From contig MTND01000026.1 in NCBI GenBank assembly GCA_002010305.1, positions 1 through 64,000 on the forward strand: a stretch of 64,000 nucleotides of DNA. Reading direction: 5' to 3'. The notes under the pieces are model-generated. The model searched no databases, was not told the origin of the DNA, and saw only the letters and a list, made by a program, of their open reading frames with translations. This DNA comes from Archaeoglobi archaeon JdFR-42. Lineage in GTDB: Archaea; Halobacteriota; Archaeoglobi; Archaeoglobales; JdFR-42. Both the position numbers and the translations under genes were made by a program. Numbering within the stretch: position 1 is the stretch's first letter; each line of letters starts with the position of its first letter. Below, piece after piece: positions 1 to 64,000 of the stretch.

Positions 1-1269
1 ACACCAACACCAACCCCTGCACCAGCACCTAAAGAGACGCCCAAACCTACACCTGTTGCCACTCCAAAACCTGGAGTACCTCCAGGAAAGACGGAGGTTG
101 TTGTTGGAGTTCTTGGTCCCATGGCTTTGCCTCAAGGAACTGCAGAACGACGGGCTGTAGCCATTGCAGTTGATGAAATCAATGCACAGGGAGGTATTCT
201 TGGTTTGCCTGTGAGGATGGTGGTAGGAGACGATAAACTCAATCCAGAAGTTTCTTCTTCAGAGTTCCGGAGATTAGCCACAGTAGAGAACGCTGATTTC
301 ATCGTTGGTGGTTTCTCCAGTGGAATCATGCTAGCTACTATGGAAGCGATGGCTGAAACAAAGACTGTGTATTTCGGTATTGCATCTTCGCCGGCACATT
401 CCGCAAAAGTTGCGGAAAATTATGATAAATACAAGTACTGGTTCAGAGCAGGATTTAACAACGGTTCTACTTTTGCGTGGGATATACTAGATATCGTTGA
501 CTACTTCAACAAAGTGGAGAAACTGAACATCAAGAAGGTCTATATCATCAGGGATGAACACATCTGGACAGATCCCGTGATGAATATGCTCGCTCCCGGG
601 CTGGAAGAGAGGGGTATTGAAATAGTTGGTGATAAAAAGGTTCCAAGAGGATTTACTGACTATGAGCCGCTTCTTCTCGAGGCTCAATCAAAAGATGCAG
701 ACCTTATAATACCCATTATGGCCATCGTAGGTACTTCAGATGTACTGGTGAAGGCCTGGTCAGAGCTTCAGATACCCATTTTGCTTGCAGGACATGACAT
801 CGATGCTATCAGCCCTGAATACTTTAAGAGGACTAATGGTGCAGCTGCATATGAGGTATTTATCGCTGATGGTGGTGTTGTAGCAACTGCTCCACCAACA
901 GATATGGCCAAGGCATTCATTGACAAATACCAGCAGAGATATGGTTTCATGCCTGAATCATTCTTTGCATATCCAGCATATGATATGGTATACGCATATA
1001 AGGCCGCAGTAGAAGAGGCCGCCAAGGCAGGAGAAAAGAACCCATTTGATCCTGATGTGGTCGTCAAATACTTGGAGAAACACGATACCAGTAACCCATA
1101 TGTATTCACCAGAACAATTGCATGGCTTAAGAACCATGATGTGGCTTGGGGAGATGAATACCAGCGAAACTGGATATCTCAATGGCATCCAGACGGCAAG
1201 GCCTACATGATATGGCCTGAGACTGTTGCAAATGGAGAGTTCCTGTTACCACCCTGGGTTGAGAAATAA
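1..1269 (+). CDS. LivK-type ABC transporter substrate-binding protein (5' truncated)
   Basis: The reading frame is open from base 1, so the start and signal peptide lie before the window. The first ~35 codons give a Thr/Pro/Lys-rich linker of the kind that separates the lipid anchor from the ligand-binding domain in archaeal binding proteins. The rest (from about base 100) is a Peripla_BP_6/LivK-like two-lobed domain: an N-terminal beta strand leading into TAERRAVAIAVDEINAQGG, then GGFSSG and later KAFIDKYQQRYG. Family members bind branched-chain amino acids, amides or aromatic acids outside the cell and deliver them to LivHM. Matching permeases lie at 7040-8919, separated by the molybdoenzyme operon. 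The ATPases are not in the window and may lie upstream. An aromatic-acid ligand is inferred from context only. Confidence 0.9.
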   Translation, partial: TPTPTPAPAPKETPKPTPVATPKPGVPPGKTEVVVGVLGPMALPQGTAERRAVAIAVDEINAQGGILGLPVRMVVGDDKLNPEVSSSEFRRLATVENADFIVGGFSSGIMLATMEAMAETKTVYFGIASSPAHSAKVAENYDKYKYWFRAGFNNGSTFAWDILDIVDYFNKVEKLNIKKVYIIRDEHIWTDPVMNMLAPGLEERGIEIVGDKKVPRGFTDYEPLLLEAQSKDADLIIPIMAIVGTSDVLVKAWSELQIPILLAGHDIDAISPEYFKRTNGAAAYEVFIADGGVVATAPPTDMAKAFIDKYQQRYGFMPESFFAYPAYDMVYAYKAAVEEAAKAGEKNPFDPDVVVKYLEKHDTSNPYVFTRTIAWLKNHDVAWGDEYQRNWISQWHPDGKAYMIWPETVANGEFLLPPWVEK

Positions 1270-1278
1270 ACCAATCCA

Positions 1279-1314
1279 ATTTTTATTTATTTTTTGTTTT
1301 CTGTTTTTTGTTTC
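1279..1314 (+). terminator. T-rich tract after the binding-protein gene
   Basis: About ten bases after the stop codon the coding strand is almost pure T with a few G, A and C. Runs of T are the usual intrinsic termination signal in archaea; no hairpin is seen. The rest of the 446-base gap to the next gene (1270-1715) contains no convincing frame, only AT-rich sequence and the promoter noted at 1631-1651. Confidence 0.5.
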
Positions 1315-1630
1315 CCAATCTTTTCCATCTAGATGTCCGGTGATGTATGGATAATTTTCTACACTTTCTCCTTGCAATTCTATGATACTGTATGATCCTA
1401 CGTCATTGTTCACCTGATTGATCTAGAAAATAACCTTTTTACTATTTTTTAACAATGCATCATCCTTATCTATATTCACCTATTATGCAATACCATATGG
1501 TCTTATTCTACATATAGTTTTTATATTTATTTTACATATTATTAATCCACTCATTCTAGGATGCTAGATTATCTGACATGAGGCTGGAGATGTAAGCAGA
1601 CATAACCCCATCGTGTCCATACGCATCATT

Positions 1631-1651
1631 ACGTAATAACCTTTTTATTGG
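1631..1651 (+). promoter_or_regulatory. Probable promoter of the molybdoenzyme operon
   Basis: The sequence acgtaataacctttttattg contains an A-rich BRE-like stretch followed by a TATA-like CTTTTTATT. It is about 70 bases before the start at 1716, giving a short leader that holds the GGTGGAT ribosome site at about 1704. An inverted repeat (ATTGG/CCAAT, 7-base loop) at 1647-1663 overlaps the TATA element and could be an operator. Confidence 0.4.
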
Positions 1652-1715
1652 TGTGCATCCAATGGTTTATTAGTATTAAAAATTAATATATTGATCATCA
1701 GCAGGTGGATATGAG

Positions 1716-4301
1716 ATGAGTGAAGAAGTAAAGAGCAGAGTAGAATGGGTTGTATCAGCTTGTAACATGGACTACAATGCGTGTGGGATAAGGGTAAAAA
1801 AAGAGAATGGAGTTGTAATAAGGATAGAAGGGAATCCTGAATCATCCGTGGGAAAAGGAAAGCTCTGTCCAAGAGGAGTAGCCGGCCTTCAAATTCTGTA
1901 TGACCCTTATCGTGTTAATAAACCCCTTCTTAGAACCAATCCTGAAAAAGGTCTCGATGTAGACCCAAAATGGAAAGAAATAAGCTGGGACGAAGCCATG
2001 GACATAATAACGGAAAGGCTAAAAGAAATACGTGAAACAGACCCTCGAAAACTGGTGATGCAAGGCACAACAACAGCGGCCAATACTTTTCTGGGGATGG
2101 GTATGGCATTTCAAGAGGCCTTTGGAACACCCAATGAGTTTTATGGAGGAGGAGGTCTGCATTGTGGGAACGGTGCTCACCTGGTAAACGGAGTATATCA
2201 TGCTTCCTGGTCTCTGGTTCCTGATTTTGATTACTGTAACTTGGCTATATATTTCGGGGCCAGTAAAGGCCATGGAGCGGGACACAGTGCCAATTCTATA
2301 ATGCTTCAGGCTGCCGATGCAAGAGTTAGAGGAATGAAATTCATTGTGGTGGACCCTCAGCTCGGGAGAGCTGGAGCTAAAGCAGATAAATGGGTTCCTA
2401 TAATCCCGGGAACTGATGCAGCCCTTGCTCTTGGGATGGTAAATCTTCTCATCAACGAGCTGGGACTGTATGATAGTGAATATCTGAAGCTTAAAACAGA
2501 TGCCCCCTACCTTGTTGGTCCTAACAAACGATATGTGAGAGACGAAAAAACAGGAAAACCCCTTATCTGGGATCCGATAGACAATAAACCCAAGATATTT
2601 GATGATGAGGGTATAAAAGATTTCGTTCTGGAAGGTACTTATGAAGTCAATGGAATCGAATGCAGACCGGTATTTCAGATCCTTAAAGAGCACGTTCGAA
2701 AATATACCCCTGAAAAAGTGGAAGAGATTACTTCAGTTCCCCAAAAGACTGTTTACAATCTCGCAAAGGAGTTCGGAGAAAAAGCCATGATAGGCAGCAC
2801 TATAAAAATCGAGGGTAAGAGTTATCCCTATCGACCTGTTGCTGCGATATATTTCAGAGGGAGTCAGGGGCATAAAAATTCTGTTTATAACTGTGTTTCT
2901 ATAGAACTTCTAAACCAGATCGTGGGAGCTGCAGATGTCCCTGGGGGGGCTCTGGGGTTCAATCCTGTGTGTCATGGGCATCCTGACACAGGAAAACCAT
3001 ACTGGGAGCCGAAAAAAGGGAAAGATGGTTTCATGATGACTGGAACCTGGGTTGTACCCCATCACCAGCCTTTCCCCATTCCAGAACCTAGAAGACCACA
3101 AAAAATGGGTCTAAATGATCTGTTTCCGGCAGCCATGCACTCTTTCATTTATGGTGCTCCTGATCAGGAAAAGATATGGGAAGAGTTTAAGCTTGAATAC
3201 AGACCAAGTGTAATATTGAACTTTGGCTCCAACTCTGTGATGAGTGTGGGAGACCCGGAACCAATAGCTGAAAACCTTAAAAAATACGATTTCATAATTT
3301 CTTTTGATGTGTATTTGAATGAATTCACTAATGGATTCGCCGACATAGTGCTTCCCGACGCTAGCTATCTCGAACGTCTGGATCCCAATCCCAACTATCC
3401 ACCTATACTAAATCATCCAGCCGGTCTCGGAAAGTGGACATATCAGATCCGACAGCCAGTAGTAAAACCTCTATTTGAGAGAAGAAGTTATTCTGAAGTC
3501 CTACTGGAACTCGCAGAAAGACTAGGTCTGAGAGAAGCTCTGTATGAAACCCTTAACATAAAATTCGAGCTGGAAAAACCTTATCGCCTTGACTCAAAAA
3601 AGAGATACACTTGGGAAGAGATCTGTGATCTTGTGCTTAAAAACAAATTTGGAGAGAAGAGGGGTCTGGAATGGTTTAGAAAGCATGGAGCCATAACGTG
3701 GGATAAAAAGCCAGAAGAGGTGTACTGGAGATGGAGACTGGATGTGAGAGTTCCCCTATACTGGGAATTTCTGATGGATTTAAGGGATAAAGCCAAACAG
3801 ATCATAGAAGATCTTGGTGCTAGTGTAGAAATTGACTGGAGTTTTTATGAGCCATTGCCGGATTTTAAACCCTGTCCAGCCCACGAAATAACTGGAGAAT
3901 ATGACTTGTATGGTTTTTACTATCGGGAAATTAGACACACCAACTCTTTTACAATGCAGATTCCCTGGCTGGATGAAGTTTCTGTTAATGACCCCTACAC
4001 CTACAACATCATGATGCATCCCGATACTGCAAAAAAGAAAGGTATCATGGATGGAGATTTGGTGTGGATTGAATCCCCCAAAGGGAACAGAGTTAAAGGG
4101 AGAGTTAAGCTTACGGAAGGTGTTCACCCACAGGCTCTAGCTTTCGCAGCTTGTGCAGGTCACTGGTGTGACTGTCAACCTGTTGCAAAAGGCAAAGGAG
4201 TGTTTTTTAACAAACTCCTCGATGTGGACTGGGATCATGTAAATCCAGTAAACTTGAATCTTGACCTGTGTGTTAAACTGAAGATCTATAAGGCTGAATG
4301 A
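1716..4301 (+). CDS. Molybdopterin (Mo/W) oxidoreductase catalytic subunit, PadB-like
   Basis: An 861-residue DMSO-reductase-superfamily protein carrying a bis-MGD cofactor. The N-terminal 4Fe-4S motif is C16-x2-D19-x3-C23-x27-C51, so Asp sits where the second Cys is usual. Next come LCPRG and the molybdopterin domains; HC150GNGAH is the likely metal-ligating Cys. The molydopterin-dinucleotide-binding domain lies at the C-terminus (about residues 730-850). There is no Tat or Sec signal, so the enzyme should face the cytoplasm. Gene order with a MoaD-like protein, a four-cluster Fe-S protein and an NrfD-like anchor fits phenylacetyl-CoA:acceptor oxidoreductase (PadBCD), which oxidises phenylacetyl-CoA to phenylglyoxylate. 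Other substrates in this large family cannot be excluded. ATG start with GGTGG about 8 bases upstream; the stop overlaps the next start (ATGA). Confidence 0.85.
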   Translation: MSEEVKSRVEWVVSACNMDYNACGIRVKKENGVVIRIEGNPESSVGKGKLCPRGVAGLQILYDPYRVNKPLLRTNPEKGLDVDPKWKEISWDEAMDIITERLKEIRETDPRKLVMQGTTTAANTFLGMGMAFQEAFGTPNEFYGGGGLHCGNGAHLVNGVYHASWSLVPDFDYCNLAIYFGASKGHGAGHSANSIMLQAADARVRGMKFIVVDPQLGRAGAKADKWVPIIPGTDAALALGMVNLLINELGLYDSEYLKLKTDAPYLVGPNKRYVRDEKTGKPLIWDPIDNKPKIFDDEGIKDFVLEGTYEVNGIECRPVFQILKEHVRKYTPEKVEEITSVPQKTVYNLAKEFGEKAMIGSTIKIEGKSYPYRPVAAIYFRGSQGHKNSVYNCVSIELLNQIVGAADVPGGALGFNPVCHGHPDTGKPYWEPKKGKDGFMMTGTWVVPHHQPFPIPEPRRPQKMGLNDLFPAAMHSFIYGAPDQEKIWEEFKLEYRPSVILNFGSNSVMSVGDPEPIAENLKKYDFIISFDVYLNEFTNGFADIVLPDASYLERLDPNPNYPPILNHPAGLGKWTYQIRQPVVKPLFERRSYSEVLLELAERLGLREALYETLNIKFELEKPYRLDSKKRYTWEEICDLVLKNKFGEKRGLEWFRKHGAITWDKKPEEVYWRWRLDVRVPLYWEFLMDLRDKAKQIIEDLGASVEIDWSFYEPLPDFKPCPAHEITGEYDLYGFYYREIRHTNSFTMQIPWLDEVSVNDPYTYNIMMHPDTAKKKGIMDGDLVWIESPKGNRVKGRVKLTEGVHPQALAFAACAGHWCDCQPVAKGKGVFFNKLLDVDWDHVNPVNLNLDLCVKLKIYKAE

Positions 4302-4639
4302 ACGATGCAACAGAGATGATGAAGATGGAGGACCAAGAATCTGAAATTCGGGTTAAATTTTTTGGGTTCATCATTGATGTAGTCAAAAAGCCAGAAATCA
4401 CCATAAAAATATCGAGAGATTATTCAGTTAAAGAGTTCTTGGAGTATCTGGGCCAGAAATTTGGCCAGAGATTTAATGAAAGAGTGTTCACAGATTGTGG
4501 TGACATTTTGGATCATATTAGAGTTTCTGTGGGTGATGAAATGATTGATAAAGAAAAGTATAATGAAAAGCTGATCAAAACAGGAATGAACGGAGAGACG
4601 GTTAAACTTTTCGTCTTCAGTTCTCAGATGGGGGGTTAA
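4298..4639 (+). CDS. MoaD/ThiS-like ubiquitin-fold protein
   Basis: A 113-residue protein ending in MGG. The terminal Gly-Gly is the thiocarboxylate or isopeptide site of MoaD, ThiS and archaeal SAMP proteins. The core from about residue 15 shows the beta-grasp pattern (RVKFFGFIIDVV ... VKLFVFSSQMGG). Its start overlaps the stop of the catalytic subunit by four bases, so it is translationally coupled. MoaD-like genes often sit beside tungsten/molybdenum enzyme genes in archaea and may donate sulfur for that enzyme's pyranopterin. A role as a ubiquitin-like modifier is the alternative. The first ~15 residues (MNDATEMMKMEDQESE) are polar and the true start could be one of the later Met codons. 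Confidence 0.75.
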   Translation: MNDATEMMKMEDQESEIRVKFFGFIIDVVKKPEITIKISRDYSVKEFLEYLGQKFGQRFNERVFTDCGDILDHIRVSVGDEMIDKEKYNEKLIKTGMNGETVKLFVFSSQMGG

Positions 4640-4655
4640 TTCTAGGGTGTTGCCC

Positions 4656-5267
4656 ATGGTTAGATACGGTATGGTAATCGACCTGAAAAGATGTATTGGA
4701 TGTCAGTCTTGCACCATAGCCTGCAAGGAAGAACATGGAACCCCAAAAGGGATTTTATACACCAAAACACTGATGAAAGAGGAGGGGAAATTCCCAAACA
4801 TCCGGAGGCTTTTTGTTCCCGTTCTCTGCAATCATTGTGAGGAGCCTTTATGTAAGAAGGTGTGCCCGACCGGAGCAACTGAGCAGAGAGGGGATGGAAT
4901 TGTAACTATAGACGATAACAAGTGTGTAGGCTGTAGAGCTTGTTACGTAGGATGTCCATATAAGAGTAGATATTACCTTCCTAAAGATGAGAGGTTAAAA
5001 AAAGGATACTTTGGCGTGCTTACGCCTTTTGAAGAGATAAAATACAGGGATTTTAAAGAAGGTACTGTGGTGAAATGCACTTTTTGCTATCATCGTGTTG
5101 ATCAGGGCCTGAATCCAGCTTGTGTGGATATCTGTCCTACTGACGCTAGAAAATTTGGAGATCTAGAAGATCCCAGCAGTGAGATATCAGTTCTGCTCAG
5201 TGAAAGAGAACATATACAGCTACTTCCAGAAGCTGGAACCAAGCCTTCGGTGTATTATTTGCTCTGA
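4656..5267 (+). CDS. Four-cluster 4Fe-4S electron-transfer subunit (PadC/DmsB-like)
   Basis: A 203-residue ferredoxin-type subunit with four Cys motifs: C13-x2-C16-x2-C19-x3-C23; a CNHC...C...CP group (about residues 58-71); CVGCRACYVGCP (about 90-101); and CTFC...C...CP (about 142-163). This is the standard architecture of the electron-transfer subunit of three-subunit molybdoenzymes, passing electrons between the catalytic subunit and the membrane anchor. No signal peptide. The ATG at 4656 is preferred over the in-frame TTG at 4647 because AGGGTG lies six to seven bases before the ATG. It sits 16 bases after the MoaD-like gene and 12 before the anchor gene, clearly in one operon. Confidence 0.88.
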   Translation: MVRYGMVIDLKRCIGCQSCTIACKEEHGTPKGILYTKTLMKEEGKFPNIRRLFVPVLCNHCEEPLCKKVCPTGATEQRGDGIVTIDDNKCVGCRACYVGCPYKSRYYLPKDERLKKGYFGVLTPFEEIKYRDFKEGTVVKCTFCYHRVDQGLNPACVDICPTDARKFGDLEDPSSEISVLLSEREHIQLLPEAGTKPSVYYLL

Positions 5268-5279
5268 GAGGTGAACTGA

Positions 5280-6146
5280 ATGCATATCTTGGGTGAAGAA
5301 TTTGTTGTGGGATACCGTCAGCAGACGGAATGGATGTGGCTTATAGCAACGGCCTTTTTCTTAGGAGAGATTGGAGCCGGTGTGTTCTTTATATCCTATC
5401 TGTTTGGATTTATCCAAGGCCTTGTGGTAAGCCTTTTTATCGTGCTAATTGGTAAAACTACAGCCCATTTACTGTATCTTGGGCGTCCAGAAAGATTCTG
5501 GAGAATGTTTACCAACTTCCAATCGTGGATAACCCGAGGATTATATGCCATAGTACTTTTCGCTATCTTAGGAGGGACTTACACTCTAGATGTCCTTGGG
5601 TACATTACTTTATCAGAAGGAGTTCTTTATGCAATCGGGATTCTGGCAGCAATACTGTCCTTTGTAGTAATGATCTATGATGGATTCGTAATGTCCTATT
5701 CTCCTTCAATACCCCTTTGGAATACCACTCTCTTGCCGGTGTTGTGTGTTACATACTCATTACTCGGAGGAGCAACTCTCACATTATTCATGGCGAATCA
5801 AATGGGTAGCTCCCTTTCAGGAATGATCCTTCTTGAAAGGATAGAAATCTCTCTGCTCATATTGAATCTAATCATAATATGTGCATACGCTTTGACTATG
5901 AAATACTCTACCATGACTGCAAGAAAATCCATAGATTTCCTAGTAAAAGAGCGTTATTCCATTCCCTTTCTCGGAGGAGTGGTGGTGGTTGGGCTCATTA
6001 TCACCATGATCCTGGCCATCTATTATACCACTACCCCGCTATATTTGATACTTGTGGCTCTGGCTATAACAGAACTCATAGGTGACTATTTGATCAGGAT
6101 ACTTTTGCTAAAATCTGGCATTTATGCTCCGGTACTCAGCATTTGA
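5280..6146 (+). CDS. NrfD/PsrC-like membrane anchor subunit (PadD-like)
   Basis: A 288-residue polytopic membrane protein with about eight hydrophobic helices. Early conserved-looking positions include GEIGAGVFF in helix 1 and HLLYLGRPERFWRM after helix 2, which match the NrfD/PsrC fold that exchanges electrons with the quinone or another membrane carrier. GAGGTGA lies just before the ATG. As the last subunit gene of the operon it would anchor the Fe-S and Mo subunits on the inner face of the membrane. The membrane carrier used by this organism is not visible from the sequence. Confidence 0.85.
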   Translation: MHILGEEFVVGYRQQTEWMWLIATAFFLGEIGAGVFFISYLFGFIQGLVVSLFIVLIGKTTAHLLYLGRPERFWRMFTNFQSWITRGLYAIVLFAILGGTYTLDVLGYITLSEGVLYAIGILAAILSFVVMIYDGFVMSYSPSIPLWNTTLLPVLCVTYSLLGGATLTLFMANQMGSSLSGMILLERIEISLLILNLIIICAYALTMKYSTMTARKSIDFLVKERYSIPFLGGVVVVGLIITMILAIYYTTTPLYLILVALAITELIGDYLIRILLLKSGIYAPVLSI

Positions 6147-6235
6147 GGTATTCGAAGTGGTGGTATGAAAGGAGACGAGATCATCAAATTTGGCTATGAA
6201 AGGAGGAATGAGAGATTTATCTTGAGATAGATGAC

Positions 6236-6958
6236 TTGAAAATATATTATCAGGAGAGGGGAAAAGGTCCACGAAATATTCTCATGCTACATGGGGCTCT
6301 CGGATCTTCTGATGACTTTAAAGATGTTTCCATGCATCTTTCAGAAAGTTTCAGAGTTGTATCTCCTGATCTGAGAGGTCATGGCAAAACAGATAATCCG
6401 AGGGATTTCCTGGATTTGGAACAGATGGCATCTGATATCGTGAAATTCATAAAAAAGATGAATCTATCCAACTTAATAATATATGGGTACAGCTTAGGAG
6501 GATATATAGGATTATATTTGACTAGTCGTCTCAATATCCAACCATCTGCCCTGATATGCCATGAAGTTAAATTTGAATGGACTCCGTTAACTTCAGAAAA
6601 AATAGCCAGAATTTTCGACCCAGATGCTATAGAAGAGAAGAATCAGCAATGGGCCTCAGAGCTTTCCAATATTCATGGAAATAGATGGAAAAAACTTGTA
6701 AGTGGAGTTAGAGGACTAATAAGATCTCTTCCAGAAAAAGGATTATCGTATGATTACCTAAACAATGTGAAATGTCCGGTTCTGATGACAGTGGGAGACC
6801 GGAGCACCATGGTTACTTTAGAAGAGACGATAGCCGTTTATAAAGAACTTCCATCTTCAGCCCTGTTTGTGGTTCCTTTTGCAGGACATGGGATGAGATC
6901 CCTTCCCCTTGAGATGTATTTAAAAGGAATTGATATGTTTACCAGAAAACTGGAATAG
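6236..6958 (+). CDS. Alpha/beta hydrolase (thioesterase or C-C hydrolase type)
   Basis: A 240-residue alpha/beta hydrolase. It has the oxyanion LHGALGSSDDF, the nucleophile elbow GYSLGG (Ser about residue 87), an acid Asp in VGDRS and a final His in AGHGM. The family includes acyl-CoA thioesterases, lactonases and ring-cleavage hydrolases. It follows the molybdoenzyme operon by 89 bases, so arylacetyl-CoA or phenylglyoxylyl-CoA hydrolysis is possible but unproven. The start is odd: the first standard codon is TTG at 6236 without a ribosome site. The frame stays open back to 6212 and would read IYLEIDD, a normal N-terminus for the family; an AGGAGG lies eight bases before the ATT at 6215. Either a non-standard start or a small upstream indel is likely. 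Confidence 0.82.
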   Translation: MKIYYQERGKGPRNILMLHGALGSSDDFKDVSMHLSESFRVVSPDLRGHGKTDNPRDFLDLEQMASDIVKFIKKMNLSNLIIYGYSLGGYIGLYLTSRLNIQPSALICHEVKFEWTPLTSEKIARIFDPDAIEEKNQQWASELSNIHGNRWKKLVSGVRGLIRSLPEKGLSYDYLNNVKCPVLMTVGDRSTMVTLEETIAVYKELPSSALFVVPFAGHGMRSLPLEMYLKGIDMFTRKLE

Positions 6959-7011
6959 ACCTACTGATGAATACAGAATGAGCTAACAATTAGCATCCAA
7001 AATCAAAAAGC

Positions 7012-7030
7012 AAAATCTTTATTATTTATC
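7012..7030 (+). promoter_or_regulatory. TATA-like promoter of livH-livM
   Basis: An A-rich stretch runs into cTTTATTATTTATC, 10-28 bases before the livH ATG at 7040. If used, it would leave almost no leader. The preceding gap (6959-7011) contains nothing else recognisable. Confidence 0.3.
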
Positions 7031-7039
7031 TATTATGGA

Positions 7040-7909
7040 ATGAGTGTCATGCTTGAGTTAGTGTTGCGAATCATTGTATATGGAACGGTGGTAAGCGGAA
7101 TATGGGCCCTTGTAGCCTCAGGATTTACACTGATATTCGGTGTCGGCAGAATGTTGAACTTTGCCCATGGCTCACTGTTTGTATTATCCGCTTATTTTGG
7201 AATCGTTCTTACCAAAGAACTTGGTGTGAATCCATATCTTTCCTTTATAATCGCTGTGTTGCTGGTGGGTGTAGTAGGTGTGGGTATATACAAGGTGACC
7301 ATCTCTCCAATACGACATCACGAGGTTATGGTTATCATAGTAACCCTTGCTATTGCACTTTTGGTGGAACAAATTTTGCTTCTGATTTTTGGTGATTATG
7401 GCACCTCATTTCCGTCTCTCGTGAAAGGAATAGTTAGAATTGGGGAATTGCCAGTTCCCACCAAGAGGATTGTATCATTGATCGTTGCGATAATCACCCT
7501 TATATTGCTGGAAATCTTCATCAACAAAACTAAAACTGGGAAAAGCATCATGGCTTCAGCTCAAGATATGGAAGCAGCTACGCTGATGGGCATTAACGTG
7601 GAAAAAGTTTTTATGCTCACTATGTTTGTCTCTTCTGTATTAGCAGGAGTTGGCGGTCTACTATATTCTCAGATATTCTCGATAAAACCAGAGGTCGCTG
7701 TCAAAGCATTGATCTATGCTTTTGCCATAGTTATATTGGGAGGGCTTGGTAGTGTCAGAGGGAGTATAGTGGCATCTTTTATCGTGGGTTATATCCTGAT
7801 TACAGTAACATCACTATTTGGAGCTAGATGGTCCGAATTTACCATGCTTCTCACCATAATTGCCATATTGATAGTAAGACCAAGAGGTCTGTTTGGGGTG
7901 GAAGAATGA
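7040..7909 (+). CDS. livH: Branched-chain/aromatic-acid ABC transporter permease LivH
   Basis: A 289-residue integral membrane protein with about eight to nine helices. It has the LivH family signatures GxTLIFGVGRMLNFAHGSLF near residues 28-46 and the late ASAQDMEAATLMGIN and ILGGLGSVRGS loops that contact the ATPase. It imports branched-chain amino acids or related carboxylates together with LivM. Its stop codon overlaps the livM start. No LivG or LivF ATPase gene follows, so this transporter must borrow ATPases encoded elsewhere, possibly beyond the left edge near the binding protein. Confidence 0.9.
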   Translation: MSVMLELVLRIIVYGTVVSGIWALVASGFTLIFGVGRMLNFAHGSLFVLSAYFGIVLTKELGVNPYLSFIIAVLLVGVVGVGIYKVTISPIRHHEVMVIIVTLAIALLVEQILLLIFGDYGTSFPSLVKGIVRIGELPVPTKRIVSLIVAIITLILLEIFINKTKTGKSIMASAQDMEAATLMGINVEKVFMLTMFVSSVLAGVGGLLYSQIFSIKPEVAVKALIYAFAIVILGGLGSVRGSIVASFIVGYILITVTSLFGARWSEFTMLLTIIAILIVRPRGLFGVEE

Positions 7910-8919
7910 TGAGGTTAGCCGATAGATCACTTGACATAAATAAAATGATCGTGATAGCAGTGGCATTCGTTCTTGCAGCTACCATACCATTTTACGTGCC
8001 TGATGCCTTTGTGTATCTGATCGGCCTTACTTTTTTATTCATCATTCTTGCAGTTAGCTGGGATGTAATGGTCGGCTATACTGGCCAAGTTAATCTCGGC
8101 CATACGGTATTTGTAGGAATTGGAGCCTATACTGCTGCACTACTCCAAGTACCATCCAGATTTCAGGGATCTTCGCTAGAGTTTTTGACTTCTATGCCCC
8201 AGCCACCCATCTTCATATCTATAATAGCCGGAGGTGTTGCAGCGGCCATAATCGGCCTAGGAATTGGTATCATCACTCTACGATTGAAAGGATACTACTT
8301 CGCTCTTGTAACCGCTGTACTTCCCCTTGTATTCATGCAGACGACATTTGTATGGTCAGGGATCTTCGGGGGAGAGGAGGGGTTCTCTATCGGATTAGAG
8401 AGAGTACTAGCAGAGACTGTAGTTGGACGATTCTATGCAGCTTTCATCATAATGGTCATCTCTTTGGCAATCATGCTGTATGTTGTCAACAGTTCTTTAG
8501 GATTGAAATTTAAAGCTATAAGGGAAGATCAGGAAGCAGCGGAAGCAGCTGGGATAGATACCGTCAAATACAAATTGGTAGCCTTTATAATCAGCTCATT
8601 TTTTGGCGGTATTGCTGGAGCAGCTATGATCCACTACAGGATAACTGTGAGCCCTGATGTTTATGGTATTCCTCTGATGCTCCTGATAATTCTCGCAACG
8701 GTTATTGGTGGGCTGGGAACCATATATGGGTCTATAATCGGAGGATTTCTGATTTACCTTGCAAAATACTGGTGGCTAAGGGAAATTATCGACAAAGTTA
8801 TGCAGGCAGTGCACCTGCCCATAAACGATGAGGTAATATTGTATATTATCCTGATCATCATCGGAGTGGCCATGCCGGGAGGGGTCTATCAGGAGATTAA
8901 AAAACGAATAAAACGTTAG
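7906..8919 (+). CDS. livM: Branched-chain/aromatic-acid ABC transporter permease LivM
   Basis: A 337-residue permease with about nine to ten hydrophobic helices. LivM landmarks are WDVMVGYTGQVNLGHTVFVGIGAY (split by the fold), the EAA-type loop AIREDQEAAEAAGID at about residues 200-215, and IGGLGTIYGSIIGG. The start chosen is the ATG at 7906 that overlaps the livH stop (ATGA), preceded by GGGGTGG; an in-frame GTG 78 bases upstream lies inside livH and is unlikely. LivM partners LivH in the membrane channel. After it, 172 bases lead to the next gene and carry the promoter at 9024-9045. Confidence 0.9.
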   Translation: MMRLADRSLDINKMIVIAVAFVLAATIPFYVPDAFVYLIGLTFLFIILAVSWDVMVGYTGQVNLGHTVFVGIGAYTAALLQVPSRFQGSSLEFLTSMPQPPIFISIIAGGVAAAIIGLGIGIITLRLKGYYFALVTAVLPLVFMQTTFVWSGIFGGEEGFSIGLERVLAETVVGRFYAAFIIMVISLAIMLYVVNSSLGLKFKAIREDQEAAEAAGIDTVKYKLVAFIISSFFGGIAGAAMIHYRITVSPDVYGIPLMLLIILATVIGGLGTIYGSIIGGFLIYLAKYWWLREIIDKVMQAVHLPINDEVILYIILIIIGVAMPGGVYQEIKKRIKR

Positions 8920-9023
8920 CTAAAATTCATCTGGAATTTTTTTAATATCTTTTTTAGACATTTTTCTGACTCTTCCCAAGCAAAATAAGTGAGTTAAGTG
9001 TGTCGAACTAACTTCATAGTTTT

Positions 9024-9045
9024 TTGTTAAAAAAAGATATATACC
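9024..9045 (+). promoter_or_regulatory. Promoter of the first PpsA-like gene
   Basis: TTGTTAAAAAAAGATATATACC joins a GTTA box, an A-rich BRE and a TATATA element. The start codon at 9092 lies about 50 bases downstream with a GGAGG at about 9079. It is a weaker match to the CCGTTA arrangement seen before other genes of the island. Confidence 0.5.
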
Positions 9046-9091
9046 CTAAAATCCATCACCATTTATGGTGATATAACGGAGGCCAAAATGT

Positions 9092-10942
9092 ATGACAGAA
9101 AATAGAAGATTTCCCAACCCATCTGATATAGAGACCCCTCCTGGTGCGGAAGGATGGGAGCGCATGTATCCATACTACTATAAATTCGACGATGGCAGTA
9201 ACAAAGAAAGATTCGAGTATGAAAACAAAGCACTATGGTTTTATGACGGGTTGCACTATCCAGAACCCCACTACCCTTTTGACCTATTCTGGGATGAGTG
9301 CTGGTTCATAGCATTATCTCAGTATAATTCAAGGATTTTTATGATGCCCCCAGCACTGGGAATTGACCATAGAATCCTGAATGGATATGTGTATATAACT
9401 CCGTTAGGTGTGTCAGACCCAGAGAAGATCGAAAAAAGAATTGAAATTTTCAAAAAAAGAGCAGGATATTATTACAAGAACTGGGATACCCTAGTCAAGC
9501 AGTGGGAAGAAAAGATGGAAGGGATCATTGATGACCTAGAAAATCTTGAGTTTCCAGATCTACCTGAGATGGAGGATGAATCAGTTGTATTTGAGGCCAA
9601 AGGGATCAGTTCAGGATACCTTCTGCTAAAAGAATATCAGAAGCTCATAGACCTTGGAATCCTGGCTTGGCAATACCATTTTGAGTTTCTTAACCTGGGT
9701 TATGCTGCCTACCTGACTTTTGTGGATTTCTGTATGAAAGCTTTCCCAGGCATCTCTATGCAGGTAGTTGCAAGGATGGTTTCTGGTTTAGATGTTATCC
9801 TATACAGACCTGATGAAGAACTCAGAAAGCTTGCCAAGCTTGCTATAAAGCTAGATCTTCAGGACCTTTTCAAAGGCACTGTGGAGACTGATGCAATACT
9901 AGCAGAAATGGAAAAAACAGAGAACGGGAAAAAATGGCTTGAAGAATTCGAAAAAGCAAAACACCCATGGTTTTATCTCTCTACCGGAACTGGATGGTAC
10001 CATACTGACAAGGCCTGGATAGATGATCTCGGAATCCCTCTTGCATCCATCAAGGGATACATCGAGATGCTTGAGAAGGGTGAAAATATTGACAGACCAC
10101 TGGATCAGATCAGGGAAGATAGAGAGAGAATAGCCAACGAATATAGAGAATTACTTGAAAACGAGGAAGATAAGAGGACTTTCGACGAATTGCTTGGTCT
10201 GGCCAAAGTGGTATTCCCGTATGTGGAGAATCATCTATTCTATGTCGAGCACTGGTTCCATACCGTATTCTGGCAGAAGGTAAGAGAACTTGCACAGATC
10301 ATCGCCAGATTTGGTGTAATAGAGGGTCCTGAAGATATATGGTTCCTAACAAGATTTGAGGTCGAACAGGTATTGTGGGATATCGTAACCTCATGGGCCA
10401 CAGGCACAAAACCAAGAGGTGCAATAGACTGGCCACCTGGAATAGAAGAAAGAAAGAAGATCTATCAGAAACTAAAGGAATGGAATCCTCCACCCGCGCT
10501 AGGAACCCCACCCGACGTGATTACAGAACCCTTCACCATAATGCTCTGGGGGATTACCACCGAACGAATGAAAGAATGGCTGGAGACAGCAGCGACAGGA
10601 GAGGGAGAGGTAACTGATGAAGTACGGGGATTCCCTGGTTCTCCAGGCATTGTAGAGGGGCCTGCCAGAGTTGCCAGAAATGTCGAAGAGATAGACCAAA
10701 TCCAAGAGGGAGAGATCCTAGTTGCACCAACCACATCACCCAGCTGGGCACCTGCTTTCACCAAGATAAAGGCCGCGGTAACGGATGTGGGTGGAATTAT
10801 GTGCCATGCAGCCATTGTCTGCAGGGAATACGGACTTCCAGCAGTAGTTGGGACGGGGCATGCAACTAAGCAGATAAAAACCGGTGATATCATAAAAGTA
10901 GATGGGAACAATGGAGTGGTAAAAATTATAAAAAGAGATTAA
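9092..10942 (+). CDS. PpsA-like phosphotransferase subunit 1 (PEP-synthase mobile-domain protein)
   Basis: A 616-residue protein. Its last ~85 residues form the swivelling phosphohistidine domain of PEP-utilising enzymes: GFPGSPGIVEGPARV, then GGIMCH572AAIVCREYG with the catalytic His, then PAVVGTG. The first ~500 residues are helix-rich and lack an ATP-binding domain. This split architecture and size match PpsA (about 70 kDa) of phenylphosphate synthase, which phosphorylates phenol with the beta and gamma phosphates of ATP. The ATP-binding half, PpsB-like, is the next gene. The same domain pair is fused in rifampin phosphotransferase. A paralogue with the same layout is at 20913-22691. The actual acceptor alcohol or phenol is unknown. 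GGAGG precedes the ATG by about eight bases. Confidence 0.8.
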   Translation: MTENRRFPNPSDIETPPGAEGWERMYPYYYKFDDGSNKERFEYENKALWFYDGLHYPEPHYPFDLFWDECWFIALSQYNSRIFMMPPALGIDHRILNGYVYITPLGVSDPEKIEKRIEIFKKRAGYYYKNWDTLVKQWEEKMEGIIDDLENLEFPDLPEMEDESVVFEAKGISSGYLLLKEYQKLIDLGILAWQYHFEFLNLGYAAYLTFVDFCMKAFPGISMQVVARMVSGLDVILYRPDEELRKLAKLAIKLDLQDLFKGTVETDAILAEMEKTENGKKWLEEFEKAKHPWFYLSTGTGWYHTDKAWIDDLGIPLASIKGYIEMLEKGENIDRPLDQIREDRERIANEYRELLENEEDKRTFDELLGLAKVVFPYVENHLFYVEHWFHTVFWQKVRELAQIIARFGVIEGPEDIWFLTRFEVEQVLWDIVTSWATGTKPRGAIDWPPGIEERKKIYQKLKEWNPPPALGTPPDVITEPFTIMLWGITTERMKEWLETAATGEGEVTDEVRGFPGSPGIVEGPARVARNVEEIDQIQEGEILVAPTTSPSWAPAFTKIKAAVTDVGGIMCHAAIVCREYGLPAVVGTGHATKQIKTGDIIKVDGNNGVVKIIKRD

Positions 10943-10967
10943 ATTTTTTTTTATTTCTTAACCCTTT

Positions 10968-10989
10968 ATCGTTAAAAAATTATTTATAG
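10968..10989 (+). promoter_or_regulatory. Promoter of the PpsB-like gene with CGTTA box
   Basis: ATCGTTAAAAAATTATTTATAG combines a CGTTA box, an A-tract BRE and TTTATA. The gene at 11050 starts about 60 bases downstream with GAGGAG as ribosome site. Its presence suggests that the PpsB-like gene can be transcribed apart from the PpsA-like gene before it, useful if PpsB serves two PpsA partners. Confidence 0.5.
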
Positions 10990-11049
10990 CCATACCCAGT
11001 AAAGTATGCTAATATCTGGCACAATATGTGTATATGAGGAGCTGAAATT

Positions 11050-12126
11050 ATGGTTAAATACGTGCTGTGGTTTGATGAAACAGGAAAAGATGCGGTAAAT
11101 CTGGTAGGGGGGAAAGTTGCAAGTCTTGGGGAGCTTATTAACGCTGGATTTCCAATCCCTCCTGGGTTTGCTGTAACTTCAGAGGCTTATAAGGAGTTCG
11201 TTCGATATAATAATCTGTCTGAGACTATCGGGAAAATGCTTGCACCCCTAAAAGATAATATGGATGATTATATACTTTTAGAAGAGACTAGCTTTCGAAT
11301 CAGGAACCTTATCGAATCTGCTGATATGCCCAAAGGAGTTGAGGAGGCTATTTCATCTGCGTATCACGAGCTGGAAGAGGAAACTGGTGTGGATAATCTT
11401 AGAGTGGCTGTTAGATCCAGTGCTACAGCAGAAGATATGGATGATGCAAGCTTTGCAGGACAGCATGACAGCTACTTGAACGTAAAAGGAGTGAATCAAG
11501 TCATCAATAAAGTTAAAAGATGTTGGTCAAGTCTATTCACTCCAAGGGTTCTTCCCTACAGGGTTAAACACGGAATAAAACACCATGAGGCTTTAATGGG
11601 CGTTGCAGTCCAAAAGATGGTTAATCCCAGAGCTGCAGGAGTAATGTTCACCCTCTACCCGACAACAGGAAGAAAGGATGTTGTGGTGATCGAAGCTGTT
11701 TGGGGGCTTGGGGAGGGGCTTGTAAGCGGATTGTGCACCCCTGATAATTACGCAGTTAATAAGATAACTTTTGATGTCGAAGAAGAAAATATCTCCTCAA
11801 AAGAGATGGAAATAGTCTATGATAAAAAACAGGGGAAAAACATCCATAATGAGGTTCCAAAAGAGAGGAGAAATGTATCCTGCCTCTCTAGAGAGGAACT
11901 TATTGAACTAACAAAAATAGGTAAAAAAATAGAAAAATATTATAGCAATCCCCAAGATATCGAGTGGGCAATTGACACGGATCTGAAATTCCCCGACAAT
12001 ATTTTTATTCTCCAGAGTCGTCCAGAAACAGTGTGGAGCAGAAAGAAAAAGGATCTCCCTAAACCTGAGGGAGGGGTTCTCGACATAATAGTTAGCAATA
12101 TAGTGACAGGGAAAAAGCTCGAATAA
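11050..12126 (+). CDS. PpsB-like ATP-binding subunit (PPDK N-terminal domain protein)
   Basis: A 358-residue pyruvate-phosphate-dikinase N-terminal (ATP-grasp) domain with no swivelling or PEP domain. Landmarks are LVGGKVASLGEL (residues 18-29), IPPGFAVTSEAY, the VRSSATAEDMDDASFAGQ block at 121-138 and the C-terminal QDIEWAID plus ILQSRPET. The length equals PpsB (about 40 kDa) of phenylphosphate synthase, which binds ATP and phosphorylates the His of PpsA. No PpsC-like CBS subunit lies nearby. It is the only such domain in the window and probably charges both PpsA-like proteins. It ends convergently with the flavoprotein gene at 12160. Confidence 0.85.
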   Translation: MVKYVLWFDETGKDAVNLVGGKVASLGELINAGFPIPPGFAVTSEAYKEFVRYNNLSETIGKMLAPLKDNMDDYILLEETSFRIRNLIESADMPKGVEEAISSAYHELEEETGVDNLRVAVRSSATAEDMDDASFAGQHDSYLNVKGVNQVINKVKRCWSSLFTPRVLPYRVKHGIKHHEALMGVAVQKMVNPRAAGVMFTLYPTTGRKDVVVIEAVWGLGEGLVSGLCTPDNYAVNKITFDVEEENISSKEMEIVYDKKQGKNIHNEVPKERRNVSCLSREELIELTKIGKKIEKYYSNPQDIEWAIDTDLKFPDNIFILQSRPETVWSRKKKDLPKPEGGVLDIIVSNIVTGKKLE

Positions 12127-12159
12127 CCATCCCTGGTCTCGATCTCTTATATTTTACAA

Positions 12160-13260
12160 CTACCAGAGCAAAGATCCGGCCATTTTTCCAAACTGTTCTG
12201 CATCGAATTTTCCAGAAATTCTCATTTCAGAGATTATTTTTTCACCCATTTCTTTTGACTTCAATATTTTTCCGGATATCATATCTAAATAAGTTCTATA
12301 GGTCTCTACAAGAGGTAACTCCCTATTGACGCTTTCCTCTATTGCCTTTACGGCACAGATAGCTGTAAGCAATGAAGGTCCTATTCCTTCGTTAAAAGCG
12401 TTTCTGAGCAAGACGGCGTCTCCAATAAGAACTATCCTTTTACTCCCAATTTTTATCTCCTTGAAACTCAGAGAAGTTCTATAACATCCCAGAGAGAACA
12501 TAAGTTTTTGGGGTTTAAACGAATAGTGTTTCTTAAGAAATCTCTCAAAATTGCTTATAGCCTCAATAATAGATCTGTCCGTATGATTTGTTCCAATTAT
12601 GATATATCCATCTTTAATCTGAAGAAACCCATACCTCAAAGAAAATGCTGGATTCGGAAAAAAATAGAAATAATTCATATTTACCCCACAGAAATCATCA
12701 TCCCCTTTTAGACAGATCTCACCTTCATAATGTCGCATTAGCACAAATCTCAATTTTTCCTCAAGATGTGGATTAAGATACCGTCTAACCGATGAGGTAT
12801 CACCATCAGCACCAATCAAAAACTTCGCTGATATTTTCTCTTTTTTATTGCCTTTTTTTACTTCGATTATTATTTCCTTATCTTTTTCTCCCATACCAAC
12901 AAGATTGGCTGAATCTATCAATTCTGCTCCAGCCTCGATGGATTTTCTGCCCATCCAGTAATCCAGGTTTTTTCTCCAGACATTGATAACCCCTGAAGAT
13001 ATTTCCAAAATCCCAGTTTTCCCCACCACTTTTAGACCATCATATTTTTGAGGAGTGCAGATAATTTCCTCAGGTAATTTTCCTATATACTTTTCAATGA
13101 TCTCTACGGCAGAGGGCCATAACATCCCGTTGCATGGTTTATGCCTTGGGATTTTTCTTTTTTCAATTATGAGAGTTTTAAAACCGTATTCAGCACATAA
13201 TAATCCGGTCATTGAGCCGGCCACTCCAGAACCGGCAATCACAACATCGAAATCACTCAT
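12160..13260 (-). CDS. FAD-dependent oxidoreductase of the geranylgeranyl reductase family
   Basis: A 366-residue flavoprotein. The N-terminal Rossmann motif GSGVAGSMTGLLCAEYG is followed by an acidic EKR. The family block PRHKPCNGMLWPSAVE is at about residues 38-53, GADGDTSSVRR in the middle, and RIVLIGDAVLLRNAFNEGIG near residue 280. Such enzymes reduce isolated or conjugated C=C bonds (archaeal lipid side chains) or act as monooxygenase-like or dehydrogenase flavoproteins. The gene starts eight bases inside the end of the aldehyde dehydrogenase gene, so they are one operon, which argues for a catabolic redox role more than lipid saturation. Substrate unknown. Confidence 0.75.
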   Translation of the reverse strand: MSDFDVVIAGSGVAGSMTGLLCAEYGFKTLIIEKRKIPRHKPCNGMLWPSAVEIIEKYIGKLPEEIICTPQKYDGLKVVGKTGILEISSGVINVWRKNLDYWMGRKSIEAGAELIDSANLVGMGEKDKEIIIEVKKGNKKEKISAKFLIGADGDTSSVRRYLNPHLEEKLRFVLMRHYEGEICLKGDDDFCGVNMNYFYFFPNPAFSLRYGFLQIKDGYIIIGTNHTDRSIIEAISNFERFLKKHYSFKPQKLMFSLGCYRTSLSFKEIKIGSKRIVLIGDAVLLRNAFNEGIGPSLLTAICAVKAIEESVNRELPLVETYRTYLDMISGKILKSKEMGEKIISEMRISGKFDAEQFGKMAGSLLW

Positions 13261-14695
13261 TGTTGATCACTATTGTTTTAGTTTTAAGAAACTCTTCCAG
13301 ACCTTCTTTTCCAAACTCCCTACCAATACCGCTCTTTTTTACTCCTCCAAAAGGAGCTTCTGTAATACTCTCATGTCGATTATTCACCCACACCGTTCCT
13401 ACTTGGAGTTCTTCCATTATCATATGAGCTTTTTTAAGGTCTCTGGTCCATACTGAACCAGTTAACCCAAAGACGGATGAATTCGCCAATTCAATCGCTT
13501 CTTCAATGGTTGAAAAAGGATTCAGTGGTAGAACAGGCCCAAAAGTTTCTTCCATCATAACTCTGGAATTCAAAGATGGTTGCTCAATAACAGTGGGTAG
13601 GTAAAAATATCCCTTTTGAAATTCTTTGCCTTTGGGTTTCATACCACCAGTTAGAACAGTTCCGCCCTTATTAAGGGCGTCTTCAACTTGCCCTTCAATC
13701 TCTTCTAGCTGTTCCCTATTATGCAGAGGGCCCATGGAAACTCGTGGATCCAGACCGTTTCCGACTGTGATTTTACTAACCTCTTTTACAAGTTTTTCTC
13801 TGAAAGACTCGTAAACTGATTCATGCAAAAATATTCTCTTTACCGCCATGCACACTTGACCGGCCATTCTGAACCTGCTGATAACAGCAGCCTTTACAGC
13901 TTTATCAATATCTGCATCTTCACACACTATCATTGGATCACTTCCTCCAAGCTCCAATGAAACGTGTTTAAAATGTCTGCCAGCTAATGAAGATACCTTC
14001 ATTCCACTTTCTGTCGAGCCTGTAAATACTATCTTACTCACCTCTGAGTTTCTCACCAGCTCTTCTCCAACAGTATTTCCTGGCCCTACTACTATATTCA
14101 AAACTCCTTTTGGGAGCAGATTGAGATGAGTGAGTACCTCACCAATTTTCAAAAGAGTTAATGGTGCAGTAGAAGCTGGCTTTACTATTACTGAGTTGCC
14201 GGCAGCCAGAGCTGGTGCGATATATGCAACAAATTTAGTGACAGGTACATTCCACGGTAGAATACCAGCAGTTACACCATATGGCTCTTTAATCACCGTA
14301 AAATACTTTTTAAGTCCTTCCAACAAAGATACTCTCCCTGATATTTGAGGAGCAAGTCCTGCATAAAATGTTAATCGGTTTGCAGCCTTTTTAATTTCTT
14401 TTCTTGATTCTGAAAGAGTTTTTCCATGTTCTTTTGTAAGAAGGATAGAGAGTTCTTCACAATTATTCCGCAATACCTCTGCTATCTTAAGGAGTATAGC
14501 TCCTTTTTTTGGAGGGGAAATTTTAGCCCATTTTTCAAACCCTTCTTTTGCTGATTCAATAGCCTCTTTCGCATCATCTACTGTTGCTACAGGTACAGAG
14601 TCCACTTTTTCATCTGTATTGGCTGGATTGCGGATCCACGAAATTTCACCTGATGAACTATTTCGAAATTCTCCGTTTATGAGTAGTCTTGCCAT
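13253..14695 (-). CDS. NAD(P)-dependent aldehyde dehydrogenase
   Basis: A 480-residue member of the ALDH superfamily with all catalytic elements: N149 in PWNVP, E248 in SLELGG and nucleophile C282 in GQVCMAVKR. It also has the cofactor loop FTGSTESG and the C-terminal APFGGVKKSGIGREFG. It oxidises an aldehyde to an acid; the family resembles succinate-semialdehyde/benzaldehyde-type enzymes, but the substrate cannot be told. It lies 13 bases after the CrtI-like gene and overlaps the next flavoprotein gene, so aldehyde formed by one flavoenzyme may be passed to it. Confidence 0.9.
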   Translation of the reverse strand: MARLLINGEFRNSSSGEISWIRNPANTDEKVDSVPVATVDDAKEAIESAKEGFEKWAKISPPKKGAILLKIAEVLRNNCEELSILLTKEHGKTLSESRKEIKKAANRLTFYAGLAPQISGRVSLLEGLKKYFTVIKEPYGVTAGILPWNVPVTKFVAYIAPALAAGNSVIVKPASTAPLTLLKIGEVLTHLNLLPKGVLNIVVGPGNTVGEELVRNSEVSKIVFTGSTESGMKVSSLAGRHFKHVSLELGGSDPMIVCEDADIDKAVKAAVISRFRMAGQVCMAVKRIFLHESVYESFREKLVKEVSKITVGNGLDPRVSMGPLHNREQLEEIEGQVEDALNKGGTVLTGGMKPKGKEFQKGYFYLPTVIEQPSLNSRVMMEETFGPVLPLNPFSTIEEAIELANSSVFGLTGSVWTRDLKKAHMIMEELQVGTVWVNNRHESITEAPFGGVKKSGIGREFGKEGLEEFLKTKTIVINNE

Positions 14696-14708
14696 AATCG
14701 CCCCGAAG

Positions 14709-16397
14709 CTAAAAGGGCCTGTTAAAAGCCCTCATAACATTCTTCAACTTCTTTTGATACTCAAAATCTTTCAGCCCCAAGTACAGTTCCCGAAGATTAG
14801 GAGGATTCCACCATAAATCGATTCCTAAATCCTCAGCAACTACCCTTGCTGTGTTATAACCTGCAGCGCCGTGAAGTGCCCCTCCAGGATGATATGCAGC
14901 TCCTGTCACCCATAAATTCTTAATAGGGGTCCTGTACTGGGCCAGTTCTTCAGTAGGTCTACAATCGAATGTCTGTTCAGGTATAGGATCTAGTATCCCC
15001 CAATTCCCCCTTCTCATATTGACTAGCTTCTCCTCTACACCGAGAGGAGTATAGGTATTAATTCCTATTATGTTATCCCCACCAAGATTTGGTGCATATT
15101 CTCTCCAGCGATCCAAGCATATCTGGGCATATTCCTCTTCTAGTTCACGCCATTTGAAAGGTCCTCCATCTTTTAGGTTATATGGTGCAAACTGCCACGC
15201 AAAAGCAGTATGTTTTCCCGGTGGAGCTTGATTAGGATCGTGGACAGTAGGATGGGCAATTTCAAAAGCAGGTGATGACTCCGAGCCCGGCATTCCAGGA
15301 GGTATTCCATTTTCATTATCTCTCCAGTTCTTTTCCACATCCTCAACTGAATCATATCCTATCCATAGGGCAAGTGTATCGTTCACATCTGGATTATATT
15401 CAGCTGCTTTGTATTTTGGTGGGGTATTCAGCGCCAGATATAGTTGAAACAGAACAGCCCTCTTAGAGGGCCGTAACTTTTTAATTTTTTTGATAAGATC
15501 TGCGTCAAGGTATTTTTCATCTATAAACTTTAAAAAGGTTTGCCACGGATCTACTGCACTTACCACTCCCTTTCTAGCCATAATTCTGGTTCCATCAGCC
15601 AATTCCACACCTTTGGCCACTCCATCCTCTACGATTACTCTAGTAACATGGCCTCTCTGTATTGCAAAACCTCCGGCATAATGAAAAGCTTTAAAAAGGG
15701 CATGGGCCAATTGATGGGTTCCTCCTTTTATCATGGCTCTGGTCTTCTGGCGGGCAAAAAAGACTTTAAAGTTCCGTCCCCTTCTATCAGGCATATCATG
15801 CCATCCGGAACCGCCAGACCAGTCAGCCACAAGAGCTGCGTGTATCCTGGGTTCTTCAAAAGTTTCTCTAAGCCAATCTATAGGGGATGAAGTGATAAAT
15901 TGCAGATAAGTTTGTCCTAACTCACTTTTTTCCAAGAGGTCAACCCTTTCACTTTCTGGGATCGGTACACAGTAATCCTCCAGACCTATTAGACCTGGAT
16001 CAATGAGAGGGTAATGGGTCTCATAGAATCTTTTCCACGATTTTACATCCTCTGGAGATATGTCTCCAACACTCTTAAGTGTTTTCTTCAGATTATTGGC
16101 ATACAGTATGAGACATTTGTGATCGCTGAAAATAGTAGAAGTACTTACAGGAGGGGAAATTGTAAAGGCTCCAAACTTATATAGCTCAAGATCCCAGTAC
16201 CAAGGCCAGGAAGAGTGCCCGACAAAAAATGCATGGAGATTCATTAAAAACCCAGGAATTGGTTCTTCTGTGTCAGCTGCCCCCCCAACCTCATGCCTTC
16301 TTTCGACTACAACAACTTCAAGTCCTGATCTCACCAAATAATTCGCAGTGATCAGGCCATGATGGCCCCCCCCAACAACCACAATATCACATTCCAT
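14709..16397 (-). CDS. CrtI-like (phytoene desaturase family) FAD oxidoreductase 1
   Basis: A 562-residue NAD(P)/FAD-dependent oxidoreductase. The start has the dinucleotide motif VVVGGGHHGLITANYL followed by an acidic E in VERRHEVGG. The C-terminal FAD motif reads TGAAYHPGGALHGAAGYNTA at about 505-525, the usual CrtI-family ending. It is paralogous to the 541-residue protein at 19198: both share the early ERR..E.GG, the middle LGYDSV-type block and the C-terminal YRTP(I/V)K block. Carotenoid genes are absent, and CrtI relatives are known to oxidise many unsaturated substrates, so a role in dehydrogenating an activated ring or alkene is inferred. Its start overlaps the stop of the small gene upstream (ATGA). 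Confidence 0.8.
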   Translation of the reverse strand: MECDIVVVGGGHHGLITANYLVRSGLEVVVVERRHEVGGAADTEEPIPGFLMNLHAFFVGHSSWPWYWDLELYKFGAFTISPPVSTSTIFSDHKCLILYANNLKKTLKSVGDISPEDVKSWKRFYETHYPLIDPGLIGLEDYCVPIPESERVDLLEKSELGQTYLQFITSSPIDWLRETFEEPRIHAALVADWSGGSGWHDMPDRRGRNFKVFFARQKTRAMIKGGTHQLAHALFKAFHYAGGFAIQRGHVTRVIVEDGVAKGVELADGTRIMARKGVVSAVDPWQTFLKFIDEKYLDADLIKKIKKLRPSKRAVLFQLYLALNTPPKYKAAEYNPDVNDTLALWIGYDSVEDVEKNWRDNENGIPPGMPGSESSPAFEIAHPTVHDPNQAPPGKHTAFAWQFAPYNLKDGGPFKWRELEEEYAQICLDRWREYAPNLGGDNIIGINTYTPLGVEEKLVNMRRGNWGILDPIPEQTFDCRPTEELAQYRTPIKNLWVTGAAYHPGGALHGAAGYNTARVVAEDLGIDLWWNPPNLRELYLGLKDFEYQKKLKNVMRAFNRPF

Positions 16398-16696
16398 TAC
16401 ATCACCTCACGATCTGATTGTTTTTTAAAAGCCATCATGAGATAGGTAAAAAACAGCTTCATCATCTGTCGGCTCAATCCAACTTTTATAAGTGATGGAA
16501 CATCTTCAGGTTCAAGAACTATTTCCACATCCCAGTGGAAAGGCTCAACAGCCTTTGCAGCGATTCTCAGAAGTGATTCTTCATTATTATTTTCTAGTTG
16601 ATTACCTTTTTTTACCACTGATTCCCCTTCTGGAGCGATTCTTTCGATGTATGCTCTCAACCGGGTATTTCCTAACCCTGTGGATCTAATGTACAT
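16397..16696 (-). CDS. Small protein coupled to CrtI-like oxidoreductase
   Basis: A protein of 99 residues with no family I can recognise. The sequence is charged with a hydrophobic segment near the end (LSRQMMKLFFTYLMMAF). The ATG at 16696 is chosen because GAGAGGAG lies eight bases before it; an in-frame TTG 18 bases upstream falls before that site. The stop overlaps the start of the CrtI-like gene by four bases, so the two are translationally coupled and the product may be a small partner or chaperone of the flavoprotein. Its own promoter is at 16741-16764. Confidence 0.6.
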   Translation of the reverse strand: MYIRSTGLGNTRLRAYIERIAPEGESVVKKGNQLENNNEESLLRIAAKAVEPFHWDVEIVLEPEDVPSLIKVGLSRQMMKLFFTYLMMAFKKQSDREVM

Positions 16697-16740
16697 TTTA
16701 TCTACTCCTCTCAATCATTCTATTAAAGAGATGGAGGAGA

Positions 16741-16764
16741 GATTATAAATGAGTTAGTAACGGG
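16741..16764 (-). promoter_or_regulatory. Promoter with CCGTTAC box for the CrtI-like 1 operon
   Basis: On the minus strand CCCGTTACTAAC is followed directly by TCATTTATAATC. The GTTAGTAAC core is an inverted repeat with a single central base. The TATA element is about 45-55 bases before the small gene's ATG. The remaining gap to 17007 contains no supported gene; one inverted repeat (CCACCT/AGGTGG) spans about 16891-16938. Confidence 0.5.
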
Positions 16765-17007
16765 AAAAGGTGACAGATATACCTTGAGAGTTAACATTAG
16801 ATTATTTTCAAAAGATCAGTTATTTAATTGCTTACCTGCATACTTACTCATGTCTTTTAATTACCTACTTCCAAACGAGAACTGGACACCACCTATCATT
16901 GATTCCCACCCTCCTATCAGGTTAATTTCAGGTGGTCATTATTTTCAAACTTTATCTGGTTTAAAGTGCACCATCATATACTTTGTCAGTCATATCAGAT
17001 ATCTGAA

Positions 17008-17238
17008 CTATTTTCTGGCTTTAAATCTATCAGCTCTTTCCCACTCTTCGAATGGTATATCTTTTTCTGCAACAGCCAGTATCTCCAGTACATCTCCTGG
17101 AGCTAAATCTAATTTTTTTGCTATTTCAGTAACTGAAAGCCCTCTACCCACATCTCTCTGAATGGAATTGCTATAATACATAACCATGTCCTTATATTTT
17201 CTATAAACCTCAGTTGAAATTATCCTCAACCATATCAC
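17008..17238 (-). CDS. Small helix-turn-helix protein
   Basis: Up to 76 residues, starting one base after the stop of the Fe-S protein gene. The C-terminal half reads GLSVTEIAKKLDLAPGDVLEI, a clean helix-turn-helix pattern, followed by a charged tail. The start is uncertain: GTG at 17238 or TTG at 17229, with GGTGAT just before. Longer frames reading upstream would overlap the Fe-S gene and are rejected. It may regulate the operon or, being so short and coupled, work as a partner of the Fe-S protein. No family is assigned. Confidence 0.55.
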   Translation of the reverse strand: MIWLRIISTEVYRKYKDMVMYYSNSIQRDVGRGLSVTEIAKKLDLAPGDVLEILAVAEKDIPFEEWERADRFKARK

Positions 17239-17239
17239 C

Positions 17240-18097
17240 TTATTTCTTAACCCTATGATTCTTACCAACAGGACAGACTTCAACACATCTAAAACATTGA
17301 GCTGAAATCTCCAGAGAATTCGCAATAGCTGAAACATAGCGAGTAAATGTAGAGCCAAAGATCATCATTTTACGCTTTTCGGGATCGTTTTCATTAATTA
17401 TCTCAAAAAGAGCCTTCTGAAAACCAATTCTACTCCAATTAGCCCTGGGATAGCATAATTGGCGATTGTACTGCATCCACTTTATACGTCCGTTCTCAAG
17501 CTCTCCTGAAAGACATTCAGGACATGCCCTCAGACAGGGAGTTTTTTGAACTTTTTCCCACATTTTTACACAGGTGGGATGAGGACATACTGGTTTATTC
17601 AAAGGGGAGTCTGGCTGTAAAGGAGCACTTGTTAAAACCAGATAGTAGTAGAGAAAACCATATTTCGGGTTTAATATGATGCCTCCTGCGAGTGATCTGG
17701 TACCCAGCCCTGCGAGTTCAGCACATAGTTTTATGCTAATTCCAGGATCCCATACGCCATTGGCTAGAGAATATGATGCATAAGGTACTGCATAATAACC
17801 TAATTTATCCTCAATAAACTCGGCTACCTTAAATGACAATTCCTTGACTTCTTTGAGTTTACGACCCCCAATAACGCCTACCCACCTTGGATCGGTACAC
17901 TTCCAAGCTCCTGCAAGCATTTTGCCTGCTCCAACTACAATAATGCTTTTTACTTTAGGAAAAAAATCTGACGGACGGTGTCCCTCAGGTGCATATTTTG
18001 CAACTTCTTGGGGAGATGCAACTCCAACAACCAGAGCTCCAGCTCCAAATGCATAATCTTCAATCTTCCTTTTTAATTCATCTAATCTCGTATCCAA
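17240..18097 (-). CDS. QueG/reductive-dehalogenase-like 4Fe-4S protein
   Basis: A 285-residue protein. The first ~190 residues resemble the DUF1730/cobalamin-type domain of epoxyqueuosine reductase and its relatives (GALVVGVAS..., VKSIIVVGAGK, later GIILNPKYGFLYYYLVLTSAPL). Cys groups follow: CPHPTC, then CLRACPEC, and near the C-terminus CFRCVEVCPVGK, suggesting one or two 4Fe-4S clusters. The QueG HEAT repeats are missing, so a tRNA role is unlikely; corrinoid- or Fe-S-dependent reduction is possible. It is transcribed from a promoter with a CCGTTAC box and is followed by a tiny HTH gene. Its role in the island is not known. Confidence 0.6.
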   Translation of the reverse strand: MDTRLDELKRKIEDYAFGAGALVVGVASPQEVAKYAPEGHRPSDFFPKVKSIIVVGAGKMLAGAWKCTDPRWVGVIGGRKLKEVKELSFKVAEFIEDKLGYYAVPYASYSLANGVWDPGISIKLCAELAGLGTRSLAGGIILNPKYGFLYYYLVLTSAPLQPDSPLNKPVCPHPTCVKMWEKVQKTPCLRACPECLSGELENGRIKWMQYNRQLCYPRANWSRIGFQKALFEIINENDPEKRKMMIFGSTFTRYVSAIANSLEISAQCFRCVEVCPVGKNHRVKK

Positions 18098-18153
18098 GAT
18101 CTCTCCCCCTTAGTTTATCTCATAACTAATTGCTTAAGTATCTTACAATATTT

Positions 18154-18175
18154 GTAAATAAGGCTTTGTAACGGT
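18154..18175 (-). promoter_or_regulatory. Promoter with CCGTTAC box for the QueG-like gene
   Basis: Minus strand ACCGTTACAAAGCCTTATTTAC: the box, an A-rich BRE and a TTATTTA element, about 60-75 bases before the start at 18097. The layout matches those before 16696 (minus) and 19198 (plus). The 193-base gap between this gene and the TrmB gene holds nothing else. Confidence 0.5.
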
Positions 18176-18290
18176 ATATCATTGGTCTTTTGACGATTAA
18201 TTTCAAGATATGCTATTGCCCTATTCCACGCTTGTTAAAAACAAACCTGTTAAAACCCCACTTGCAGATTATTTGAAGGAAAGAAAAATA

Positions 18291-19106
18291 TTAACCTACA
18301 GGATCCAGAGTGTTCCATTTTGCAAAAAAAAGTTCACTCATTGTTTTGCCGATATCCGAATTGTATATATAAATGCCACAGTCATATTTGTTCCTCTCTG
18401 GAATAGAGCCTTTCGATGGGATCATTATTATCTCTTTTCTGTCACTTATGTATGTTCTAACATGGACATTTTCCGCTACTCTACACTCCCCCCATTTTAA
18501 TATCTCCAGTAATATATCTCTGGGAATTTTATTGAAAGGTCCCATAATGTATAAACTTACACCCTTCTCGTGAACGCTATTAAATTCTGACTTATGCAGG
18601 TAAACCATCCTGATCAGTTCATTTTGTGTTCCAATGATGAGAAGTTCTTCATCACATCTGTATATCATCTCTTTTATTTCATTAACAAGGGTATGCCTGT
18701 CTGAGACCTCATGAGACATACTCGGTATTTTACCAGAAGATGAACCTAGAATTTTATTTTCAATCAGGCTGTTAAGAAAACTTTCTCGAATCCTCAATGC
18801 TTCATAGAAGCTTTCTTCATATTTTCTGGCTAGAATTGTGGTTGCGATATGTGGTGGTACAGCAGAGTAACGTTTGGGTTTCTGATTGGTAACGTATACC
18901 ATCTGTTTGGTCTCCAGGTGTTCCAGAATCTTGTATCCTCTGGGTCTTGAGATGCCCAGCCTTTTGCTTATGTCATTGGCAGATGAAAGGGGATATTTCA
19001 GTAGAGCGAGATATACTGTAGCTTCTGACCTTGAAAGGCCCAACTTCATCAACTGTTGTCTGAGATCCTTTCCAAACTCAGGCCGAACGGAAGTCACTGA
19101 AAACAA
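18291..19106 (-). CDS. TrmB-type transcriptional regulator 1
   Basis: A 271-residue regulator. An N-terminal winged helix-turn-helix (LGLSRSEATVYLALLKYPLSS, then ANDISKRLGISRPRGYKILEHLE, residues about 20-70) is typical of the TrmB family. A PLD-like C-terminal effector domain follows (EELLIIGTQNELIRMVY). It lies divergently to the CrtI-like 2/PpsA-like 2 operon across a 91-base spacer containing the perfect palindrome TTGTTAACAA. It is a close sister of the regulator at 24420-25232, sharing QKPKR(Y/F) and the C-terminal ERxKYDC block. TrmB proteins usually sense a sugar or metabolite; here control of the surrounding catabolic genes is inferred. Confidence 0.85.
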   Translation of the reverse strand: MFSVTSVRPEFGKDLRQQLMKLGLSRSEATVYLALLKYPLSSANDISKRLGISRPRGYKILEHLETKQMVYVTNQKPKRYSAVPPHIATTILARKYEESFYEALRIRESFLNSLIENKILGSSSGKIPSMSHEVSDRHTLVNEIKEMIYRCDEELLIIGTQNELIRMVYLHKSEFNSVHEKGVSLYIMGPFNKIPRDILLEILKWGECRVAENVHVRTYISDRKEIIMIPSKGSIPERNKYDCGIYIYNSDIGKTMSELFFAKWNTLDPVG

Positions 19107-19118
19107 CTTGGTGTTATT

Positions 19119-19140
19119 CTATTAAAAGGTTTGTTAACAA
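19119..19140 (-). promoter_or_regulatory. Promoter/operator of TrmB regulator 1
   Basis: On the minus strand TTGTTAACAAACCTTTTAATAG contains the 10-base palindrome TTGTTAACAA (19131-19140), then an A-rich BRE and TTTTAATA. The start at 19106 is only 13 bases away, so the transcript would be nearly leaderless. The palindrome also lies just upstream of the plus-strand promoter at 19145, a natural site for autoregulation and control of the divergent operon. Confidence 0.45.
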
Positions 19141-19144
19141 TTAT

Positions 19145-19162
19145 CCGTTACTAATACTTATC
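19145..19162 (+). promoter_or_regulatory. Promoter with CCGTTAC box for CrtI-like 2/PpsA-like 2 operon
   Basis: CCGTTACTAATACTTATC: the box followed by a TTAT element about 40 bases before the start at 19198, leaving a short leader with GGTGAGG as ribosome site. Confidence 0.5.
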
Positions 19163-19197
19163 TTGGTTTATTTCGATTCCATACCGCAGGTGAGGAA

Positions 19198-20823
19198 ATG
19201 GAAGAGTACGATGCCGTAATCATAGGAGCTGGGCATAACGGTCTTATTCTTGGGGCTTATCTAGCTAAATCTGGTCAGAAAGTTCTTGTTCTAGAAAGAA
19301 GGAATGAAATCGGTGGAGGTTTATGCACTGAAGAGGTTACGGTCCCAGATTTTCTCCATAATACCCACGCCACCTTTCATATGATGGTGGATTACATGCC
19401 TGCAATACATGACCTGGAACTGGATAAATATGGGATTCAATTTACCCTTCCGCCCGTTCAGGTTGCCATGCTCTATAAGGACTCTAAAAGTGTTGTACTA
19501 TACAATGACCTAGGCAAATCAGTGAAATCCATAGAGAAAATCTCTTTAAAAGATGCCCGGTCCTATGAACAAGAGTATAATAAAGCAAAAGAGTTCGTCC
19601 AGGAACTGATAATGCCCCTAACATACTTGCCACCAATGCCACCTTTCGAACAAGTAGAGTTACTCAGTAAAACTGATCTGGGAAGAGAGTTACTAGAACT
19701 CGGAGAATACAGCCCTTTAGATTACGTAACAGAGCATTTTGAGGACGAGAGGATTAGAGCATTGATGCTATATCTGATATGTTACTGGGGACTGGACCCA
19801 GATATAACGGGACTTGGATTTCTCATACCACTCTACTTAGAGAGGGCTACCAATTATAGGATCCTACTGGGTGGGTCTCACAGATTCACCGGAGCTTTAT
19901 CAAAAATTATCCACCATAATGGTGGAAAAGTAGCAGAACTCTGTGAGGTCCGAGAGATTATTCTCGAGAATGGCGAGGCTATAGGTGTTCATTTAAAAGA
20001 GGATTCGGCTTATTTAAATAAAAAAATTCTGGCGAAAAAAGCTGTAGCCAGTTCACTCAACCCCATTCAGACTTTCACAGAATTAATCGAGAAAAGTGTA
20101 CTGAGCGAAAATTTCCTTAAAGAGATTAACCGGTGGGAGTGGGAGGAGTGGAGCCTGTTTGGAGTTCATCTAGCACTTAACGATCCTCCAAGGTACATTC
20201 ACGGAGATACAGAGCCTCACGTAAATGAGGCTTTGAGGTGCATTATTGGCTACGACTCAGTTGACGAAGTAATGTCGGCTTGGAGAGATATACGAAATGG
20301 GGTACTCCCGGAGCCAGCTGGCTCTTGCTCATGCTTTACCCTTTTTGATAGTTCAATGGCCCCATACAACAAACATGTGGGATTCTTTTCCCAATTTGCC
20401 CCTTATGAACTGAATGGAGGTGTTGATTTATGGTATAAGATAAAGGATGAATATATGGAACGTTGTATAGAGAAATGGAAAACGTATGCCCCTAACATCA
20501 CAAAACCCAACATAATTGGAAAATCATGCCACAGCCCACTGGATATTGAAAATAGAATCTCTACCATGCGCAGGGGGTCTATAAAGCATGGAAAATACAT
20601 TCCTATGCAGATGGGATATTTCCGACCTCACCCAGAAATTTCTGGATATCGAACACCAGTAAAAAAACTATATGTATGCGGATCATCAGCTTATCCGGGA
20701 GGTCTAGTTCTTGGAGCTCCTGGATATAATGCTGCAAACGTTATTATGGAAGATCTGGGAGTAGAAAAGTGGTGGAGTTATCCTGAGTACATAGAAAGAG
20801 CCAGGAGGAAGTATGGGTTCTAA
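19198..20823 (+). CDS. CrtI-like (phytoene desaturase family) FAD oxidoreductase 2
   Basis: A 541-residue paralogue of the 562-residue flavoprotein at 14709. The dinucleotide-binding start reads AVIIGAGHNGLILGAYLAKSG with acidic VLERRNEIGGG. The C-terminal motif is CGSSAYPGGLVLGAPGYNAA, then MEDLGVEKWW. Like its paralogue it is longer than typical bacterial CrtI (about 490-510). It is the first gene of an operon with the second PpsA-like subunit (89 bases downstream) and probably the SDR and HD genes. A flavin-dependent dehydrogenation of the substrate or product of that phosphotransferase is inferred; no carotenoid genes are present. Confidence 0.8.
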   Translation: MEEYDAVIIGAGHNGLILGAYLAKSGQKVLVLERRNEIGGGLCTEEVTVPDFLHNTHATFHMMVDYMPAIHDLELDKYGIQFTLPPVQVAMLYKDSKSVVLYNDLGKSVKSIEKISLKDARSYEQEYNKAKEFVQELIMPLTYLPPMPPFEQVELLSKTDLGRELLELGEYSPLDYVTEHFEDERIRALMLYLICYWGLDPDITGLGFLIPLYLERATNYRILLGGSHRFTGALSKIIHHNGGKVAELCEVREIILENGEAIGVHLKEDSAYLNKKILAKKAVASSLNPIQTFTELIEKSVLSENFLKEINRWEWEEWSLFGVHLALNDPPRYIHGDTEPHVNEALRCIIGYDSVDEVMSAWRDIRNGVLPEPAGSCSCFTLFDSSMAPYNKHVGFFSQFAPYELNGGVDLWYKIKDEYMERCIEKWKTYAPNITKPNIIGKSCHSPLDIENRISTMRRGSIKHGKYIPMQMGYFRPHPEISGYRTPVKKLYVCGSSAYPGGLVLGAPGYNAANVIMEDLGVEKWWSYPEYIERARRKYGF

Positions 20824-20912
20824 AAAATTTTTTCCAGCTTTATCATATTTAATTATTAGCATAGATTTTTGGAAAAACCGCATATCATTCAAATCAGATT
20901 GGAGGTGATAAA

Positions 20913-22691
20913 ATGGGTCTCATAAAATTTGAAAGTCCAGATGAATTGGAAGAAAAAGTAAAAAAATACTTAGGAAAAGATTACGATACGGCTTATGAAT
21001 ATATACCCTATTACTTCAGGTTCCAGAAAAAAGATGAAAACCGATTACATTTTCAGGATTCCGTTCACTGGCCAGTCCCTCTAAAACCTATTGACATTTT
21101 GATAATACAGGTAATGCAATGGACTTACTGCATGCCCCAGCATCTATTGCATAAATTTCCCACAAGTAGAGGGGCCGACTGGAGAATTCTGAATGGATAC
21201 GTATATCTGAGCCCGATGGAAGTAAGTGATCAGGATGAAATACAGGAAAGACTGGAGGCCTTTATGGAAAGTGCCCGTAAGTACTATTCAAACTGGAACG
21301 AATTATGGGATAAAAGACTGAAAGAGGAAATTCTACCCAGAATTGAGAGAGTTCAAAATATAGATTTTGAAAATATGCCTGCAGAGTATCAAATGATTGA
21401 AGACTTCGATACTATGATTCACGATCTGTTTAAAGTCTGGGAAATACACTTTGAATTTCTTGGTCTGGGATATGCTGCATACGTCACTTTGATGAATGAA
21501 GCAAAAGGGTTCTTTCCAGGTATGGAAGACAGGATTATAACCAAATTCTGTCAGGGACTTGGAACAATAATGATGGAGACAGATAGAAAATTCTTGGACC
21601 TTGCCAAACTGGCAATAGAACTGGGAGTAGAAGACATTCTAGTTGAAGGGATGCCAGAAGATATCATAACAGAGCTTGAAAAAAGCAATGCTGGAAAGAA
21701 ATGGTTGGATGAATTTAACAGAGTTATGGAAGAGTGGGGTAACAGACAGGACGTTGGTCTATATTTCGGATATATAAGCTGGAGAGAGAATCCAATTGCT
21801 CCAATCTCCATCATACGAAACTATATAGTCAAATTGAGAAGAGGGGAGGAGCCACTTCCTCCAAAAGAGGCTTTAGAGGCGGAAAGAGAGAGATTGATTC
21901 AGGAATACGTGGATCTTCTTGATTCGGAGGAAGACAAGAAAAGATTTAGAGAAGTAGTACAGCTTGCCCAGCTAGTATATCCCTATGTTGAGGACCATAA
22001 TTTCTACATAGACCAGAAATTCGATGTTCTTGTTAGACTGAAACTACTTGAGATAGGAAGGAGATTCACAAAAAAAGGTTACATCGACGAACCGGAGGAT
22101 ATCAGCTTCCTGACACCGGATGAAATACGACATGCTCTCCTAGATATGATTTTCGATCATGGAGGTAGACTGTATTCGTATTCAGGAGAGGGTTTGAAAG
22201 ATTTAATCCAGAAAAGAAAGAAAGTGTATGAACTCCAGAAACAGTGGACACCTCCAAAACTCCTGGGTGTTGCTCCTGACAAAATAACTGAGCCCCTCTT
22301 CGTTCAGCTATGGGGAATAACCAAAGAAGCAATCGAGATCTGGACTTCACCAGATAAAATCGAATCTGCCGATAAGTTAAAAGGATTTGCTGCATCACCA
22401 GGGATTGCAGAAGGAGTTGCAAGAGTTCTTAATTCACCTGAAGAGATCTCAAAGTTGAGGGAAGGAGAGATCCTGGTATGTAGCTGCACAACTCCTGCTT
22501 GGACATCAGTGTTCCCAACCGTAAAGGCGGTAGTAACGGATATAGGCGGACTGATGTCTCATGCAGCCATAGTCTCTAGGGAGTATGGGATACCAGCAGT
22601 GGTTGGTACCCTCACTGCAACAAAAACCATCCAATCGGGCCAGAAGATACGGGTAAATGGAGATCAAGGTATTGTTGAGATATTAGAATAA
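20913..22691 (+). CDS. PpsA-like phosphotransferase subunit 2
   Basis: A 592-residue paralogue of the protein at 9092. The shared N-terminal block RILNGYVYLSPMEVSD (residues 91-106) and the C-terminal mobile domain GGLMSH550AAIVSREYG followed by PAVVGT identify the same architecture. H550 is the expected phosphorylated residue. No ATP-binding domain is attached and no second PpsB-like gene is near, so it presumably shares the subunit at 11050. GGAGGTGA lies eight bases before the ATG. Pairing with a CrtI-like gene and an SDR suggests it phosphorylates a hydroxyl group at one step of a multi-step pathway; the substrate is unknown. Two such PpsA-like genes with one PpsB-like gene is unusual. 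Confidence 0.8.
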   Translation: MGLIKFESPDELEEKVKKYLGKDYDTAYEYIPYYFRFQKKDENRLHFQDSVHWPVPLKPIDILIIQVMQWTYCMPQHLLHKFPTSRGADWRILNGYVYLSPMEVSDQDEIQERLEAFMESARKYYSNWNELWDKRLKEEILPRIERVQNIDFENMPAEYQMIEDFDTMIHDLFKVWEIHFEFLGLGYAAYVTLMNEAKGFFPGMEDRIITKFCQGLGTIMMETDRKFLDLAKLAIELGVEDILVEGMPEDIITELEKSNAGKKWLDEFNRVMEEWGNRQDVGLYFGYISWRENPIAPISIIRNYIVKLRRGEEPLPPKEALEAERERLIQEYVDLLDSEEDKKRFREVVQLAQLVYPYVEDHNFYIDQKFDVLVRLKLLEIGRRFTKKGYIDEPEDISFLTPDEIRHALLDMIFDHGGRLYSYSGEGLKDLIQKRKKVYELQKQWTPPKLLGVAPDKITEPLFVQLWGITKEAIEIWTSPDKIESADKLKGFAASPGIAEGVARVLNSPEEISKLREGEILVCSCTTPAWTSVFPTVKAVVTDIGGLMSHAAIVSREYGIPAVVGTLTATKTIQSGQKIRVNGDQGIVEILE

Positions 22692-22729
22692 ACCATTGCA
22701 TCAACCAATTTCAACAGGACGGGATTGAG

Positions 22730-23524
22730 ATGTCCAGCGATTCAAAAAACCCTTTTGATTCACCATCTTTGAGGTTGAAGGGAAAAGTTGCACTAGTTAC
22801 TGGAGGAGCCGGTGGGATTGGGGGGAGTATCTGTCTCAGGTTTGCAGAAGAGGGTGCCAGAGTAGTTGTAGTTGATTTAGACATTCTTGCTGCGTCGGAT
22901 TTAACAAAAACCATAGGGGAAATGGGATACGAATCCCTAGCCTTAAAAACTGATGTTTCCAACGATGCTGATGTCCAGAATATGGTTAAAAAAGTAATTG
23001 ATACTTTTGGAACCGTCGACATTCTGGTAAACAACGCTGCTATTTATTCCACTCTCTCTCTTTTACCATGTGAGGAGATTGAAGAGGACGAATGGGATAA
23101 AGTGTTCAAAGTAAACGTGAAAGGAGTGTGGTTATGCTCTAAAGCGGTCATTCCTATTATGAAAGCAAAAAGATATGGAAAAATCATAAACATAGCATCT
23201 GGCGCTGTGTGGAGTGCCCCAGAGCATATGGCACATTACGTGGCTTCTAAGTCAGCTATAATAGGTTTGACACGAGTGATGGCAAGAGAGCTTGGAGATT
23301 TCAATATTCAGGTTAATGCTGTTGCTCCCGGATTGATTATGACCAATGCCAGTAAAAACCTTCATCCAGAGTCCTTTATCAAAAGATCCTATGGTAGAAA
23401 ATCCATTAAGAGGATAGCCCATCCAATGGATGTGGTTGGACTTGTTCTCTTTCTAGCGAGTGACGATAGCAATTATATTACGGGACAAACTGTAGTAGTA
23501 GATGGAGGAGGAGTATTACGATAA
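22730..23524 (+). CDS. Short-chain dehydrogenase/reductase
   Basis: A 264-residue classical SDR. It has TGGAGGIGGS (residues 24-33) with VVVDLD indicating NAD preference, the NNAA motif, a catalytic Ser in NIASGAVW, and Tyr-x3-Lys in HYVASKSA; PGLIMT and the C-terminal ITGQTVVVDGGG are also typical. It interconverts an alcohol and a ketone using NAD(H). It lies 38 bases after the second PpsA-like gene and is followed by the HD gene, so it is likely part of the same catabolic unit. The fatty-acid reductase FabG family is the nearest general resemblance, but archaea lack that pathway. Confidence 0.9.
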   Translation: MSSDSKNPFDSPSLRLKGKVALVTGGAGGIGGSICLRFAEEGARVVVVDLDILAASDLTKTIGEMGYESLALKTDVSNDADVQNMVKKVIDTFGTVDILVNNAAIYSTLSLLPCEEIEEDEWDKVFKVNVKGVWLCSKAVIPIMKAKRYGKIINIASGAVWSAPEHMAHYVASKSAIIGLTRVMARELGDFNIQVNAVAPGLIMTNASKNLHPESFIKRSYGRKSIKRIAHPMDVVGLVLFLASDDSNYITGQTVVVDGGGVLR

Positions 23525-23597
23525 CATAAACGAACCGACATAAATGATGTATGTATAGTGTCCAATATTCTAACTTTGATTTTGTTACGGTGAGAAA

Positions 23598-24212
23598 GTG
23601 GAAAAGACATACATAATGATTTGGAATGAGGCTCAGAAATACCTGATTCAGGGCAGGTGGTTTGACTTATCCCACACCTTAGTTGCCCTGGATTTTGTTA
23701 AACGATTAAATATACTGGAAAAGGGGGATGAGACCATAACCATACCGGCAATCATGCTCCATGATGTTGGGTATTCTGCCTTTTCCAAAATAAAGGATCT
23801 TGTTATTCTGACTACGGCTCCATGGATTCCTCCATTTTCAAAGGAATTGAAAAAAGCCCATCTCATCGAAGGGGCAAGAATCTCGGAACAAATACTACAG
23901 AAAGTTAAATACGACGCCATTAAATCTGAAGAGATAGTTAAGATAGTAGAAACACATGAAAACGAGGATGATAGTAGGTTTAAGAGAAACATTAACCAAG
24001 CTATTGTGGCAGATGCGGATGCTCTAACTCGAGTAACTGATATGGGGATACGGATAATAACTGAAGAATACGGACTGAAAGAAGAGGACGTTGTGGCAAA
24101 CTTTATTAAACATCTTGACAGATGGTTCCTGACGAAATCCGCCAGGAATATGGCTGATGAAGAGTTGAGGAAAGTATCGGCATTTATTAAATACACCGGG
24201 ATGTGGAAATGA
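23598..24212 (+). CDS. HD-domain phosphohydrolase
   Basis: A 204-residue HD-superfamily protein. The first His is in DLSHTLVAL, HD is in MLHDVGYSAF (about residues 53-62), a third His is in THENEDD, and a final Asp is in VADADALTR, the full metal-binding set. Such enzymes remove phosphate from small molecules or nucleotides. The start is GTG at 23598 with GGTGAGA five bases upstream. Placed in the unit that carries a phosphotransferase subunit, it could dephosphorylate the phosphorylated intermediate; a nucleotide substrate is the alternative. Confidence 0.75.
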   Translation: MEKTYIMIWNEAQKYLIQGRWFDLSHTLVALDFVKRLNILEKGDETITIPAIMLHDVGYSAFSKIKDLVILTTAPWIPPFSKELKKAHLIEGARISEQILQKVKYDAIKSEEIVKIVETHENEDDSRFKRNINQAIVADADALTRVTDMGIRIITEEYGLKEEDVVANFIKHLDRWFLTKSARNMADEELRKVSAFIKYTGMWK

Positions 24213-24361
24213 TCCAGCTTAGCGTTACAGTTAAAAGGTTCGATCGAATAGTCTCCATATAATCTCTATTGATTTTTAGGTTTAATTTACATCAGAAGAC
24301 AGTTCGCATATTTTAACTACTTTTTATCTCTACCAGATAAGCCTAACAGATATTTTCCATA

Positions 24362-24376
24362 CTATCCAATGGATAG
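24362..24376. terminator. Short palindrome between convergent genes
   Basis: CTATCC-AAT-GGATAG is a perfect 6-base inverted repeat with a 3-base loop followed by ATTTT, between the ends of the HD gene and the convergent TrmB gene. It may end either transcript. Nothing else is seen in 24213-24419 apart from another CGTTAC-like string at 24223. Confidence 0.35.
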
Positions 24377-24419
24377 ATTTTAGGATTGTATAACATTGGA
24401 GTATAGTTTCATTCAGCGA

Positions 24420-25232
24420 TCATTGATCTTTCCACCCATTCAAGAACAACAGACGAATCATTCTCACAATATCTCCGTTAAAAACCCACAGAGCACAGTC
24501 ATACTTCCCCCTTTCCTGAAGAGTACCTTCTGCTGGTATTAGCAACATTTCCTGACTATCTCTGATGTACAACCTTGCCGGGGGATTCTCTATCTCTTTC
24601 CACACACCCCATCCCTGGACTACCTCTCTGATGTCTTCTGGAACTGCTGAAAAAGGCCCCAATATCTGCAATGCAACTCCCCTTGAAACTGTATTCTCAA
24701 ATTCACTCTGTGCTTGATAAACCATCCTGACCAATTCATTTCTTGTAGCAATTATCAAAAGCTCTTTATCAGTTTTCTTCAACAGGTCCTTTATCACATT
24801 AATGATGGTATGACGCCCCGATATCTCAAAGGAGAGACTCGGTAGCTCATGTCCTCTGTGAGGATACTTGCTCTCATTCAGTACATTCAAGAACCTCTCT
24901 CTGATTCTGAGGGCCTCATGGAAAATCTCTTCTTGTTTCCTTGCCAGTATAGAAGTTGCAACTTCTGGAGGAACTGGATAAAATCGTTTTGGCTTTTGAC
25001 TGGATAAAAAAATAAGACCTTTATTTTCAAGGGATTCCAAAATATTGTAAACCCTCTGTCTTGACAACACCAACTGGTTGCTGAGTTCCCTTGCTGTTGC
25101 ACCAGGATTTTTAATAAGGGCTAGATAAACCAAAGATTCAGATTCGGATAGTCCAAGTAAGGTTAGATCATCCTTTAAAACCTTCTTAACCTCGATTTTG
25201 TTCAATTTCACAACCTCATCATCCACATACAA
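24420..25232 (-). CDS. TrmB-type transcriptional regulator 2
   Basis: A 270-residue sister of the regulator at 18291. It has a winged HTH (LGLSESESLVYLALIKNPG, then LVLSRQRVYNILESLE), an LLIIATRNELVRMVY block, and a C-terminal region with GTLQERGKYDCALWVFN. It is divergent to the UbiD operon, with 116 bases between starts, and is the natural candidate to regulate that operon. The two regulators bracket the 19-24 kb unit. The effector is unknown; the C-terminal domains have diverged more than the HTH, as expected for sensors of different metabolites. Confidence 0.85.
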   Translation of the reverse strand: MYVDDEVVKLNKIEVKKVLKDDLTLLGLSESESLVYLALIKNPGATARELSNQLVLSRQRVYNILESLENKGLIFLSSQKPKRFYPVPPEVATSILARKQEEIFHEALRIRERFLNVLNESKYPHRGHELPSLSFEISGRHTIINVIKDLLKKTDKELLIIATRNELVRMVYQAQSEFENTVSRGVALQILGPFSAVPEDIREVVQGWGVWKEIENPPARLYIRDSQEMLLIPAEGTLQERGKYDCALWVFNGDIVRMIRLLFLNGWKDQ

Positions 25233-25299
25233 CTATACCGTTCCATAGTATTTAGATTTGATGGGTTCCTGTGTTCCCGAGTAAAGTCAATTCATTTCC

Positions 25300-25319
25300 T
25301 TGACAAACGATTATATACT
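25300..25319 (+). promoter_or_regulatory. Promoter of the UbiD operon
   Basis: gACAAACGATTATATACTC has an A-rich BRE and TTATATA, about 35 bases before the ATG at 25349; GAAGGTGAT provides the ribosome site. It lacks the CCGTTA box. Confidence 0.55.
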
Positions 25320-25348
25320 CTACAATATTTAATTATGAAGGTGATAGT

Positions 25349-26779
25349 ATGCCTGAAAAAATGCAAGATCTCAGAGATTTTATTAAAATCCTTGAAAAAG
25401 AGGGTGAGTTAAAGAGAATAACAGCTGAAGTAGACTGGAATCTTGAGTTATCTCATATTGCAAAACTCAATGAAGAGAGAAAAGGTCCTGCACTGTTATT
25501 CGAGAATATTAAAGGATATGAGACCCCCGTTTTTACTAGTGCATATACTAAAACTTCTAGAGTGGCTCTAGCTCTCGGTATGGATAAAACCTCTACCATT
25601 GTAGATATCGCCAGAAACTGGTCTGATAAAGTTACAGAGAAATTAATCCCACCGGAGATCGTGAAGAATGGCCCAATCTTTGAAAACACACTTGAAGGAG
25701 ATGATGTTGATCTTCTGAAATTTCCTGTACCACAATTGTATCCTATGGATGGTGGAAGGTATTTTGGGACTACAGCTTATCTGATCACAAAAGATCCTGA
25801 AACAGACTTCATAAATTTGGGTGTATACAGAATGCAGGTACTGGACAACAGAAGTCTTGGTCTCCAGCTATTAAAGGGAAAAGATGCTGAAGTTATGTTA
25901 AACAAGTATTGGGAGATTGGGGAGCCCATGCCTGCTGCTGCAGTTATTGGTGGAAGTCCTCTCGGATTTCTTGTTGGAAGTACTCTGGTGCCTTATGGGA
26001 CCAGCGAATATGAAGTAATTGGATCTTTGAGTGGTGAGCCAGTAGAGGTTATAAAAAGTGACCTTACCGGATTACTAATTCCTGCTCAAGCAGAAATTGT
26101 TGTGGAAGGATTTGTAGATCCCAATCCAGAGAATTTCAGAGAGGAGGGTCCTTTTGGAGAATACACCGGATATTATTCAGGAAAGGCCAAAGAAGAATTT
26201 CCCAAACCCTGGCTGAAAGTAGAAAGAATCCTCCATAGAAACAAACCAATTTTCTGGGCTACTACAGTTGGAAGGCCTGTTACCGATACCCACATGGTTC
26301 AGTCTATCAATAGAACTGCCGAGTTGTGGACCCAGTTAAAACGACTGGGAGTTCCAGGTATCCAGTCGGTATACATTCCTCCTGAATCAACTGGAAGATT
26401 CTGGGCTATAATCTCGATTAAACAAAATTATCCTGGACATGGAAGACATGCAGGAATGGCTGTCTTTGCTACTGTCTTGGGAAATTACGGAGTTAAAGGA
26501 GTGATAGTGGTGGACGAGGATATTAGGGCCGACGATATTGAGAGAGTTTTATGGGCTATATCTGTAAGATATAACCCCATTGAAGATACAGAATTGATCA
26601 AAAAAGGTCGGTCTACCCCGTTAGATCCATCTTTGCCCATGGAAAAGCGTTATATCGTCTCCAGAATACTGATAGATGCAACAACCCCTCACGAATGGGA
26701 GCGAAAACCGATCCTGATAGAAATGGATAAAGTGACTATGGAAAAGGTTCTCGAAAGATGGGATGAATTCGGTTTGTGA
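25349..26779 (+). CDS. UbiD-family prenylated-FMN (de)carboxylase
   Basis: A 476-residue UbiD protein. By comparison with the fungal Fdc1 family, N156-x4-R161 (NLGVYR) corresponds to the metal/prFMN Asn and the catalytic Arg, and E266-GPFG-E271 to the catalytic Glu pair; PAQAEIVVEG supplies a metal Glu. The enzyme reversibly decarboxylates aromatic or unsaturated acids in the cytoplasm. A UbiX gene for the cofactor is at 31586. The downstream HAD gene is notable because phenylphosphate carboxylase contains UbiD-type alpha/beta subunits and a HAD-type delta subunit; together with PpsA/PpsB-like genes this suggests carboxylation of a phosphorylated ring. A menaquinone-type UbiD role is the main alternative. 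Confidence 0.88.
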   Translation: MPEKMQDLRDFIKILEKEGELKRITAEVDWNLELSHIAKLNEERKGPALLFENIKGYETPVFTSAYTKTSRVALALGMDKTSTIVDIARNWSDKVTEKLIPPEIVKNGPIFENTLEGDDVDLLKFPVPQLYPMDGGRYFGTTAYLITKDPETDFINLGVYRMQVLDNRSLGLQLLKGKDAEVMLNKYWEIGEPMPAAAVIGGSPLGFLVGSTLVPYGTSEYEVIGSLSGEPVEVIKSDLTGLLIPAQAEIVVEGFVDPNPENFREEGPFGEYTGYYSGKAKEEFPKPWLKVERILHRNKPIFWATTVGRPVTDTHMVQSINRTAELWTQLKRLGVPGIQSVYIPPESTGRFWAIISIKQNYPGHGRHAGMAVFATVLGNYGVKGVIVVDEDIRADDIERVLWAISVRYNPIEDTELIKKGRSTPLDPSLPMEKRYIVSRILIDATTPHEWERKPILIEMDKVTMEKVLERWDEFGL

Positions 26780-27327
26780 GAGGAATGGATGTCATTGAAA
26801 TGGTGGACGTGGTAACTGAAAACAACGAAATAGTAACAAAAAAATCAAGAAAAGACGTTCATAATACAGGAGAGTGGCACAGAGGTGTCCACATATTTTT
26901 ATTTGACGGTAAAGGCAATCTTCTTGTACAGATAAGGGGCAATAAAAAAACAAAATTCCCTAGAAAGTACGACTGTTCTGTATCTGAACACCTTATTGCC
27001 GGAGAAAGTTTCCTAAATGGAGCTAAACGGGGTTTGAAAGAAGAGCTTGGTATTGAGGGAGTAGTACTTAAAAAAATTGTACGTTTCAGAATGAACTATG
27101 ATGAAGGAGATAACATGATTTCAGAGTTATATATAGGTAAACTGAATGAAGAGAGGAGCCACAGAACTTTTTCTCTAGGAGAAGAGGTACAAAATATACA
27201 ATTCATGGATATTCGGAAACTAAAAGAATTGATGGAAAATAGACCAGATGATTTTACTCCATGGTTGAGGGAACTGCTGAAGTGGTTTCTCTCACTTCCT
27301 TCTGAAGTAGAAGAAATGGAGGAATAA
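26776..27327 (+). CDS. Nudix hydrolase, IDI/YfcD-like
   Basis: A 183-residue Nudix protein with start overlapping the UbiD stop. The Nudix box is slightly altered: GE-x7-RGLKEELGI, with Gly in place of the first Glu of the REUxEE core. The N-terminal half (GEWHRGVHIFLFDGKGNLL, then FPRKYDCSVSEHL) matches the isopentenyl-diphosphate-isomerase-like/YfcD group. Either diphosphate hydrolysis or allylic isomerisation might be its activity. UbiX needs dimethylallyl (di)phosphate for prFMN synthesis, so a role in prenyl-phosphate supply for UbiD is an attractive but untested idea. The start could be GTG at 26776 or ATG at 26785. Confidence 0.7.
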   Translation: MRGMDVIEMVDVVTENNEIVTKKSRKDVHNTGEWHRGVHIFLFDGKGNLLVQIRGNKKTKFPRKYDCSVSEHLIAGESFLNGAKRGLKEELGIEGVVLKKIVRFRMNYDEGDNMISELYIGKLNEERSHRTFSLGEEVQNIQFMDIRKLKELMENRPDDFTPWLRELLKWFLSLPSEVEEMEE

Positions 27328-27328
27328 T

Positions 27329-28069
27329 ATGAAACACATGAATGCCAGAACGAATCTTAAAGATGTCAGATGGATTGGATTTGATTATGGGCAGTGTTTA
27401 ATGGATTCCAGCAGGAGGAAAATAGAATACTGGATGGCTGTTGTGTTTATCGATCTTGAAAAAGAGAGACCGGGTATAATAGATGAAAAGGTAAAGCTAT
27501 ACAAAGAACTGATGGACAAATATGGTAGCTATCCAAGATTGCAGGAAAAAGGGAGAGATGAAATTCACTCCCTGATATTAGAGGACGATTCCTGTCTGAT
27601 ACGAAAATATTATGATTCCGAGTTAAAATTTCTTAAACCTGCAGAAGGAGTCGTAGACGCTTTGAAGTACCTTAAAAAACTTGGAAAAGAGATCAGTATT
27701 GTTACCGATATGGGGAGTGGATACGCTCTTGAAGTTATCAAAAATTTTCTGAATACCTACGATCTCAGAGGATTTTTTACAGATATTATTTCTCCTGCAG
27801 GTGCTATCAGACAAGATGGAAGTCTTGATGAGTATTACAAAGGGTCCAACAAAGAAGATGGTAGTATTTTCGACAGGCTTTCAGAAGAGTTGAAAAACAA
27901 GGGAATAAACCCATCTCAGGCAGCCATAATTGGAGACCACCCCATCAAAGATGTTTATCAATCCAAAAAGAGGGGGTTTATTACCATCCATTACACCCCA
28001 AAAAAGAGAGAGACGACAGAAGCGGATTATACAATAACTCATTTTTCCCAGCTAAAAGATATTTTTTGA
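27329..28069 (+). CDS. HAD-superfamily hydrolase
   Basis: A 246-residue HAD protein starting two bases after the Nudix gene. Motif I is GFD19YG with nucleophile D19, but the usual second Asp (D+2) is Gly. Motif II is IVTDMGSG, motif III probably a Lys in the following region, and motif IV IIGDHPIKD. Loss of the general-acid Asp would weaken ordinary phosphatase activity. In bacterial phenylphosphate carboxylase the small delta subunit is a HAD-type protein, and this one sits in the UbiD operon, so a similar accessory role is inferred. It could also be a phosphatase for phosphorylated intermediates. Confidence 0.75.
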   Translation: MKHMNARTNLKDVRWIGFDYGQCLMDSSRRKIEYWMAVVFIDLEKERPGIIDEKVKLYKELMDKYGSYPRLQEKGRDEIHSLILEDDSCLIRKYYDSELKFLKPAEGVVDALKYLKKLGKEISIVTDMGSGYALEVIKNFLNTYDLRGFFTDIISPAGAIRQDGSLDEYYKGSNKEDGSIFDRLSEELKNKGINPSQAAIIGDHPIKDVYQSKKRGFITIHYTPKKRETTEADYTITHFSQLKDIF

Positions 28070-28125
28070 TTTTTCTTTTTCGAGCTGTACCTTCAGACTA
28101 AATTCTCAATACTGGCCAGTATAAC

Positions 28126-28560
28126 TTAGTTAGAGATTATCAGATCTATATTCATAAATCCTGACACCCCCTGTAGAAATCCTATTGAAAATTTATCTCC
28201 ACATTTGAAATTCTTTTGAATGAGTTTTACCCAGGAATATGTCGAAAACACGCTCATTGAATAAGAAGAACTAGTGATTCTATTCCTTTCCATTATATTA
28301 CCGACTCAGGGGTATCCTGGATCGAGACAGAAAGAGGGTGAATTCGACAACATTGAGGGATTCTGCTTCTGTTCTTTCATATAACTTTTATATAATGGTA
28401 ACTTTATATAATATAGTGTGTTTACAAGTTCAGGATTAAAGTTTACACAGTAACTCTCTAAAATCTCCTTAAAAACAACATCAGGGTAAGGTTCAGATTT
28501 TTTCCATAATAATATTCGCTGTAGTTTCTCTGTTACTTTCTTACTCTTGAGACGATACAG
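28126..28560 (-). pseudogene. Possible gene remnant with one in-frame TGA
   Basis: Reading the minus strand from 28560 to the TAA at 28126 gives 145 codons in one frame with a single internal TGA (28306-28308). The translation looks protein-like on both sides: before it EKLQRILLWKKSEPYPDVV and later FNPELVNTLYY; after it MERNRITSSSYS and later GFLQGVSGFMNIDL. No ATG, GTG or TTG opens the first half, and the part after the TGA has its own ATG at 28293 (55 residues). I cannot name the family. It fills most of the 507-base gap 28070-28576 downstream of the membrane-protein gene. Best read as a decayed gene that lost its 5' end; UGA recoding is possible but has no support. Confidence 0.35.
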
Positions 28561-28576
28561 GATAAAAAATAAAAAA

Positions 28577-29581
28577 TTAGCTAGGTGGCGGTGGTGGAGT
28601 CAGGGGTGTTCTGAGCCACCACACAGTATGGACTATCACTATAGGTGTCTGGACAGCCAGAAGCATGTATGTGACAGCATCATACACTGTAAAAGGTGGC
28701 GGTAAAGGAAATACAGATACTATGCTGTAAGTAATCCCGAACCATATGGCAGCCGCTATTATAATGAACACGGTGTTAGTAACTCCTTTTTTAATGGGAT
28801 TCTCATAGTTTCTACCGGGCCAGCCATCAAAGCTAAGGGTATTGAGCACTGTAAACATGATGAGTGGTGCAGCAAAAGCCCCGATTATCTGAATAGGATT
28901 CATGAAGACGGATAAAATTTTGTAGGTTATAAACCCCATCACCACAAAGAAGATTGTAGCTGTAACGCTCTGTGCTGGCTGTTTCAGCTTACTGAATGGA
29001 TACATTCCCCAGGCAAACACGTTTCCCCACAAGAGGTTCCATACGATGATCACTGCCAGAATTGCTGTTACCACCGGTGCAGGATACAATCCCTGGGGAT
29101 CAAAGGGAAAACCAGGAATAAAGCTGTAATTTTCCAGAGAAAAATATATCATTGATCCAATGCCAAAAGATATAACAGATCCAATAATATACATGCTCCA
29201 AGCTGGGACTTTTCCAGCAAAGGGCCACCCCATCCAGTTAAAGGAGTATATCAGTGCCACTGTAAAGGCTGGAACACCCCAAAAAAGTACGGTAGGAAAC
29301 AGAGGCCATCTGCTCATGAGAGCAAGGTTGGTCAGACTAGCGAGGATTAGCAATATTATGGTGTTGATGAGACCGACTTTGATTTTCGATGGCATGTATT
29401 TCGATCCAGGAAATCCTTGGGCCAGAATGGCAATTACTACCAGCCATACCAGCATAGGAAGGGCCGCAGGCAGGAAAGTTACAAGCATAAATCCTGGATT
29501 GGGTATCCAGAAAACCACGTATGAGATTACTGCAATCAAAATGAGCTGGGAAATCCCTGTAACTACAGGATGCTTATTCAC
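28577..29581 (-). CDS. Polytopic membrane protein of unknown function
   Basis: A 334-residue membrane protein with about ten hydrophobic helices and a proline tail (TPPPPPS). I recognise no family. Several helices open with a similar pattern, a short Pro/Lys-containing turn, Gly or Ser-Val, then T/Q and an Ile/Val-rich helix: HPVVTGISQLILIAVI, SKIKVGLINTIILLIL, QPAQSVTATIFFVV and NPIKKGVTNTVFIIIA. This suggests internal repeats. Aromatic residues are common at the helix ends. GAGGTGAAACTG lies just before the ATG. It has no neighbour on its strand in front. A transporter or channel for the island's substrate is a guess from context only. Confidence 0.6.
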   Translation of the reverse strand: MNKHPVVTGISQLILIAVISYVVFWIPNPGFMLVTFLPAALPMLVWLVVIAILAQGFPGSKYMPSKIKVGLINTIILLILASLTNLALMSRWPLFPTVLFWGVPAFTVALIYSFNWMGWPFAGKVPAWSMYIIGSVISFGIGSMIYFSLENYSFIPGFPFDPQGLYPAPVVTAILAVIIVWNLLWGNVFAWGMYPFSKLKQPAQSVTATIFFVVMGFITYKILSVFMNPIQIIGAFAAPLIMFTVLNTLSFDGWPGRNYENPIKKGVTNTVFIIIAAAIWFGITYSIVSVFPLPPPFTVYDAVTYMLLAVQTPIVIVHTVWWLRTPLTPPPPPS

Positions 29582-29690
29582 AGTTTCACCTCCCTCAATT
29601 TTTTATTATTTTACATGATATATTCCTGTGATATAACCCTTTTTAATAGGAGTATGTTAATTTGTCACAAAATCACAGTATTAATACGCT

Positions 29691-29712
29691 ACCGTTAAAA
29701 AATATTTTATTG
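29691..29712 (+). promoter_or_regulatory. Promoter with CCGTTA box for the CoA-ligase gene
   Basis: ACCGTTAAAAAATATTTTATTG carries the box, an A-rich BRE and TATTTTA, about 35-45 bases before the GTG start at 29746. Confidence 0.5.
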
Positions 29713-29745
29713 CTTTTATGTTGAATGACTACATGGTGAAAGTTT

Positions 29746-30996
29746 GTGAGATTCCCAGCAAGGAAAGATATTCAAAGCATGCAGATTAAAAAATTCAGAG
29801 AAATGGTGAATCTATTAAAAAGGCAGAATAGGTTCTATGCTACCAGACTTAAAAACCTGCCTACAGTAAAAACTCTGGAGGACCTTACCAGATACCCCGT
29901 TACGTTAAAAAAGGAACTGCAGGAAGATCAAGCGAAGCATCCCCCTTATGGAACGAACCTCACATATCCTCTTAACTATTACATTCATTATCACCAAACA
30001 TCAGGTACAACTGGAAAACCATTGAAAGTTCTCGATACGAGAGAGAGCTGGGACTGGTGGGGTAAATGCTGGAAAGACGTGTATGAGGCAGCTGGTGTAT
30101 CAGATAACGACCGTATCTTCTTAGCATTTTCTTTTGGACCTTTTATCGGATTCTGGGGGGCTTACAGAGGGGCAGAATTGCTGGGTGCACTATCCATTCC
30201 AGGAGGGGGACAGACTACAGAACAGAGATTGAATATGATAATGGAGACTGAAGCAACTGTTCTTGTCTGCACACCAACTTACGCTCTGAGATTGGGTGAA
30301 GTGGCTGAGGAACTAGGAATAGATCTTTCATCAAGTCCAATTAAAAAAACCATTCATGCCGGAGAGCCAGGAGGGAGCATTCCAGCTATCAGAAAAAGAA
30401 TAGAGGACATCTGGGGTGCAGAGTGTTACGATCATGCTGGTCTGTCTGAGGTTGGAGCCCATAGTTTTTCATGTGAAGTCAGACAAGGATTACACATTAA
30501 TGAGCTGGAATTCATAGCTGAAGTAATCGATCCTGAAACAGGAGAGATGGTTGAGGAGGGAGAAAAAGGGGAGTTGTACCTAACTAATCTTGGTAGATGG
30601 GGTTTTCCGGTGATACGTTATCGAACAGGAGATCTAGTAAAGCATTCGGGTTATGATTGTCCTTGTGGAAGAAGACATCTGTTTCTTGCAGAAGGGATCA
30701 TAGGTCGTGTAGATGACATGGTCACCATACGAGGGGTCAATGTGTTTCCGTCTGCCATTGAGAGTATAATCAGAGAAATAACCAGTGCTGAATTCCGGAT
30801 AACGGCTTATACACGGGATGAGATGGATGAGCTTCTTATCGAAATCGAAGAGGATGGTGACACTATCCAGAAACTGGGTCATGAAATTCGGAATAGGCTT
30901 GGAATAAGAGCGGATATCAGAAAAGTTGAAAAAGGTTCCCTTCCTAGATTCGAACTCAAGGCAAAAAGATTTGTGGATGAAAGAGTAAAAAAATAA
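29746..30996 (+). CDS. PaaK-like acyl/aryl-CoA ligase
   Basis: A 416-residue adenylate-forming enzyme of the phenylacetate-CoA ligase/coenzyme F390 synthetase group. It has the P-loop-like YHQTSGTTGKP (residues about 83-93), YDHAGLSEVG in the middle, and the C-terminal VDDMVTIRGVNVFPSAIE with RFELKAKRF near the end carrying the usual catalytic Lys. It would activate a carboxylic acid with ATP to an acyl-CoA. The start is GTG with GGTGA six bases before. It is shorter than the paralogue at 58472. The substrate is unknown; position beside UbiX and downstream of a CCGTTA box ties it to the island. Confidence 0.85.
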   Translation: MRFPARKDIQSMQIKKFREMVNLLKRQNRFYATRLKNLPTVKTLEDLTRYPVTLKKELQEDQAKHPPYGTNLTYPLNYYIHYHQTSGTTGKPLKVLDTRESWDWWGKCWKDVYEAAGVSDNDRIFLAFSFGPFIGFWGAYRGAELLGALSIPGGGQTTEQRLNMIMETEATVLVCTPTYALRLGEVAEELGIDLSSSPIKKTIHAGEPGGSIPAIRKRIEDIWGAECYDHAGLSEVGAHSFSCEVRQGLHINELEFIAEVIDPETGEMVEEGEKGELYLTNLGRWGFPVIRYRTGDLVKHSGYDCPCGRRHLFLAEGIIGRVDDMVTIRGVNVFPSAIESIIREITSAEFRITAYTRDEMDELLIEIEEDGDTIQKLGHEIRNRLGIRADIRKVEKGSLPRFELKAKRFVDERVKK

Positions 30997-31084
30997 AACT
31001 AACATACATAAAACTGATACATCATAATTCTTATGGATAAACCATTGCTACATATAACTTTAAATTTAAGGATGGTCTAGAATC

Positions 31085-31567
31085 ATGAAGATACTGATAG
31101 CTTACTTTTCCTGGACTGGAAACACACGTATTATAGCTAAAGAAATGGCCAGTGTTCTTCAGCAAGAGCATTATGTATCTGTATTCGAGATAACACCTCT
31201 GAAGGAGAGGAATTACTGGAAATGGCTACTTTTATCCTTTATTCCTGGTTCAAAAGTACAGATAAAAAATATTGATATTGATCCAAGCGAATATAACCAT
31301 CTGATCCTTGGGACTCCCAAATGGACTTTGAGCTGTCCCCCTTTTAATCAATTTATATCCACTTTAAACTGGAAAGGAGAGAGCTCCATTTTCATGACTT
31401 ATGGAGGTTTTGATGAAGATAGATACCTCAGATCTCTCCAGAAAAGACTGGAAAAATTTGGCCACAAGATCTCAGGAACTTTGAAAATAAAAAGAAGCGA
31501 GATTGAGAAAAACAAATATAAAGATAAAATACGGAGGTTTTTAGTTGAACAACAACTCACCAGATAG
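31085..31567 (+). CDS. Flavodoxin-like protein
   Basis: A 160-residue flavodoxin-fold protein. The N-terminal FMN phosphate loop is YFSWTGNTRI (residues 7-16), followed by LGTPKWTLSCPP for the second FMN loop and MTYGGFDEDRYL for the third. It carries electrons between redox partners in the cytoplasm or binds FMN for reduction. UbiX and UbiD both use flavin, so supplying reduced FMN to prFMN synthesis or maturation is conceivable, but no direct evidence is present. It ends convergently with ubiX. Confidence 0.75.
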   Translation: MKILIAYFSWTGNTRIIAKEMASVLQQEHYVSVFEITPLKERNYWKWLLLSFIPGSKVQIKNIDIDPSEYNHLILGTPKWTLSCPPFNQFISTLNWKGESSIFMTYGGFDEDRYLRSLQKRLEKFGHKISGTLKIKRSEIEKNKYKDKIRRFLVEQQLTR

Positions 31568-31585
31568 TTCTGATCTCCCTGTTAC

Positions 31586-32152
31586 TCATTCTCTCAATCC
31601 ATTCCAAGGAGTGTACAGATTGTGTTCTAAACCGAAGAAATCCAGAATTCTACCAACAGTATGGTCGATCATGTCTCCAAGGGAAGAGGGCATTGCGTAG
31701 AAAGCTGGGACTGGTGGGAATACAACCACTCCAAGCTCGGAGAGCCTGAGAAGAGTTTTAAGATGACCCCTATGCAGAGGAGCTTCACGTACCATGGCTA
31801 CCACCATACCTTTCTGTTTCAGTGTCACATCAGCAGCTCTTGTTATTAGATTGTCATTGATTGAATATGCGATAGAACTGGCGGTTTTTATGGAACAAGG
31901 GGCTATAATCATTCCATCGCATTTAAAAGAGCCACTAGCAATTCTCGCTCCAACATCGTTGACATCATATACAAAATCTGCCATTTTTTTGACTTCTTCA
32001 GCTTTATAGTCTGTTTCATGTTCTATGGTTTTTTCAGCTGGCTGAGATATCACCAAGTGAGTTTCAACTCTTAGGTCTTTCAGAACTTGAAGAATCCTTA
32101 TGCCATAAATTTGTCCTGATGCGCCACTCATAGCAAGAATGATTCGTTTCAT
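31586..32152 (-). CDS. ubiX: UbiX flavin prenyltransferase
   Basis: A 188-residue UbiX protein that makes prenylated FMN from FMN and dimethylallyl phosphate. Typical features are AMSGASGQIYGIRIL (residues 7-21), IIAPCSIKTASSIA, AADVTLKQ, the REAPLHRGHLK loop and the C-terminal MIDHTVGRILDFFGL. The start overlaps the serS stop (ATGA), so it is co-expressed with a housekeeping gene, giving steady cofactor supply. The UbiD enzyme at 25349 is its evident client. Confidence 0.93.
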   Translation of the reverse strand: MKRIILAMSGASGQIYGIRILQVLKDLRVETHLVISQPAEKTIEHETDYKAEEVKKMADFVYDVNDVGARIASGSFKCDGMIIAPCSIKTASSIAYSINDNLITRAADVTLKQKGMVVAMVREAPLHRGHLKTLLRLSELGVVVFPPVPAFYAMPSSLGDMIDHTVGRILDFFGLEHNLYTPWNGLRE

Positions 32153-33510
32153 TTCACTAATCCTCGGATCTCATCTTTCGGAGCGTTTGCAAAAGGCTCA
32201 AGATATTTTCTTAAAACCTTCGGAATCTCAATCACCCCATCCTCTCTTTGGTAATTCTCCAGAATGGCTGTTATTGCTCTTGATGTTGCAATAGCTGTTG
32301 AGTTAAGGGTATGAACAAACCCTTTCGAAGGTTTTCCCTTTTCCTCTGCATATCTAATATTCAATCTGTAAGATTGATAATCAGTGCAGTTGCTACATGA
32401 CACCATCTCCCTGTATTTTCCTTGGGCTGGCATCCATGCTTCAAGATCGTATTTTCTTGCTGCAACAACACCTAAATCTCCCGTACATATATCCACAATC
32501 CTATAAGGCAGTTTCAGACCATTCCATAAATCTTCAACATTACTGAGCAGTATCTCATGCCATTTCCAAGAATCGTCAGGAATACAGAAAACGAACTGCT
32601 CAACCTTGTTGAATTGATGAACTCTGAAAATACCTTTTGTATCTTTCCCGTGAGAACCGGCTTCTTTCCTGAAACACGGGCTCACACCGGCATATAGCAA
32701 AGGCAATTCGTCTTCTCCCAGTACCTCATTCATATGCATGGCAGCGATAGGATGTTCTGAAGTGGCTATCAAATACAGGTCCTTATCCTCTATCTTGTAA
32801 ATAACCTCCTCAAAGTCAGAAAATGTAGTAACTCCTTCATACGCTCGCTTTCTAAGCATATAAGGAGGGACAACAATTCTGAATTCTCGTTCCGCTAAGA
32901 AATCCAAGGCATACATTGTTAGAGCAAAATCCAGCCATACCAGATCGTCAAGGAGGTAATAAAACCGTGAACCGGCGACTTTGCCAGCCCTCTCTACATC
33001 CACCAACCCAATAGATTCTGAAATCTCAGCATGACCTGTAATGTTATAATCCACCACCTCATAATCCATTTCAAAACCGCTGATCTCTGAAAGAAATTCT
33101 CTCATATGCTTTTTCATGACTCTTGGTTTCCCAGCATATTTAATCGGTCTGTTTTCAGTCTCATCCTTCCCGACAGGTACATTCTCATGAATCACATTAG
33201 GGATAGAAAGTAATAATCTATCCAGTTCTTCTTTGAGAGCTTTGACTTCTTTTTCCTCTTTCTCAATCTTTTCGGATAATTCTCTTGCTTTAGCAATAAG
33301 ATCAGATCTCTTCTCACCCCTGTTCTTTGAAATCTCCTTTGAAATTCTGTTTCTCTCATGCCTTATGTTATTTAGAAAGGTGAGTTTTTCCCTCCACATT
33401 TGGTCCATTTTCACAGCTTTATCCACTATGTCTGTCTCTAGACCTCTTGCTATCTGAGAACGTTTGATGGCCTCTGGGTCTTCTCTTACAAGTTTAAGTA
33501 TACTCCACAA
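32149..33510 (-). CDS. serS: Seryl-tRNA synthetase (common class II type)
   Basis: A 453-residue enzyme that charges tRNA-Ser. The N-terminal long antiparallel coiled coil (about residues 30-105, rich in Lys/Glu/Arg) binds the tRNA long arm. Motif 2 is FRKEAGSHGKDTKGIFRVHQ and the C-terminal motif 3 region holds ATSRAITAILENYQ. It is the usual bacterial/eukaryotic-like type, not the rare methanogen type. Start is TTG at 33510 with AAGGAGG seven bases upstream. A TATA element (CTTTTATATATTC) lies near 33551-33564 on the minus strand. Confidence 0.95.
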   Translation of the reverse strand: MWSILKLVREDPEAIKRSQIARGLETDIVDKAVKMDQMWREKLTFLNNIRHERNRISKEISKNRGEKRSDLIAKARELSEKIEKEEKEVKALKEELDRLLLSIPNVIHENVPVGKDETENRPIKYAGKPRVMKKHMREFLSEISGFEMDYEVVDYNITGHAEISESIGLVDVERAGKVAGSRFYYLLDDLVWLDFALTMYALDFLAEREFRIVVPPYMLRKRAYEGVTTFSDFEEVIYKIEDKDLYLIATSEHPIAAMHMNEVLGEDELPLLYAGVSPCFRKEAGSHGKDTKGIFRVHQFNKVEQFVFCIPDDSWKWHEILLSNVEDLWNGLKLPYRIVDICTGDLGVVAARKYDLEAWMPAQGKYREMVSCSNCTDYQSYRLNIRYAEEKGKPSKGFVHTLNSTAIATSRAITAILENYQREDGVIEIPKVLRKYLEPFANAPKDEIRGLVK

Positions 33511-33841
33511 TTTTTTGCCTCCTTTAAGGCTGAAATGGGATTTGAAGCACGAATATATAAAAGCTATGCCTCAGGTTTGAGTATTTAAATTTCCTCATTT
33601 GTCTCCATATAGACAATTATAACTGAAACTATCCAACAGCACCCGCATTTATACATTTCGAACTACGAATATTGAAAATCGAAGGGATGTTTAATTGGTT
33701 CACTGAGGTCTTATGTAATTCTTTATCAGATTTCATAGTAATTCTTTATAAGATGAATTATTACCTAGTTTCTCTTCTCGCTTTTCAGCTTCTTCACAGC
33801 CATACCGGAAAGTATAATATAGCATCAGGGTAATACACGGC
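33511..33841. other. 331-base spacer between serS and NAC genes
   Basis: The spacer holds the serS promoter (minus strand, 33551-33564), the NAC promoter (AAAGTATAATATAG, about 33808-33821) and an imperfect 16-base direct repeat GTAATTCTTTAT(C/A)AGA at 33715-33730 and 33738-33753. No gene is supported. Confidence 0.5.
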
Positions 33842-34198
33842 ATGGTGGTCTTAATGTTGCCAATGAGGGGTATGAGTCCTGGCAAACTTAAACAGATGAT
33901 GAAACAAATGGGAATAGACATTGCCGAACTTGAAGATGTAGAAAAAGTGATTATATACACAAAACAAAAAGACCTGATTTTTGAAAATCCTTCTGTGACC
34001 ATTATGAAAGCCAAGGGAGTAGAAACTTTTCAAATCAGCGGTCCATATGTAGAGAAAGAGAAAAAGCCTCCTGTAAAAGAGGAAGATGTCCAGTTAGTGA
34101 TGGAACAAACAGGAGTGGATGAAGAAGAGGCCAGAAGAGTGCTGGAGGAGAGTGAAGGAGATCTTGCAGAGGCTATTTTGAAATTAAGCCAGGAGTGA
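33842..34198 (+). CDS. nac: Nascent polypeptide-associated complex protein (archaeal NAC)
   Basis: A protein of 114-118 residues with the archaeal NAC layout: a Met-rich N-terminus with PGKLKQMMKQMGID, a NAC beta-barrel (VEKVIIYTKQKDLIFENPSVTIMKA, in parts) and a C-terminal UBA domain (VQLVMEQTGVDEEEARRVLE, residues about 80-118). It binds nascent chains at the ribosome exit tunnel as a homodimer. The start is either ATG 33842, right at the expected transcription start, or ATG 33854, which has GGTGG six bases upstream. It is followed with one base between by trmI. Confidence 0.93.
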   Translation: MVVLMLPMRGMSPGKLKQMMKQMGIDIAELEDVEKVIIYTKQKDLIFENPSVTIMKAKGVETFQISGPYVEKEKKPPVKEEDVQLVMEQTGVDEEEARRVLEESEGDLAEAILKLSQE

Positions 34199-34199
34199 T

Positions 34200-34937
34200 A
34201 TGAAATTTGTGCTAGTTAGAGGGCGGGATCATTTTCTTATAGATAAATTTGAAGGTCAACTTCACACTCATGACGGAGTCATTGATCTTTCAGCCTTGAA
34301 AGACCTTAATCCCGGTGATGTAGTAACTACACACCTTGGCAAAGAATACAGGATTTTAGCTTTTCGTCCTTCTGATTATTTTAAATTTTTTAAAAGAACA
34401 TCAACACCAATAATGCCCAAGGATATAGGAGCCATAATAGCCCATACTGGCGTAGGTCCTGGAGATAGTGTTCTAGATGCTGGAACCGGCACCGGGATGC
34501 TGGCAGCATATCTTGCCAATGTAGTTAAACCTGGAAAAGTGATCACTGTTGAGAGACGAATGGATTTCGCGAAAATTGCTAGAAAAAATTTCAGGATGGC
34601 GGGGCTGGACAATATACACCTTCTATGTGGTGACATTCTAAAAGTATATAGAGGATTCAAGAGTAATTTTGATCTGATCACCTTGGACATGAAAGGGGAT
34701 GTGGAGTTTATCCCTTATGCTAGAGATTTGCTTAAACCTGGAGGATTTGTTGCTGTTTACAATCCTTACGTGGAACATGCAAGAGATGTCGTTAGAGAAA
34801 TGGAAATGCATGATTTTGTGGAGATTGAATGCTTTGAGCTGCTCAGAATTGATATGGAGTTTAAACGAATAGGATCTAGGCCTTCAACGGGAGTGTGGCA
34901 CACAGGCTACATAGCCTTTGGAAGGAAAGGTAACTGA
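34200..34937 (+). CDS. trmI: tRNA (adenine-N1)-methyltransferase TrmI
   Basis: A 245-residue SAM-dependent enzyme that methylates A57/A58 in the T-loop of tRNA in archaea. An N-terminal small beta domain (about 1-70) precedes IMPKDIGAIIAHTGV. The SAM motif is VLDAGTGTGMLAAYLA (about residues 95-110), VERR follows as the acidic loop, then LLCGDI. The C-terminal RPSTGVWHTGYIAF is typical. It is cotranscribed with NAC, an arrangement compatible with translation-linked functions. Confidence 0.92.
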   Translation: MKFVLVRGRDHFLIDKFEGQLHTHDGVIDLSALKDLNPGDVVTTHLGKEYRILAFRPSDYFKFFKRTSTPIMPKDIGAIIAHTGVGPGDSVLDAGTGTGMLAAYLANVVKPGKVITVERRMDFAKIARKNFRMAGLDNIHLLCGDILKVYRGFKSNFDLITLDMKGDVEFIPYARDLLKPGGFVAVYNPYVEHARDVVREMEMHDFVEIECFELLRIDMEFKRIGSRPSTGVWHTGYIAFGRKGN

Positions 34938-34997
34938 ACGTGAATACCCATGTTATGCGATAGTACTAACTTTTCAGGCAAAACACTCATCCGTCCT

Positions 34998-35588
34998 TTA
35001 CTCATTTTTCGACTTCTCTGTTTTTATTTCAGTTATTTCAGTCATAAAAGCGAAAGAAGTGAGGGTAAGCCCGATAAGAATCATCAAAAAAGAGATTCTT
35101 AACATATGACGAAATCCAAAAACCTCTGCCAGAAATCCACCAAAAGTAGGGCCAATTACCCAACCGAGGCTCCATACTGTGTTATAGACCCCCATTGCCT
35201 CTCCTCTCTCAGATTTTTTCGCTATATCTGCGAGAAGAGCAGGGGATGCTACACCAATAGTGGCCCACGCAAATCCTTCCAGAATGTGGATAGGGATAGC
35301 ATACAAATAGTAATTTATGGTAGAATAGATCAGCATAACGAGGGCAAAGAGAATCTGAGACAGCAGAATAAGGGGCTTTCTTCCAAACCTGTCTGATAGC
35401 CTTCCTAACATGATGGACGTCAGAGCACCTGTGGTTGCAGCGATGGTGAATAACATACCCACTTGTATTCTGTTAGCTCCAAGCTCTTCAAAGAGAAAAA
35501 TCGGTAGAACCGAATAGATCATACCAGAAGAAACCATCATAGGAAGCAGAGACAAACTGAAGATTACCACTTTCCGGTTCAAACTCAT
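34998..35588 (-). CDS. Half-length MFS transporter (N-terminal six helices only)
   Basis: A 196-residue protein with six hydrophobic helices. The MFS motif A, GRLSDRFGRKPL, lies between helices 2 and 3, and an antiporter-type GWVIGPTFGG lies in helix 5. Full MFS proteins have about twelve helices and 400 residues, so the C-terminal half is absent: after the charged linker (ITEIKTEKSKNE) there is a stop, and only 60 bases remain before the convergent trmI end. It may be a truncated gene or a protein that works as a dimer. It follows nth in the same direction with 20 bases between. Confidence 0.75.
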   Translation of the reverse strand: MSLNRKVVIFSLSLLPMMVSSGMIYSVLPIFLFEELGANRIQVGMLFTIAATTGALTSIMLGRLSDRFGRKPLILLSQILFALVMLIYSTINYYLYAIPIHILEGFAWATIGVASPALLADIAKKSERGEAMGVYNTVWSLGWVIGPTFGGFLAEVFGFRHMLRISFLMILIGLTLTSFAFMTEITEIKTEKSKNE

Positions 35589-35608
35589 ATATTACACTTC
35601 TCCTGTAT

Positions 35609-36280
35609 TCATTTTCCATTAGTCTTCAATTTCACCCCTATCTTGGGACAGTAGCCTGAAAGAGGGCATTCATGGCAAAGGGGTCTGAGAGGTTTACATA
35701 CTGTCTGACCAAATCCTACAAAAGCTCTGTTAACATGCCTTTTGTATTCATCAGGAACAATGGTGGCAAGCACTTTATCAGTTTCTTCTGGCGTCCTAGT
35801 TGAAAGCAACCCAAGTCTATTAGAAATCCTGTGAACATGAATATCCACTCCAATAGTATTCTTTCCAAAAGCATTCGCGAGAACCACATTAGCTGTTTTC
35901 CTACCAACACCTTCAAGAGATAACAGACCATCAAGGGTATCAGGTACCTTTGAATCAAAATTCCTAATAAGTTGCTCTGCTATTTTCTTCAACCTTTTTG
36001 CTTTTACTCTGTGGAAACCTACTCCATAGATGATCTCTTCAAGTTCTTTTTCTGGGATGGTAACTAGATCTTCCGGCTTATTGATTCGCGAAAACAATTT
36101 TTTTGCTACTTTCGCTGTATTCTCATCCCTCGTTCTGGAACTTAACACCGTAAAAATCAAATGCTGAAAAGGGGATCTTAAAAAATGTTTTAAGATGTAA
36201 ACTGGCGCTCTTCTTTTTCTACCTTCTCTCTCCATAATTTCTGTGAGAATTTTCCAATCAATATGGCCAAGGATAGACAT
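35609..36280 (-). CDS. nth: Endonuclease III (Nth)
   Basis: A 223-residue DNA glycosylase/AP lyase for oxidised pyrimidines. The helix-hairpin-helix LEGVGRKTANVVL contains the catalytic Lys, IGVDIHVHR the catalytic Asp, and the C-terminus the full cluster motif C-x6-C-x2-C-x5-C (CKPLRPLC, CHEC, GYC). It lies 32 bases after the aldehyde oxidoreductase gene and is followed by the half MFS gene. Confidence 0.93.
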   Translation of the reverse strand: MSILGHIDWKILTEIMEREGRKRRAPVYILKHFLRSPFQHLIFTVLSSRTRDENTAKVAKKLFSRINKPEDLVTIPEKELEEIIYGVGFHRVKAKRLKKIAEQLIRNFDSKVPDTLDGLLSLEGVGRKTANVVLANAFGKNTIGVDIHVHRISNRLGLLSTRTPEETDKVLATIVPDEYKRHVNRAFVGFGQTVCKPLRPLCHECPLSGYCPKIGVKLKTNGK

Positions 36281-36312
36281 GATATAACTCTGACACCAAT
36301 TCGATGATCATT

Positions 36313-38181
36313 TCAACCATATAGGCTTTCTGCCACATCGTCCAGACCAAGGATATGCAGTTTGGTTCTGGTGGGTCTACCTTCAGAATCCCATCCCCTG
36401 GCCTGATAATACTGTTTCAGCATCTCATCCAGTTCTTTCTCCAGAATTATTCCCCCTTTACTTTTACCCTCTGGTATAGGTTCATGCATGACTCTTAGAG
36501 GAAGGGTGTCATCTTTCCTCCCCATTCCTTCTCGGACATTGAAAGCCCGTATAATGTTTATAATCCTCTCACCTGCACTCATAAGATCTCCTATGGAGAG
36601 AGTCATACCCGTGACTGCATGTATCACGTCAAGGAATCCTTTTCCATAAAACATGTGTCTAGAGAATTTACACACCCCAAGGGCATCATATACTGCCATC
36701 AGATCCTCATGGACTTTAACTTCATATCCTTTCTCCTCTATGGACCATCTGTCCACTCCTTCAAAGGTCCACCATCTGCCACCAAGTTCAGTTCCGTACA
36801 CGCAAGCGGTAAGATGGCATCCACCTCTGTAAGAGACTGCAAAAGCAAGGGCTATTCCTTTCGCCCCTCTAACATCGTATGCTGGTAGTTCCATTCCTTT
36901 AACATGGATGGCAAACTCTTCTCCATTTTTTATTGTTTCCACTGCATGTTTGACACCATCACCCAAAAGCTTCCCTATTTTCCCTTCTTTAGATCCCATC
37001 AACTCTATAGTCCTCAGGACTGATTCAGCATCTCCAAAAGAGAGTTTTACCTCGAGATCGTTCTCACTCAAAATTCCCTTTTCTACTGCTTCCATAGCCC
37101 AAGAAATGGTTAAACCAGTTGAAATAGTGTCTAGGCCATACTGGTCACAGAGTTCATTGGCTTTGGCAACTGCTTCAATATCATCTATTTCCAGATTAGC
37201 TCCCAGAGAATATTGAGTTTCATACTCCACTCCGTCAACCTCACAAGCATATTTTCCATTTTCAACCACAAACCATTTTCCACAAGGTTTGTTACATCCA
37301 GGACATGCTGTTTTCTTTTTCGCATATCTTGGCACCCAGTAATATGGGTCAAGATGACTTCTCTCTCCCTCTTTCAGGACATCATATACCTTTTGAAAAT
37401 ACCCATACTGCCAGTTTCTGGAGGGAAAAACTCCTACCATCCTATTTATCCAGTCATAAAACTCTCCTGTACCATAATCCATATCAGCTTTGGCTGCAGG
37501 ATGATCTACAAGCTTCACTCTCCATTCTTTAATCAATAATCCGAGTTTATTCTCATCATATACCTCAATACTCTTACTACCCTTAACGAGAATTGCTTTT
37601 AAATTTTTGGAACCCATCACTGCACCAAGGCCACCTCTACCGGCCTGTCGTTCATCACAATCTATACTTGCAATTCTGGATAGTTTCTCTCCTGCTGGAC
37701 CTATTATTACTGAATTAAACTCTTTACCATACTGTTTCCTTAACTTCTCTCTGGTATCTCTGACTTTAAAGCTCCATGTATCAGTTGACTCAACAGTAAT
37801 AGAATTATCATCTACGACAATAACTGATGGATCTTCAGCTTTACCGGTGATAACCATCAGATCATATCCAGCTTTTTTAAGGGACACTCCAGCTTTTGCT
37901 CCAGCAACAGATCGACCAAATCCACCTGTTAGCGGAGACTTAGAAACAAACACCGTTTTTGAAGCTGTTGGAATTCCCGTGGCTGTTAATAACCCAGGAC
38001 ACATCATCAAGATATTGTCAGGTGAAAGGGGGTTAATTTCCTTAACCATGTCGAATAACAGGCGTGCACCAAATCCAAACCCTCCCAGCCACATGTAAGG
38101 GAAGTCTTCAGAAAATCTCTCAACTCTTGATTCTTCCCTTCCTAAATCTACCATTAAAATTCTATTCCAGTAACCTTTCAT
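36313..38181 (-). CDS. aor: Aldehyde:ferredoxin oxidoreductase (tungsten)
   Basis: A 622-residue AOR-family enzyme oxidising aldehydes to acids with ferredoxin as acceptor. The start is ATG 38181 (MKGYWNRILMVDLG), the family's normal N-terminus; longer in-frame readings are rejected. Tungstopterin-binding parts are GFGRSVAGAKAG and RQAGRGGLGAVMGSKNLKA. The 4Fe-4S ligands are in CPGCNKPC plus a later Cys in DALGVCKFSRH. A TATA element (TTAATATATTT) about 25-35 bases upstream suggests a short leader. Aromatic aldehydes such as phenylacetaldehyde from amino acid breakdown are plausible substrates, fitting IorAB and PaaK in this window. Confidence 0.92.
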   Translation of the reverse strand: MKGYWNRILMVDLGREESRVERFSEDFPYMWLGGFGFGARLLFDMVKEINPLSPDNILMMCPGLLTATGIPTASKTVFVSKSPLTGGFGRSVAGAKAGVSLKKAGYDLMVITGKAEDPSVIVVDDNSITVESTDTWSFKVRDTREKLRKQYGKEFNSVIIGPAGEKLSRIASIDCDERQAGRGGLGAVMGSKNLKAILVKGSKSIEVYDENKLGLLIKEWRVKLVDHPAAKADMDYGTGEFYDWINRMVGVFPSRNWQYGYFQKVYDVLKEGERSHLDPYYWVPRYAKKKTACPGCNKPCGKWFVVENGKYACEVDGVEYETQYSLGANLEIDDIEAVAKANELCDQYGLDTISTGLTISWAMEAVEKGILSENDLEVKLSFGDAESVLRTIELMGSKEGKIGKLLGDGVKHAVETIKNGEEFAIHVKGMELPAYDVRGAKGIALAFAVSYRGGCHLTACVYGTELGGRWWTFEGVDRWSIEEKGYEVKVHEDLMAVYDALGVCKFSRHMFYGKGFLDVIHAVTGMTLSIGDLMSAGERIINIIRAFNVREGMGRKDDTLPLRVMHEPIPEGKSKGGIILEKELDEMLKQYYQARGWDSEGRPTRTKLHILGLDDVAESLYG

Positions 38182-38321
38182 ACTACACACATTGATGTCC
38201 GGAAATATATTAAGTTTTGTTTGTAGCATCCCTATATCCTCTGATATCCCTCCACAACAGTACAACCAACAGGAATCTTTAATTACTCTAATCTCCAAAA
38301 TGTCCTTGGAGAGATCCAGAG

Positions 38322-39653
38322 ATGGGCACTGAAGATAGAGAACTAGAGGGTATTGCTGTTAAAACCCTTCCCGGAAAGAGGGCTAAAAAAATCCTTGATA
38401 TGGATAGGCAGTACCTTTCTCCATCCCTGACCAGACATTATCCACTCGTAGTTGCCCGGGGAAAAGGAGCTTATGTTGAAGATGTAGATGGCAATGTGTT
38501 TCTGGATTTTACCGCAGGTATAGCAGTGTGTTCTACAGGACATTGTCATCCTGAGGTGGTGAAGGCTATAAAGAAACAAGCAGAAACCTTGATCCACATG
38601 TCTGGAACGGACTTTTATTATGAACCACAGGTATTACTTGCCAAAAAACTAGTAGAAATAGCTCCTTTTGAAGGGGGAAGAGTTTTTCTCTGTAACTCTG
38701 GAACTGAAGCGGTGGAATGTGCTTTTAAATTAGCTAGATATCATACTAGACGACCTAATATCATAGCCTTCTATGGAGCCTTTCACGGCAGGACTATGGG
38801 ATCCCTCTCCCTAACAGCAAGCAGGGCAGTCCAACGAAAGCATTTTTCCCCTCTGATTTCTGGAGTATTTCATGTTCCCTACGCATACTGCTATCGATGT
38901 GCATATGGGAAAGAGTATCCAGAATGTGATTTTGAATGTGTGAGTTTTATTAAATTTTTGTTAAATAAAGTATCTCCATCTGAAGATACGTCGGCTATCA
39001 TCGTTGAACCGGTTCAGGGTGAGGGAGGTTATGTTATCCCTCCACCAGAATTTCTTCCAATGCTCAGAGAAATATGTGATGAACTCAATTTGTTGCTCAT
39101 TGTGGACGAAGTTCAGTCCGGGATGGGGAGAACTGGAAAGATGTTTGCCGTGGAACATTTTAATGTCAAACCTGACATACTTGCAATAGCCAAAGGAATT
39201 GCTTCGGGACTGCCTCTTGGAGCGTGTATTGCCAGAGAGGAGGTGATGAATTGGGAGACAGGGAGCCATGCTTCCACTTTCGGAGGAAATCCGGTTGCCT
39301 GTGCCGCAGCCTTGAGAACAATTCAGATTTTGGAAGAAGGTCTGATTCGAAATGCACAAACAATAGGGAAATATCTGATAAAGAGACTGAATGAATTGCA
39401 GACGACCTTTAGTATTATAGGAGATGTCAGAGGACTCGGATTAATGGTTGGAGTAGAATTAGTGAGGGATGATAAAAATCCTGCCTCTGAGGCAGTAAAA
39501 GATGTTATCAACTACTGTTTTCGCAATGGACTGCTCCTATTACCTGCTGGAGAGAGTGTGATACGTTTCATGCCACCCCTCATAATTAAAAAGGACGAAG
39601 TAGATACAGCAATAGATATCTTCTATCAGGCATTAAACAATCTCAGGAGATAG
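38322..39653 (+). CDS. Class III PLP aminotransferase/racemase, Thermococcales-type
   Basis: A 443-residue PLP enzyme of the 4-aminobutyrate/ornithine aminotransferase class. It has the substrate and PLP elements CNSGTEAVECAFKLAR, FYGAFHGRTMGSL, IVDEVQSGMGRTG, and Lys in AIAKGIASGLPLG. An insertion rich in Cys and Tyr (AYCYRCAYGKEYPECDFEC, about residues 186-204) is characteristic of a subgroup in which ornithine aminotransferases and broad amino-acid racemases were described in Thermococcales. It transcribes divergently from the AOR gene. The exact substrate cannot be set. Confidence 0.88.
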   Translation: MGTEDRELEGIAVKTLPGKRAKKILDMDRQYLSPSLTRHYPLVVARGKGAYVEDVDGNVFLDFTAGIAVCSTGHCHPEVVKAIKKQAETLIHMSGTDFYYEPQVLLAKKLVEIAPFEGGRVFLCNSGTEAVECAFKLARYHTRRPNIIAFYGAFHGRTMGSLSLTASRAVQRKHFSPLISGVFHVPYAYCYRCAYGKEYPECDFECVSFIKFLLNKVSPSEDTSAIIVEPVQGEGGYVIPPPEFLPMLREICDELNLLLIVDEVQSGMGRTGKMFAVEHFNVKPDILAIAKGIASGLPLGACIAREEVMNWETGSHASTFGGNPVACAAALRTIQILEEGLIRNAQTIGKYLIKRLNELQTTFSIIGDVRGLGLMVGVELVRDDKNPASEAVKDVINYCFRNGLLLLPAGESVIRFMPPLIIKKDEVDTAIDIFYQALNNLRR

Positions 39654-39835
39654 AAACCACTATATCATCTTTCTTCTACCTCTATTAAGATATTAAGATT
39701 TTCTTTCCTTTTTATTTCAGTATGTTATTCTGGAACTAATAAAAAAATATATATGGGGTTACAGGAAACTGCTCCCGAGAATGTCGGAAGATCTCAAACC
39801 ACCGGATAGTTTGAAAATAGAAAGGGGTGCAGCCC

Positions 39836-41098
39836 ATGGTATCGAACTTTATGGAAAAGGATGGCAAGAGGTTACACAGCATTACGGCTGCACTCCGTGG
39901 ATGGTTCAGAGAAGAGTCCAGAGATCTATCTGAGAGTTCTCTTTCACTATTTCTCTGTACTTTTGGTGATCTGATAACCGGCGTGATTATTGGACTTTCT
40001 TCCGGGAAAATATTGTTACTCCCTGCCCTTATTTTGCTGATCCCACCTACCATAGGCATGAGAGGGAACATCTACGCTACATTGGGATCAAGAATGGGGT
40101 CATATCTCCATACTGGTCGGTTATCTCCTGAATTGAAAAGAAATAAAATTCTGGATGATAACATTCTCTCTTCCACGGCCCTTACATTGCTCACAAGCAT
40201 TTATGTGGGTTTCATCGCTTCAGCCCTCGCCCGGTTTATGGGGTTCCAAGTTGATTTTGTAACTCTAACATTAATCTCTGTGATTTCAGCCATTCTCTCT
40301 GCATTTTTACTTCTTCCAGTCACCATTCTTTTGGCCATCATAACCTATAAGAAAGGTCTCGATCCGGATAATTTTACAGCACCCATAATCACTCTTGCTG
40401 GTGACTTCATAACTCTCCCTCTCCTTTTCATAACCACAGACATTGTTTTTTCAACTCCATCTAGCTGGCAGATTCCGACCTTTATAGGACTAATAGGTTT
40501 AACAATTTTACTTCTGTCTATCAGTTATATGAGAGATGAGGAAGCAATAAGTCGGGAAATACTAATTGAAAGTACGCCCATACTTCTTATGACTGGCCTG
40601 CTGGGATTGTGGGCAGGGCAGATCCTGGGGGGGAGACTCGAAGGATTTATTACTATGGTGGGACTGTTTACCCTTATTCCCCCTTTCTTAGAGGACGGAG
40701 GTGCTATCGGTGGGATTGTTGCTGCTCGTCTCTCTTCCAAGCTTCATATGGGAGTTCTGGAAATTGGGAGAATCCCACAGGTAGCTGTTCTAAGAAACTT
40801 TTTCACCATGCATGTACTGGGTATATTCATCTTCTCTCTTCTAGGTGTATTTGCTTACGTAATCAACTTCACTTTTGGGTTAAGTACTCCGGGGCTTATC
40901 ACTCTCGTTACAATCACTTTAGTGGCTGGCCAGATTATGATTCTGATTCTCAACTTGGTCTCTTACTACTCTTCCGTTATCGCTTTCAAATTTGGTCTCG
41001 ATCCGGATAACGTGGTCATCCCTATTATCACCAGTTTTATGGATGTAGCTGGAACAGCATGTCTGGTATTCGTGTTATTGCTTTTTGGAGTTATCTGA
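39836..41098 (+). CDS. SLC41/MgtE-like divalent cation transporter
   Basis: A membrane protein of about 420 residues with two homologous halves. The first contains PALILLIPPTIGMRGNIYATLGSRMG and GLDPDNFTAPIITLAGDF (quoted in parts); the second LIPPFLEDGGAIGGIVAARLSS and FGLDPDNVVIPIITSFMD. This duplicated MgtE transmembrane domain, without the MgtE N and CBS domains, matches SLC41-type Mg2+ transporters. About ten helices. Starts considered: ATG 39836 (preferred, GGTG upstream) or GTG 39827. A TATA element at about 39745 would place transcription at about 39780; a short out-of-frame ATG reading frame at 39781 precedes it. Confidence 0.85.
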   Translation: MVSNFMEKDGKRLHSITAALRGWFREESRDLSESSLSLFLCTFGDLITGVIIGLSSGKILLLPALILLIPPTIGMRGNIYATLGSRMGSYLHTGRLSPELKRNKILDDNILSSTALTLLTSIYVGFIASALARFMGFQVDFVTLTLISVISAILSAFLLLPVTILLAIITYKKGLDPDNFTAPIITLAGDFITLPLLFITTDIVFSTPSSWQIPTFIGLIGLTILLLSISYMRDEEAISREILIESTPILLMTGLLGLWAGQILGGRLEGFITMVGLFTLIPPFLEDGGAIGGIVAARLSSKLHMGVLEIGRIPQVAVLRNFFTMHVLGIFIFSLLGVFAYVINFTFGLSTPGLITLVTITLVAGQIMILILNLVSYYSSVIAFKFGLDPDNVVIPIITSFMDVAGTACLVFVLLLFGVI

Positions 41099-41167
41099 CC
41101 CTCTATAACTGAAATCTATAACATCACCAATAGCCCTGCTGAAGTCTTCTATAGTTCATAACTGGAG

Positions 41168-42346
41168 TTATATATCCAAAAACTTTCCAAAATTCATAAT
41201 TCCTGCAGGGTCAATAAGAGATTTAATTTTCCTCAATAAGGATAACTGTTCTCCTGTAAACCTTCGGAAAAAATCTTTTTTCAACAGTCCGATCCCACTC
41301 TCTCCGGCAATCCATCCATCCATTTCAACAGCCTTTTCTATTAATTTTTCTCTCAATATCCTACTTCCTTGTCCTGTAACCACAGGATGGATCACACCAC
41401 CTGAATGAGCTATGAGTGGTATTTCGACCTCATACTTATCTTCTAGATCTTTTAGCACTCTGAAAAAATCGATGACTCTGTTCTCAGGGATGGACAGATC
41501 CTCTATAAAAGATATTTTCCCTCGATCATATATTCTCCGAATGGCATGGGTCATCACAGCGTTAAGATTTTCTGCATCTTCAACACAAAATCTTTGATTT
41601 CTTATTCTCATATCCTTAGAAACCTCAACCACGGCAAAGGGATGATCCTCCACCCCCAGGAAAAGGGTAAACGGATGTCCATGAAATTTCCTGATACATT
41701 CAAATACCTCATTCATATCCTCCATTTCAAGTCTCACAAGGTATCTACTCCCTGTAGGATGAAGCCTGATTCTCACTCTGGTTATCACACCCAATAAGCC
41801 TTCAGAGCCAAGAATTAGTCTGAAAAAAAAGGACTCTTTTCGAAGATAAGTAGTTGTTCCATCGGGAAATACTACTTCCATTCCATCAATCCATTCCACC
41901 AGAGGTCCGTATCTAACTCTCCTCCATCCTGTGGCATTTACAGCAATCAGACCTCCAATTGTTCCTCCTAACGTTTCTGTAGATGGGGGGAAAAACTTGC
42001 CATGTTTCATGGAAATCCGGTCTATATCTCCCAGACTGGCTCCAGCTTCTGCAACTGCATAATTTTTATGTACTGCCACATGATTCATCGCTGATAGATC
42101 AAGAATTATTCCATCTCCTACAGCACCACCAGAAACATTTGTCCCAGCTCCCCTAGGTGTAACAGGAATGTGATTATTGGATGCAAAAACCATTAACTCT
42201 GATATCTCTTTAACAGTGCTAGGTAGAGCTACACATGCAGGAATTACAGAGATCCGAGATCCATCTGTCGTATAAGCTGAAAGGTCCTCTCTCCTTTCAA
42301 GGATATTACAAATACTTTTCAATTCTTCAAAGTGAGAATCTCGCAT
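41168..42346 (-). CDS. FAD-linked oxidase, GlcD/D-lactate dehydrogenase type
   Basis: A 392-residue protein of the PCMH/VAO superfamily. The FAD pocket is RGAGTNVSGGAVGDGIILDLS (quoted in two parts: RGAGTNVSGG and GDGIILDLS), then GGTIGGLIAVNATGW and GSEGLLGVITRVRI. The C-terminal IKSLIDPAGIMNFGKF is the usual family ending. It oxidises a 2-hydroxy acid such as glycolate or D-lactate. No Fe-S partner gene is adjacent. At about 390 residues it is shorter than GlcD (about 480). Its start lies 28 bases inside the preceding glycosylase gene, so it is part of the OsmC-Fno-glycosylase operon. Confidence 0.85.
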   Translation of the reverse strand: MRDSHFEELKSICNILERREDLSAYTTDGSRISVIPACVALPSTVKEISELMVFASNNHIPVTPRGAGTNVSGGAVGDGIILDLSAMNHVAVHKNYAVAEAGASLGDIDRISMKHGKFFPPSTETLGGTIGGLIAVNATGWRRVRYGPLVEWIDGMEVVFPDGTTTYLRKESFFFRLILGSEGLLGVITRVRIRLHPTGSRYLVRLEMEDMNEVFECIRKFHGHPFTLFLGVEDHPFAVVEVSKDMRIRNQRFCVEDAENLNAVMTHAIRRIYDRGKISFIEDLSIPENRVIDFFRVLKDLEDKYEVEIPLIAHSGGVIHPVVTGQGSRILREKLIEKAVEMDGWIAGESGIGLLKKDFFRRFTGEQLSLLRKIKSLIDPAGIMNFGKFLDI

Positions 42347-42924
42347 TCATTGCACCTGTTCTTGTTACAGTATCTTTTTCCAAATTCAACAATCAACGCA
42401 TGATAGTGTTTAAAGAGTTTCACATCTGAGGGTAAATTTTTTTCGAATAATGCCTGGATCGTATCGTAATTGCCATCTATTCCAAGGCATTTCAATATTT
42501 TCAGGGTATACGCATCCACCACGAATTTCGGTTTTTCCATTGCATACAGCAGAATACTGTCAGCTGTCTCCTTGCCCACACCGCGAACCTGAAGGAGTTT
42601 TTCTCTTGCCGTATCAAGATCCGCAAATTTAAGATCATTCCATTCCCTAGTATAGAACCTTGAGAATTCCTGCAATCGTTTCGCTTTCTGGCGGTAGAAC
42701 CCACAGGGACGTATAAGCTCCTGAAGTGTGGTTTCATCAATACTGGAAAGCTTTTCTGGAGACAGTAGATTTGCCTTCTTCAAATTGTTAAGGGCTTTTT
42801 CAACGTTGGACCATCTGGTCTGAGGAGCCAGAAGGGCTCCCACAGATATCTCAAATTCAGATCCCTGCCACCACCAATCGAGATTGATTTTATGCTTGAG
42901 GAGGTGGTATAATTCCTGTATCAT
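42319..42924 (-). CDS. HhH-GPD DNA glycosylase (endonuclease III/MagIII-like)
   Basis: A 201-residue helix-hairpin-helix glycosylase. The hairpin VRGVGKETADSILL has Glu where endonuclease III carries its lyase Lys, and VVDAYTLKIL holds the catalytic Asp; this fits a monofunctional alkyl-base glycosylase. The C-terminal Cys group is YCNKNRCNEC with no fourth Cys before the end, so a normal 4Fe-4S cluster is unlikely. The start overlaps the fno stop (ATGA). It is the second glycosylase of this superfamily in the window besides nth. Confidence 0.85.
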   Translation of the reverse strand: MIQELYHLLKHKINLDWWWQGSEFEISVGALLAPQTRWSNVEKALNNLKKANLLSPEKLSSIDETTLQELIRPCGFYRQKAKRLQEFSRFYTREWNDLKFADLDTAREKLLQVRGVGKETADSILLYAMEKPKFVVDAYTLKILKCLGIDGNYDTIQALFEKNLPSDVKLFKHYHALIVEFGKRYCNKNRCNECEILTLKN

Positions 42925-43583
42925 TGTGTGAATTTAATGGAAAGATTCTTCATTCCGTTAAGGATAGCAACTGAGATCACAAGGGGTGTTACTGCTTCCA
43001 CCATCATCGAATTCTCTAAAGGTCCTCCATCAAGGGCTCGGAGATTTGGAATTTCTGATGTCAACTCCATAACAATTTTTTTGCTTTTTTCATCATCTCC
43101 ACAGACTACCACATCATAATCAAGTTCCAGAGAAAGATTGGAGAGCTTTGCAGCGGCAATGTTTTGATAGGCTGATACAACACTAACCGTCTCAGGGAGT
43201 AAATCTCTCACTTCGATAGCTGCACTACCTTTTGACGGAACCGAATAGCAGAACGATTTTCCAATTTTTTTCATCGGCACCAGAGGAGAGATGACGATTT
43301 GATTGGTGAAACTGTCTTTTATAGCTTCTAAAGTAGATGCAGCGTATTCGTATGGGATTGATAATACAACCACATCCCCTTCCAGAGCTGCCTTAGCATT
43401 ATCGTATCCTTTGATCTCTACTTCACATCCTAGTTTCTTCAATCTCTCCATATAATCTTCGGCTGAATTTCTTGCCTTCTCCTCCTTTCTGGATCCAATG
43501 ATTATCTCATGGCCTTTTTGGGCCCACCTTAGAGCAAGTCCCTCTCCTATATCTCCCGTACCTCCAAGCAGTGAAATTTTCAT
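42921..43583 (-). CDS. fno: NADPH-dependent F420 reductase (Fno)
   Basis: A 220-residue enzyme that moves hydride between coenzyme F420 and NADP. The N-terminal dinucleotide motif is LLGGTGDIGEGLALRWA (residues 4-20), followed by IIGSRKEEKA for NADP phosphate. Later blocks are VVVLSIPYEYAASTL, SPLVPM and the C-terminal DGGPLENSMMVEAVTPL. Its presence shows that the organism uses F420. Both ends overlap neighbouring genes by four bases (ATGA), in the order osmC-fno-glycosylase-FAD oxidase. Confidence 0.9.
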   Translation of the reverse strand: MKISLLGGTGDIGEGLALRWAQKGHEIIIGSRKEEKARNSAEDYMERLKKLGCEVEIKGYDNAKAALEGDVVVLSIPYEYAASTLEAIKDSFTNQIVISPLVPMKKIGKSFCYSVPSKGSAAIEVRDLLPETVSVVSAYQNIAAAKLSNLSLELDYDVVVCGDDEKSKKIVMELTSEIPNLRALDGGPLENSMMVEAVTPLVISVAILNGMKNLSIKFTQ

Positions 43584-44029
43584 GTTTGTTCCTCCTTATA
43601 CACTACCTCAACATGGGTGTTTATGGGTATTCCTTTTTCAATACTGCCAGCAACCATGCAGTATTTTCTGAAACGCTCTACACAACTTTCCACAAACTTT
43701 TTATGCACCATCCCCACTTCCACCTTCATAAAAATATCGATTTCACTCACTCTCAATAAACTCTCACTGTCTCGCTCAATTATGACCTTTCCTCTGACAT
43801 TAAGCTGATGATCTATATTCCTCTTCCTCATGCAGAAACTGAGAGAACTGCTCTGACAACTCATGGCCGCGAGAAGAAGAAGATCTACTGGAGATAACCC
43901 TGTATCATCCCCTCCAAGATCTTGAGGTTCGTCCATATTAATCTCATGATTCCTGACATATCCCTTCATCCTGAATTTTTCAATCACATCGAGAGATGCT
44001 TCATATTCCAGTCTCTCAATTCGGCTCAT
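43580..44029 (-). CDS. OsmC-family peroxiredoxin-like protein
   Basis: A 149-residue OsmC/Ohr-fold protein. The two redox Cys lie in LLAAMSCQSSSLSF (about residue 58) and FRKYCMVAGSIEKG (about residue 125), the expected spacing. Family members reduce organic hydroperoxides. It is first of the four-gene overlapping operon; redox defence with Fno as reductant supply is a possible link. The surrounding GGDDTGLSPVDLLL block is typical for the archaeal/bacterial YhfA-like branch. Confidence 0.85.
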   Translation of the reverse strand: MSRIERLEYEASLDVIEKFRMKGYVRNHEINMDEPQDLGGDDTGLSPVDLLLLAAMSCQSSSLSFCMRKRNIDHQLNVRGKVIIERDSESLLRVSEIDIFMKVEVGMVHKKFVESCVERFRKYCMVAGSIEKGIPINTHVEVVYKEEQT

Positions 44030-44122
44030 GGGCTACAGTAACCCTTAACTGGATATATAACAGTTGTTTATTGATGGTTGTATGATATATGTACGAAATC
44101 AATATCTATGGAGGTTGTCGAA

Positions 44123-44344
44123 ATGAGAAAAGTAGTGTGGAGGTGTTTCAGAGACAGATTAATTTGTCCTTACTGTAAAGAAGAGGTAAATGAAGATGAA
44201 AAATGTTCTCATCTTCTAGGATATTCTAACCAAAAAGATGAAGGGTTAGAGTCCGTAGCAGACGAGATAATAGAAAGTGTGGATGAAGCAACCGCTTCTT
44301 GTCCACCTCGATCAACCATTACTTACTGGTATTTCAAAAAATGA
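44123..44344 (+). CDS. Small zinc-ribbon-like protein
   Basis: A 73-residue protein starting at ATG 44123, chosen because GGAGGT lies seven bases upstream. CPYC near residue 15 and a later Cys-x-His (CSH) could bind zinc; the remainder is acidic and ends TYWYFKK. No named family recognised. It stands alone between osmC (divergent) and the DUF763 gene 79 bases downstream. Confidence 0.5.
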   Translation: MRKVVWRCFRDRLICPYCKEEVNEDEKCSHLLGYSNQKDEGLESVADEIIESVDEATASCPPRSTITYWYFKK

Positions 44345-44423
44345 TGTCATCGAAAATACCAGAAATGAGGATTACTTTCGCCCTAGAGATAAAAACTAAC
44401 TATGCCATAGAGTATAACATGAT

Positions 44424-45530
44424 GTGAACACCATCACCCTCCCACTGCACTATGGGAAAGCTCCAGACTGGCTCTTGTCCAGAATGAAAGAGCTTTCTTC
44501 TTTTCTTCTCGAAATTTTCCTAGATGAGTTTGGGATAAAGGAGTTCATGCTGCGTATATCCAACCCTCTCTTTTTCCAAGCTTTTTCCAATCTTCTTGGT
44601 TTCGACTGGAACTCCTCTGGAGCAACCACTGTATTGTGCGGTGTCTTGAAATCTGTATTGAATGAAGGAGAATATGGTATCAAAGTTGCCGGAGGAAAAG
44701 GACGACATGGCCTTCAGACTCCTGATGAGCTACGCTATTATGGAGGAGATATGGGATTGAAGAGCACTCAAGTAGAAGAGCTTATCTACATGAGCAAAAT
44801 ATCTGCTGCGATTGACAATTCCATTCTTCAGGATGGGTATGATCTATATCATCACTGCATGTTTGTGGGTGAAAATGGGGTATGGGCCGTGATCCAGCAG
44901 GGAATGAATACCGATAGAAAAATGGCCCGTAGATATCACTGGAATTTCCAAATGGAAAATGAACTTAATGATCCTCACGCCGGTATAATGACCTCAATGA
45001 AACACCCTTGGATAATCAATCTGGCCACAGAGATGAGCGAAGAGAACAGGAATGTATCCCTGGACATCATAAAGGATGGAAAGGTCAAGCGAGACTTTGA
45101 GTCTTTGCTATCTTTAACCAGGAATGGTGGAATAAACCTGACCAACTTTAACGTAGGAGTTGAAAATTATAAACCGATAATCCATCAGCAATTATTTTCA
45201 ATACCGCGAAGAGTTGATTGGAAAGCTATAGAAAGAGCATATCAGTTGCAACCAGATAATTATTTAGAATTGATCCAGATACGGGGGATTGGTAAAGAGA
45301 CCGTGCGAGCTCTGAGTTTGATATCATCTCTGCTATATGGGGCTGACTTCAGCAAAGATGATCCTGCAAAGTACTGTTTCGCTTTTGGTGGAAAAGATGG
45401 AGTCCCTTTTCCGATTAAAAAGGATATTTATGATGAGACTATAGAATTTATGAGAGAAGTGATGAAACAGAAAAAACTTGGAGACTTTTCGGGGATCAAT
45501 GCCATTAAAAATTTATCTTCAAAGATATGA
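44424..45530 (+). CDS. DUF763 family protein
   Basis: A 368-residue protein of the DUF763 family, widespread in archaea and some thermophilic bacteria and of unknown function. The start LPLHYGKAPDWLLSRM, the VAGGKGRHGLQTP block and WAVIQQGMN are hallmarks. A helix-hairpin-helix-like IRGIGKETVRALSL near residue 290 suggests nucleic-acid contact. The start is GTG at 44424. It converges with the next gene, overlapping by 12 bases. Confidence 0.85.
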   Translation: MNTITLPLHYGKAPDWLLSRMKELSSFLLEIFLDEFGIKEFMLRISNPLFFQAFSNLLGFDWNSSGATTVLCGVLKSVLNEGEYGIKVAGGKGRHGLQTPDELRYYGGDMGLKSTQVEELIYMSKISAAIDNSILQDGYDLYHHCMFVGENGVWAVIQQGMNTDRKMARRYHWNFQMENELNDPHAGIMTSMKHPWIINLATEMSEENRNVSLDIIKDGKVKRDFESLLSLTRNGGINLTNFNVGVENYKPIIHQQLFSIPRRVDWKAIERAYQLQPDNYLELIQIRGIGKETVRALSLISSLLYGADFSKDDPAKYCFAFGGKDGVPFPIKKDIYDETIEFMREVMKQKKLGDFSGINAIKNLSSKI

Positions 45531-45995
45531 ATTGGTAACGCCTTCTCTATGCAGTTTTTCCATGAGTTTTTCTCTGAGTCGCCGATCAACTTTTCTAGAA
45601 GATTTTTCTCTTATTGGATCATTCAAAAAATGCACCGGACCTTTTAGTATACCCGAGGTGTCTATCTCGTGTGCAGGAAGGGGATCGGCCTTTAAAACTT
45701 CAAATATGTTATGCTCTCCAGCAATTATCTTTCTAAAATTTTCTTCTGATAAAGGTCTCAGCCCGTAACTGAATGGATGCTCAATACTTTTTTCCACTTG
45801 AATTCTGGTTCCCACTCCTACCGGATCTGGTCTAAAAATGGTATCTAGCTTAATTTTCCACCCCGTATCTCCTCTGAGAGCATAGATATCAAAAAAAGTG
45901 CCATCTCTGACTATAGATACACTCCATCTACGAGGTGAGCTGTTATATTCTCTTTCTATCTCTTTGAGAATCTCGTTATAAGATTTTATCTTCAT
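45519..45995 (-). CDS. Conserved-looking hypothetical protein
   Basis: A 158-residue soluble protein I cannot assign. The central part (RWSVSIVRDGTFFDIYALRG, WKIKLDTIFRPDPVGVGTRI, quoted in pieces) looks like a beta-rich fold, and the C-terminus is basic and helical (REKSSRKVDRRLREKLMEKL). It lies directly downstream of the thermosome stop region in the upstream direction, with its own AT-rich promoter region unclear. The 3' end overlaps the DUF763 gene by 12 bases. Confidence 0.6.
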   Translation of the reverse strand: MKIKSYNEILKEIEREYNSSPRRWSVSIVRDGTFFDIYALRGDTGWKIKLDTIFRPDPVGVGTRIQVEKSIEHPFSYGLRPLSEENFRKIIAGEHNIFEVLKADPLPAHEIDTSGILKGPVHFLNDPIREKSSRKVDRRLREKLMEKLHREGVTNSYL

Positions 45996-46022
45996 AGTAG
46001 AGAAAAGAATAAAAATTGGAGA

Positions 46023-47663
46023 TTACATAGGTGGCATTCCACCCATGCCGCCCATATCGGGCATCTCTCCTTCTCCACCACCTTTACTGAGTTTAGAGGC
46101 CGCAATTACATCATCTATTCTCAAAATCATGACTGAAGATTCTGTAGCTGATTCAAGAGCCTGAGTCTTTACTCTCCAAGGCTCAACGACACCTCTCTCG
46201 TACATATCTATGACATCTCCTGTCTCCACATCCAGACCAGCGTATTTGTTACCCTGCTCATGCTGCGCTCTCAGCTCTACAAGGGTGTCTATAGGATCGA
46301 GACCTGCATTCTCTGCCAAAGTCTTAGGGACGACTTCAAGAGCTTCTGCAAATTTTTCAGCAGCAAGCTGTTCCCTGCCTTTAAGTCCTGCGGCAAACTC
46401 TCTTAGCCGGAGAGATAGTTCAATTTCAGGGGCGCCTCCTCCGGCAACAATTTTTCTGTCTTTAAGAGCCACTGCCACAACATGAAGAGCATCATTCAGA
46501 CCCCTTTCCAGCTCATCAACAACGTGTTCGGTTCCACCTCTGACCATCAGGGTTACAGCTTTCGGATCTTTGCACCCAGTAACAAAAGTCATTTCTTCAT
46601 CGCCAATCTTTTTCTCCTCCACTACTGCAGCCTCTCCAAGATCTTCAGGATTTATTTCTTCGAGATTTGTTATTATCTTGGCACCACATGCTCTAGCCAG
46701 CTTTTCCATGTCACTCTTTTTAACTCTCCTGACAGCATAGATCCCTGCCTTGGCAAGATAATGCTGGGCAAGATCATCAATACCCTTCTGACAGAAAATC
46801 ACGTTTGCTCCAGATTCTGCAATCTTATTAACCATATCTTTGAGCATATTTTCTTCCTGCTTGAGGAAATCCATTAACTGGTTTGGATCAGTAATCTGTA
46901 TCTTTGCATCGGTTTCTGTTTCTTTAATTTCAATGGCTGAATTGATGAGAGCTATCTTGGCGTTTTCAACTTTTTTTGGCATGCCTGGGTGAACTCTCTC
47001 CTTATCAATGACTATACCTTCTATAAGCTCTGTATCATCTATACTGCCACCTTCCTTCTTTTCAATCTTAATATAGTCTATTTCAGCTTCAAGCTCACCA
47101 TTAACTTCGTCTGCGACCATCGATACTGCTTTTACAACTAGTTCTGCTAGCTTTTCCTTGGCTACTTCCGCCCCTTTACCAGTCATTGCGGTTATTGCAA
47201 CTTTTTTGAGAACATCAGTGTTTTCTTTATCAAGCTCAATTGCAATATCACTGAGAATTTCTTTTGCTTTTTTAGCTGCCATTCTGTATCCTTTTGCCAC
47301 AACAGTTGGGTGAACATCCTGTTCCAGCAATTCTTCAGCTTTTTTCAGCAGTTCTCCGGTTATAACCACGGCTGTTGTGGTACCATCTCCGACTTCATCA
47401 TCCTGTGTTTTGGCTACTTCTACAATCATTTTTGCAGCCGGATGTTCGATATCCATTTCTTTAAGAATTGTCACACCATCATTGGTGATAACAACATCAC
47501 CAAGAGAATCCACAAGCATTTTATCCATTCCCCTCGGACCGAGGGTAGTTCGAACAGATTCTGCAACAATCTTGGCCGCGGTTATGTTAACCGACTGGGC
47601 GTCACGCCCTCTTCTCCTTTCCGTACCTTCCTTCAAAATGAGGATTGGTTGTCCTTGCATCAC
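46023..47663 (-). CDS. ths: Thermosome subunit (group II chaperonin)
   Basis: A 546-residue chaperonin folding proteins inside a double-ring cage. It has the apical and ATP elements: [17 protein letters not shown], the nucleotide loop [33 protein letters not shown] (in parts) and [16 protein letters not shown]. The C-terminus is the flexible Gly/Met tail ([13 protein letters not shown]). Start is GTG 47663 or ATG 47660, with AAGGAGGG eight or eleven bases before. A textbook promoter lies at 47716-47732. Only one thermosome gene is present in this window. Confidence 0.97.
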
Positions 47664-47715
47664 TTTTACTCCCTCCTTAACAGTTTAGTTTTGCTCTATT
47701 GCCTTGATAGTTGTT

Positions 47716-47732
47716 CTATATAAGTGTTTCGG
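47716..47732 (-). promoter_or_regulatory. Thermosome BRE/TATA promoter
   Basis: Minus strand CCGAAACACTTATATAG is a strong archaeal BRE plus TATA pair, about 55-70 bases before the start codon. It serves as the in-window reference for a housekeeping promoter. Note it has CCGAAAC where the island promoters have CCGTTAC. An inverted repeat GAGAC/GTCTC lies at 47841-47858 in the same spacer. Confidence 0.75.
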
Positions 47733-47912
47733 TAAAAAAAGCTCTTTTATCAACTGACACAATAATAGGGAGTCAACTCTCACACATTGGACTATATAAA
47801 ATCACCGGTATGATAAACTACAAAAATTACAGACGTGGATGAGACCTAGACGCGTCTCCCTTTAATCGAATGAACCAAATGCCTAAATATCATCATAGTT
47901 AAAACATACTAC

Positions 47913-48314
47913 ATGGAAGAGCGGACTGTTGCCAAGCTTGTTGAGACCATAAATAAACATCTGCCTTTAAAGAAGAAAACCCTTAAGGAATTAATGAATG
48001 AAGAAGATCCTCATATTAGATGTGGAGATGGGTCAATTCATTATTTTGAAGAAGATGAACTCCTGTACCTGATAGAAAATGTGCCAGAAGAAGAGCACGG
48101 AAGATTCTTCGTACCAATCCTCCTGGAGATGACACGATTTCAAGGCAATACGATTGTGATAGTCAGAGATCCTCTTCATAAGGCTCTTGTTAGTAAAATC
48201 CTTGGTATACCTGAAAAGAACAGAGAACTTGTATTATACCTTCCAGAGATTAGAGAACTCCGCAGATTATTGCCAACCACCACCCAGTACATGTTTAGGC
48301 TTTCATCGATTTAA
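47913..48314 (+). CDS. DUF61 family protein
   Basis: A 133-residue euryarchaeal DUF61 protein. Family features are LVETINKHLPLKKKTLKEL at the start, the RCGDGSIHYFEEDEL block and the highly conserved end EIRELRRLLPTTTQY. Function unknown. A TATA-like CTAAATATC about 30 bases upstream and no ribosome site point to a leaderless transcript. The following 179 bases to 48493 contain no gene. Confidence 0.85.
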   Translation: MEERTVAKLVETINKHLPLKKKTLKELMNEEDPHIRCGDGSIHYFEEDELLYLIENVPEEEHGRFFVPILLEMTRFQGNTIVIVRDPLHKALVSKILGIPEKNRELVLYLPEIRELRRLLPTTTQYMFRLSSI

Positions 48315-48493
48315 AAATACAGCCCTACTACAAATTATCATTTTGAGGCATAACTTTAAAAACAACCATCCATTCCCTCCTTATTCGCTAAATCCCATCA
48401 GAACCTACTTAAATCATGAATGCTCTTTGTTCCTATGAGGAATAGATGAAGCGTAATAGCTCTGATGCAATGTAGTCTCTGTGGCTCTTAAAC

Positions 48494-49627
48494 CTACCCA
48501 ACAACCATGTGCTCAGGTTCAACATCCATCTCTTTAAAGCGATCATACTTAAAAGGTTCAAGCAAAGGATCAGACTCCCCAGTCGCGATTAGTTTTGCGA
48601 TTAATTTCCCTACGATTGGAGCCAGCATAAATCCATGTCCACTGAACCCATTGGCCTGAATGAATCCTTCAATTTCCGTCTCACCCAAGATAGGCAGAGA
48701 GTCTGGAGTCATATCGTATAAGCCAGCCCACTGGCGCAATACCTTCACACCCTTGAGCTTTGGCATAAGTTTTGTTACTCTTGAGGCAAAAGCTTCCAGA
48801 AATTCCAGAGATGAACCCATTTGGTATGAAGGACTTTCTGGAATGCCAATTCCACCAATAATTTCCCCTCGCATAGATTGGTTGAAATACAGTCCCGCAG
48901 TTAAATCAATCACCATTGGTTCCAGAAAAGGTTTCATGGGCTCAGTAGCAAGAATTTCATGCTTAACAGGTTTGTTGTAAGGTTCCAATCCTGCCATATG
49001 ATATACTTGGGAGCTCCAGCCTCCTGCTGCATTGACAACAAAATCAGCTCCGATAATCTCATTTCCTAACTTAACTCCTCTAACAGTGCCATCTCTGACG
49101 AGGATATCGGAAACCTCTGAAAAGTCCCGTATCTCTACACCCATTTTTCTACATTTCCTTGCAAAGCCCCATACGACAGGAAAGGGGAAGGCTATGCCAT
49201 CTCTCATGTTAAAACTGCCCCCCAAAAGCCCGTCTATATTCAACTCAGGGACTATTTCTTTCACTTCTTCAGGTTCGAGGAGTACAGAATCAACATTCAG
49301 AGAATTCTGTAGCTTTACATCTCTTTCTAGCTCTTCCATACTTTCCTCATCAAAAGCCAAGAAAAGATATCCTCCCTGCCGAAACAGAATATTGAAATTC
49401 AACTCATCACTGAGTCTTTCGTACATATCTAGACTTTTTTTTGCAAGTCTGATAGATGGCTTAGATGAAAACTGCTCTCTTATTCCACCTGCACATCTCC
49501 CACTGGCTCCACTACCCAAGTATTTCTTTTCAGCAACAATTATTTTTTCAACTCCACTTTTAGCAAGGTAATAGGCGGTTGATAGTCCAATGACACCCCC
49601 ACCAATAACTACTACATCAGCTTTCAT
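48494..49627 (-). CDS. pdhB: Dye-linked L-proline dehydrogenase beta subunit (PdhB-like)
   Basis: A 377-residue DAO-family flavoprotein with VVVIGGGVIGLSTAYYLAKSG at the start and the GSGASGRCAGGIREQ loop. The C-terminal GETEIEGFIQANGFSGHGFM is typical of glycine/sarcosine/proline oxidising subunits. It would oxidise L-proline to pyrroline-5-carboxylate and pass electrons through the Fe-S subunits to PdhA. ATG 49627 is preferred to GTG 49636 because GGTGA lies five bases upstream of it. It overlaps the preceding gene. The order and sizes of the four genes match the pdhAFXB operon of Thermococcales. A sarcosine- or hydroxyproline-type substrate is the alternative. Confidence 0.8.
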   Translation of the reverse strand: MKADVVVIGGGVIGLSTAYYLAKSGVEKIIVAEKKYLGSGASGRCAGGIREQFSSKPSIRLAKKSLDMYERLSDELNFNILFRQGGYLFLAFDEESMEELERDVKLQNSLNVDSVLLEPEEVKEIVPELNIDGLLGGSFNMRDGIAFPFPVVWGFARKCRKMGVEIRDFSEVSDILVRDGTVRGVKLGNEIIGADFVVNAAGGWSSQVYHMAGLEPYNKPVKHEILATEPMKPFLEPMVIDLTAGLYFNQSMRGEIIGGIGIPESPSYQMGSSLEFLEAFASRVTKLMPKLKGVKVLRQWAGLYDMTPDSLPILGETEIEGFIQANGFSGHGFMLAPIVGKLIAKLIATGESDPLLEPFKYDRFKEMDVEPEHMVVG

Positions 49628-49895
49628 CCTTTTCACCAGCCAGAATATACAGTGGAACAGGATTTACAGGAGGCCTCTGAGTTGTTATCCCAATCTCATT
49701 CACGTCTTTTCTTGTTGCCATGCTTAAAATCCGTATTACATGAAGCATACAGGATTTACCCTGGCAAGGGCCTGTAGAGATTCCAGTATACCTCTTGAGT
49801 GATTCTAGATCAGAAAACCCCTCTTCGATAGCATGAAGAATATCTTCTTCTGTGACATCCTCACATCTACAAACAATCTTTTTACTTTTCACCAT
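49617..49895 (-). CDS. pdhX: BFD-like [2Fe-2S] subunit (PdhX-like)
   Basis: A 92-residue protein with the bacterioferritin-associated ferredoxin-like Cys set: CRC near residue 9-11 and CQGKSC near residue 44-49. This domain binds one 2Fe-2S cluster and is found as the smallest subunit of dye-linked proline dehydrogenase and in related amine dehydrogenases. It directly overlaps the 159-residue ferredoxin gene by one base and the beta-subunit gene downstream. Confidence 0.85.
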   Translation of the reverse strand: MVKSKKIVCRCEDVTEEDILHAIEEGFSDLESLKRYTGISTGPCQGKSCMLHVIRILSMATRKDVNEIGITTQRPPVNPVPLYILAGEKDES

Positions 49896-50374
49896 TATAC
49901 CACCCTGAAAGCCCTGACTTCATAGATCAAATCCTTATTCATCTCAACAGTTACAAGGGCGGTCCCTTCATTTCGTTCAGGAGGAAGAACCCAAGTAACT
50001 GTCCCTTCACCCACTTCTTTACCCTCCCTGTTAAGGAGTTTAACAGTTTCTCCCTTTTCTGGAACAGGTAAAAACTCATAGGGCATGGTAACTCTGCCCA
50101 TATCATCTTTAATTTCTAGCATAAATATAGCCAGACCTGGACAAACCCGTATACACCGCATACATCCTGTACAGGCATCATAATCCATTTTTGGAGGGGC
50201 ATTTATGTTGTCCATCAGTACAGCATCAAATTTACATGAGTGAACACATGCATTACACGGGATCTCCTGGGGGCACTCAATAAAAGCAACTTTCTTCTGC
50301 CTCAATCGTTCTTCTGATGGTTTTTCTCCGATCTCACTCACCAGGAGGTAACCTCTCTTACAGTATTCTGTCAT
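49895..50374 (-). CDS. pdhF: Ferredoxin-like two-cluster subunit (PdhF-like)
   Basis: A 159-residue subunit with two Cys clusters, CPQEIPCNACVHSC (about residues 34-47) and CTGCMRCIRVCPG (about 68-80), for two 4Fe-4S clusters. A C-terminal beta-rich domain follows. It links the FAD subunits of the four-part dehydrogenase. Its ATG starts directly after the pdhA stop codon, with its own stop overlapping the next start. Confidence 0.85.
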   Translation of the reverse strand: MTEYCKRGYLLVSEIGEKPSEERLRQKKVAFIECPQEIPCNACVHSCKFDAVLMDNINAPPKMDYDACTGCMRCIRVCPGLAIFMLEIKDDMGRVTMPYEFLPVPEKGETVKLLNREGKEVGEGTVTWVLPPERNEGTALVTVEMNKDLIYEVRAFRVV

Positions 50375-51928
50375 TCAGACCACCACATGTTTCAACCCTT
50401 CCAGAATTCTTATGCCAAAGGGGCCGCTTCGCATATCTTCAAGTTCCATCACCATCTTCTCTCTCATCTCTTTTGCTTTTTCATCACCATATCCGAGTTT
50501 TATAGCACTATCAAGTCCTGAAATCCTACCTTCGATCATAGCAGTGGATGCTTCTTCAATACCTGCCACATCTCCTGCCACATATATTCCCTTTTTCGTG
50601 GTTTCCATGTATTTATCACGAACCGGTACAAAACCACCCAAATTGGGTACAAACTTCATTTCACAACCTGCCTGGTAGAGGAGCTCATGAGTCGGAGAGA
50701 GGCCAACCGAAATACAAATGAAATCACATTCAATATCCCTCCCACTCCCAGGTATCTCCTGCCACTTATCATCTAGAGCTATAATTTGTGCTCCTTCAAC
50801 AGTCTTAGAACCATAAGCCCTCTTTATAGTATGTCTGGTGTAAATTGGAACGCCCAAACGCCTTACTTTAGCTGCATGAACAAAATATCCTCCAATAACT
50901 GGCATAGCTTCGATAATGGCTGCAACGTTCACCCCAGCCTGGAGTAGCTGGTAAGTCAAAATGAGACCAACGTTACCTGAACCAACAACGAGACCTGTGT
51001 CTCCAGGCCGAACACCATACACGTTCATCAATGTCTGAACTCCACCAGCACCATAAACGCCAGGAAGATCATTATTTTCAAATATAAGAGTCCTCTCATA
51101 TGCTCCCGTTGCAATTATAATCTTTTTAGGCTTGATTTTCAGCAACGTATTATCTCTAACAGCACCAACAACTCCATTATATATTCCAAAGACGCCTGTA
51201 CGGAGCATCAGGTTGACGTTTTCATACCTTTTAATCTCTTCCTCAAGCTGCTCTGCAATTTTAATCCCTCTGGTACCAGCTCCATGTTCAGCACTTCCAA
51301 AGAATCTGTGAGTCTGTTTGATGAGTTGACCACCAACTCGAGGGTTTTCATCTATGAGACAGATGTCAGCTCCAAGCTCTCCCGCATATATAGCCGCAGA
51401 TAATCCTGCTGGGCCTGCACCAATTATAGCGATGTCACACTCTATCTCTTTTTTATATGCTTCTTCTCCAAGTTCTTCCTTCGGAAAATTTCCCAGTCCT
51501 GTGAATTTCCTTAATGAGTTGACAAAAAATGGACGCATGAAAGAGGGTTTTATGAATTTTTTATAATGAAACCCATGAGGGAATAAACTGTCAAGTCTAT
51601 CAAAAATTTCGTAGAAGTCTGTATTAACGTTTGGAAAGGAGTTCTGAGAACGGATCTGCATTCCATCTCTAACATATACTTTACACGTCCTGACGTTCGG
51701 AATTCCATCCACTTCCATCATACAAGAAGAGCATTTTCCTATAGCACAGAAAAACCCTCTAGGTCTGTGGAATCTGAAGCTTCTGCTGAAAATCCTCAAT
51801 CCACTGGCATACAGAGCAGCTGCAACTGTTTCACCTTCGTAAGCTTCTACAGGCCTGCCATCAAAATAAATAGTGACTCTCTTTCCTTTCTTGAATTCCA
51901 GAATTGGATGTCTTTCCAGTCTTACCAT
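50375..51928 (-). CDS. pdhA: FAD/NAD(P)-binding alpha subunit (PdhA-like, sarcosine oxidase alpha-like)
   Basis: A 517-residue protein. Residues 1-100 are a 2Fe-2S ferredoxin domain with FFCAIGKCSSC and a fourth Cys in VRTC. FAD binding follows at about 165 (IAIIGAGPAGLSAAIYAGE) and NAD(P) binding at about 310 (GLVVGSGNVGLIL), with YVAGDVAGIEEASTAMIEG near the C-terminus. In the Thermococcus/Pyrococcus PDH1 complex the alpha subunit of this size has dye-linked NADH dehydrogenase activity. It is first in the operon; a TATA element (TGTATAAATCTG, minus strand, about 51964-51976) sits about 40 bases upstream. The gap to the tRNA gene holds an inverted repeat TGCCA/TGGCA at 52062-52079. Confidence 0.85.
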   Translation of the reverse strand: MVRLERHPILEFKKGKRVTIYFDGRPVEAYEGETVAAALYASGLRIFSRSFRFHRPRGFFCAIGKCSSCMMEVDGIPNVRTCKVYVRDGMQIRSQNSFPNVNTDFYEIFDRLDSLFPHGFHYKKFIKPSFMRPFFVNSLRKFTGLGNFPKEELGEEAYKKEIECDIAIIGAGPAGLSAAIYAGELGADICLIDENPRVGGQLIKQTHRFFGSAEHGAGTRGIKIAEQLEEEIKRYENVNLMLRTGVFGIYNGVVGAVRDNTLLKIKPKKIIIATGAYERTLIFENNDLPGVYGAGGVQTLMNVYGVRPGDTGLVVGSGNVGLILTYQLLQAGVNVAAIIEAMPVIGGYFVHAAKVRRLGVPIYTRHTIKRAYGSKTVEGAQIIALDDKWQEIPGSGRDIECDFICISVGLSPTHELLYQAGCEMKFVPNLGGFVPVRDKYMETTKKGIYVAGDVAGIEEASTAMIEGRISGLDSAIKLGYGDEKAKEMREKMVMELEDMRSGPFGIRILEGLKHVVV

Positions 51929-52177
51929 AAAGATCCCTCAGGATTTAAAGTGATAGTAATATTCAGATTTATACATAATCAGGAGTGTTTAACTCCCAGT
52001 GATGAAGACTTGATGAGCTATTAAAATTTTTCGAAATCAAACGCGGCTGTTTTAATCTCCATGCCACCAATGCATGGCACAGTACATAGACTTAAGGTTA
52101 AACATGCAATTATGAGGTATAGACATCAAGAGCTGCCTTATTGTGGATTAAACGAGTGCATTTGAAAAATAAAAAAG

Positions 52178-52250
52178 CAGTCCCGGGCGGATTCGAACCG
52201 CCGTCACAGGGTCCAAAGCCCTGTAGGATTGACCTCTACCCCACGGGACT
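52178..52250 (-). tRNA. trnQ: tRNA-Gln (anticodon UUG)
   Basis: The minus strand folds as a tRNA: acceptor AGTCCCG pairs with CGGGACT plus discriminator G, the anticodon stem is CAGGG/CCCTG with loop CTTTGGA (anticodon TTG), and the T arm is GCGG-TTCGAAT-CCGC. The 3' CCA is not encoded. No intron. A TATATATATA stretch at about 52269-52283 lies just upstream and is the probable promoter. Confidence 0.93.
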
Positions 52251-52567
52251 TACACACAATATAACGGTATATATATATATGAGAGTTACGGAGTGTTACA
52301 GGAAGGGCAGATATCACAGTGGTTATTAAAAATTTCGCTCGGGTGGTCTCTAATAGTAACATACATAACTAATACATAGTGAAAACCTTTAACTCAGTTA
52401 GAGCCGAACCTGAACACAGGAAGACTGAATTGAAACGTGAAACTGTAGTTCAGAATGAACAACTCAAGTCAGACCATTATTCTCATTTAAAAGATTCTAT
52501 GAAGTCATCACAGGTAAAAAGACCCAGGGCAAAGTTTTTTAAGTTGCAATTAACTGTATTTAGTAAT

Positions 52568-53071
52568 ATGCGGGTTATAGCTCAGGTTGGAGACATAACC
52601 GAATTAGAGGTCGATGCCATAGTGAATGCTGCTAACACAAGACTTTTCATGGGAGGTGGTGTAGCAGGTGCTATCAAACGGAAAGGTGGAAAAGAAATTG
52701 AGGATGAGGCTGTATCTAAAGGTCCCATACAAATTGGCGAGGCAATATCCACTAGAGCAGGTAGGTTAAAAGCCCAATGGGTTATACACGCTCCCACCAT
52801 GGAGTTGAATTTTGTAACAAAAGAGGAGTATATTCGAAAAGCCACCTTTGCAGCTCTTAAAGAGGCAGACAAGATTGGAGCTAAATCCATTGCATTTCCA
52901 GCTCTTGGAACTGGAGTAGGTGGATTTCCGAGAGATAGGGCTGCCAGAATAATGGTGGAGGAAATAAAGAAGTATTTTGAGCATGGTTCCAATCTGGATG
53001 CCATAATCCTAACAGATATTAATAAGGATCAGGTTGAATTTTTTAAAAAGGCCATTGATGATATCCTGTGA
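52568..53071 (+). CDS. Macro-domain (ADP-ribose-binding) protein
   Basis: A 167-residue single macro domain. VGDITELEVDAIVNAANTRL (residues about 7-26), GGGVAGAIKRKGG, and FPALGTGVGGFPRDRAA form the ADP-ribose pocket. Such proteins hydrolyse ADP-ribosyl or O-acetyl-ADP-ribose conjugates. ATG 52568 is chosen because the family begins here and a TTTTTTAAG element lies about 30 bases upstream, implying a leaderless message. The frame is open 63 codons further to GTG 52379, a basic polar stretch without family match; that extension is doubtful. Confidence 0.88.
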   Translation: MRVIAQVGDITELEVDAIVNAANTRLFMGGGVAGAIKRKGGKEIEDEAVSKGPIQIGEAISTRAGRLKAQWVIHAPTMELNFVTKEEYIRKATFAALKEADKIGAKSIAFPALGTGVGGFPRDRAARIMVEEIKKYFEHGSNLDAIILTDINKDQVEFFKKAIDDIL

Positions 53072-53119
53072 TCTGAAAGCCTCTTTTTCAAGCCTTACAC
53101 GGTATCATCCAATCTCACA

Positions 53120-53397
53120 GATTCGTGATCAAGATAGTCTTTTTTGATATGAGAGTTGCTAAAACATGTAGTCAGATATTCCTTTACCCCTTACATCCGT
53201 TATCGTAGATCTATCGAATCCTTTTACATATTTGTTGGAATAACACAACAAAAGGTCATTAGAAAGTGATATTTGACCTGTTATACCACAATTCGCCTAA
53301 AAAAGCTTTTAGAGTGAAAATAATTTATTCCCTTATGTTTCAAAATCTATCAAAATGTATCCTATATCACGGAAAGAAAATTCATCTATAATTTTGT
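53120..53397 (-). pseudogene. Possible decayed gene remnant
   Basis: The 326-base gap 53072-53397 contains no intact gene. On the minus strand one frame starting just after the PRC-barrel gene reads IIDEFSFRDIGYILIDFET, stop, a short piece with two more stops, then CGITGQISLSNDLLLCYS and YVKGFDRSTITDVRGKGIS before a TAG. The pieces look protein-like and are in the same frame, so this may be a broken gene. It could equally be chance; I recognise no family. Confidence 0.2.
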
Positions 53398-53667
53398 TTA
53401 TTCTCCCATCTCATCACTTGATTTTTTCTTTGCTCTCCTGAACACATGCTTGAGGATTACTATATCTCCTACAGCCACTACCCATCGGTAGGGGATTATA
53501 ACACCGTTTGTATCAACACCTAAGAACTCTCTGTCTATGTTACTAACAGCAAGACCTTTAATTCTCTTGTCTTCCACATCTAGCAATACATCGTCAACTC
53601 GGCCCACATACTTTCCTCTGTCTGTATACACTTCCAGCCCAAACATGGATGAGATTTCAGCCCTCAT
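53398..53667 (-). CDS. PRC-barrel domain protein
   Basis: An 89-residue single PRC barrel: MFGLEVYTDRGKYVGRVDDVLLD (in parts), then IKGLAVSNID, and VIIPYRWVVAVGDIVIL. Small archaeal PRC proteins are abundant and include homologues linked to RNA metabolism and the archaeal cell-division proteins CdpB. ATG 53667 is preferred because GGTGATA lies just before it. It is divergent from the M50 operon with 80 bases between. Confidence 0.85.
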   Translation of the reverse strand: MRAEISSMFGLEVYTDRGKYVGRVDDVLLDVEDKRIKGLAVSNIDREFLGVDTNGVIIPYRWVVAVGDIVILKHVFRRAKKKSSDEMGE

Positions 53668-53747
53668 ACTTATCACCAATAAAGCAAAACTTAATATAAA
53701 CTCGCGGTTGAAATATATTAATGTTTTTATAAGGAAGTGATGAGTTC

Positions 53748-54839
53748 ATGAGGACCTCATATAGGATTGGTACAATAAAGGAGATCGAAATAAACCTTCA
53801 TATATCTTTATTGATGATCCTACCCTTTTTCGTTGCCATATTCATGTTTAACAACCCACCCCTAGGCTTCAGTGAGATATCAAATACTTTTCTGAAGGTC
53901 GGATTATCAGTACTGGCCACTGTTACCCTTTTCATTAGCATACTGGTTCATGAGCTGGCCCACTCCCTTACAGGGATGAGATATGGCGTCAAAGTGAAAA
54001 ATATCACTCTCCTTCTTTTTGGTGGTGTTTCTATGCTGGAAGAGATTCCCAGAGAACCATCTCAGGAGATCCATATAGCAATTGTAGGTCCTGTCACCAG
54101 CTTTGCTATAAGTGGGGTGTTTTATCTGTCATACTTAATTTCTACGCCATGGATGTTTTCCTCATATTTTTACAGCATGGCCTTTTTGAATCTAATTCTT
54201 GCTGTCTTTAATCTTATTCCAGCCTTTCCTCTGGATGGAGGCAGAATCCTTAGAGGATATTTTGCCAAGCATATTTCTTATGTTGCTGCGACACGAAAAG
54301 CTGCAGGAGTGGGAAAACTCCTTGCCATATTTATGGGTCTTATCGGGATTTTTTACAGCTTCTGGCTCATATTGATAGCTTTTTTCATTTACATTGGTGC
54401 TAATGAAGAAGAGAAACTTGTATATATCGAGGGCCTGTTGAAAAACGTAAAAGTGAAAGATATCATGACGAGTGAAGTTGTCAGTGTTCATCCTGATATA
54501 ACCATAAAAGAATTTCTTGATCTAATGCTAGTGAAAAAACATATGGGATATCCTGTAGTAGATAAAGGAGAACTACAGGGTATAATAACCTTCGAGGATC
54601 TCAGAAGTCTTCCTCCTGAAAAGTATACCACGGTGAAAGTAAAAGATGTTATGAAGAGAGACATCATATCTGTAAGCCCAGACGAGCCGGCTTATAAATC
54701 TTTCAAACTCATGAACGAGAATCGCATTGGTAGGGTTCTGGTTATTGACAATGGAAAACTTGAAGGAATAGTTTCCAAAACAGATATCTTGAGGACACTC
54801 AGTGTTCTGGAACTAGAGGGTGCTCTAGATGCCGAATAA
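53748..54839 (+). CDS. Site-2-type metalloprotease (M50) with C-terminal CBS pair
   Basis: A 363-residue intramembrane zinc protease. About six helices; HELAH at 68-72 and the second zinc motif FPLDGGR near residue 160 are intact. Residues about 235-355 form two CBS repeats (KDIMTSEVVSVHPDITIKE in part; KDVMKRDIISVSPDEPAYKS), which sense adenine nucleotides in such proteases. It cleaves membrane-bound substrates, often regulatory. It overlaps the TraB gene by 11 bases; a third membrane gene, another M50 protease, closes the operon. Confidence 0.9.
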   Translation: MRTSYRIGTIKEIEINLHISLLMILPFFVAIFMFNNPPLGFSEISNTFLKVGLSVLATVTLFISILVHELAHSLTGMRYGVKVKNITLLLFGGVSMLEEIPREPSQEIHIAIVGPVTSFAISGVFYLSYLISTPWMFSSYFYSMAFLNLILAVFNLIPAFPLDGGRILRGYFAKHISYVAATRKAAGVGKLLAIFMGLIGIFYSFWLILIAFFIYIGANEEEKLVYIEGLLKNVKVKDIMTSEVVSVHPDITIKEFLDLMLVKKHMGYPVVDKGELQGIITFEDLRSLPPEKYTTVKVKDVMKRDIISVSPDEPAYKSFKLMNENRIGRVLVIDNGKLEGIVSKTDILRTLSVLELEGALDAE

Positions 54840-56010
54840 TCTGATTCTCGTGGGTACTGCTCACGTTCTTGAACAAAGCATACGGGATGTTGAGGAGATC
54901 CTCGAAAGAGAAAGGCCAGAAATAGTTGCAGTAGAACTCGATGAGAAAAGATATAGAGCGCTGGTAGAGGAGAATTATGATGATATCTCAATCAAGGACA
55001 TTCTTAAATCTGGAGAAATATACTTGCTTTTGTTTCAGTGGATCCTAGCCTTTCTTCAGAGAAAAATAGGTGATGAGCTTGGTGTAAAACCTGGGGCCGA
55101 AATGCTGAGAGCCGTGGAAAAAGGTAGGGAGGTTGGAGCCCAGATTGTGCTGATCGATAGAGATATTACCATAACCTTCCGCAGGTTTTGGAGCAAAATG
55201 AAATTCCTGGAGAAAATCAAAATGATGTTTTCATTGATAAAAGCCCTTACTATTGGAGGGAAAGAAGAGATTGAGATCGATAAGATCATCGAAGACGATA
55301 TGGTTTCACATCTGGTAAAAGAATTCAGGAAGTTCTCTCCTGAAGGGGCAAAAGTTCTGGTAGATGAAAGAGATGCGTTTATAGCGGCAAATCTCCTTAG
55401 ACTTACCTCATCGGGGAAGAAAATTGTCGCAGTAGTTGGAGCGGGGCATCAAGAAGGAATAAAAAAATACATGGACAACCCTGCATTAATTCCACCAATG
55501 CATGATCTACTTTCTGTCCCGAAAAAGCAGATAAACCTGCCTAAACTTATTGGATTTGGTATGGTGGCTGTTTTGATATTACTTTTCGCCTCTATATTTC
55601 TATCTCTCAGCACTGAAATCATACTGTCAGCCCTGTTTTACTGGTTTATTATAAACGGCTTTCTCGCAGCTCTAGGGGCAGCACTGGCTAGGGGGCATAT
55701 CATGTCAATCATAGCAGCCTTTTTATCAGCGTGGCTCACCTCTCTGAATCCTTTCATCGGAGCAGGATGGGTGGCAGGACTTGTGGAAGTATGGAAGAGG
55801 GAGCCATCATCTAGGGATCTGAGAGAGCTTAGCAAGATAACCAGCTTCAAGGAGTTGATGGAGAACCGACTATTCAGAGTTGTCCTTGTAGCGGCCTTTA
55901 CAAACCTGGGAAGCATGGTCGGCACATTTCTTGGAGCCTATGTGATCTTCAGATTGTATGGAGTAGATATTGTAAGCAGCTTACGACCGGTGTTTGGGGG
56001 TCTATTATGA
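54829..56010 (+). CDS. TraB/PrgY family membrane protein
   Basis: A 393-residue TraB-family protein. The soluble N-terminal half has LVGTAHVLEQS (residues 7-17), IVAVELDEKRY, LIDRDITITFRR, LVDERDAFIAANL and VVGAGHQEGI, residues conserved in the TIKI/TraB metalloprotease-like clan. The C-terminal half has about four to five helices. Archaeal members have unknown function; bacterial PrgY/TraB inactivate peptide pheromones. Being sandwiched between two M50 protease genes with overlapping ends makes a shared proteolytic function likely. Confidence 0.88.
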   Translation: MPNNLILVGTAHVLEQSIRDVEEILERERPEIVAVELDEKRYRALVEENYDDISIKDILKSGEIYLLLFQWILAFLQRKIGDELGVKPGAEMLRAVEKGREVGAQIVLIDRDITITFRRFWSKMKFLEKIKMMFSLIKALTIGGKEEIEIDKIIEDDMVSHLVKEFRKFSPEGAKVLVDERDAFIAANLLRLTSSGKKIVAVVGAGHQEGIKKYMDNPALIPPMHDLLSVPKKQINLPKLIGFGMVAVLILLFASIFLSLSTEIILSALFYWFIINGFLAALGAALARGHIMSIIAAFLSAWLTSLNPFIGAGWVAGLVEVWKREPSSRDLRELSKITSFKELMENRLFRVVLVAAFTNLGSMVGTFLGAYVIFRLYGVDIVSSLRPVFGGLL

Positions 56011-56594
56011 GATTTACCAGAGAAGAAATACGACATCTTGCAATAGCATGGGTGGCTATCTCCATGGCCTTTGGTATTCTTTTCAGCAGATCTGCTCTGT
56101 TGTCTGGAAACTTTCAGCATTTCTTACTGTTCTTTATGATCTCTCTGTTAACAGTAGGCATTGCTTTTGTGGTTCACGAGATGTTGCACAAATATATGGC
56201 TCAGAACTACGGGTTGTGGGCTGAATTCAGGATGGACCCATCCATGCTCATTTTTGCCATATTTCTGGCGGTTGCAGCTGGCTTCGTGTTTGCTGCTCCT
56301 GGCGCAGTGTATATTTCAGGATCCATGACTCGAGAGCAGAATGGGAAGATTTCAGTTGCTGGACCAATAAGCAACCTCATAATGGCTTGGCTATTTTACC
56401 TCCTTACAGTTTCTTCTGGAGGACTTATCCTTGCAGTTGGACGTATTGGGGCTGTTGTGAATGCTATGCTTGCCCTATTCAATCTCCTGCCTTTTGGAGT
56501 CCTAGATGGTAGAAAAGTACTGGCATGGAATAAAAGTGTATTTGGAGGGGTTTTCATAGCATCTTTCCTGACGTTTCTGTTTTTCTGGTTTTAA
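56007..56594 (+). CDS. Small M50-family membrane metalloprotease
   Basis: A 195-residue membrane protein with about five to six helices. HEMLH at 57-61 and FGVLDGRKVL near 165-174 give the zinc and LDG motifs of the site-2 protease family, without PDZ or CBS domains. It starts inside the TraB stop (ATGA). It resembles archaeal peptidase M50 proteins of about 200 residues. Confidence 0.85.
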   Translation: MRFTREEIRHLAIAWVAISMAFGILFSRSALLSGNFQHFLLFFMISLLTVGIAFVVHEMLHKYMAQNYGLWAEFRMDPSMLIFAIFLAVAAGFVFAAPGAVYISGSMTREQNGKISVAGPISNLIMAWLFYLLTVSSGGLILAVGRIGAVVNAMLALFNLLPFGVLDGRKVLAWNKSVFGGVFIASFLTFLFFWF

Positions 56595-56725
56595 AATATT
56601 ATTTATTTCAATATATACTTCAATGTCATATAAATAAAGAGTCTTTCGCTCTTTTATCGGTCTAATGTACGTCAAATCTATTAGAATCGCTTTCAATAGG
56701 ATATCACAGAAAGCGGTGATAAGTT

Positions 56726-56854
56726 CTATTTGTGATTACTCTGAGATTCCTTGAGTCTTTTGATAACCTCAAACACCAATTTTCTCTGCACCATGTCGTA
56801 AATATATGCTTTATAGAGAGACATTGAAAGTGCAGGAAAGAGTGTCTTTACCAA
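56726..56854 (-). CDS. Possible small protein (42 residues)
   Basis: A short frame 24 bases after the endonuclease IV-like gene, starting at TTG 56854 (or ATG 56824) and ending at TAG 56726. The translation is coding-like (LFPALSMSLYKAYIYDMVQ, then KLVFEVIKRLKES), amphipathic and basic. There is only a weak ribosome site. No family. It could be chance. Confidence 0.25.
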   Translation of the reverse strand: MVKTLFPALSMSLYKAYIYDMVQRKLVFEVIKRLKESQSNHK

Positions 56855-56878
56855 AAACCTGAGCTTTCTTTAAACCAT

Positions 56879-57716
56879 TTATATACTCTTATAAGCATCT
56901 CTCAACAGCATAGCATCTTCTTCCAAATTGGGACTTTCACATATTACCAACCCTCTTACCTTAAAGTCCTTCAGAACCTGGAGCAGTTCAATGTATCGAA
57001 AATCTGAATCATCCAACACCAAATGCCTTTTCTCGCCTTTCATGGTATACTCAATTCCAGAAACATGGAGATGCATATCCTTTAGATACTCATCCCCTAG
57101 ACTTTCAACTTTTCTCATAATTTCTGAAAATTCTCCATAGGAATTACAAGCTCCGTTTTGTCTGGCATGAATATGGGAAAAGTCAATACATGGCTGGATA
57201 CTATCAAGTCTCTCACTCATTTCAATTATCTCTTTCAAATTCCCAAACTGAGTTTTCTTCCCAGTGGTCTCTGGTCTTAGAACCACTTCTATTCCATCTT
57301 CATTCAAGATACTTATAATAGCTTTAAGGTGTTTTACAATCTTTTCAAAGGTTTTTTGTTTTTCAGATTTCTGATAATACCCAGCATGAAAAACAATATT
57401 TCTGGCACCAATCATATATCCAACTCTTGCAGAATCCAGTATTCTCTGGATACTTGCTTCTACTTTCTTTTTTTCTTTTGAATTCAAGTTTATGTAATAG
57501 GGAGCATGGATACTCAAAACGACACCTGTGTCTTCAGCCATCTTTCTGACTTTCTCTGCCATTTTTTCCCCCCATCCTTACACCTCTGACAAACTGAACT
57601 TCCATACAATCCAATTTCAGCTCCTTTATCCGCTTAATACCAGAAACTGTGCTTTTATCAGCAGAAGAGATTGGAGTGCCAGCTGTTCCAAAAAGGAGTT
57701 CTTTCATGCTGGTCAT
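56879..57716 (-). CDS. Endonuclease IV/xylose-isomerase-like TIM-barrel protein with frameshift
   Basis: Two overlapping frames together make one protein of about 278 residues. The first (from ATG 57716) reads KELLFGTAGTPISSADKS, then MEVQFVRGVRMGGK; the second continues AEKVRKMAEDTGVVLSIHAP, then NIVFHAGYYQKS, RPETTG, CIDFSHIHA and HLHVSG, which are metal-ligand regions of the AP-endonuclease-family barrel. The break is at a G6A6 run (57568-57579); removing one base restores RMGEKMAEKV. Archaeal relatives of this length are annotated endonuclease IV-like or sugar-phosphate isomerases. It may be a sequencing error, a true mutation or programmed slippage. Confidence 0.8.
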
Positions 57717-57758
57717 TTGCTCCGTAAAGTTAAAATAACTTTCTGATAATCCCGTATC

Positions 57759-58049
57759 ATGCTTGAAATCGATACTGTTAGTGTAAGAGGGAAAACAGGG
57801 CTCGGTATTAAAGTTAAGCTTTTCAAAGCTCCCTTACTGGTAATAGCCGGTAAAAGAGGGTTTTTAGGCTGTGGATACATTGATATATCCACCGCAGACA
57901 AACTGGAAGACGCTGCTGCTGTAGTGAGAGGTGTTGATACCTTTCAGGATATGCTGAAAGCTGAGGTAACTGATGTCTCGTCTAAAGCTCATGAGCTTGG
58001 GATCAGGGTAGGAATGCGTGGTGAAGATGTTCTAGAGATCCTCCTCTGA
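57759..58049 (+). CDS. DUF1805 family protein
   Basis: A 96-residue protein of the DUF1805 family of archaea and some bacteria, function unknown. It has the conserved KAPLLVIAGKRGFLGCGYID core, with Cys in the turn, then KLEDAAAVVRGVDTFQDML and the C-terminal ELGIRVGMRGEDVLEIL. ATG 57759, 42 bases from the divergent barrel gene. Probably monocistronic. Confidence 0.85.
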   Translation: MLEIDTVSVRGKTGLGIKVKLFKAPLLVIAGKRGFLGCGYIDISTADKLEDAAAVVRGVDTFQDMLKAEVTDVSSKAHELGIRVGMRGEDVLEILL

Positions 58050-58131
58050 TTATACTCTGATATACAAAGTACCTGTAAATAACCAACAACTTTTTACTGG
58101 GGATAGAAAAAATATATTCCTAAAAAAGGTT

Positions 58132-58314
58132 ATGCAGATGAAGTGTTACTACTGTGGAGACGAGATCGATTCTGAAGAGATCATAGTCACATACCTGATA
58201 AGCTGTTGCGGAATTGGATATGTCCACAAGAAATGTGAGAAAGCAATGGATGAATACGCCGGTTATGTAATAAAAAGAGAGGAGATCAAGGCAAAAAATC
58301 TTAATCGTAGATGA
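58132..58314 (+). CDS. Small Cys-rich (zinc-finger-like) protein
   Basis: A 58-60 residue protein, starting at ATG 58132 or more likely ATG 58138 (MKCYYCGDE). CYYC and SCCGIGYVHKKC provide a four-to-five-Cys/His metal site, similar in size and spacing to small archaeal DUF2180-like zinc proteins. A TATA-like AAAATATATTCC at 58108-58119 lies close upstream. Role unknown. Confidence 0.6.
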   Translation: MQMKCYYCGDEIDSEEIIVTYLISCCGIGYVHKKCEKAMDEYAGYVIKREEIKAKNLNRR

Positions 58315-58471
58315 AGACTGGATTTTCTCTCTTAACTCCATAATAAACAGTATGGATACTATAGTATACGTGGAATTGATCTGATTCTCTAATATTCTCG
58401 ATATGCATGTGATACAAACTAAACTTGAAAAATTAAGAGAAAGTTACTGCACCTCTGATCTCTGAGACAAG

Positions 58472-59782
58472 TCAGGCAAATTCTCTTTTGTCAATGACCC
58501 TTTTTGCCTTTCCTTCGTACCTCGGTAACGTACCCGGCTCTTTGATAATCAACTCTGCCCGAATATTGAGATAGCTCTTCAATTCTTCCTGTATTCTGCT
58601 TTTCAGCTCCTCAGTCACCTGAATTCCTTCTTTCCGCTCTACTTCAATTTCCAGACTGTCCAAAGTGCCTTTCCGATCTACTATCATCTGCCATGCTTCT
58701 CCCAGTTCAGGGAACTTCATCAGCACAAATTCTACCTGACTCGGAAAGACATTGATACCTCTCACAACCACCATGTCATCTGCTCTTCCAAGAATTCCCT
58801 GAGGGAGCCTCGGATGAGTCCTCCCACACTCACACGGCTCGTAATCAATTATTGTAACATCACCTATCCAGTATCTTATGAAGGGCATAGCTTCTTTGGT
58901 GAAGTTGGTCATGACCATCACGCCTTTTTCCCCTTCACTCACAGGTTCCCCTGTTTCTGGATCCACAACTTCCAGATAAAAATGATCTGCCCAAATGTGA
59001 AGACCTTCCTGGGCTGTACATTCTGCCCCGACTCCTGGACCACACATTTCACTCAATCCATAATGGTCATATGCTCCCCCACCATGAGCAGTTAGACCGA
59101 GTTTCTTCTCAATCCTTTCTCTGGTTTTCTTTGACCATGGTTCTGCTCCGATAAACCCTATTCTAAGTTTTAAGTCTTTTTCGGGATCAATACCCATGGA
59201 TTCCATTGTTTCGCCTAAGAACATAGCGTAAGAGGGTGTACATGTTATAACAGTCGTTCCATAATCCATCATCACTTCGATCTGTCTCTGGGTATTTCCC
59301 GTGGACATGGGTATAACTTTAGCTCCAAGTTTCTCAGCCCCATAATGGAATCCCAGTCCTCCAGTAAACAACCCATACCCATACATATTTTGGACTATAT
59401 CTGAAGAGTCGGCTCCTGCTGCAATCATGGAACGCTTAATCAAAGTGGCCCACGTATCTATATCTTTCACGGTATAAGCCACAGCTGTGGGCTTCCCACT
59501 TGTTCCAGACGACATATGAATTCGTACCACGTCTTCAAAAGGCACAGAAATGAGGCCGAAAGGATAGTTATCCCTGAGATCCTTTTTATAAGTGAACGGT
59601 AATTTAGATATGTCTTCAATGGTCTTGATATCTTCAGGTTTGACACCCTTTTCTTTGAATTTTCTCCTGTAAAATTCATTGTTCTCATAAACATGTTTTG
59701 CAACAGATCGCATCATTTTGACCTGATATTCTTCAAGTTCTTTCCTGGGCATGGTTTCCATTTTCTCATTTTCGAATGGCAC
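58472..59782 (-). CDS. paaK: Phenylacetate-CoA ligase (PaaK-type)
   Basis: A 436-residue adenylate-forming ligase that makes aryl-acetyl-CoA from acid, ATP and CoA. The P-loop HMSSGTSGKPTAVAYT lies at about 92-107, YDHYGLSEMCGPGVGAEC in the middle, and ADDMVVVRGINVFPSQVE plus YEGKAKRVIDKR with the C-terminal Lys at the end. Start is GTG 59782 with GGAGGT eight bases upstream. It sits divergently from the IPMS-like/iorAB operon; IorAB makes arylacetyl-CoA directly, so ligase and IorAB are a familiar pair. The tandem palindromic array at 59821-59904 is in its upstream region. Confidence 0.92.
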   Translation of the reverse strand: MPFENEKMETMPRKELEEYQVKMMRSVAKHVYENNEFYRRKFKEKGVKPEDIKTIEDISKLPFTYKKDLRDNYPFGLISVPFEDVVRIHMSSGTSGKPTAVAYTVKDIDTWATLIKRSMIAAGADSSDIVQNMYGYGLFTGGLGFHYGAEKLGAKVIPMSTGNTQRQIEVMMDYGTTVITCTPSYAMFLGETMESMGIDPEKDLKLRIGFIGAEPWSKKTRERIEKKLGLTAHGGGAYDHYGLSEMCGPGVGAECTAQEGLHIWADHFYLEVVDPETGEPVSEGEKGVMVMTNFTKEAMPFIRYWIGDVTIIDYEPCECGRTHPRLPQGILGRADDMVVVRGINVFPSQVEFVLMKFPELGEAWQMIVDRKGTLDSLEIEVERKEGIQVTEELKSRIQEELKSYLNIRAELIIKEPGTLPRYEGKAKRVIDKREFA

Positions 59783-59820
59783 AAGGCTCCACCTCCAAAT
59801 GTATATATTAAATGACTAGA

Positions 59821-59904
59821 TTGCCAGCTATGCTGGCAAGTAGTAAACCTGGGTTTACCATGTTGTCAGCACAGCTGACAATTTGTAGACCTTATGGTTT
59901 ACAT
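59821..59904. repeat. Two 42-bp tandem units, each with two palindromes
   Basis: Unit 1 (59821-59862) holds TTGCCAGC-TAT-GCTGGCAA and GTAAACC-TG-GGTTTAC. Unit 2 (59863-59904) holds TTGTCAGC-ACA-GCTGACAA and GTAGACC-TTAT-GGTTTAC. Both palindromes recur at exactly 42 bases, four helical turns. In the first palindrome the C-to-T change in one arm is matched by G-to-A in the other, so symmetry is kept. It lies in the 355-base spacer between paaK and the IPMS-like gene; the rest of that spacer is AT-rich with no gene. It could be a double operator pair or RNA hairpins in a long paaK leader. Confidence 0.85.
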
Positions 59905-60040
59905 TAATTATGCATTTTGGTTCCTCATAAAAAAATTTTATCTTTTTTCTTGGAGTGTGTTTACGTTTAGCAAGATTTTCCCTCAATAATTTTACAATTT
60001 ACAGAATTTGGGGCTAAAAGTTTACAGATATTATTATGAT

Positions 60041-60068
60041 TTACCGTTATATTAGCTCTTTGCTATAA
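60041..60068 (+). promoter_or_regulatory. Possible promoter of the IPMS-like/iorAB operon
   Basis: TTACCGTTATATTAG followed by CTATAAAT about 70-95 bases before the start at 60138 carries a CCGTTA string near TATA-like sequences. A second TATA-like stretch (CTTTAAAAATGATAAAAAC) at about 60084-60102 is an alternative nearer the start. Confidence 0.35.
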
Positions 60069-60137
60069 ATTCACAATGAGAAACTTTAAAAATGATAAAA
60101 ACTTTATCTGCATTGTAAAGTCCCGAGGTGAGCCTGA

Positions 60138-61388
60138 ATGGTGGATGAAAATCTCCTGGTGAATTATAATATCATGGAGGAATTAAGACCCAAACATATG
60201 CCTGATGAAATAAAAATTTGGGATGAAACCTTAAGAGATGGGGAACAAACTCCTGGTGTTGCTCTTTCTGTAGATGAAAAAATTTCAATTGCCAAAATGA
60301 TGGATGAGATGGGTATTCATATTATTGATGCTGGTTTTCCTGCAGTCGCTGAAAGTGAAAGAAAAGTTGTTAAAACCCTTGCAAAAGAAGGTTTTAGCAA
60401 TTCCAGTCTTCTTGCTTCAGCTCGAACTGTTCATGGTGACATTGATGCGTGTGTTGATTGTGATGTAGATGAAATAGCCACTTTTATTGCAGCAAGTGAT
60501 CTGCATATTAAATACAAGCTTAAGATGTCAAGAGAGGAAGTTATCCAGAGGGCTGTTGATGCAATTCAGTATGCAAAGGACCATGGAGTTGTTGTTAATT
60601 TTGTTACAGAAGACTCAACACGCTCTGATCTAGAATACCTAACGTCTCTATACAAGGCAGCTGAAGAAGCTGGAACAGATAGAATTGTGATTTCTGATAC
60701 TGTTGGTTTTGCAAGACCAGCAGTGATGAAACACATAATTAGTCATCTGAGAGAGAGACTTAATATACCATTATCTGTTCACTGTCACAATGATTTTGGA
60801 CTTGCAACCGCCAATACACTTGCTGCCATTGAAGAAGGAGTGTCTGTTCCACATACATGTATCAATGGGTATGGAGAGAGAGCCGGTAACGCCCCCCTTG
60901 AAGAGGTTGTAATGGCTCTTGAAATTCTTTATGGCTATGATACGGGAATCAAAACAGAGAGAATGTATGAGCTGAGTAAACTAACCGAAGACGCATTCCT
61001 CGTGCCTCTGGCCATTCATAAGCCTATCGTAGGTGAAAATGCATTTTCTCATGAAGCTGGGATTCACGTTCATGGGGTTCTGGCACACGCCTTGACGTAT
61101 GAACCCATTCCTCCTGAAATGGTAGGTAGAGACAGAAGTTTTTTCCTGGGGAAGCATACAGGAGCCCATATTGTTGAGTTTAAGCTAAAAGAGAAGGGAA
61201 TTACCGCTCCAAAAGATAAACTTATTGAGATCGTTCAGCAAATTAAATTCAGTGCCGAGACCAGATCTAAAGAAGAGCTGAGAGAGACCATACACAAAGC
61301 CCAGGAGGTCATTAGAAAGTCTAGGGGCGGTATCAGTGAAGAAGAATTTTGGGAGATAGTGGAAAAAGTATTGGGAGTGAAGGTTTAG
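60138..61388 (+). CDS. 2-isopropylmalate/homocitrate/citramalate synthase family protein
   Basis: A 416-residue acyl-CoA:2-oxoacid acyltransferase (HMGL-like TIM barrel). WDETLRDGEQTPGVALS (residues 28-44) holds the metal Asp, HCHNDFGLATANT the metal His pair, and GENAFSHEAGIHVHGV the accessory region. It lacks the C-terminal leucine-binding regulatory domain of full LeuA (about 500+). The TPGV form is more like AksA/CimA or Re-citrate synthase than leucine-biosynthesis LeuA. It is followed after 42 bases by iorA with a GGAGG site, so it is probably cotranscribed with a 2-oxoacid oxidoreductase. Which 2-oxo acid it extends is unknown. Confidence 0.85.
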   Translation: MVDENLLVNYNIMEELRPKHMPDEIKIWDETLRDGEQTPGVALSVDEKISIAKMMDEMGIHIIDAGFPAVAESERKVVKTLAKEGFSNSSLLASARTVHGDIDACVDCDVDEIATFIAASDLHIKYKLKMSREEVIQRAVDAIQYAKDHGVVVNFVTEDSTRSDLEYLTSLYKAAEEAGTDRIVISDTVGFARPAVMKHIISHLRERLNIPLSVHCHNDFGLATANTLAAIEEGVSVPHTCINGYGERAGNAPLEEVVMALEILYGYDTGIKTERMYELSKLTEDAFLVPLAIHKPIVGENAFSHEAGIHVHGVLAHALTYEPIPPEMVGRDRSFFLGKHTGAHIVEFKLKEKGITAPKDKLIEIVQQIKFSAETRSKEELRETIHKAQEVIRKSRGGISEEEFWEIVEKVLGVKV

Positions 61389-61430
61389 TCTTTATATCGG
61401 TAATCTGCAAAATCCGCGTGGAGGTTTGAG

Positions 61431-63326
61431 ATGTCTTTAAGAGATGTTGTAAAAGATAATCCGGGAGAGGAAGTATTTCTTCTCGGAAATGAGGCCATAG
61501 CAAGAGGTTTTATAGAAGGTAAACTTAAAGTTGGGTCCGCTTATCCAGGTACACCATCTTCTGAAATAACAGATACCCTTGCCCAAGCCTGTGGGAAATT
61601 GCGTGGTAGATACGATTTCATGTTCGAATATTCCACCAACGAGAAAGTAGCTTTCGAAGTGGCTGCTGGAGCATCGATGGCAGGACAGAGAGCGGTTACA
61701 ATAATGAAGCATGTAGGTGTAAATGTAGCAGCTGATTCTCTATTTAGTTTTGTATATATGGGAGCCAAAGGAGGATTTGTGCTGGTGTCTGCAGATGATC
61801 CATCTTCTCATAGCTCTCAAAACGAACAGGATAACAGATGGTACGGGAAAAGTGCCTATATACCGATTATCGAGCCTTCGACAGTACAGGAAGGATATAA
61901 CCTCGCAAAAGAGAGCTTTGAAATCTCAGAGACTTTACAGTTACCGGTAATGTTCCGTACAGTTACTCGGCTGTCCCATGCTAGTGGGATAATTCGACTT
62001 GGAGAGCTACCTGAAGAGACCTTTAAAAAGGTCAGATTCGATAAAGATCCCCGAGAATTCGTACTGGTTCCTGCTCATGCACGTCTTGGAAAGCTCAAAC
62101 TCCTTAAAAAAATGAAGAAAGCTAGGGAAATGGCCGAAAAAAGTAATCTAAATTTCATTATCGAAGGGGACTCAAAGGTAGGTATACTCACCGGAGGGGC
62201 TGGATACACCTATGCCCTTGAAGCAATCAAATATATGGATCTGGATGCATCAGTATTGAAGATTACCACCATGAACCCATTACCGGAAAATAAAATGGCT
62301 GATTTCATGGCAGGTCTGGATAAGCTCATAGTAGTTGAGGAGCTCGATCCATATCTCGAATGGCATGCAAAAGCTATAGCCAAGGATGCTAATCCAGATA
62401 TTGAGATCCATGGTAAACTAAGTGGAGATTTTCCCATGGAGTTCGAATACACAGCAGATGTAGTAGAAAAAGGGATTGCAAGCTCCCTTGGAATTTCTCC
62501 AAAAGTGGATTTCGATTCTCTCCTCTCAAAATCTGAAGAGGTCAAGAAAATACTACCACCGAGACCTCCTGTGTTATGTCCAGGATGTCCCCACACTGCA
62601 TCCTTTTTCGCTATTAAAAGAGCCACAGGAGGAGATGCAGTATATCCAAGTGATATAGGCTGTTATACCCTTGGTGTGAATCCACCTTTGAGTACAGTTG
62701 ATATCACCCTCTGTATGGGAGGGGGAGCTGGAACCGCCAATGGATTATCCTACGTTTTGGATCAGGATATAATAGTCACTGTAGGAGACTCCACATTTTT
62801 CCACGCATGTATACCTGCTCTGATTGATGCCGTATATAACAACAATAAATTCGTTCTGGTAGTGCTGGACAACAGAACCACAGCTATGACAGGACATCAA
62901 CCCCATCCCGGAACAGGTGAGAAAGCCTGTGGACAGATAGGGAAGTTTATACCGATTGAGGATGTTGTGAAGGGCCTTGGAGTAGATTTTGTTGAAGTCG
63001 TAAATCCATATAATCTTGACAAGATGACAGAAGTCATCGAAAGAGCTAAAGCCCATGATCGTGTTGCAGTGGTAGTAGCAAGAAGGGCTTGTGCCATTCT
63101 CTGGAACAGAGAGAGAAAAGCCAAAGGGATCAAGATTAAACCTTTTGTCGTAACAGAAAATTGTAACCGATGTCTGACCTGCGTAACGGATTTCACATGT
63201 CCTGCACTGGTTCTTGTGGGTGATCAGATTCAGATAGATGAATCTCTGTGTGCTGGATGTGGTGTGTGTTTCCAAGTCTGTCCGAGCGGGGCTATTGTCA
63301 GTAAGGCCACTATGGAGGGTAGATAA
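61431..63326 (+). CDS. iorA: Indolepyruvate:ferredoxin oxidoreductase alpha subunit
   Basis: A 631-residue TPP enzyme. N-terminal pyrimidine-binding region (GSAYPGTPSSEITDTLA, about 37-53), TPP-binding GDSTFFHACIPALIDAVYNN (about 462-481), and a C-terminal ferredoxin domain with CNRCLTCVTDFTCPAL and CAGCGVCFQVCPSG for two 4Fe-4S clusters. It oxidatively decarboxylates aryl pyruvates (indolepyruvate, phenylpyruvate) to arylacetyl-CoA, giving reduced ferredoxin. It pairs with iorB one base downstream. Its product is the substrate expected for the PadBCD-like complex at the other end of the window. Confidence 0.95.
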   Translation: MSLRDVVKDNPGEEVFLLGNEAIARGFIEGKLKVGSAYPGTPSSEITDTLAQACGKLRGRYDFMFEYSTNEKVAFEVAAGASMAGQRAVTIMKHVGVNVAADSLFSFVYMGAKGGFVLVSADDPSSHSSQNEQDNRWYGKSAYIPIIEPSTVQEGYNLAKESFEISETLQLPVMFRTVTRLSHASGIIRLGELPEETFKKVRFDKDPREFVLVPAHARLGKLKLLKKMKKAREMAEKSNLNFIIEGDSKVGILTGGAGYTYALEAIKYMDLDASVLKITTMNPLPENKMADFMAGLDKLIVVEELDPYLEWHAKAIAKDANPDIEIHGKLSGDFPMEFEYTADVVEKGIASSLGISPKVDFDSLLSKSEEVKKILPPRPPVLCPGCPHTASFFAIKRATGGDAVYPSDIGCYTLGVNPPLSTVDITLCMGGGAGTANGLSYVLDQDIIVTVGDSTFFHACIPALIDAVYNNNKFVLVVLDNRTTAMTGHQPHPGTGEKACGQIGKFIPIEDVVKGLGVDFVEVVNPYNLDKMTEVIERAKAHDRVAVVVARRACAILWNRERKAKGIKIKPFVVTENCNRCLTCVTDFTCPALVLVGDQIQIDESLCAGCGVCFQVCPSGAIVSKATMEGR

Positions 63327-63327
63327 A

Positions 63328-63987
63328 ATGGCCACTATATCAGTGGATAAAACAACTATAGAGGATAAAGAGGATGTAGTCGAGGAATTTAACATTTTTG
63401 TAAGTGGAGTGGGTGGACAGGGTGCTTTAACTGCTGCCGGGATCATTGCAAGAGCTGCAAAAAATGCAGGTCATAATGTTCTTGCTGCTGAAACTCATGG
63501 AATGGCTCAAAGAGGTGGTAGTGTTTCCGTACACCTCAGAATTGGAAGCAAAGTTTATGCCCCTCTGATCCCACTTGGCAGAGCTCATGTTCTTTTCTCT
63601 CTGGAACCTGTAGAAGCGGTGAGATATATAGAATATGCTAGTAAAGACGGTGTAGCTATCGTCAATACCAAACCTCTGGTTCCGCCCTCAGTTAATCTTG
63701 GCTCACTATCATATCCATCCATTGAACAAATCGCTGAAATAATCAAGAAGTTCGTGGACAAGGTAATCATGATTGACGCCTATGAGCTGGCGGTAGAAGC
63801 TGGAAATCCCCTTACCAATAACGTGGTAATGCTGGGAGCTATGTCTCATGCAGTAAACCTTCCTATAACCATAGAAGAGCTTAAAAAATCCATTGAAGCA
63901 ACAGTTCCAGAAAAAGCAATCGAAGTCAATATGAAAGCCTTTCAGCTTGGGTATGATTATGCAGAAAAATACATGAGGGAATTATAA
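63328..63987 (+). CDS. iorB: Indolepyruvate:ferredoxin oxidoreductase beta subunit
   Basis: A 219-residue subunit of the POR gamma-like family. IFVSGVGGQGALTAAGIIARAA (in parts, near residues 20-40), AAETHGMAQRGGSVSVHLRIG and the later NPLTNNVVMLGA are the IorB signatures. ATG 63328 is chosen with GGAGGG upstream; a longer frame back to 63238 lies inside iorA and is rejected. It completes the IorAB enzyme that acts on aryl pyruvates. Confidence 0.93.
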   Translation: MATISVDKTTIEDKEDVVEEFNIFVSGVGGQGALTAAGIIARAAKNAGHNVLAAETHGMAQRGGSVSVHLRIGSKVYAPLIPLGRAHVLFSLEPVEAVRYIEYASKDGVAIVNTKPLVPPSVNLGSLSYPSIEQIAEIIKKFVDKVIMIDAYELAVEAGNPLTNNVVMLGAMSHAVNLPITIEELKKSIEATVPEKAIEVNMKAFQLGYDYAEKYMREL

Positions 63988-64000
63988 TGCTGTATGAATT
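63987..64000 (+). CDS. Start of a further gene (cut by right edge)
   Basis: The iorB stop overlaps a new ATG (TAATG) that opens the frame M-L-Y-E to the end of the window. This spacing is typical of translational coupling, so another gene of the iorAB operon probably begins here. Four codons are too few to identify it. Confidence 0.35.

Follow-up and report, generated by a model that had tools for sequence, protein, structure and literature searches.

The island at positions 9092–28069 of the JdFR-42 contig MTND01000026.1 (the window is the whole stretch analysed, 64,000 nucleotides) is two systems lying side by side: an ordinary phenol module, and a second unit made up of GGR, ALDH, Crt1, X105, TrmB1, Crt2, PpsA2, SDR and HD. 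We judge the chances about even that this second module runs chemistry equivalent to the aerobic Cre (4-cresol) pathway but without need of oxygen. More tentatively, and with somewhat less than even confidence, we propose a new flavoenzyme complex of Crt1, Crt2 and X105 that hydroxylates C–H bonds of phosphorylated alkylphenols independently of oxygen, as part of an anaerobic Cre-type pathway in archaea and several bacterial classes.

All open reading frames listed by an earlier, sequence-only reading of the island lie at the coordinates it gave, including two PpsA-type proteins (9092 and 20913), one PpsB (11050) and two CrtI-fold flavoproteins (14709 and 19198), as well as ALDH, SDR, HD, a GGR-like flavoprotein, two TrmB proteins and UbiD, Nudix and HAD; the SDR, HD, Nudix and HAD assignments were confirmed. 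The label 'QueG-like' did not hold, as no Pfam or NCBIfam model matches that gene, which encodes a cysteine-rich Fe–S-type protein, and a conserved 105-residue reading frame at 16397–16714 (X105) had been overlooked. Both PpsA-type proteins carry the PEP-utilisers His domain without ATP-grasp, and 11050 encodes a PPDK_N ATP-grasp protein, so that the two domains reside on separate proteins and not in the single-chain layout of PEP synthase and rifampin phosphotransferase. Three PF00391 proteins are encoded genome-wide, namely these two and one 754-residue protein of PEP-synthase length. PpsB is single copy within the island and presumably common to PpsA1 and PpsA2. GC content shows no island boundary, and a CCG-domain search across the genome was uninformative.

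The genes of the phenol module and its neighbours are:

9092–10942, + strand: PpsA1, phenylphosphate synthase alpha subunit (His domain); 57–64% identity to PpsA of Desulfobacterota/Aromatoleum
11050–12126, + strand: PpsB, ATP-grasp subunit; PF01326, 375 bits; 63% identity to PpsB of a related genome (G001)
24420–25232, − strand: TrmB2, phenol-module regulator; orthologues of 36–42% identity between PpsA and UbiD in related archaea
25349–26779, + strand: UbiD-type phenylphosphate carboxylase beta subunit; TIGR02724 above cut-off; 70–79% identity in related archaeal phenol clusters
26776–27327, + strand: Nudix protein; PF00293
27329–28069, + strand: HAD protein, the kept companion of UbiD; 52–59% identity beside UbiD in six related archaeal clusters
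29746–30996, + strand: PaaK-type aryl-CoA ligase, candidate 4-hydroxybenzoate-CoA ligase; PF14535 and PF00501
31586–32152, − strand: UbiX, flavin prenyltransferase for UbiD; TIGR00421 above cut-off

PpsA1, PpsB, TrmB2, UbiD, HAD and UbiX are the ordinary phenylphosphate synthase and carboxylase module of the Archaeoglobales. PpsA1 lies within the bacterial PpsA clade (support 100/98) with its catalytic His motif intact, and UbiD exceeds the cut-off of the phenylphosphate carboxylase beta (PpcB) model (571 versus 469 bits). It had been argued that UbiD/HAD and the missing PpsC do not fit a phenol scheme; on the contrary, the arrangement PpsB-PpsA-TrmB-UbiD-HAD-CoA ligase-UbiX is standard in this archaeal order, with no PpsC nearby. 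PpsC merely stimulates phenylphosphate synthase (PMC6114531) and is not needed. PpsA1 with PpsB would phosphorylate phenol, and UbiD, HAD and UbiX would then carboxylate it to 4-hydroxybenzoate. A 38% relative of the PaaK-type ligase adjoins a Crt pair in one bacterial locus (L190), and a bzd-type benzoyl-CoA reductase is encoded in the host genome.

The second unit and its surroundings comprise:

12160–13260, − strand: GGR-like flavoprotein; TIGR02032 below cut-off; relatives of ~30% identity in three bacterial Crt clusters (L164, L186, L189)
13253–14695, − strand: aldehyde dehydrogenase (putatively aldehyde to acid); NCBIfam ALDH models; 62% orthologue adjoining PpsA2 in G041
14709–16397, − strand: Crt1, CrtI-fold FAD flavoprotein; FAD-binding N-terminus; 77% orthologue in G041
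16397–16714, − strand: X105, small conserved protein without Pfam family; homologues beside or between Crt genes in archaea and bacteria
16717–16763, no strand: upstream region of the X105/Crt1/ALDH/GGR operon; 11-bp and 10-bp elements also in the TrmB1/Crt2 intergenic region (19116–19154)
17240–18097, − strand: cysteine-rich Fe–S-type protein; 71% orthologue in G041; no family model
18291–19106, − strand: TrmB1, second-module regulator; PF01978; 48% orthologue beside Crt2 in G041
19198–20823, + strand: Crt2, CrtI-fold FAD flavoprotein; 70% orthologue in G041, ~45% in bacteria
20913–22691, + strand: PpsA2, second-module dikinase alpha subunit; 65% orthologue in G041
22730–23524, + strand: SDR (putatively alcohol to aldehyde); PF13561; 44–48% identity to the SDR of bacterial Crt operons
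23598–24212, + strand: putative HD phosphohydrolase (CreD-like); PF01966; motif residues H, HD, H, D kept

The association of PpsA-like with CrtI-like proteins, for which the sequence-only reading had asked, turns up again in two families of archaea and in numerous bacterial genomes, and this recurrence places the linkage far beyond chance. In another archaeal family, G041 has the order Crt1-X105-QueG-TrmB1-Crt2-PpsA2-ALDH-ZnADH-Crt3, with 48–77% identity where a window orthologue exists (the synteny extends across two contigs sharing a 386-bp overlap at 98.4%). In anaerobic bacteria the order is Crt2-X105-Crt1-(phosphatase or GGR)-SDR-PpsA2-PpsB2, and an aldehyde oxidoreductase of the tungsten or molybdenum type frequently comes next. 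The Crt pair occurs in 12 of 42 genomes of one bacterial class, in 9 of 46 of another and in one further genome (G437), and PpsA accompanies it in 17 of 18 bacterial loci on long-enough contigs. Across clusters the alcohol slot is filled by SDR or Zn-ADH, the aldehyde slot by ALDH, AOR or a homologue of the aldehyde oxidoreductase 1sij (604 bits), and the phosphatase slot by HD or an ARMT1-like protein (PF01937); such use of unrelated enzymes for one slot is what conservation of the reaction would predict. Elsewhere in archaea, clusters have Crt pairs beside Zn-ADH with AOR or acetophenone-carboxylase-like subunits, which is again alcohol, aldehyde and ketone chemistry. Within the window, two shared blocks of at least 10 bp between 16717–16763 and 19116–19154 were matched in 1 of 3000 shuffles.

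PpsA2 retains the catalytic motif GGLMSHAAI. In the kinase tree, PpsA2 and the bacterial Crt-linked PpsA proteins share one side of a 100/99 split, across which lie the phenol, Cre and Hpe kinases; PpsA2 thus groups neither with PpsA of phenol degraders nor within the branch of CreH-position proteins. With PpsA1 among bacterial PpsA, PpsA2 among CrtI-linked paralogues and the linkage conserved, neither outcome that was to refute the earlier proposal occurred, and its anaerobic pathway, dependent on phosphorylation by two kinase alpha subunits and probably for two substrates, is supported. We note that the archaeal and bacterial Crt-linked PpsA2 proteins are only ~30% identical and joined by long branches, which counts against the Cre-type reading.

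Crt1 and Crt2 have the CrtI fold with the FAD-binding GxGxxG motif. The predicted structure of Crt2 (pLDDT 88.9) best matches the carotenoid desaturases 4rep and 4dgk, and the two proteins score 205 (14709) and 234 bits (19198) against a CrtO cut-off of 1000, with other curated carotenoid models lower still. A carotenoid or lipid pathway was rejected on these low scores. Benzene activation by a flavoprotein was likewise rejected, the recent candidates being glycolate-oxidase-like and not CrtI-like; Gmet_0231/0232 are a zinc oxidoreductase and a 281-residue hypothetical protein. X105 has invariant residues S-T-G-L-G, T, P, W and D; its structure prediction was poor (pLDDT 57) and was excluded from the fold search. 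We found no biochemical work on Crt-pair proteins, and searches of the open-licence literature yielded no report that associates phytoene dehydrogenase or desaturase with phenylphosphate or cresol.

In the proposed scheme, PpsA2 and the shared PpsB would phosphorylate a substituted phenol, probably cresol or another alkylphenol. The Crt pair with X105 would take a hydride from the side-chain carbon adjoining the ring, water would supply the oxygen of the resulting alcohol, the HD protein would strip the phosphate, and SDR and then ALDH would carry the alcohol through the aldehyde to the acid. The resulting 4-hydroxybenzoate would join the neighbouring phenol pathway through the CoA-ligase and benzoyl-CoA-reductase route. 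Homology supports the predicted kinase subunits, phosphohydrolase family, alcohol and aldehyde dehydrogenase families, UbiD carboxylase and bzd-type benzoyl-CoA reductase, and thereby the kinase, phosphatase and dehydrogenase roles in the second unit; what the substrate is, which reaction the Crt pair carries out, whether dephosphorylation or oxidation comes first and what X105 does are inferred from gene context. The recurrent alcohol- and aldehyde-oxidising enzymes favour narrowing the 'hydroxylated cyclic or unsaturated substrate' first suggested to an alkyl-substituted phenol. The scheme gives the GGR-like and QueG-like genes no step, which we count against it. The host also encodes short COX1-like proteins (157 and 391 residues), so it may not be wholly without oxygen metabolism.

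Flavin cresol hydroxylases proceed via a quinone methide, which a phosphorylated phenol cannot form, and Crt would therefore need a different, CrtI-like hydride abstraction. Some Crt pairs have no PpsA on the contig (archaeal loci in G001, G028 and contig C141 of G041; bacterial G485), which speaks against the Cre-type reading. Flavin chemistry is known for p-alkylphenols, and in some loci Crt pairs without PpsA sit with alcohol and aldehyde enzymes. These last two points favour oxidation of the free alkylphenol by the Crt pair through a quinone methide and water, with phosphorylation serving trapping, tolerance or a later step; we regard this as unlikely, because the kinase, and in many loci the phosphatase, is a conserved operon member, and Cre likewise begins with phosphorylation. 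A little less probable is that PpsA2 prepares another substrate (o- or m-cresol, catechol or aniline) for carboxylation via the neighbouring UbiD, with the Crt proteins acting elsewhere or downstream. In D. anilini, a second synthase, PpsAB-like, is devoted to aniline, and different clusters draw on the same UbiD subunits (PMC7500099); in the window UbiD is nearby and PpsB apparently shared. Yet bacterial Crt-PpsA2 operons often lie on UbiD-free stretches and have SDR, phosphatase and aldehyde oxidoreductase in its place. Identity between PpsA2 and PpsA1 is 40%, whereas the aniline enzyme PasA is ~27% identical to PpsA (PMC7500099), and this greater distance led us to reject PpsA2 as an aniline kinase.

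The fold match of Crt2 to carotenoid desaturases and the recurrence of GGR-like proteins in Crt operons would suit flavoproteins that add or remove double bonds in a cyclic or terpenoid phenol, such as a thymol-like one, or dearomatise it, with phosphate as anchor or leaving group; desaturases and saturases are found among members of the CrtI and GGR families. This reading, which we rank lower again, leaves unexplained the recurrent alcohol-plus-aldehyde slots and the correspondence with Cre-like clusters that contain P450 or Rieske enzymes. The resemblance, at superfamily level, of Crt1, Crt2, GGR and the Nudix protein (IPP-isomerase-like) could also point to isoprenoid, quinone or carotenoid metabolism on a prenyl chain with incidental kinases. 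That is highly improbable, given scores far under the carotenoid and GGR cut-offs, the absence of Nudix from related archaeal clusters and the kinases' conserved place in the operon.

Without oxygen, alkylphenols are known to be activated through quinone-methide flavocytochromes or by adding fumarate, and molybdenum enzymes can hydroxylate alkylbenzenes. If the oxygen-independent Cre-type pathway is true, a flavoprotein pair in the position that P450 has in the aerobic route would add one more strategy, distributed over both archaea and bacteria. It would also assign a testable function to proteins now named merely phytoene-dehydrogenase-like and to the unannotated X105 family. In addition, the plain phenol module is set apart from a second pathway in Archaeoglobales-type archaea.

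PpsA1, PpsB, UbiD above the PpcB cut-off, HAD, UbiX and TrmB2 match the PpsAB-PpcB system of Archaeoglobales and anaerobic phenol degraders. Compared with the phenol cluster of related archaea, PpsA1 here is of bacterial type, the 524-residue CoA ligase gene between HAD and UbiX is missing, and there is an extra Nudix gene, of which no counterpart was seen in those clusters. The Crt proteins share fold and FAD motif with the carotenoid oxidoreductases CrtI, CrtO and CrtP, which oxidise allylic or terminal-methyl C–H bonds, but are ~15–18% identical to solved members, far under curated cut-offs, and occur as a tandem pair with X105 in an aromatic-catabolism context. The hydroxyphenylethanone dikinase pathway (HpeHI) also starts substituted-phenol catabolism with a two-component dikinase and has a later phosphatase; the second module is without its biotin carboxylase and has ADH, ALDH and CrtI-like enzymes instead.

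The second unit follows the logic of the Cre system of Corynebacterium/Rhodococcus (CreHI, CreJEF, CreD, CreG and CreC; gene roles in 4-cresol catabolism in PMC7764795 and PMC12167813), in which a single cluster combines a two-component dikinase with an HD phosphohydrolase, an SDR alcohol dehydrogenase and an ALDH, all four of which have counterparts here. The window SDR is 43% identical to the CreG-position SDR of Rhodococcus and the ALDH 35% to its CreC-position ALDH; the window HD protein is 36% identical to the HD of a bacterial operon. Bacterial-operon HD proteins are 34–38% identical to the CreD-position HD, in favour of the Cre-type reading, but the window HD is only 26% identical to it, which counts against. 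The aerobic Rhodococcus cluster (P450, CreI, CreH, SDR, ferredoxin/reductase, HD and ALDH) and a haloarchaeal one (Rieske alpha/beta, ZnADH, ALDH, metallophosphoesterase and PpsAB) share the logic of the second unit. In contrast to Cre, where a P450 system (CreJ with ferredoxin and reductase) fills the oxidation slot, no P450 was found among the cluster proteins scanned, and this slot holds the CrtI-like pair with X105; the host lineages are anaerobic, the regulators are TrmB or LysR and not IclR, and one PpsB in the window is apparently shared with the phenol kinase.

Every gene that the sequence-only reading had listed for the island was found, at the positions it gave. In domain searches, the products of the genes at 9092 (PpsA1) and 20913 (PpsA2) consist of the PEP-utiliser His domain alone, and that of the gene at 11050 (PpsB) of the ATP-grasp domain alone; the proposed phosphorylation and the duplication of PpsA stand, with two His-domain subunits and one ATP-grasp subunit. 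Elsewhere in the host genome (archaeal, 2.15 Mb, 42 contigs, 99.6% complete), the His domain occurs in only one more protein, of PEP-synthase length. The host also carries a bzd-type benzoyl-CoA reductase cluster (subunits O and Q above cut-off), no DsrA above cut-off, and only short COX1-like proteins (157 and 391 aa). The stretch before the island (121-8919 of the window) encodes an alpha/beta hydrolase, parts of a branched-chain-type ABC transporter, and a molybdopterin oxidoreductase of PhsA-like type that is accompanied by Fe-S and NrfD-like subunits. One small gene was absent from the earlier list:

16397-16714, minus strand: X105, 105 aa, immediately upstream of Crt1 (14709), one of the two CrtI-like flavoproteins

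The phenol genes of related genomes are ordered PpsB-PpsA-TrmB-UbiD-HAD-CoA ligase-UbiX, and are flanked in related archaea by LIV transporters similar to those at 121-8919. The window's UbiD (70-79% identity), HAD (52-59%), TrmB2 (24420) and UbiX belong to this archaeal set, and UbiD scores above the cut-off of the phenylphosphate-carboxylase-beta model. PpsA1 was probably gained from bacteria, since it shares 57-64% identity with bacterial PpsA and is placed inside the bacterial clade (support 100/98), not with the related archaea's version. PpsB is nearest to an archaeal PpsB (63%), and the kinase subunits are thus of mixed origin. Absence of the third synthase subunit, PpsC, had been counted as unusual, which proved mistaken: no CBS-domain PpsC lies near the phenol clusters of related genomes either, and PpsC boosts phenylphosphate synthase, phenylphosphate formation being possible without it (PMC6114531). 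Lack of PpsC therefore does not count against a phenol pathway.

The proposed linkage of the PpsA-like and CrtI-like families was borne out for the second module, the Crt unit with PpsA2. In G041, an archaeon of another family, Crt1 (77% identity), X105 (50%), the Fe-S protein (71%), TrmB1 (48%), Crt2 (70%) and PpsA2 (65%) are syntenic; a second contig, whose 386-bp overlap with the first has 98.4% identity, carries ALDH (62%) next, followed by a Zn alcohol dehydrogenase and a further Crt protein. Within the archaeal phylum, Crt2-like proteins at this level are confined to 4 of 394 genomes, and the unit is therefore sporadic there. Other archaeal Crt pairs, lacking PpsA, lie beside Zn-ADH, AOR and a PaaK-type ligase, or beside hydantoinase A/B-type (acetophenone-carboxylase-like) subunits (L114, with a UbiD paralogue; L116, with Zn-ADH), these two perhaps an alkylphenol-to-ketone variant; the predicted chemistry of these neighbours is once more that of alcohols, aldehydes and ketones. 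In G001, a formaldehyde-activating enzyme (Fae) directly follows a tandem Crt pair (L104:877-2998). Two blocks, of 11 bp and 10 bp, are shared between the TrmB1/Crt2 intergenic region (TrmB1, 18291; Crt2, 19198) and the stretch upstream of the X105-Crt1-ALDH-GGR operon. Two blocks of this kind appeared in 1 of 3000 dinucleotide shuffles, and the sharing supports joint control, presumably by TrmB1.

Among 80 bacterial PpsA loci of the initial set, three have Crt2 homologues, in the order Crt2-X105-Crt1-SDR-PpsA2-PpsB2-(219 aa)-(106 aa)-HD-AOR or aldehyde oxidoreductase, adjoining a PpsABC-UbiD phenol cluster (one of the three Crt loci is broken by a contig end). Whole-class protein searches found Crt2 in 12 of 42 genomes of a first class, 9 of 46 of a second, and G437. 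PpsA is present at 17 of the 18 bacterial Crt loci with long enough contig, many of them not near a phenol cluster; four loci of the first class are broken by contig ends, as is one of the second. One cluster holds two PpsA paralogues close together (L187:1344-5722), and UPF0261 proteins, a family of unknown function, turn up repeatedly in bacterial clusters of both the phenol and the Crt kind (L011:8674-9912, L185, L188, L189). Plasmids of Novosphingobium, an aerobic sphingomonad, encode an SDR and a single CrtI-like protein of about 30% identity (L199:5178-7808, L200:5178-7811), with a 77-78-aa protein similar in layout to X105 over its C-terminal half; this set is possibly a distant cousin of the Crt unit. 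X105 itself occurs in archaea and in bacteria (all three groups), with invariant M, S-T-G-L-G, T, P, W and D in the alignment and no match in Pfam or PDB. The PpsA tree has a 100/99 split, with every Crt-linked PpsA2 on one side and the phenol, Cre and Hpe kinases on the other; being unrooted, with a very long bacterial stem, it offers moderate evidence for this placement.

The Crt pair and the kinase are constant, and each other step falls to enzymes that share a function without being related. The alcohol-oxidation slot holds an SDR in most units and Zn-ADH in G041. Aldehyde oxidation falls to ALDH in archaea, to a tungsten AOR in G149 (G402 and G407 by similarity), and in G151 to a homologue of the Desulfovibrio aldehyde oxidoreductase 1sij (604 bits; G401 and G405 by similarity). 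Phosphate removal is assigned to an HD protein or, in the second bacterial class, to an ARMT1-like phosphatase (PF01937, Pfam-confirmed at two loci and by N-terminal similarity at the rest). This interchange of enzymes points to the series of reactions as the conserved feature.

The Crt proteins have a predicted CrtI fold: the best matches of the Crt2 model (pLDDT 88.9) are gamma-carotenoid desaturase 4rep and phytoene desaturase 4dgk, at 17-18% identity. The FAD motif is kept, and scores fall far under carotenoid model cut-offs. In CrtI enzymes, the hydride comes from an allylic carbon; the Crt step would remove it from the benzylic carbon and add water, giving the alcohol. Because a phosphorylated phenol is barred from the quinone methide route, Crt might act on the free phenol instead.

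The best reading of the module is a Cre-like oxidation of alkylphenol that needs no oxygen, with the CrtI-type pair and X105 filling the oxygenase slot; demonstration of the Crt step would make this a new enzyme. Work on HpeHI shows that dikinases of this family phosphorylate phenols through the conserved His (PMC12167813). In the aerobic 4-cresol (Cre) pathway, CreHI is the phosphate synthase, CreJEF the P450, CreD the phosphohydrolase, CreG the alcohol dehydrogenase and CreC the aldehyde dehydrogenase (PMC7764795). Two aerobic counterparts have the slots of the Crt unit, but an oxygenase stands where Crt would be: the Rhodococcus cre-type clusters (P450, CreI, CreH, SDR, ferredoxin, reductase, HD, ALDH) and a haloarchaeal cluster on a Natrinema plasmid (Rieske alpha/beta, Zn-ADH, ALDH, metallophosphoesterase, PpsA, PpsB; L084:5816-14957), which appears to be a Cre-type pathway built on a Rieske oxygenase.
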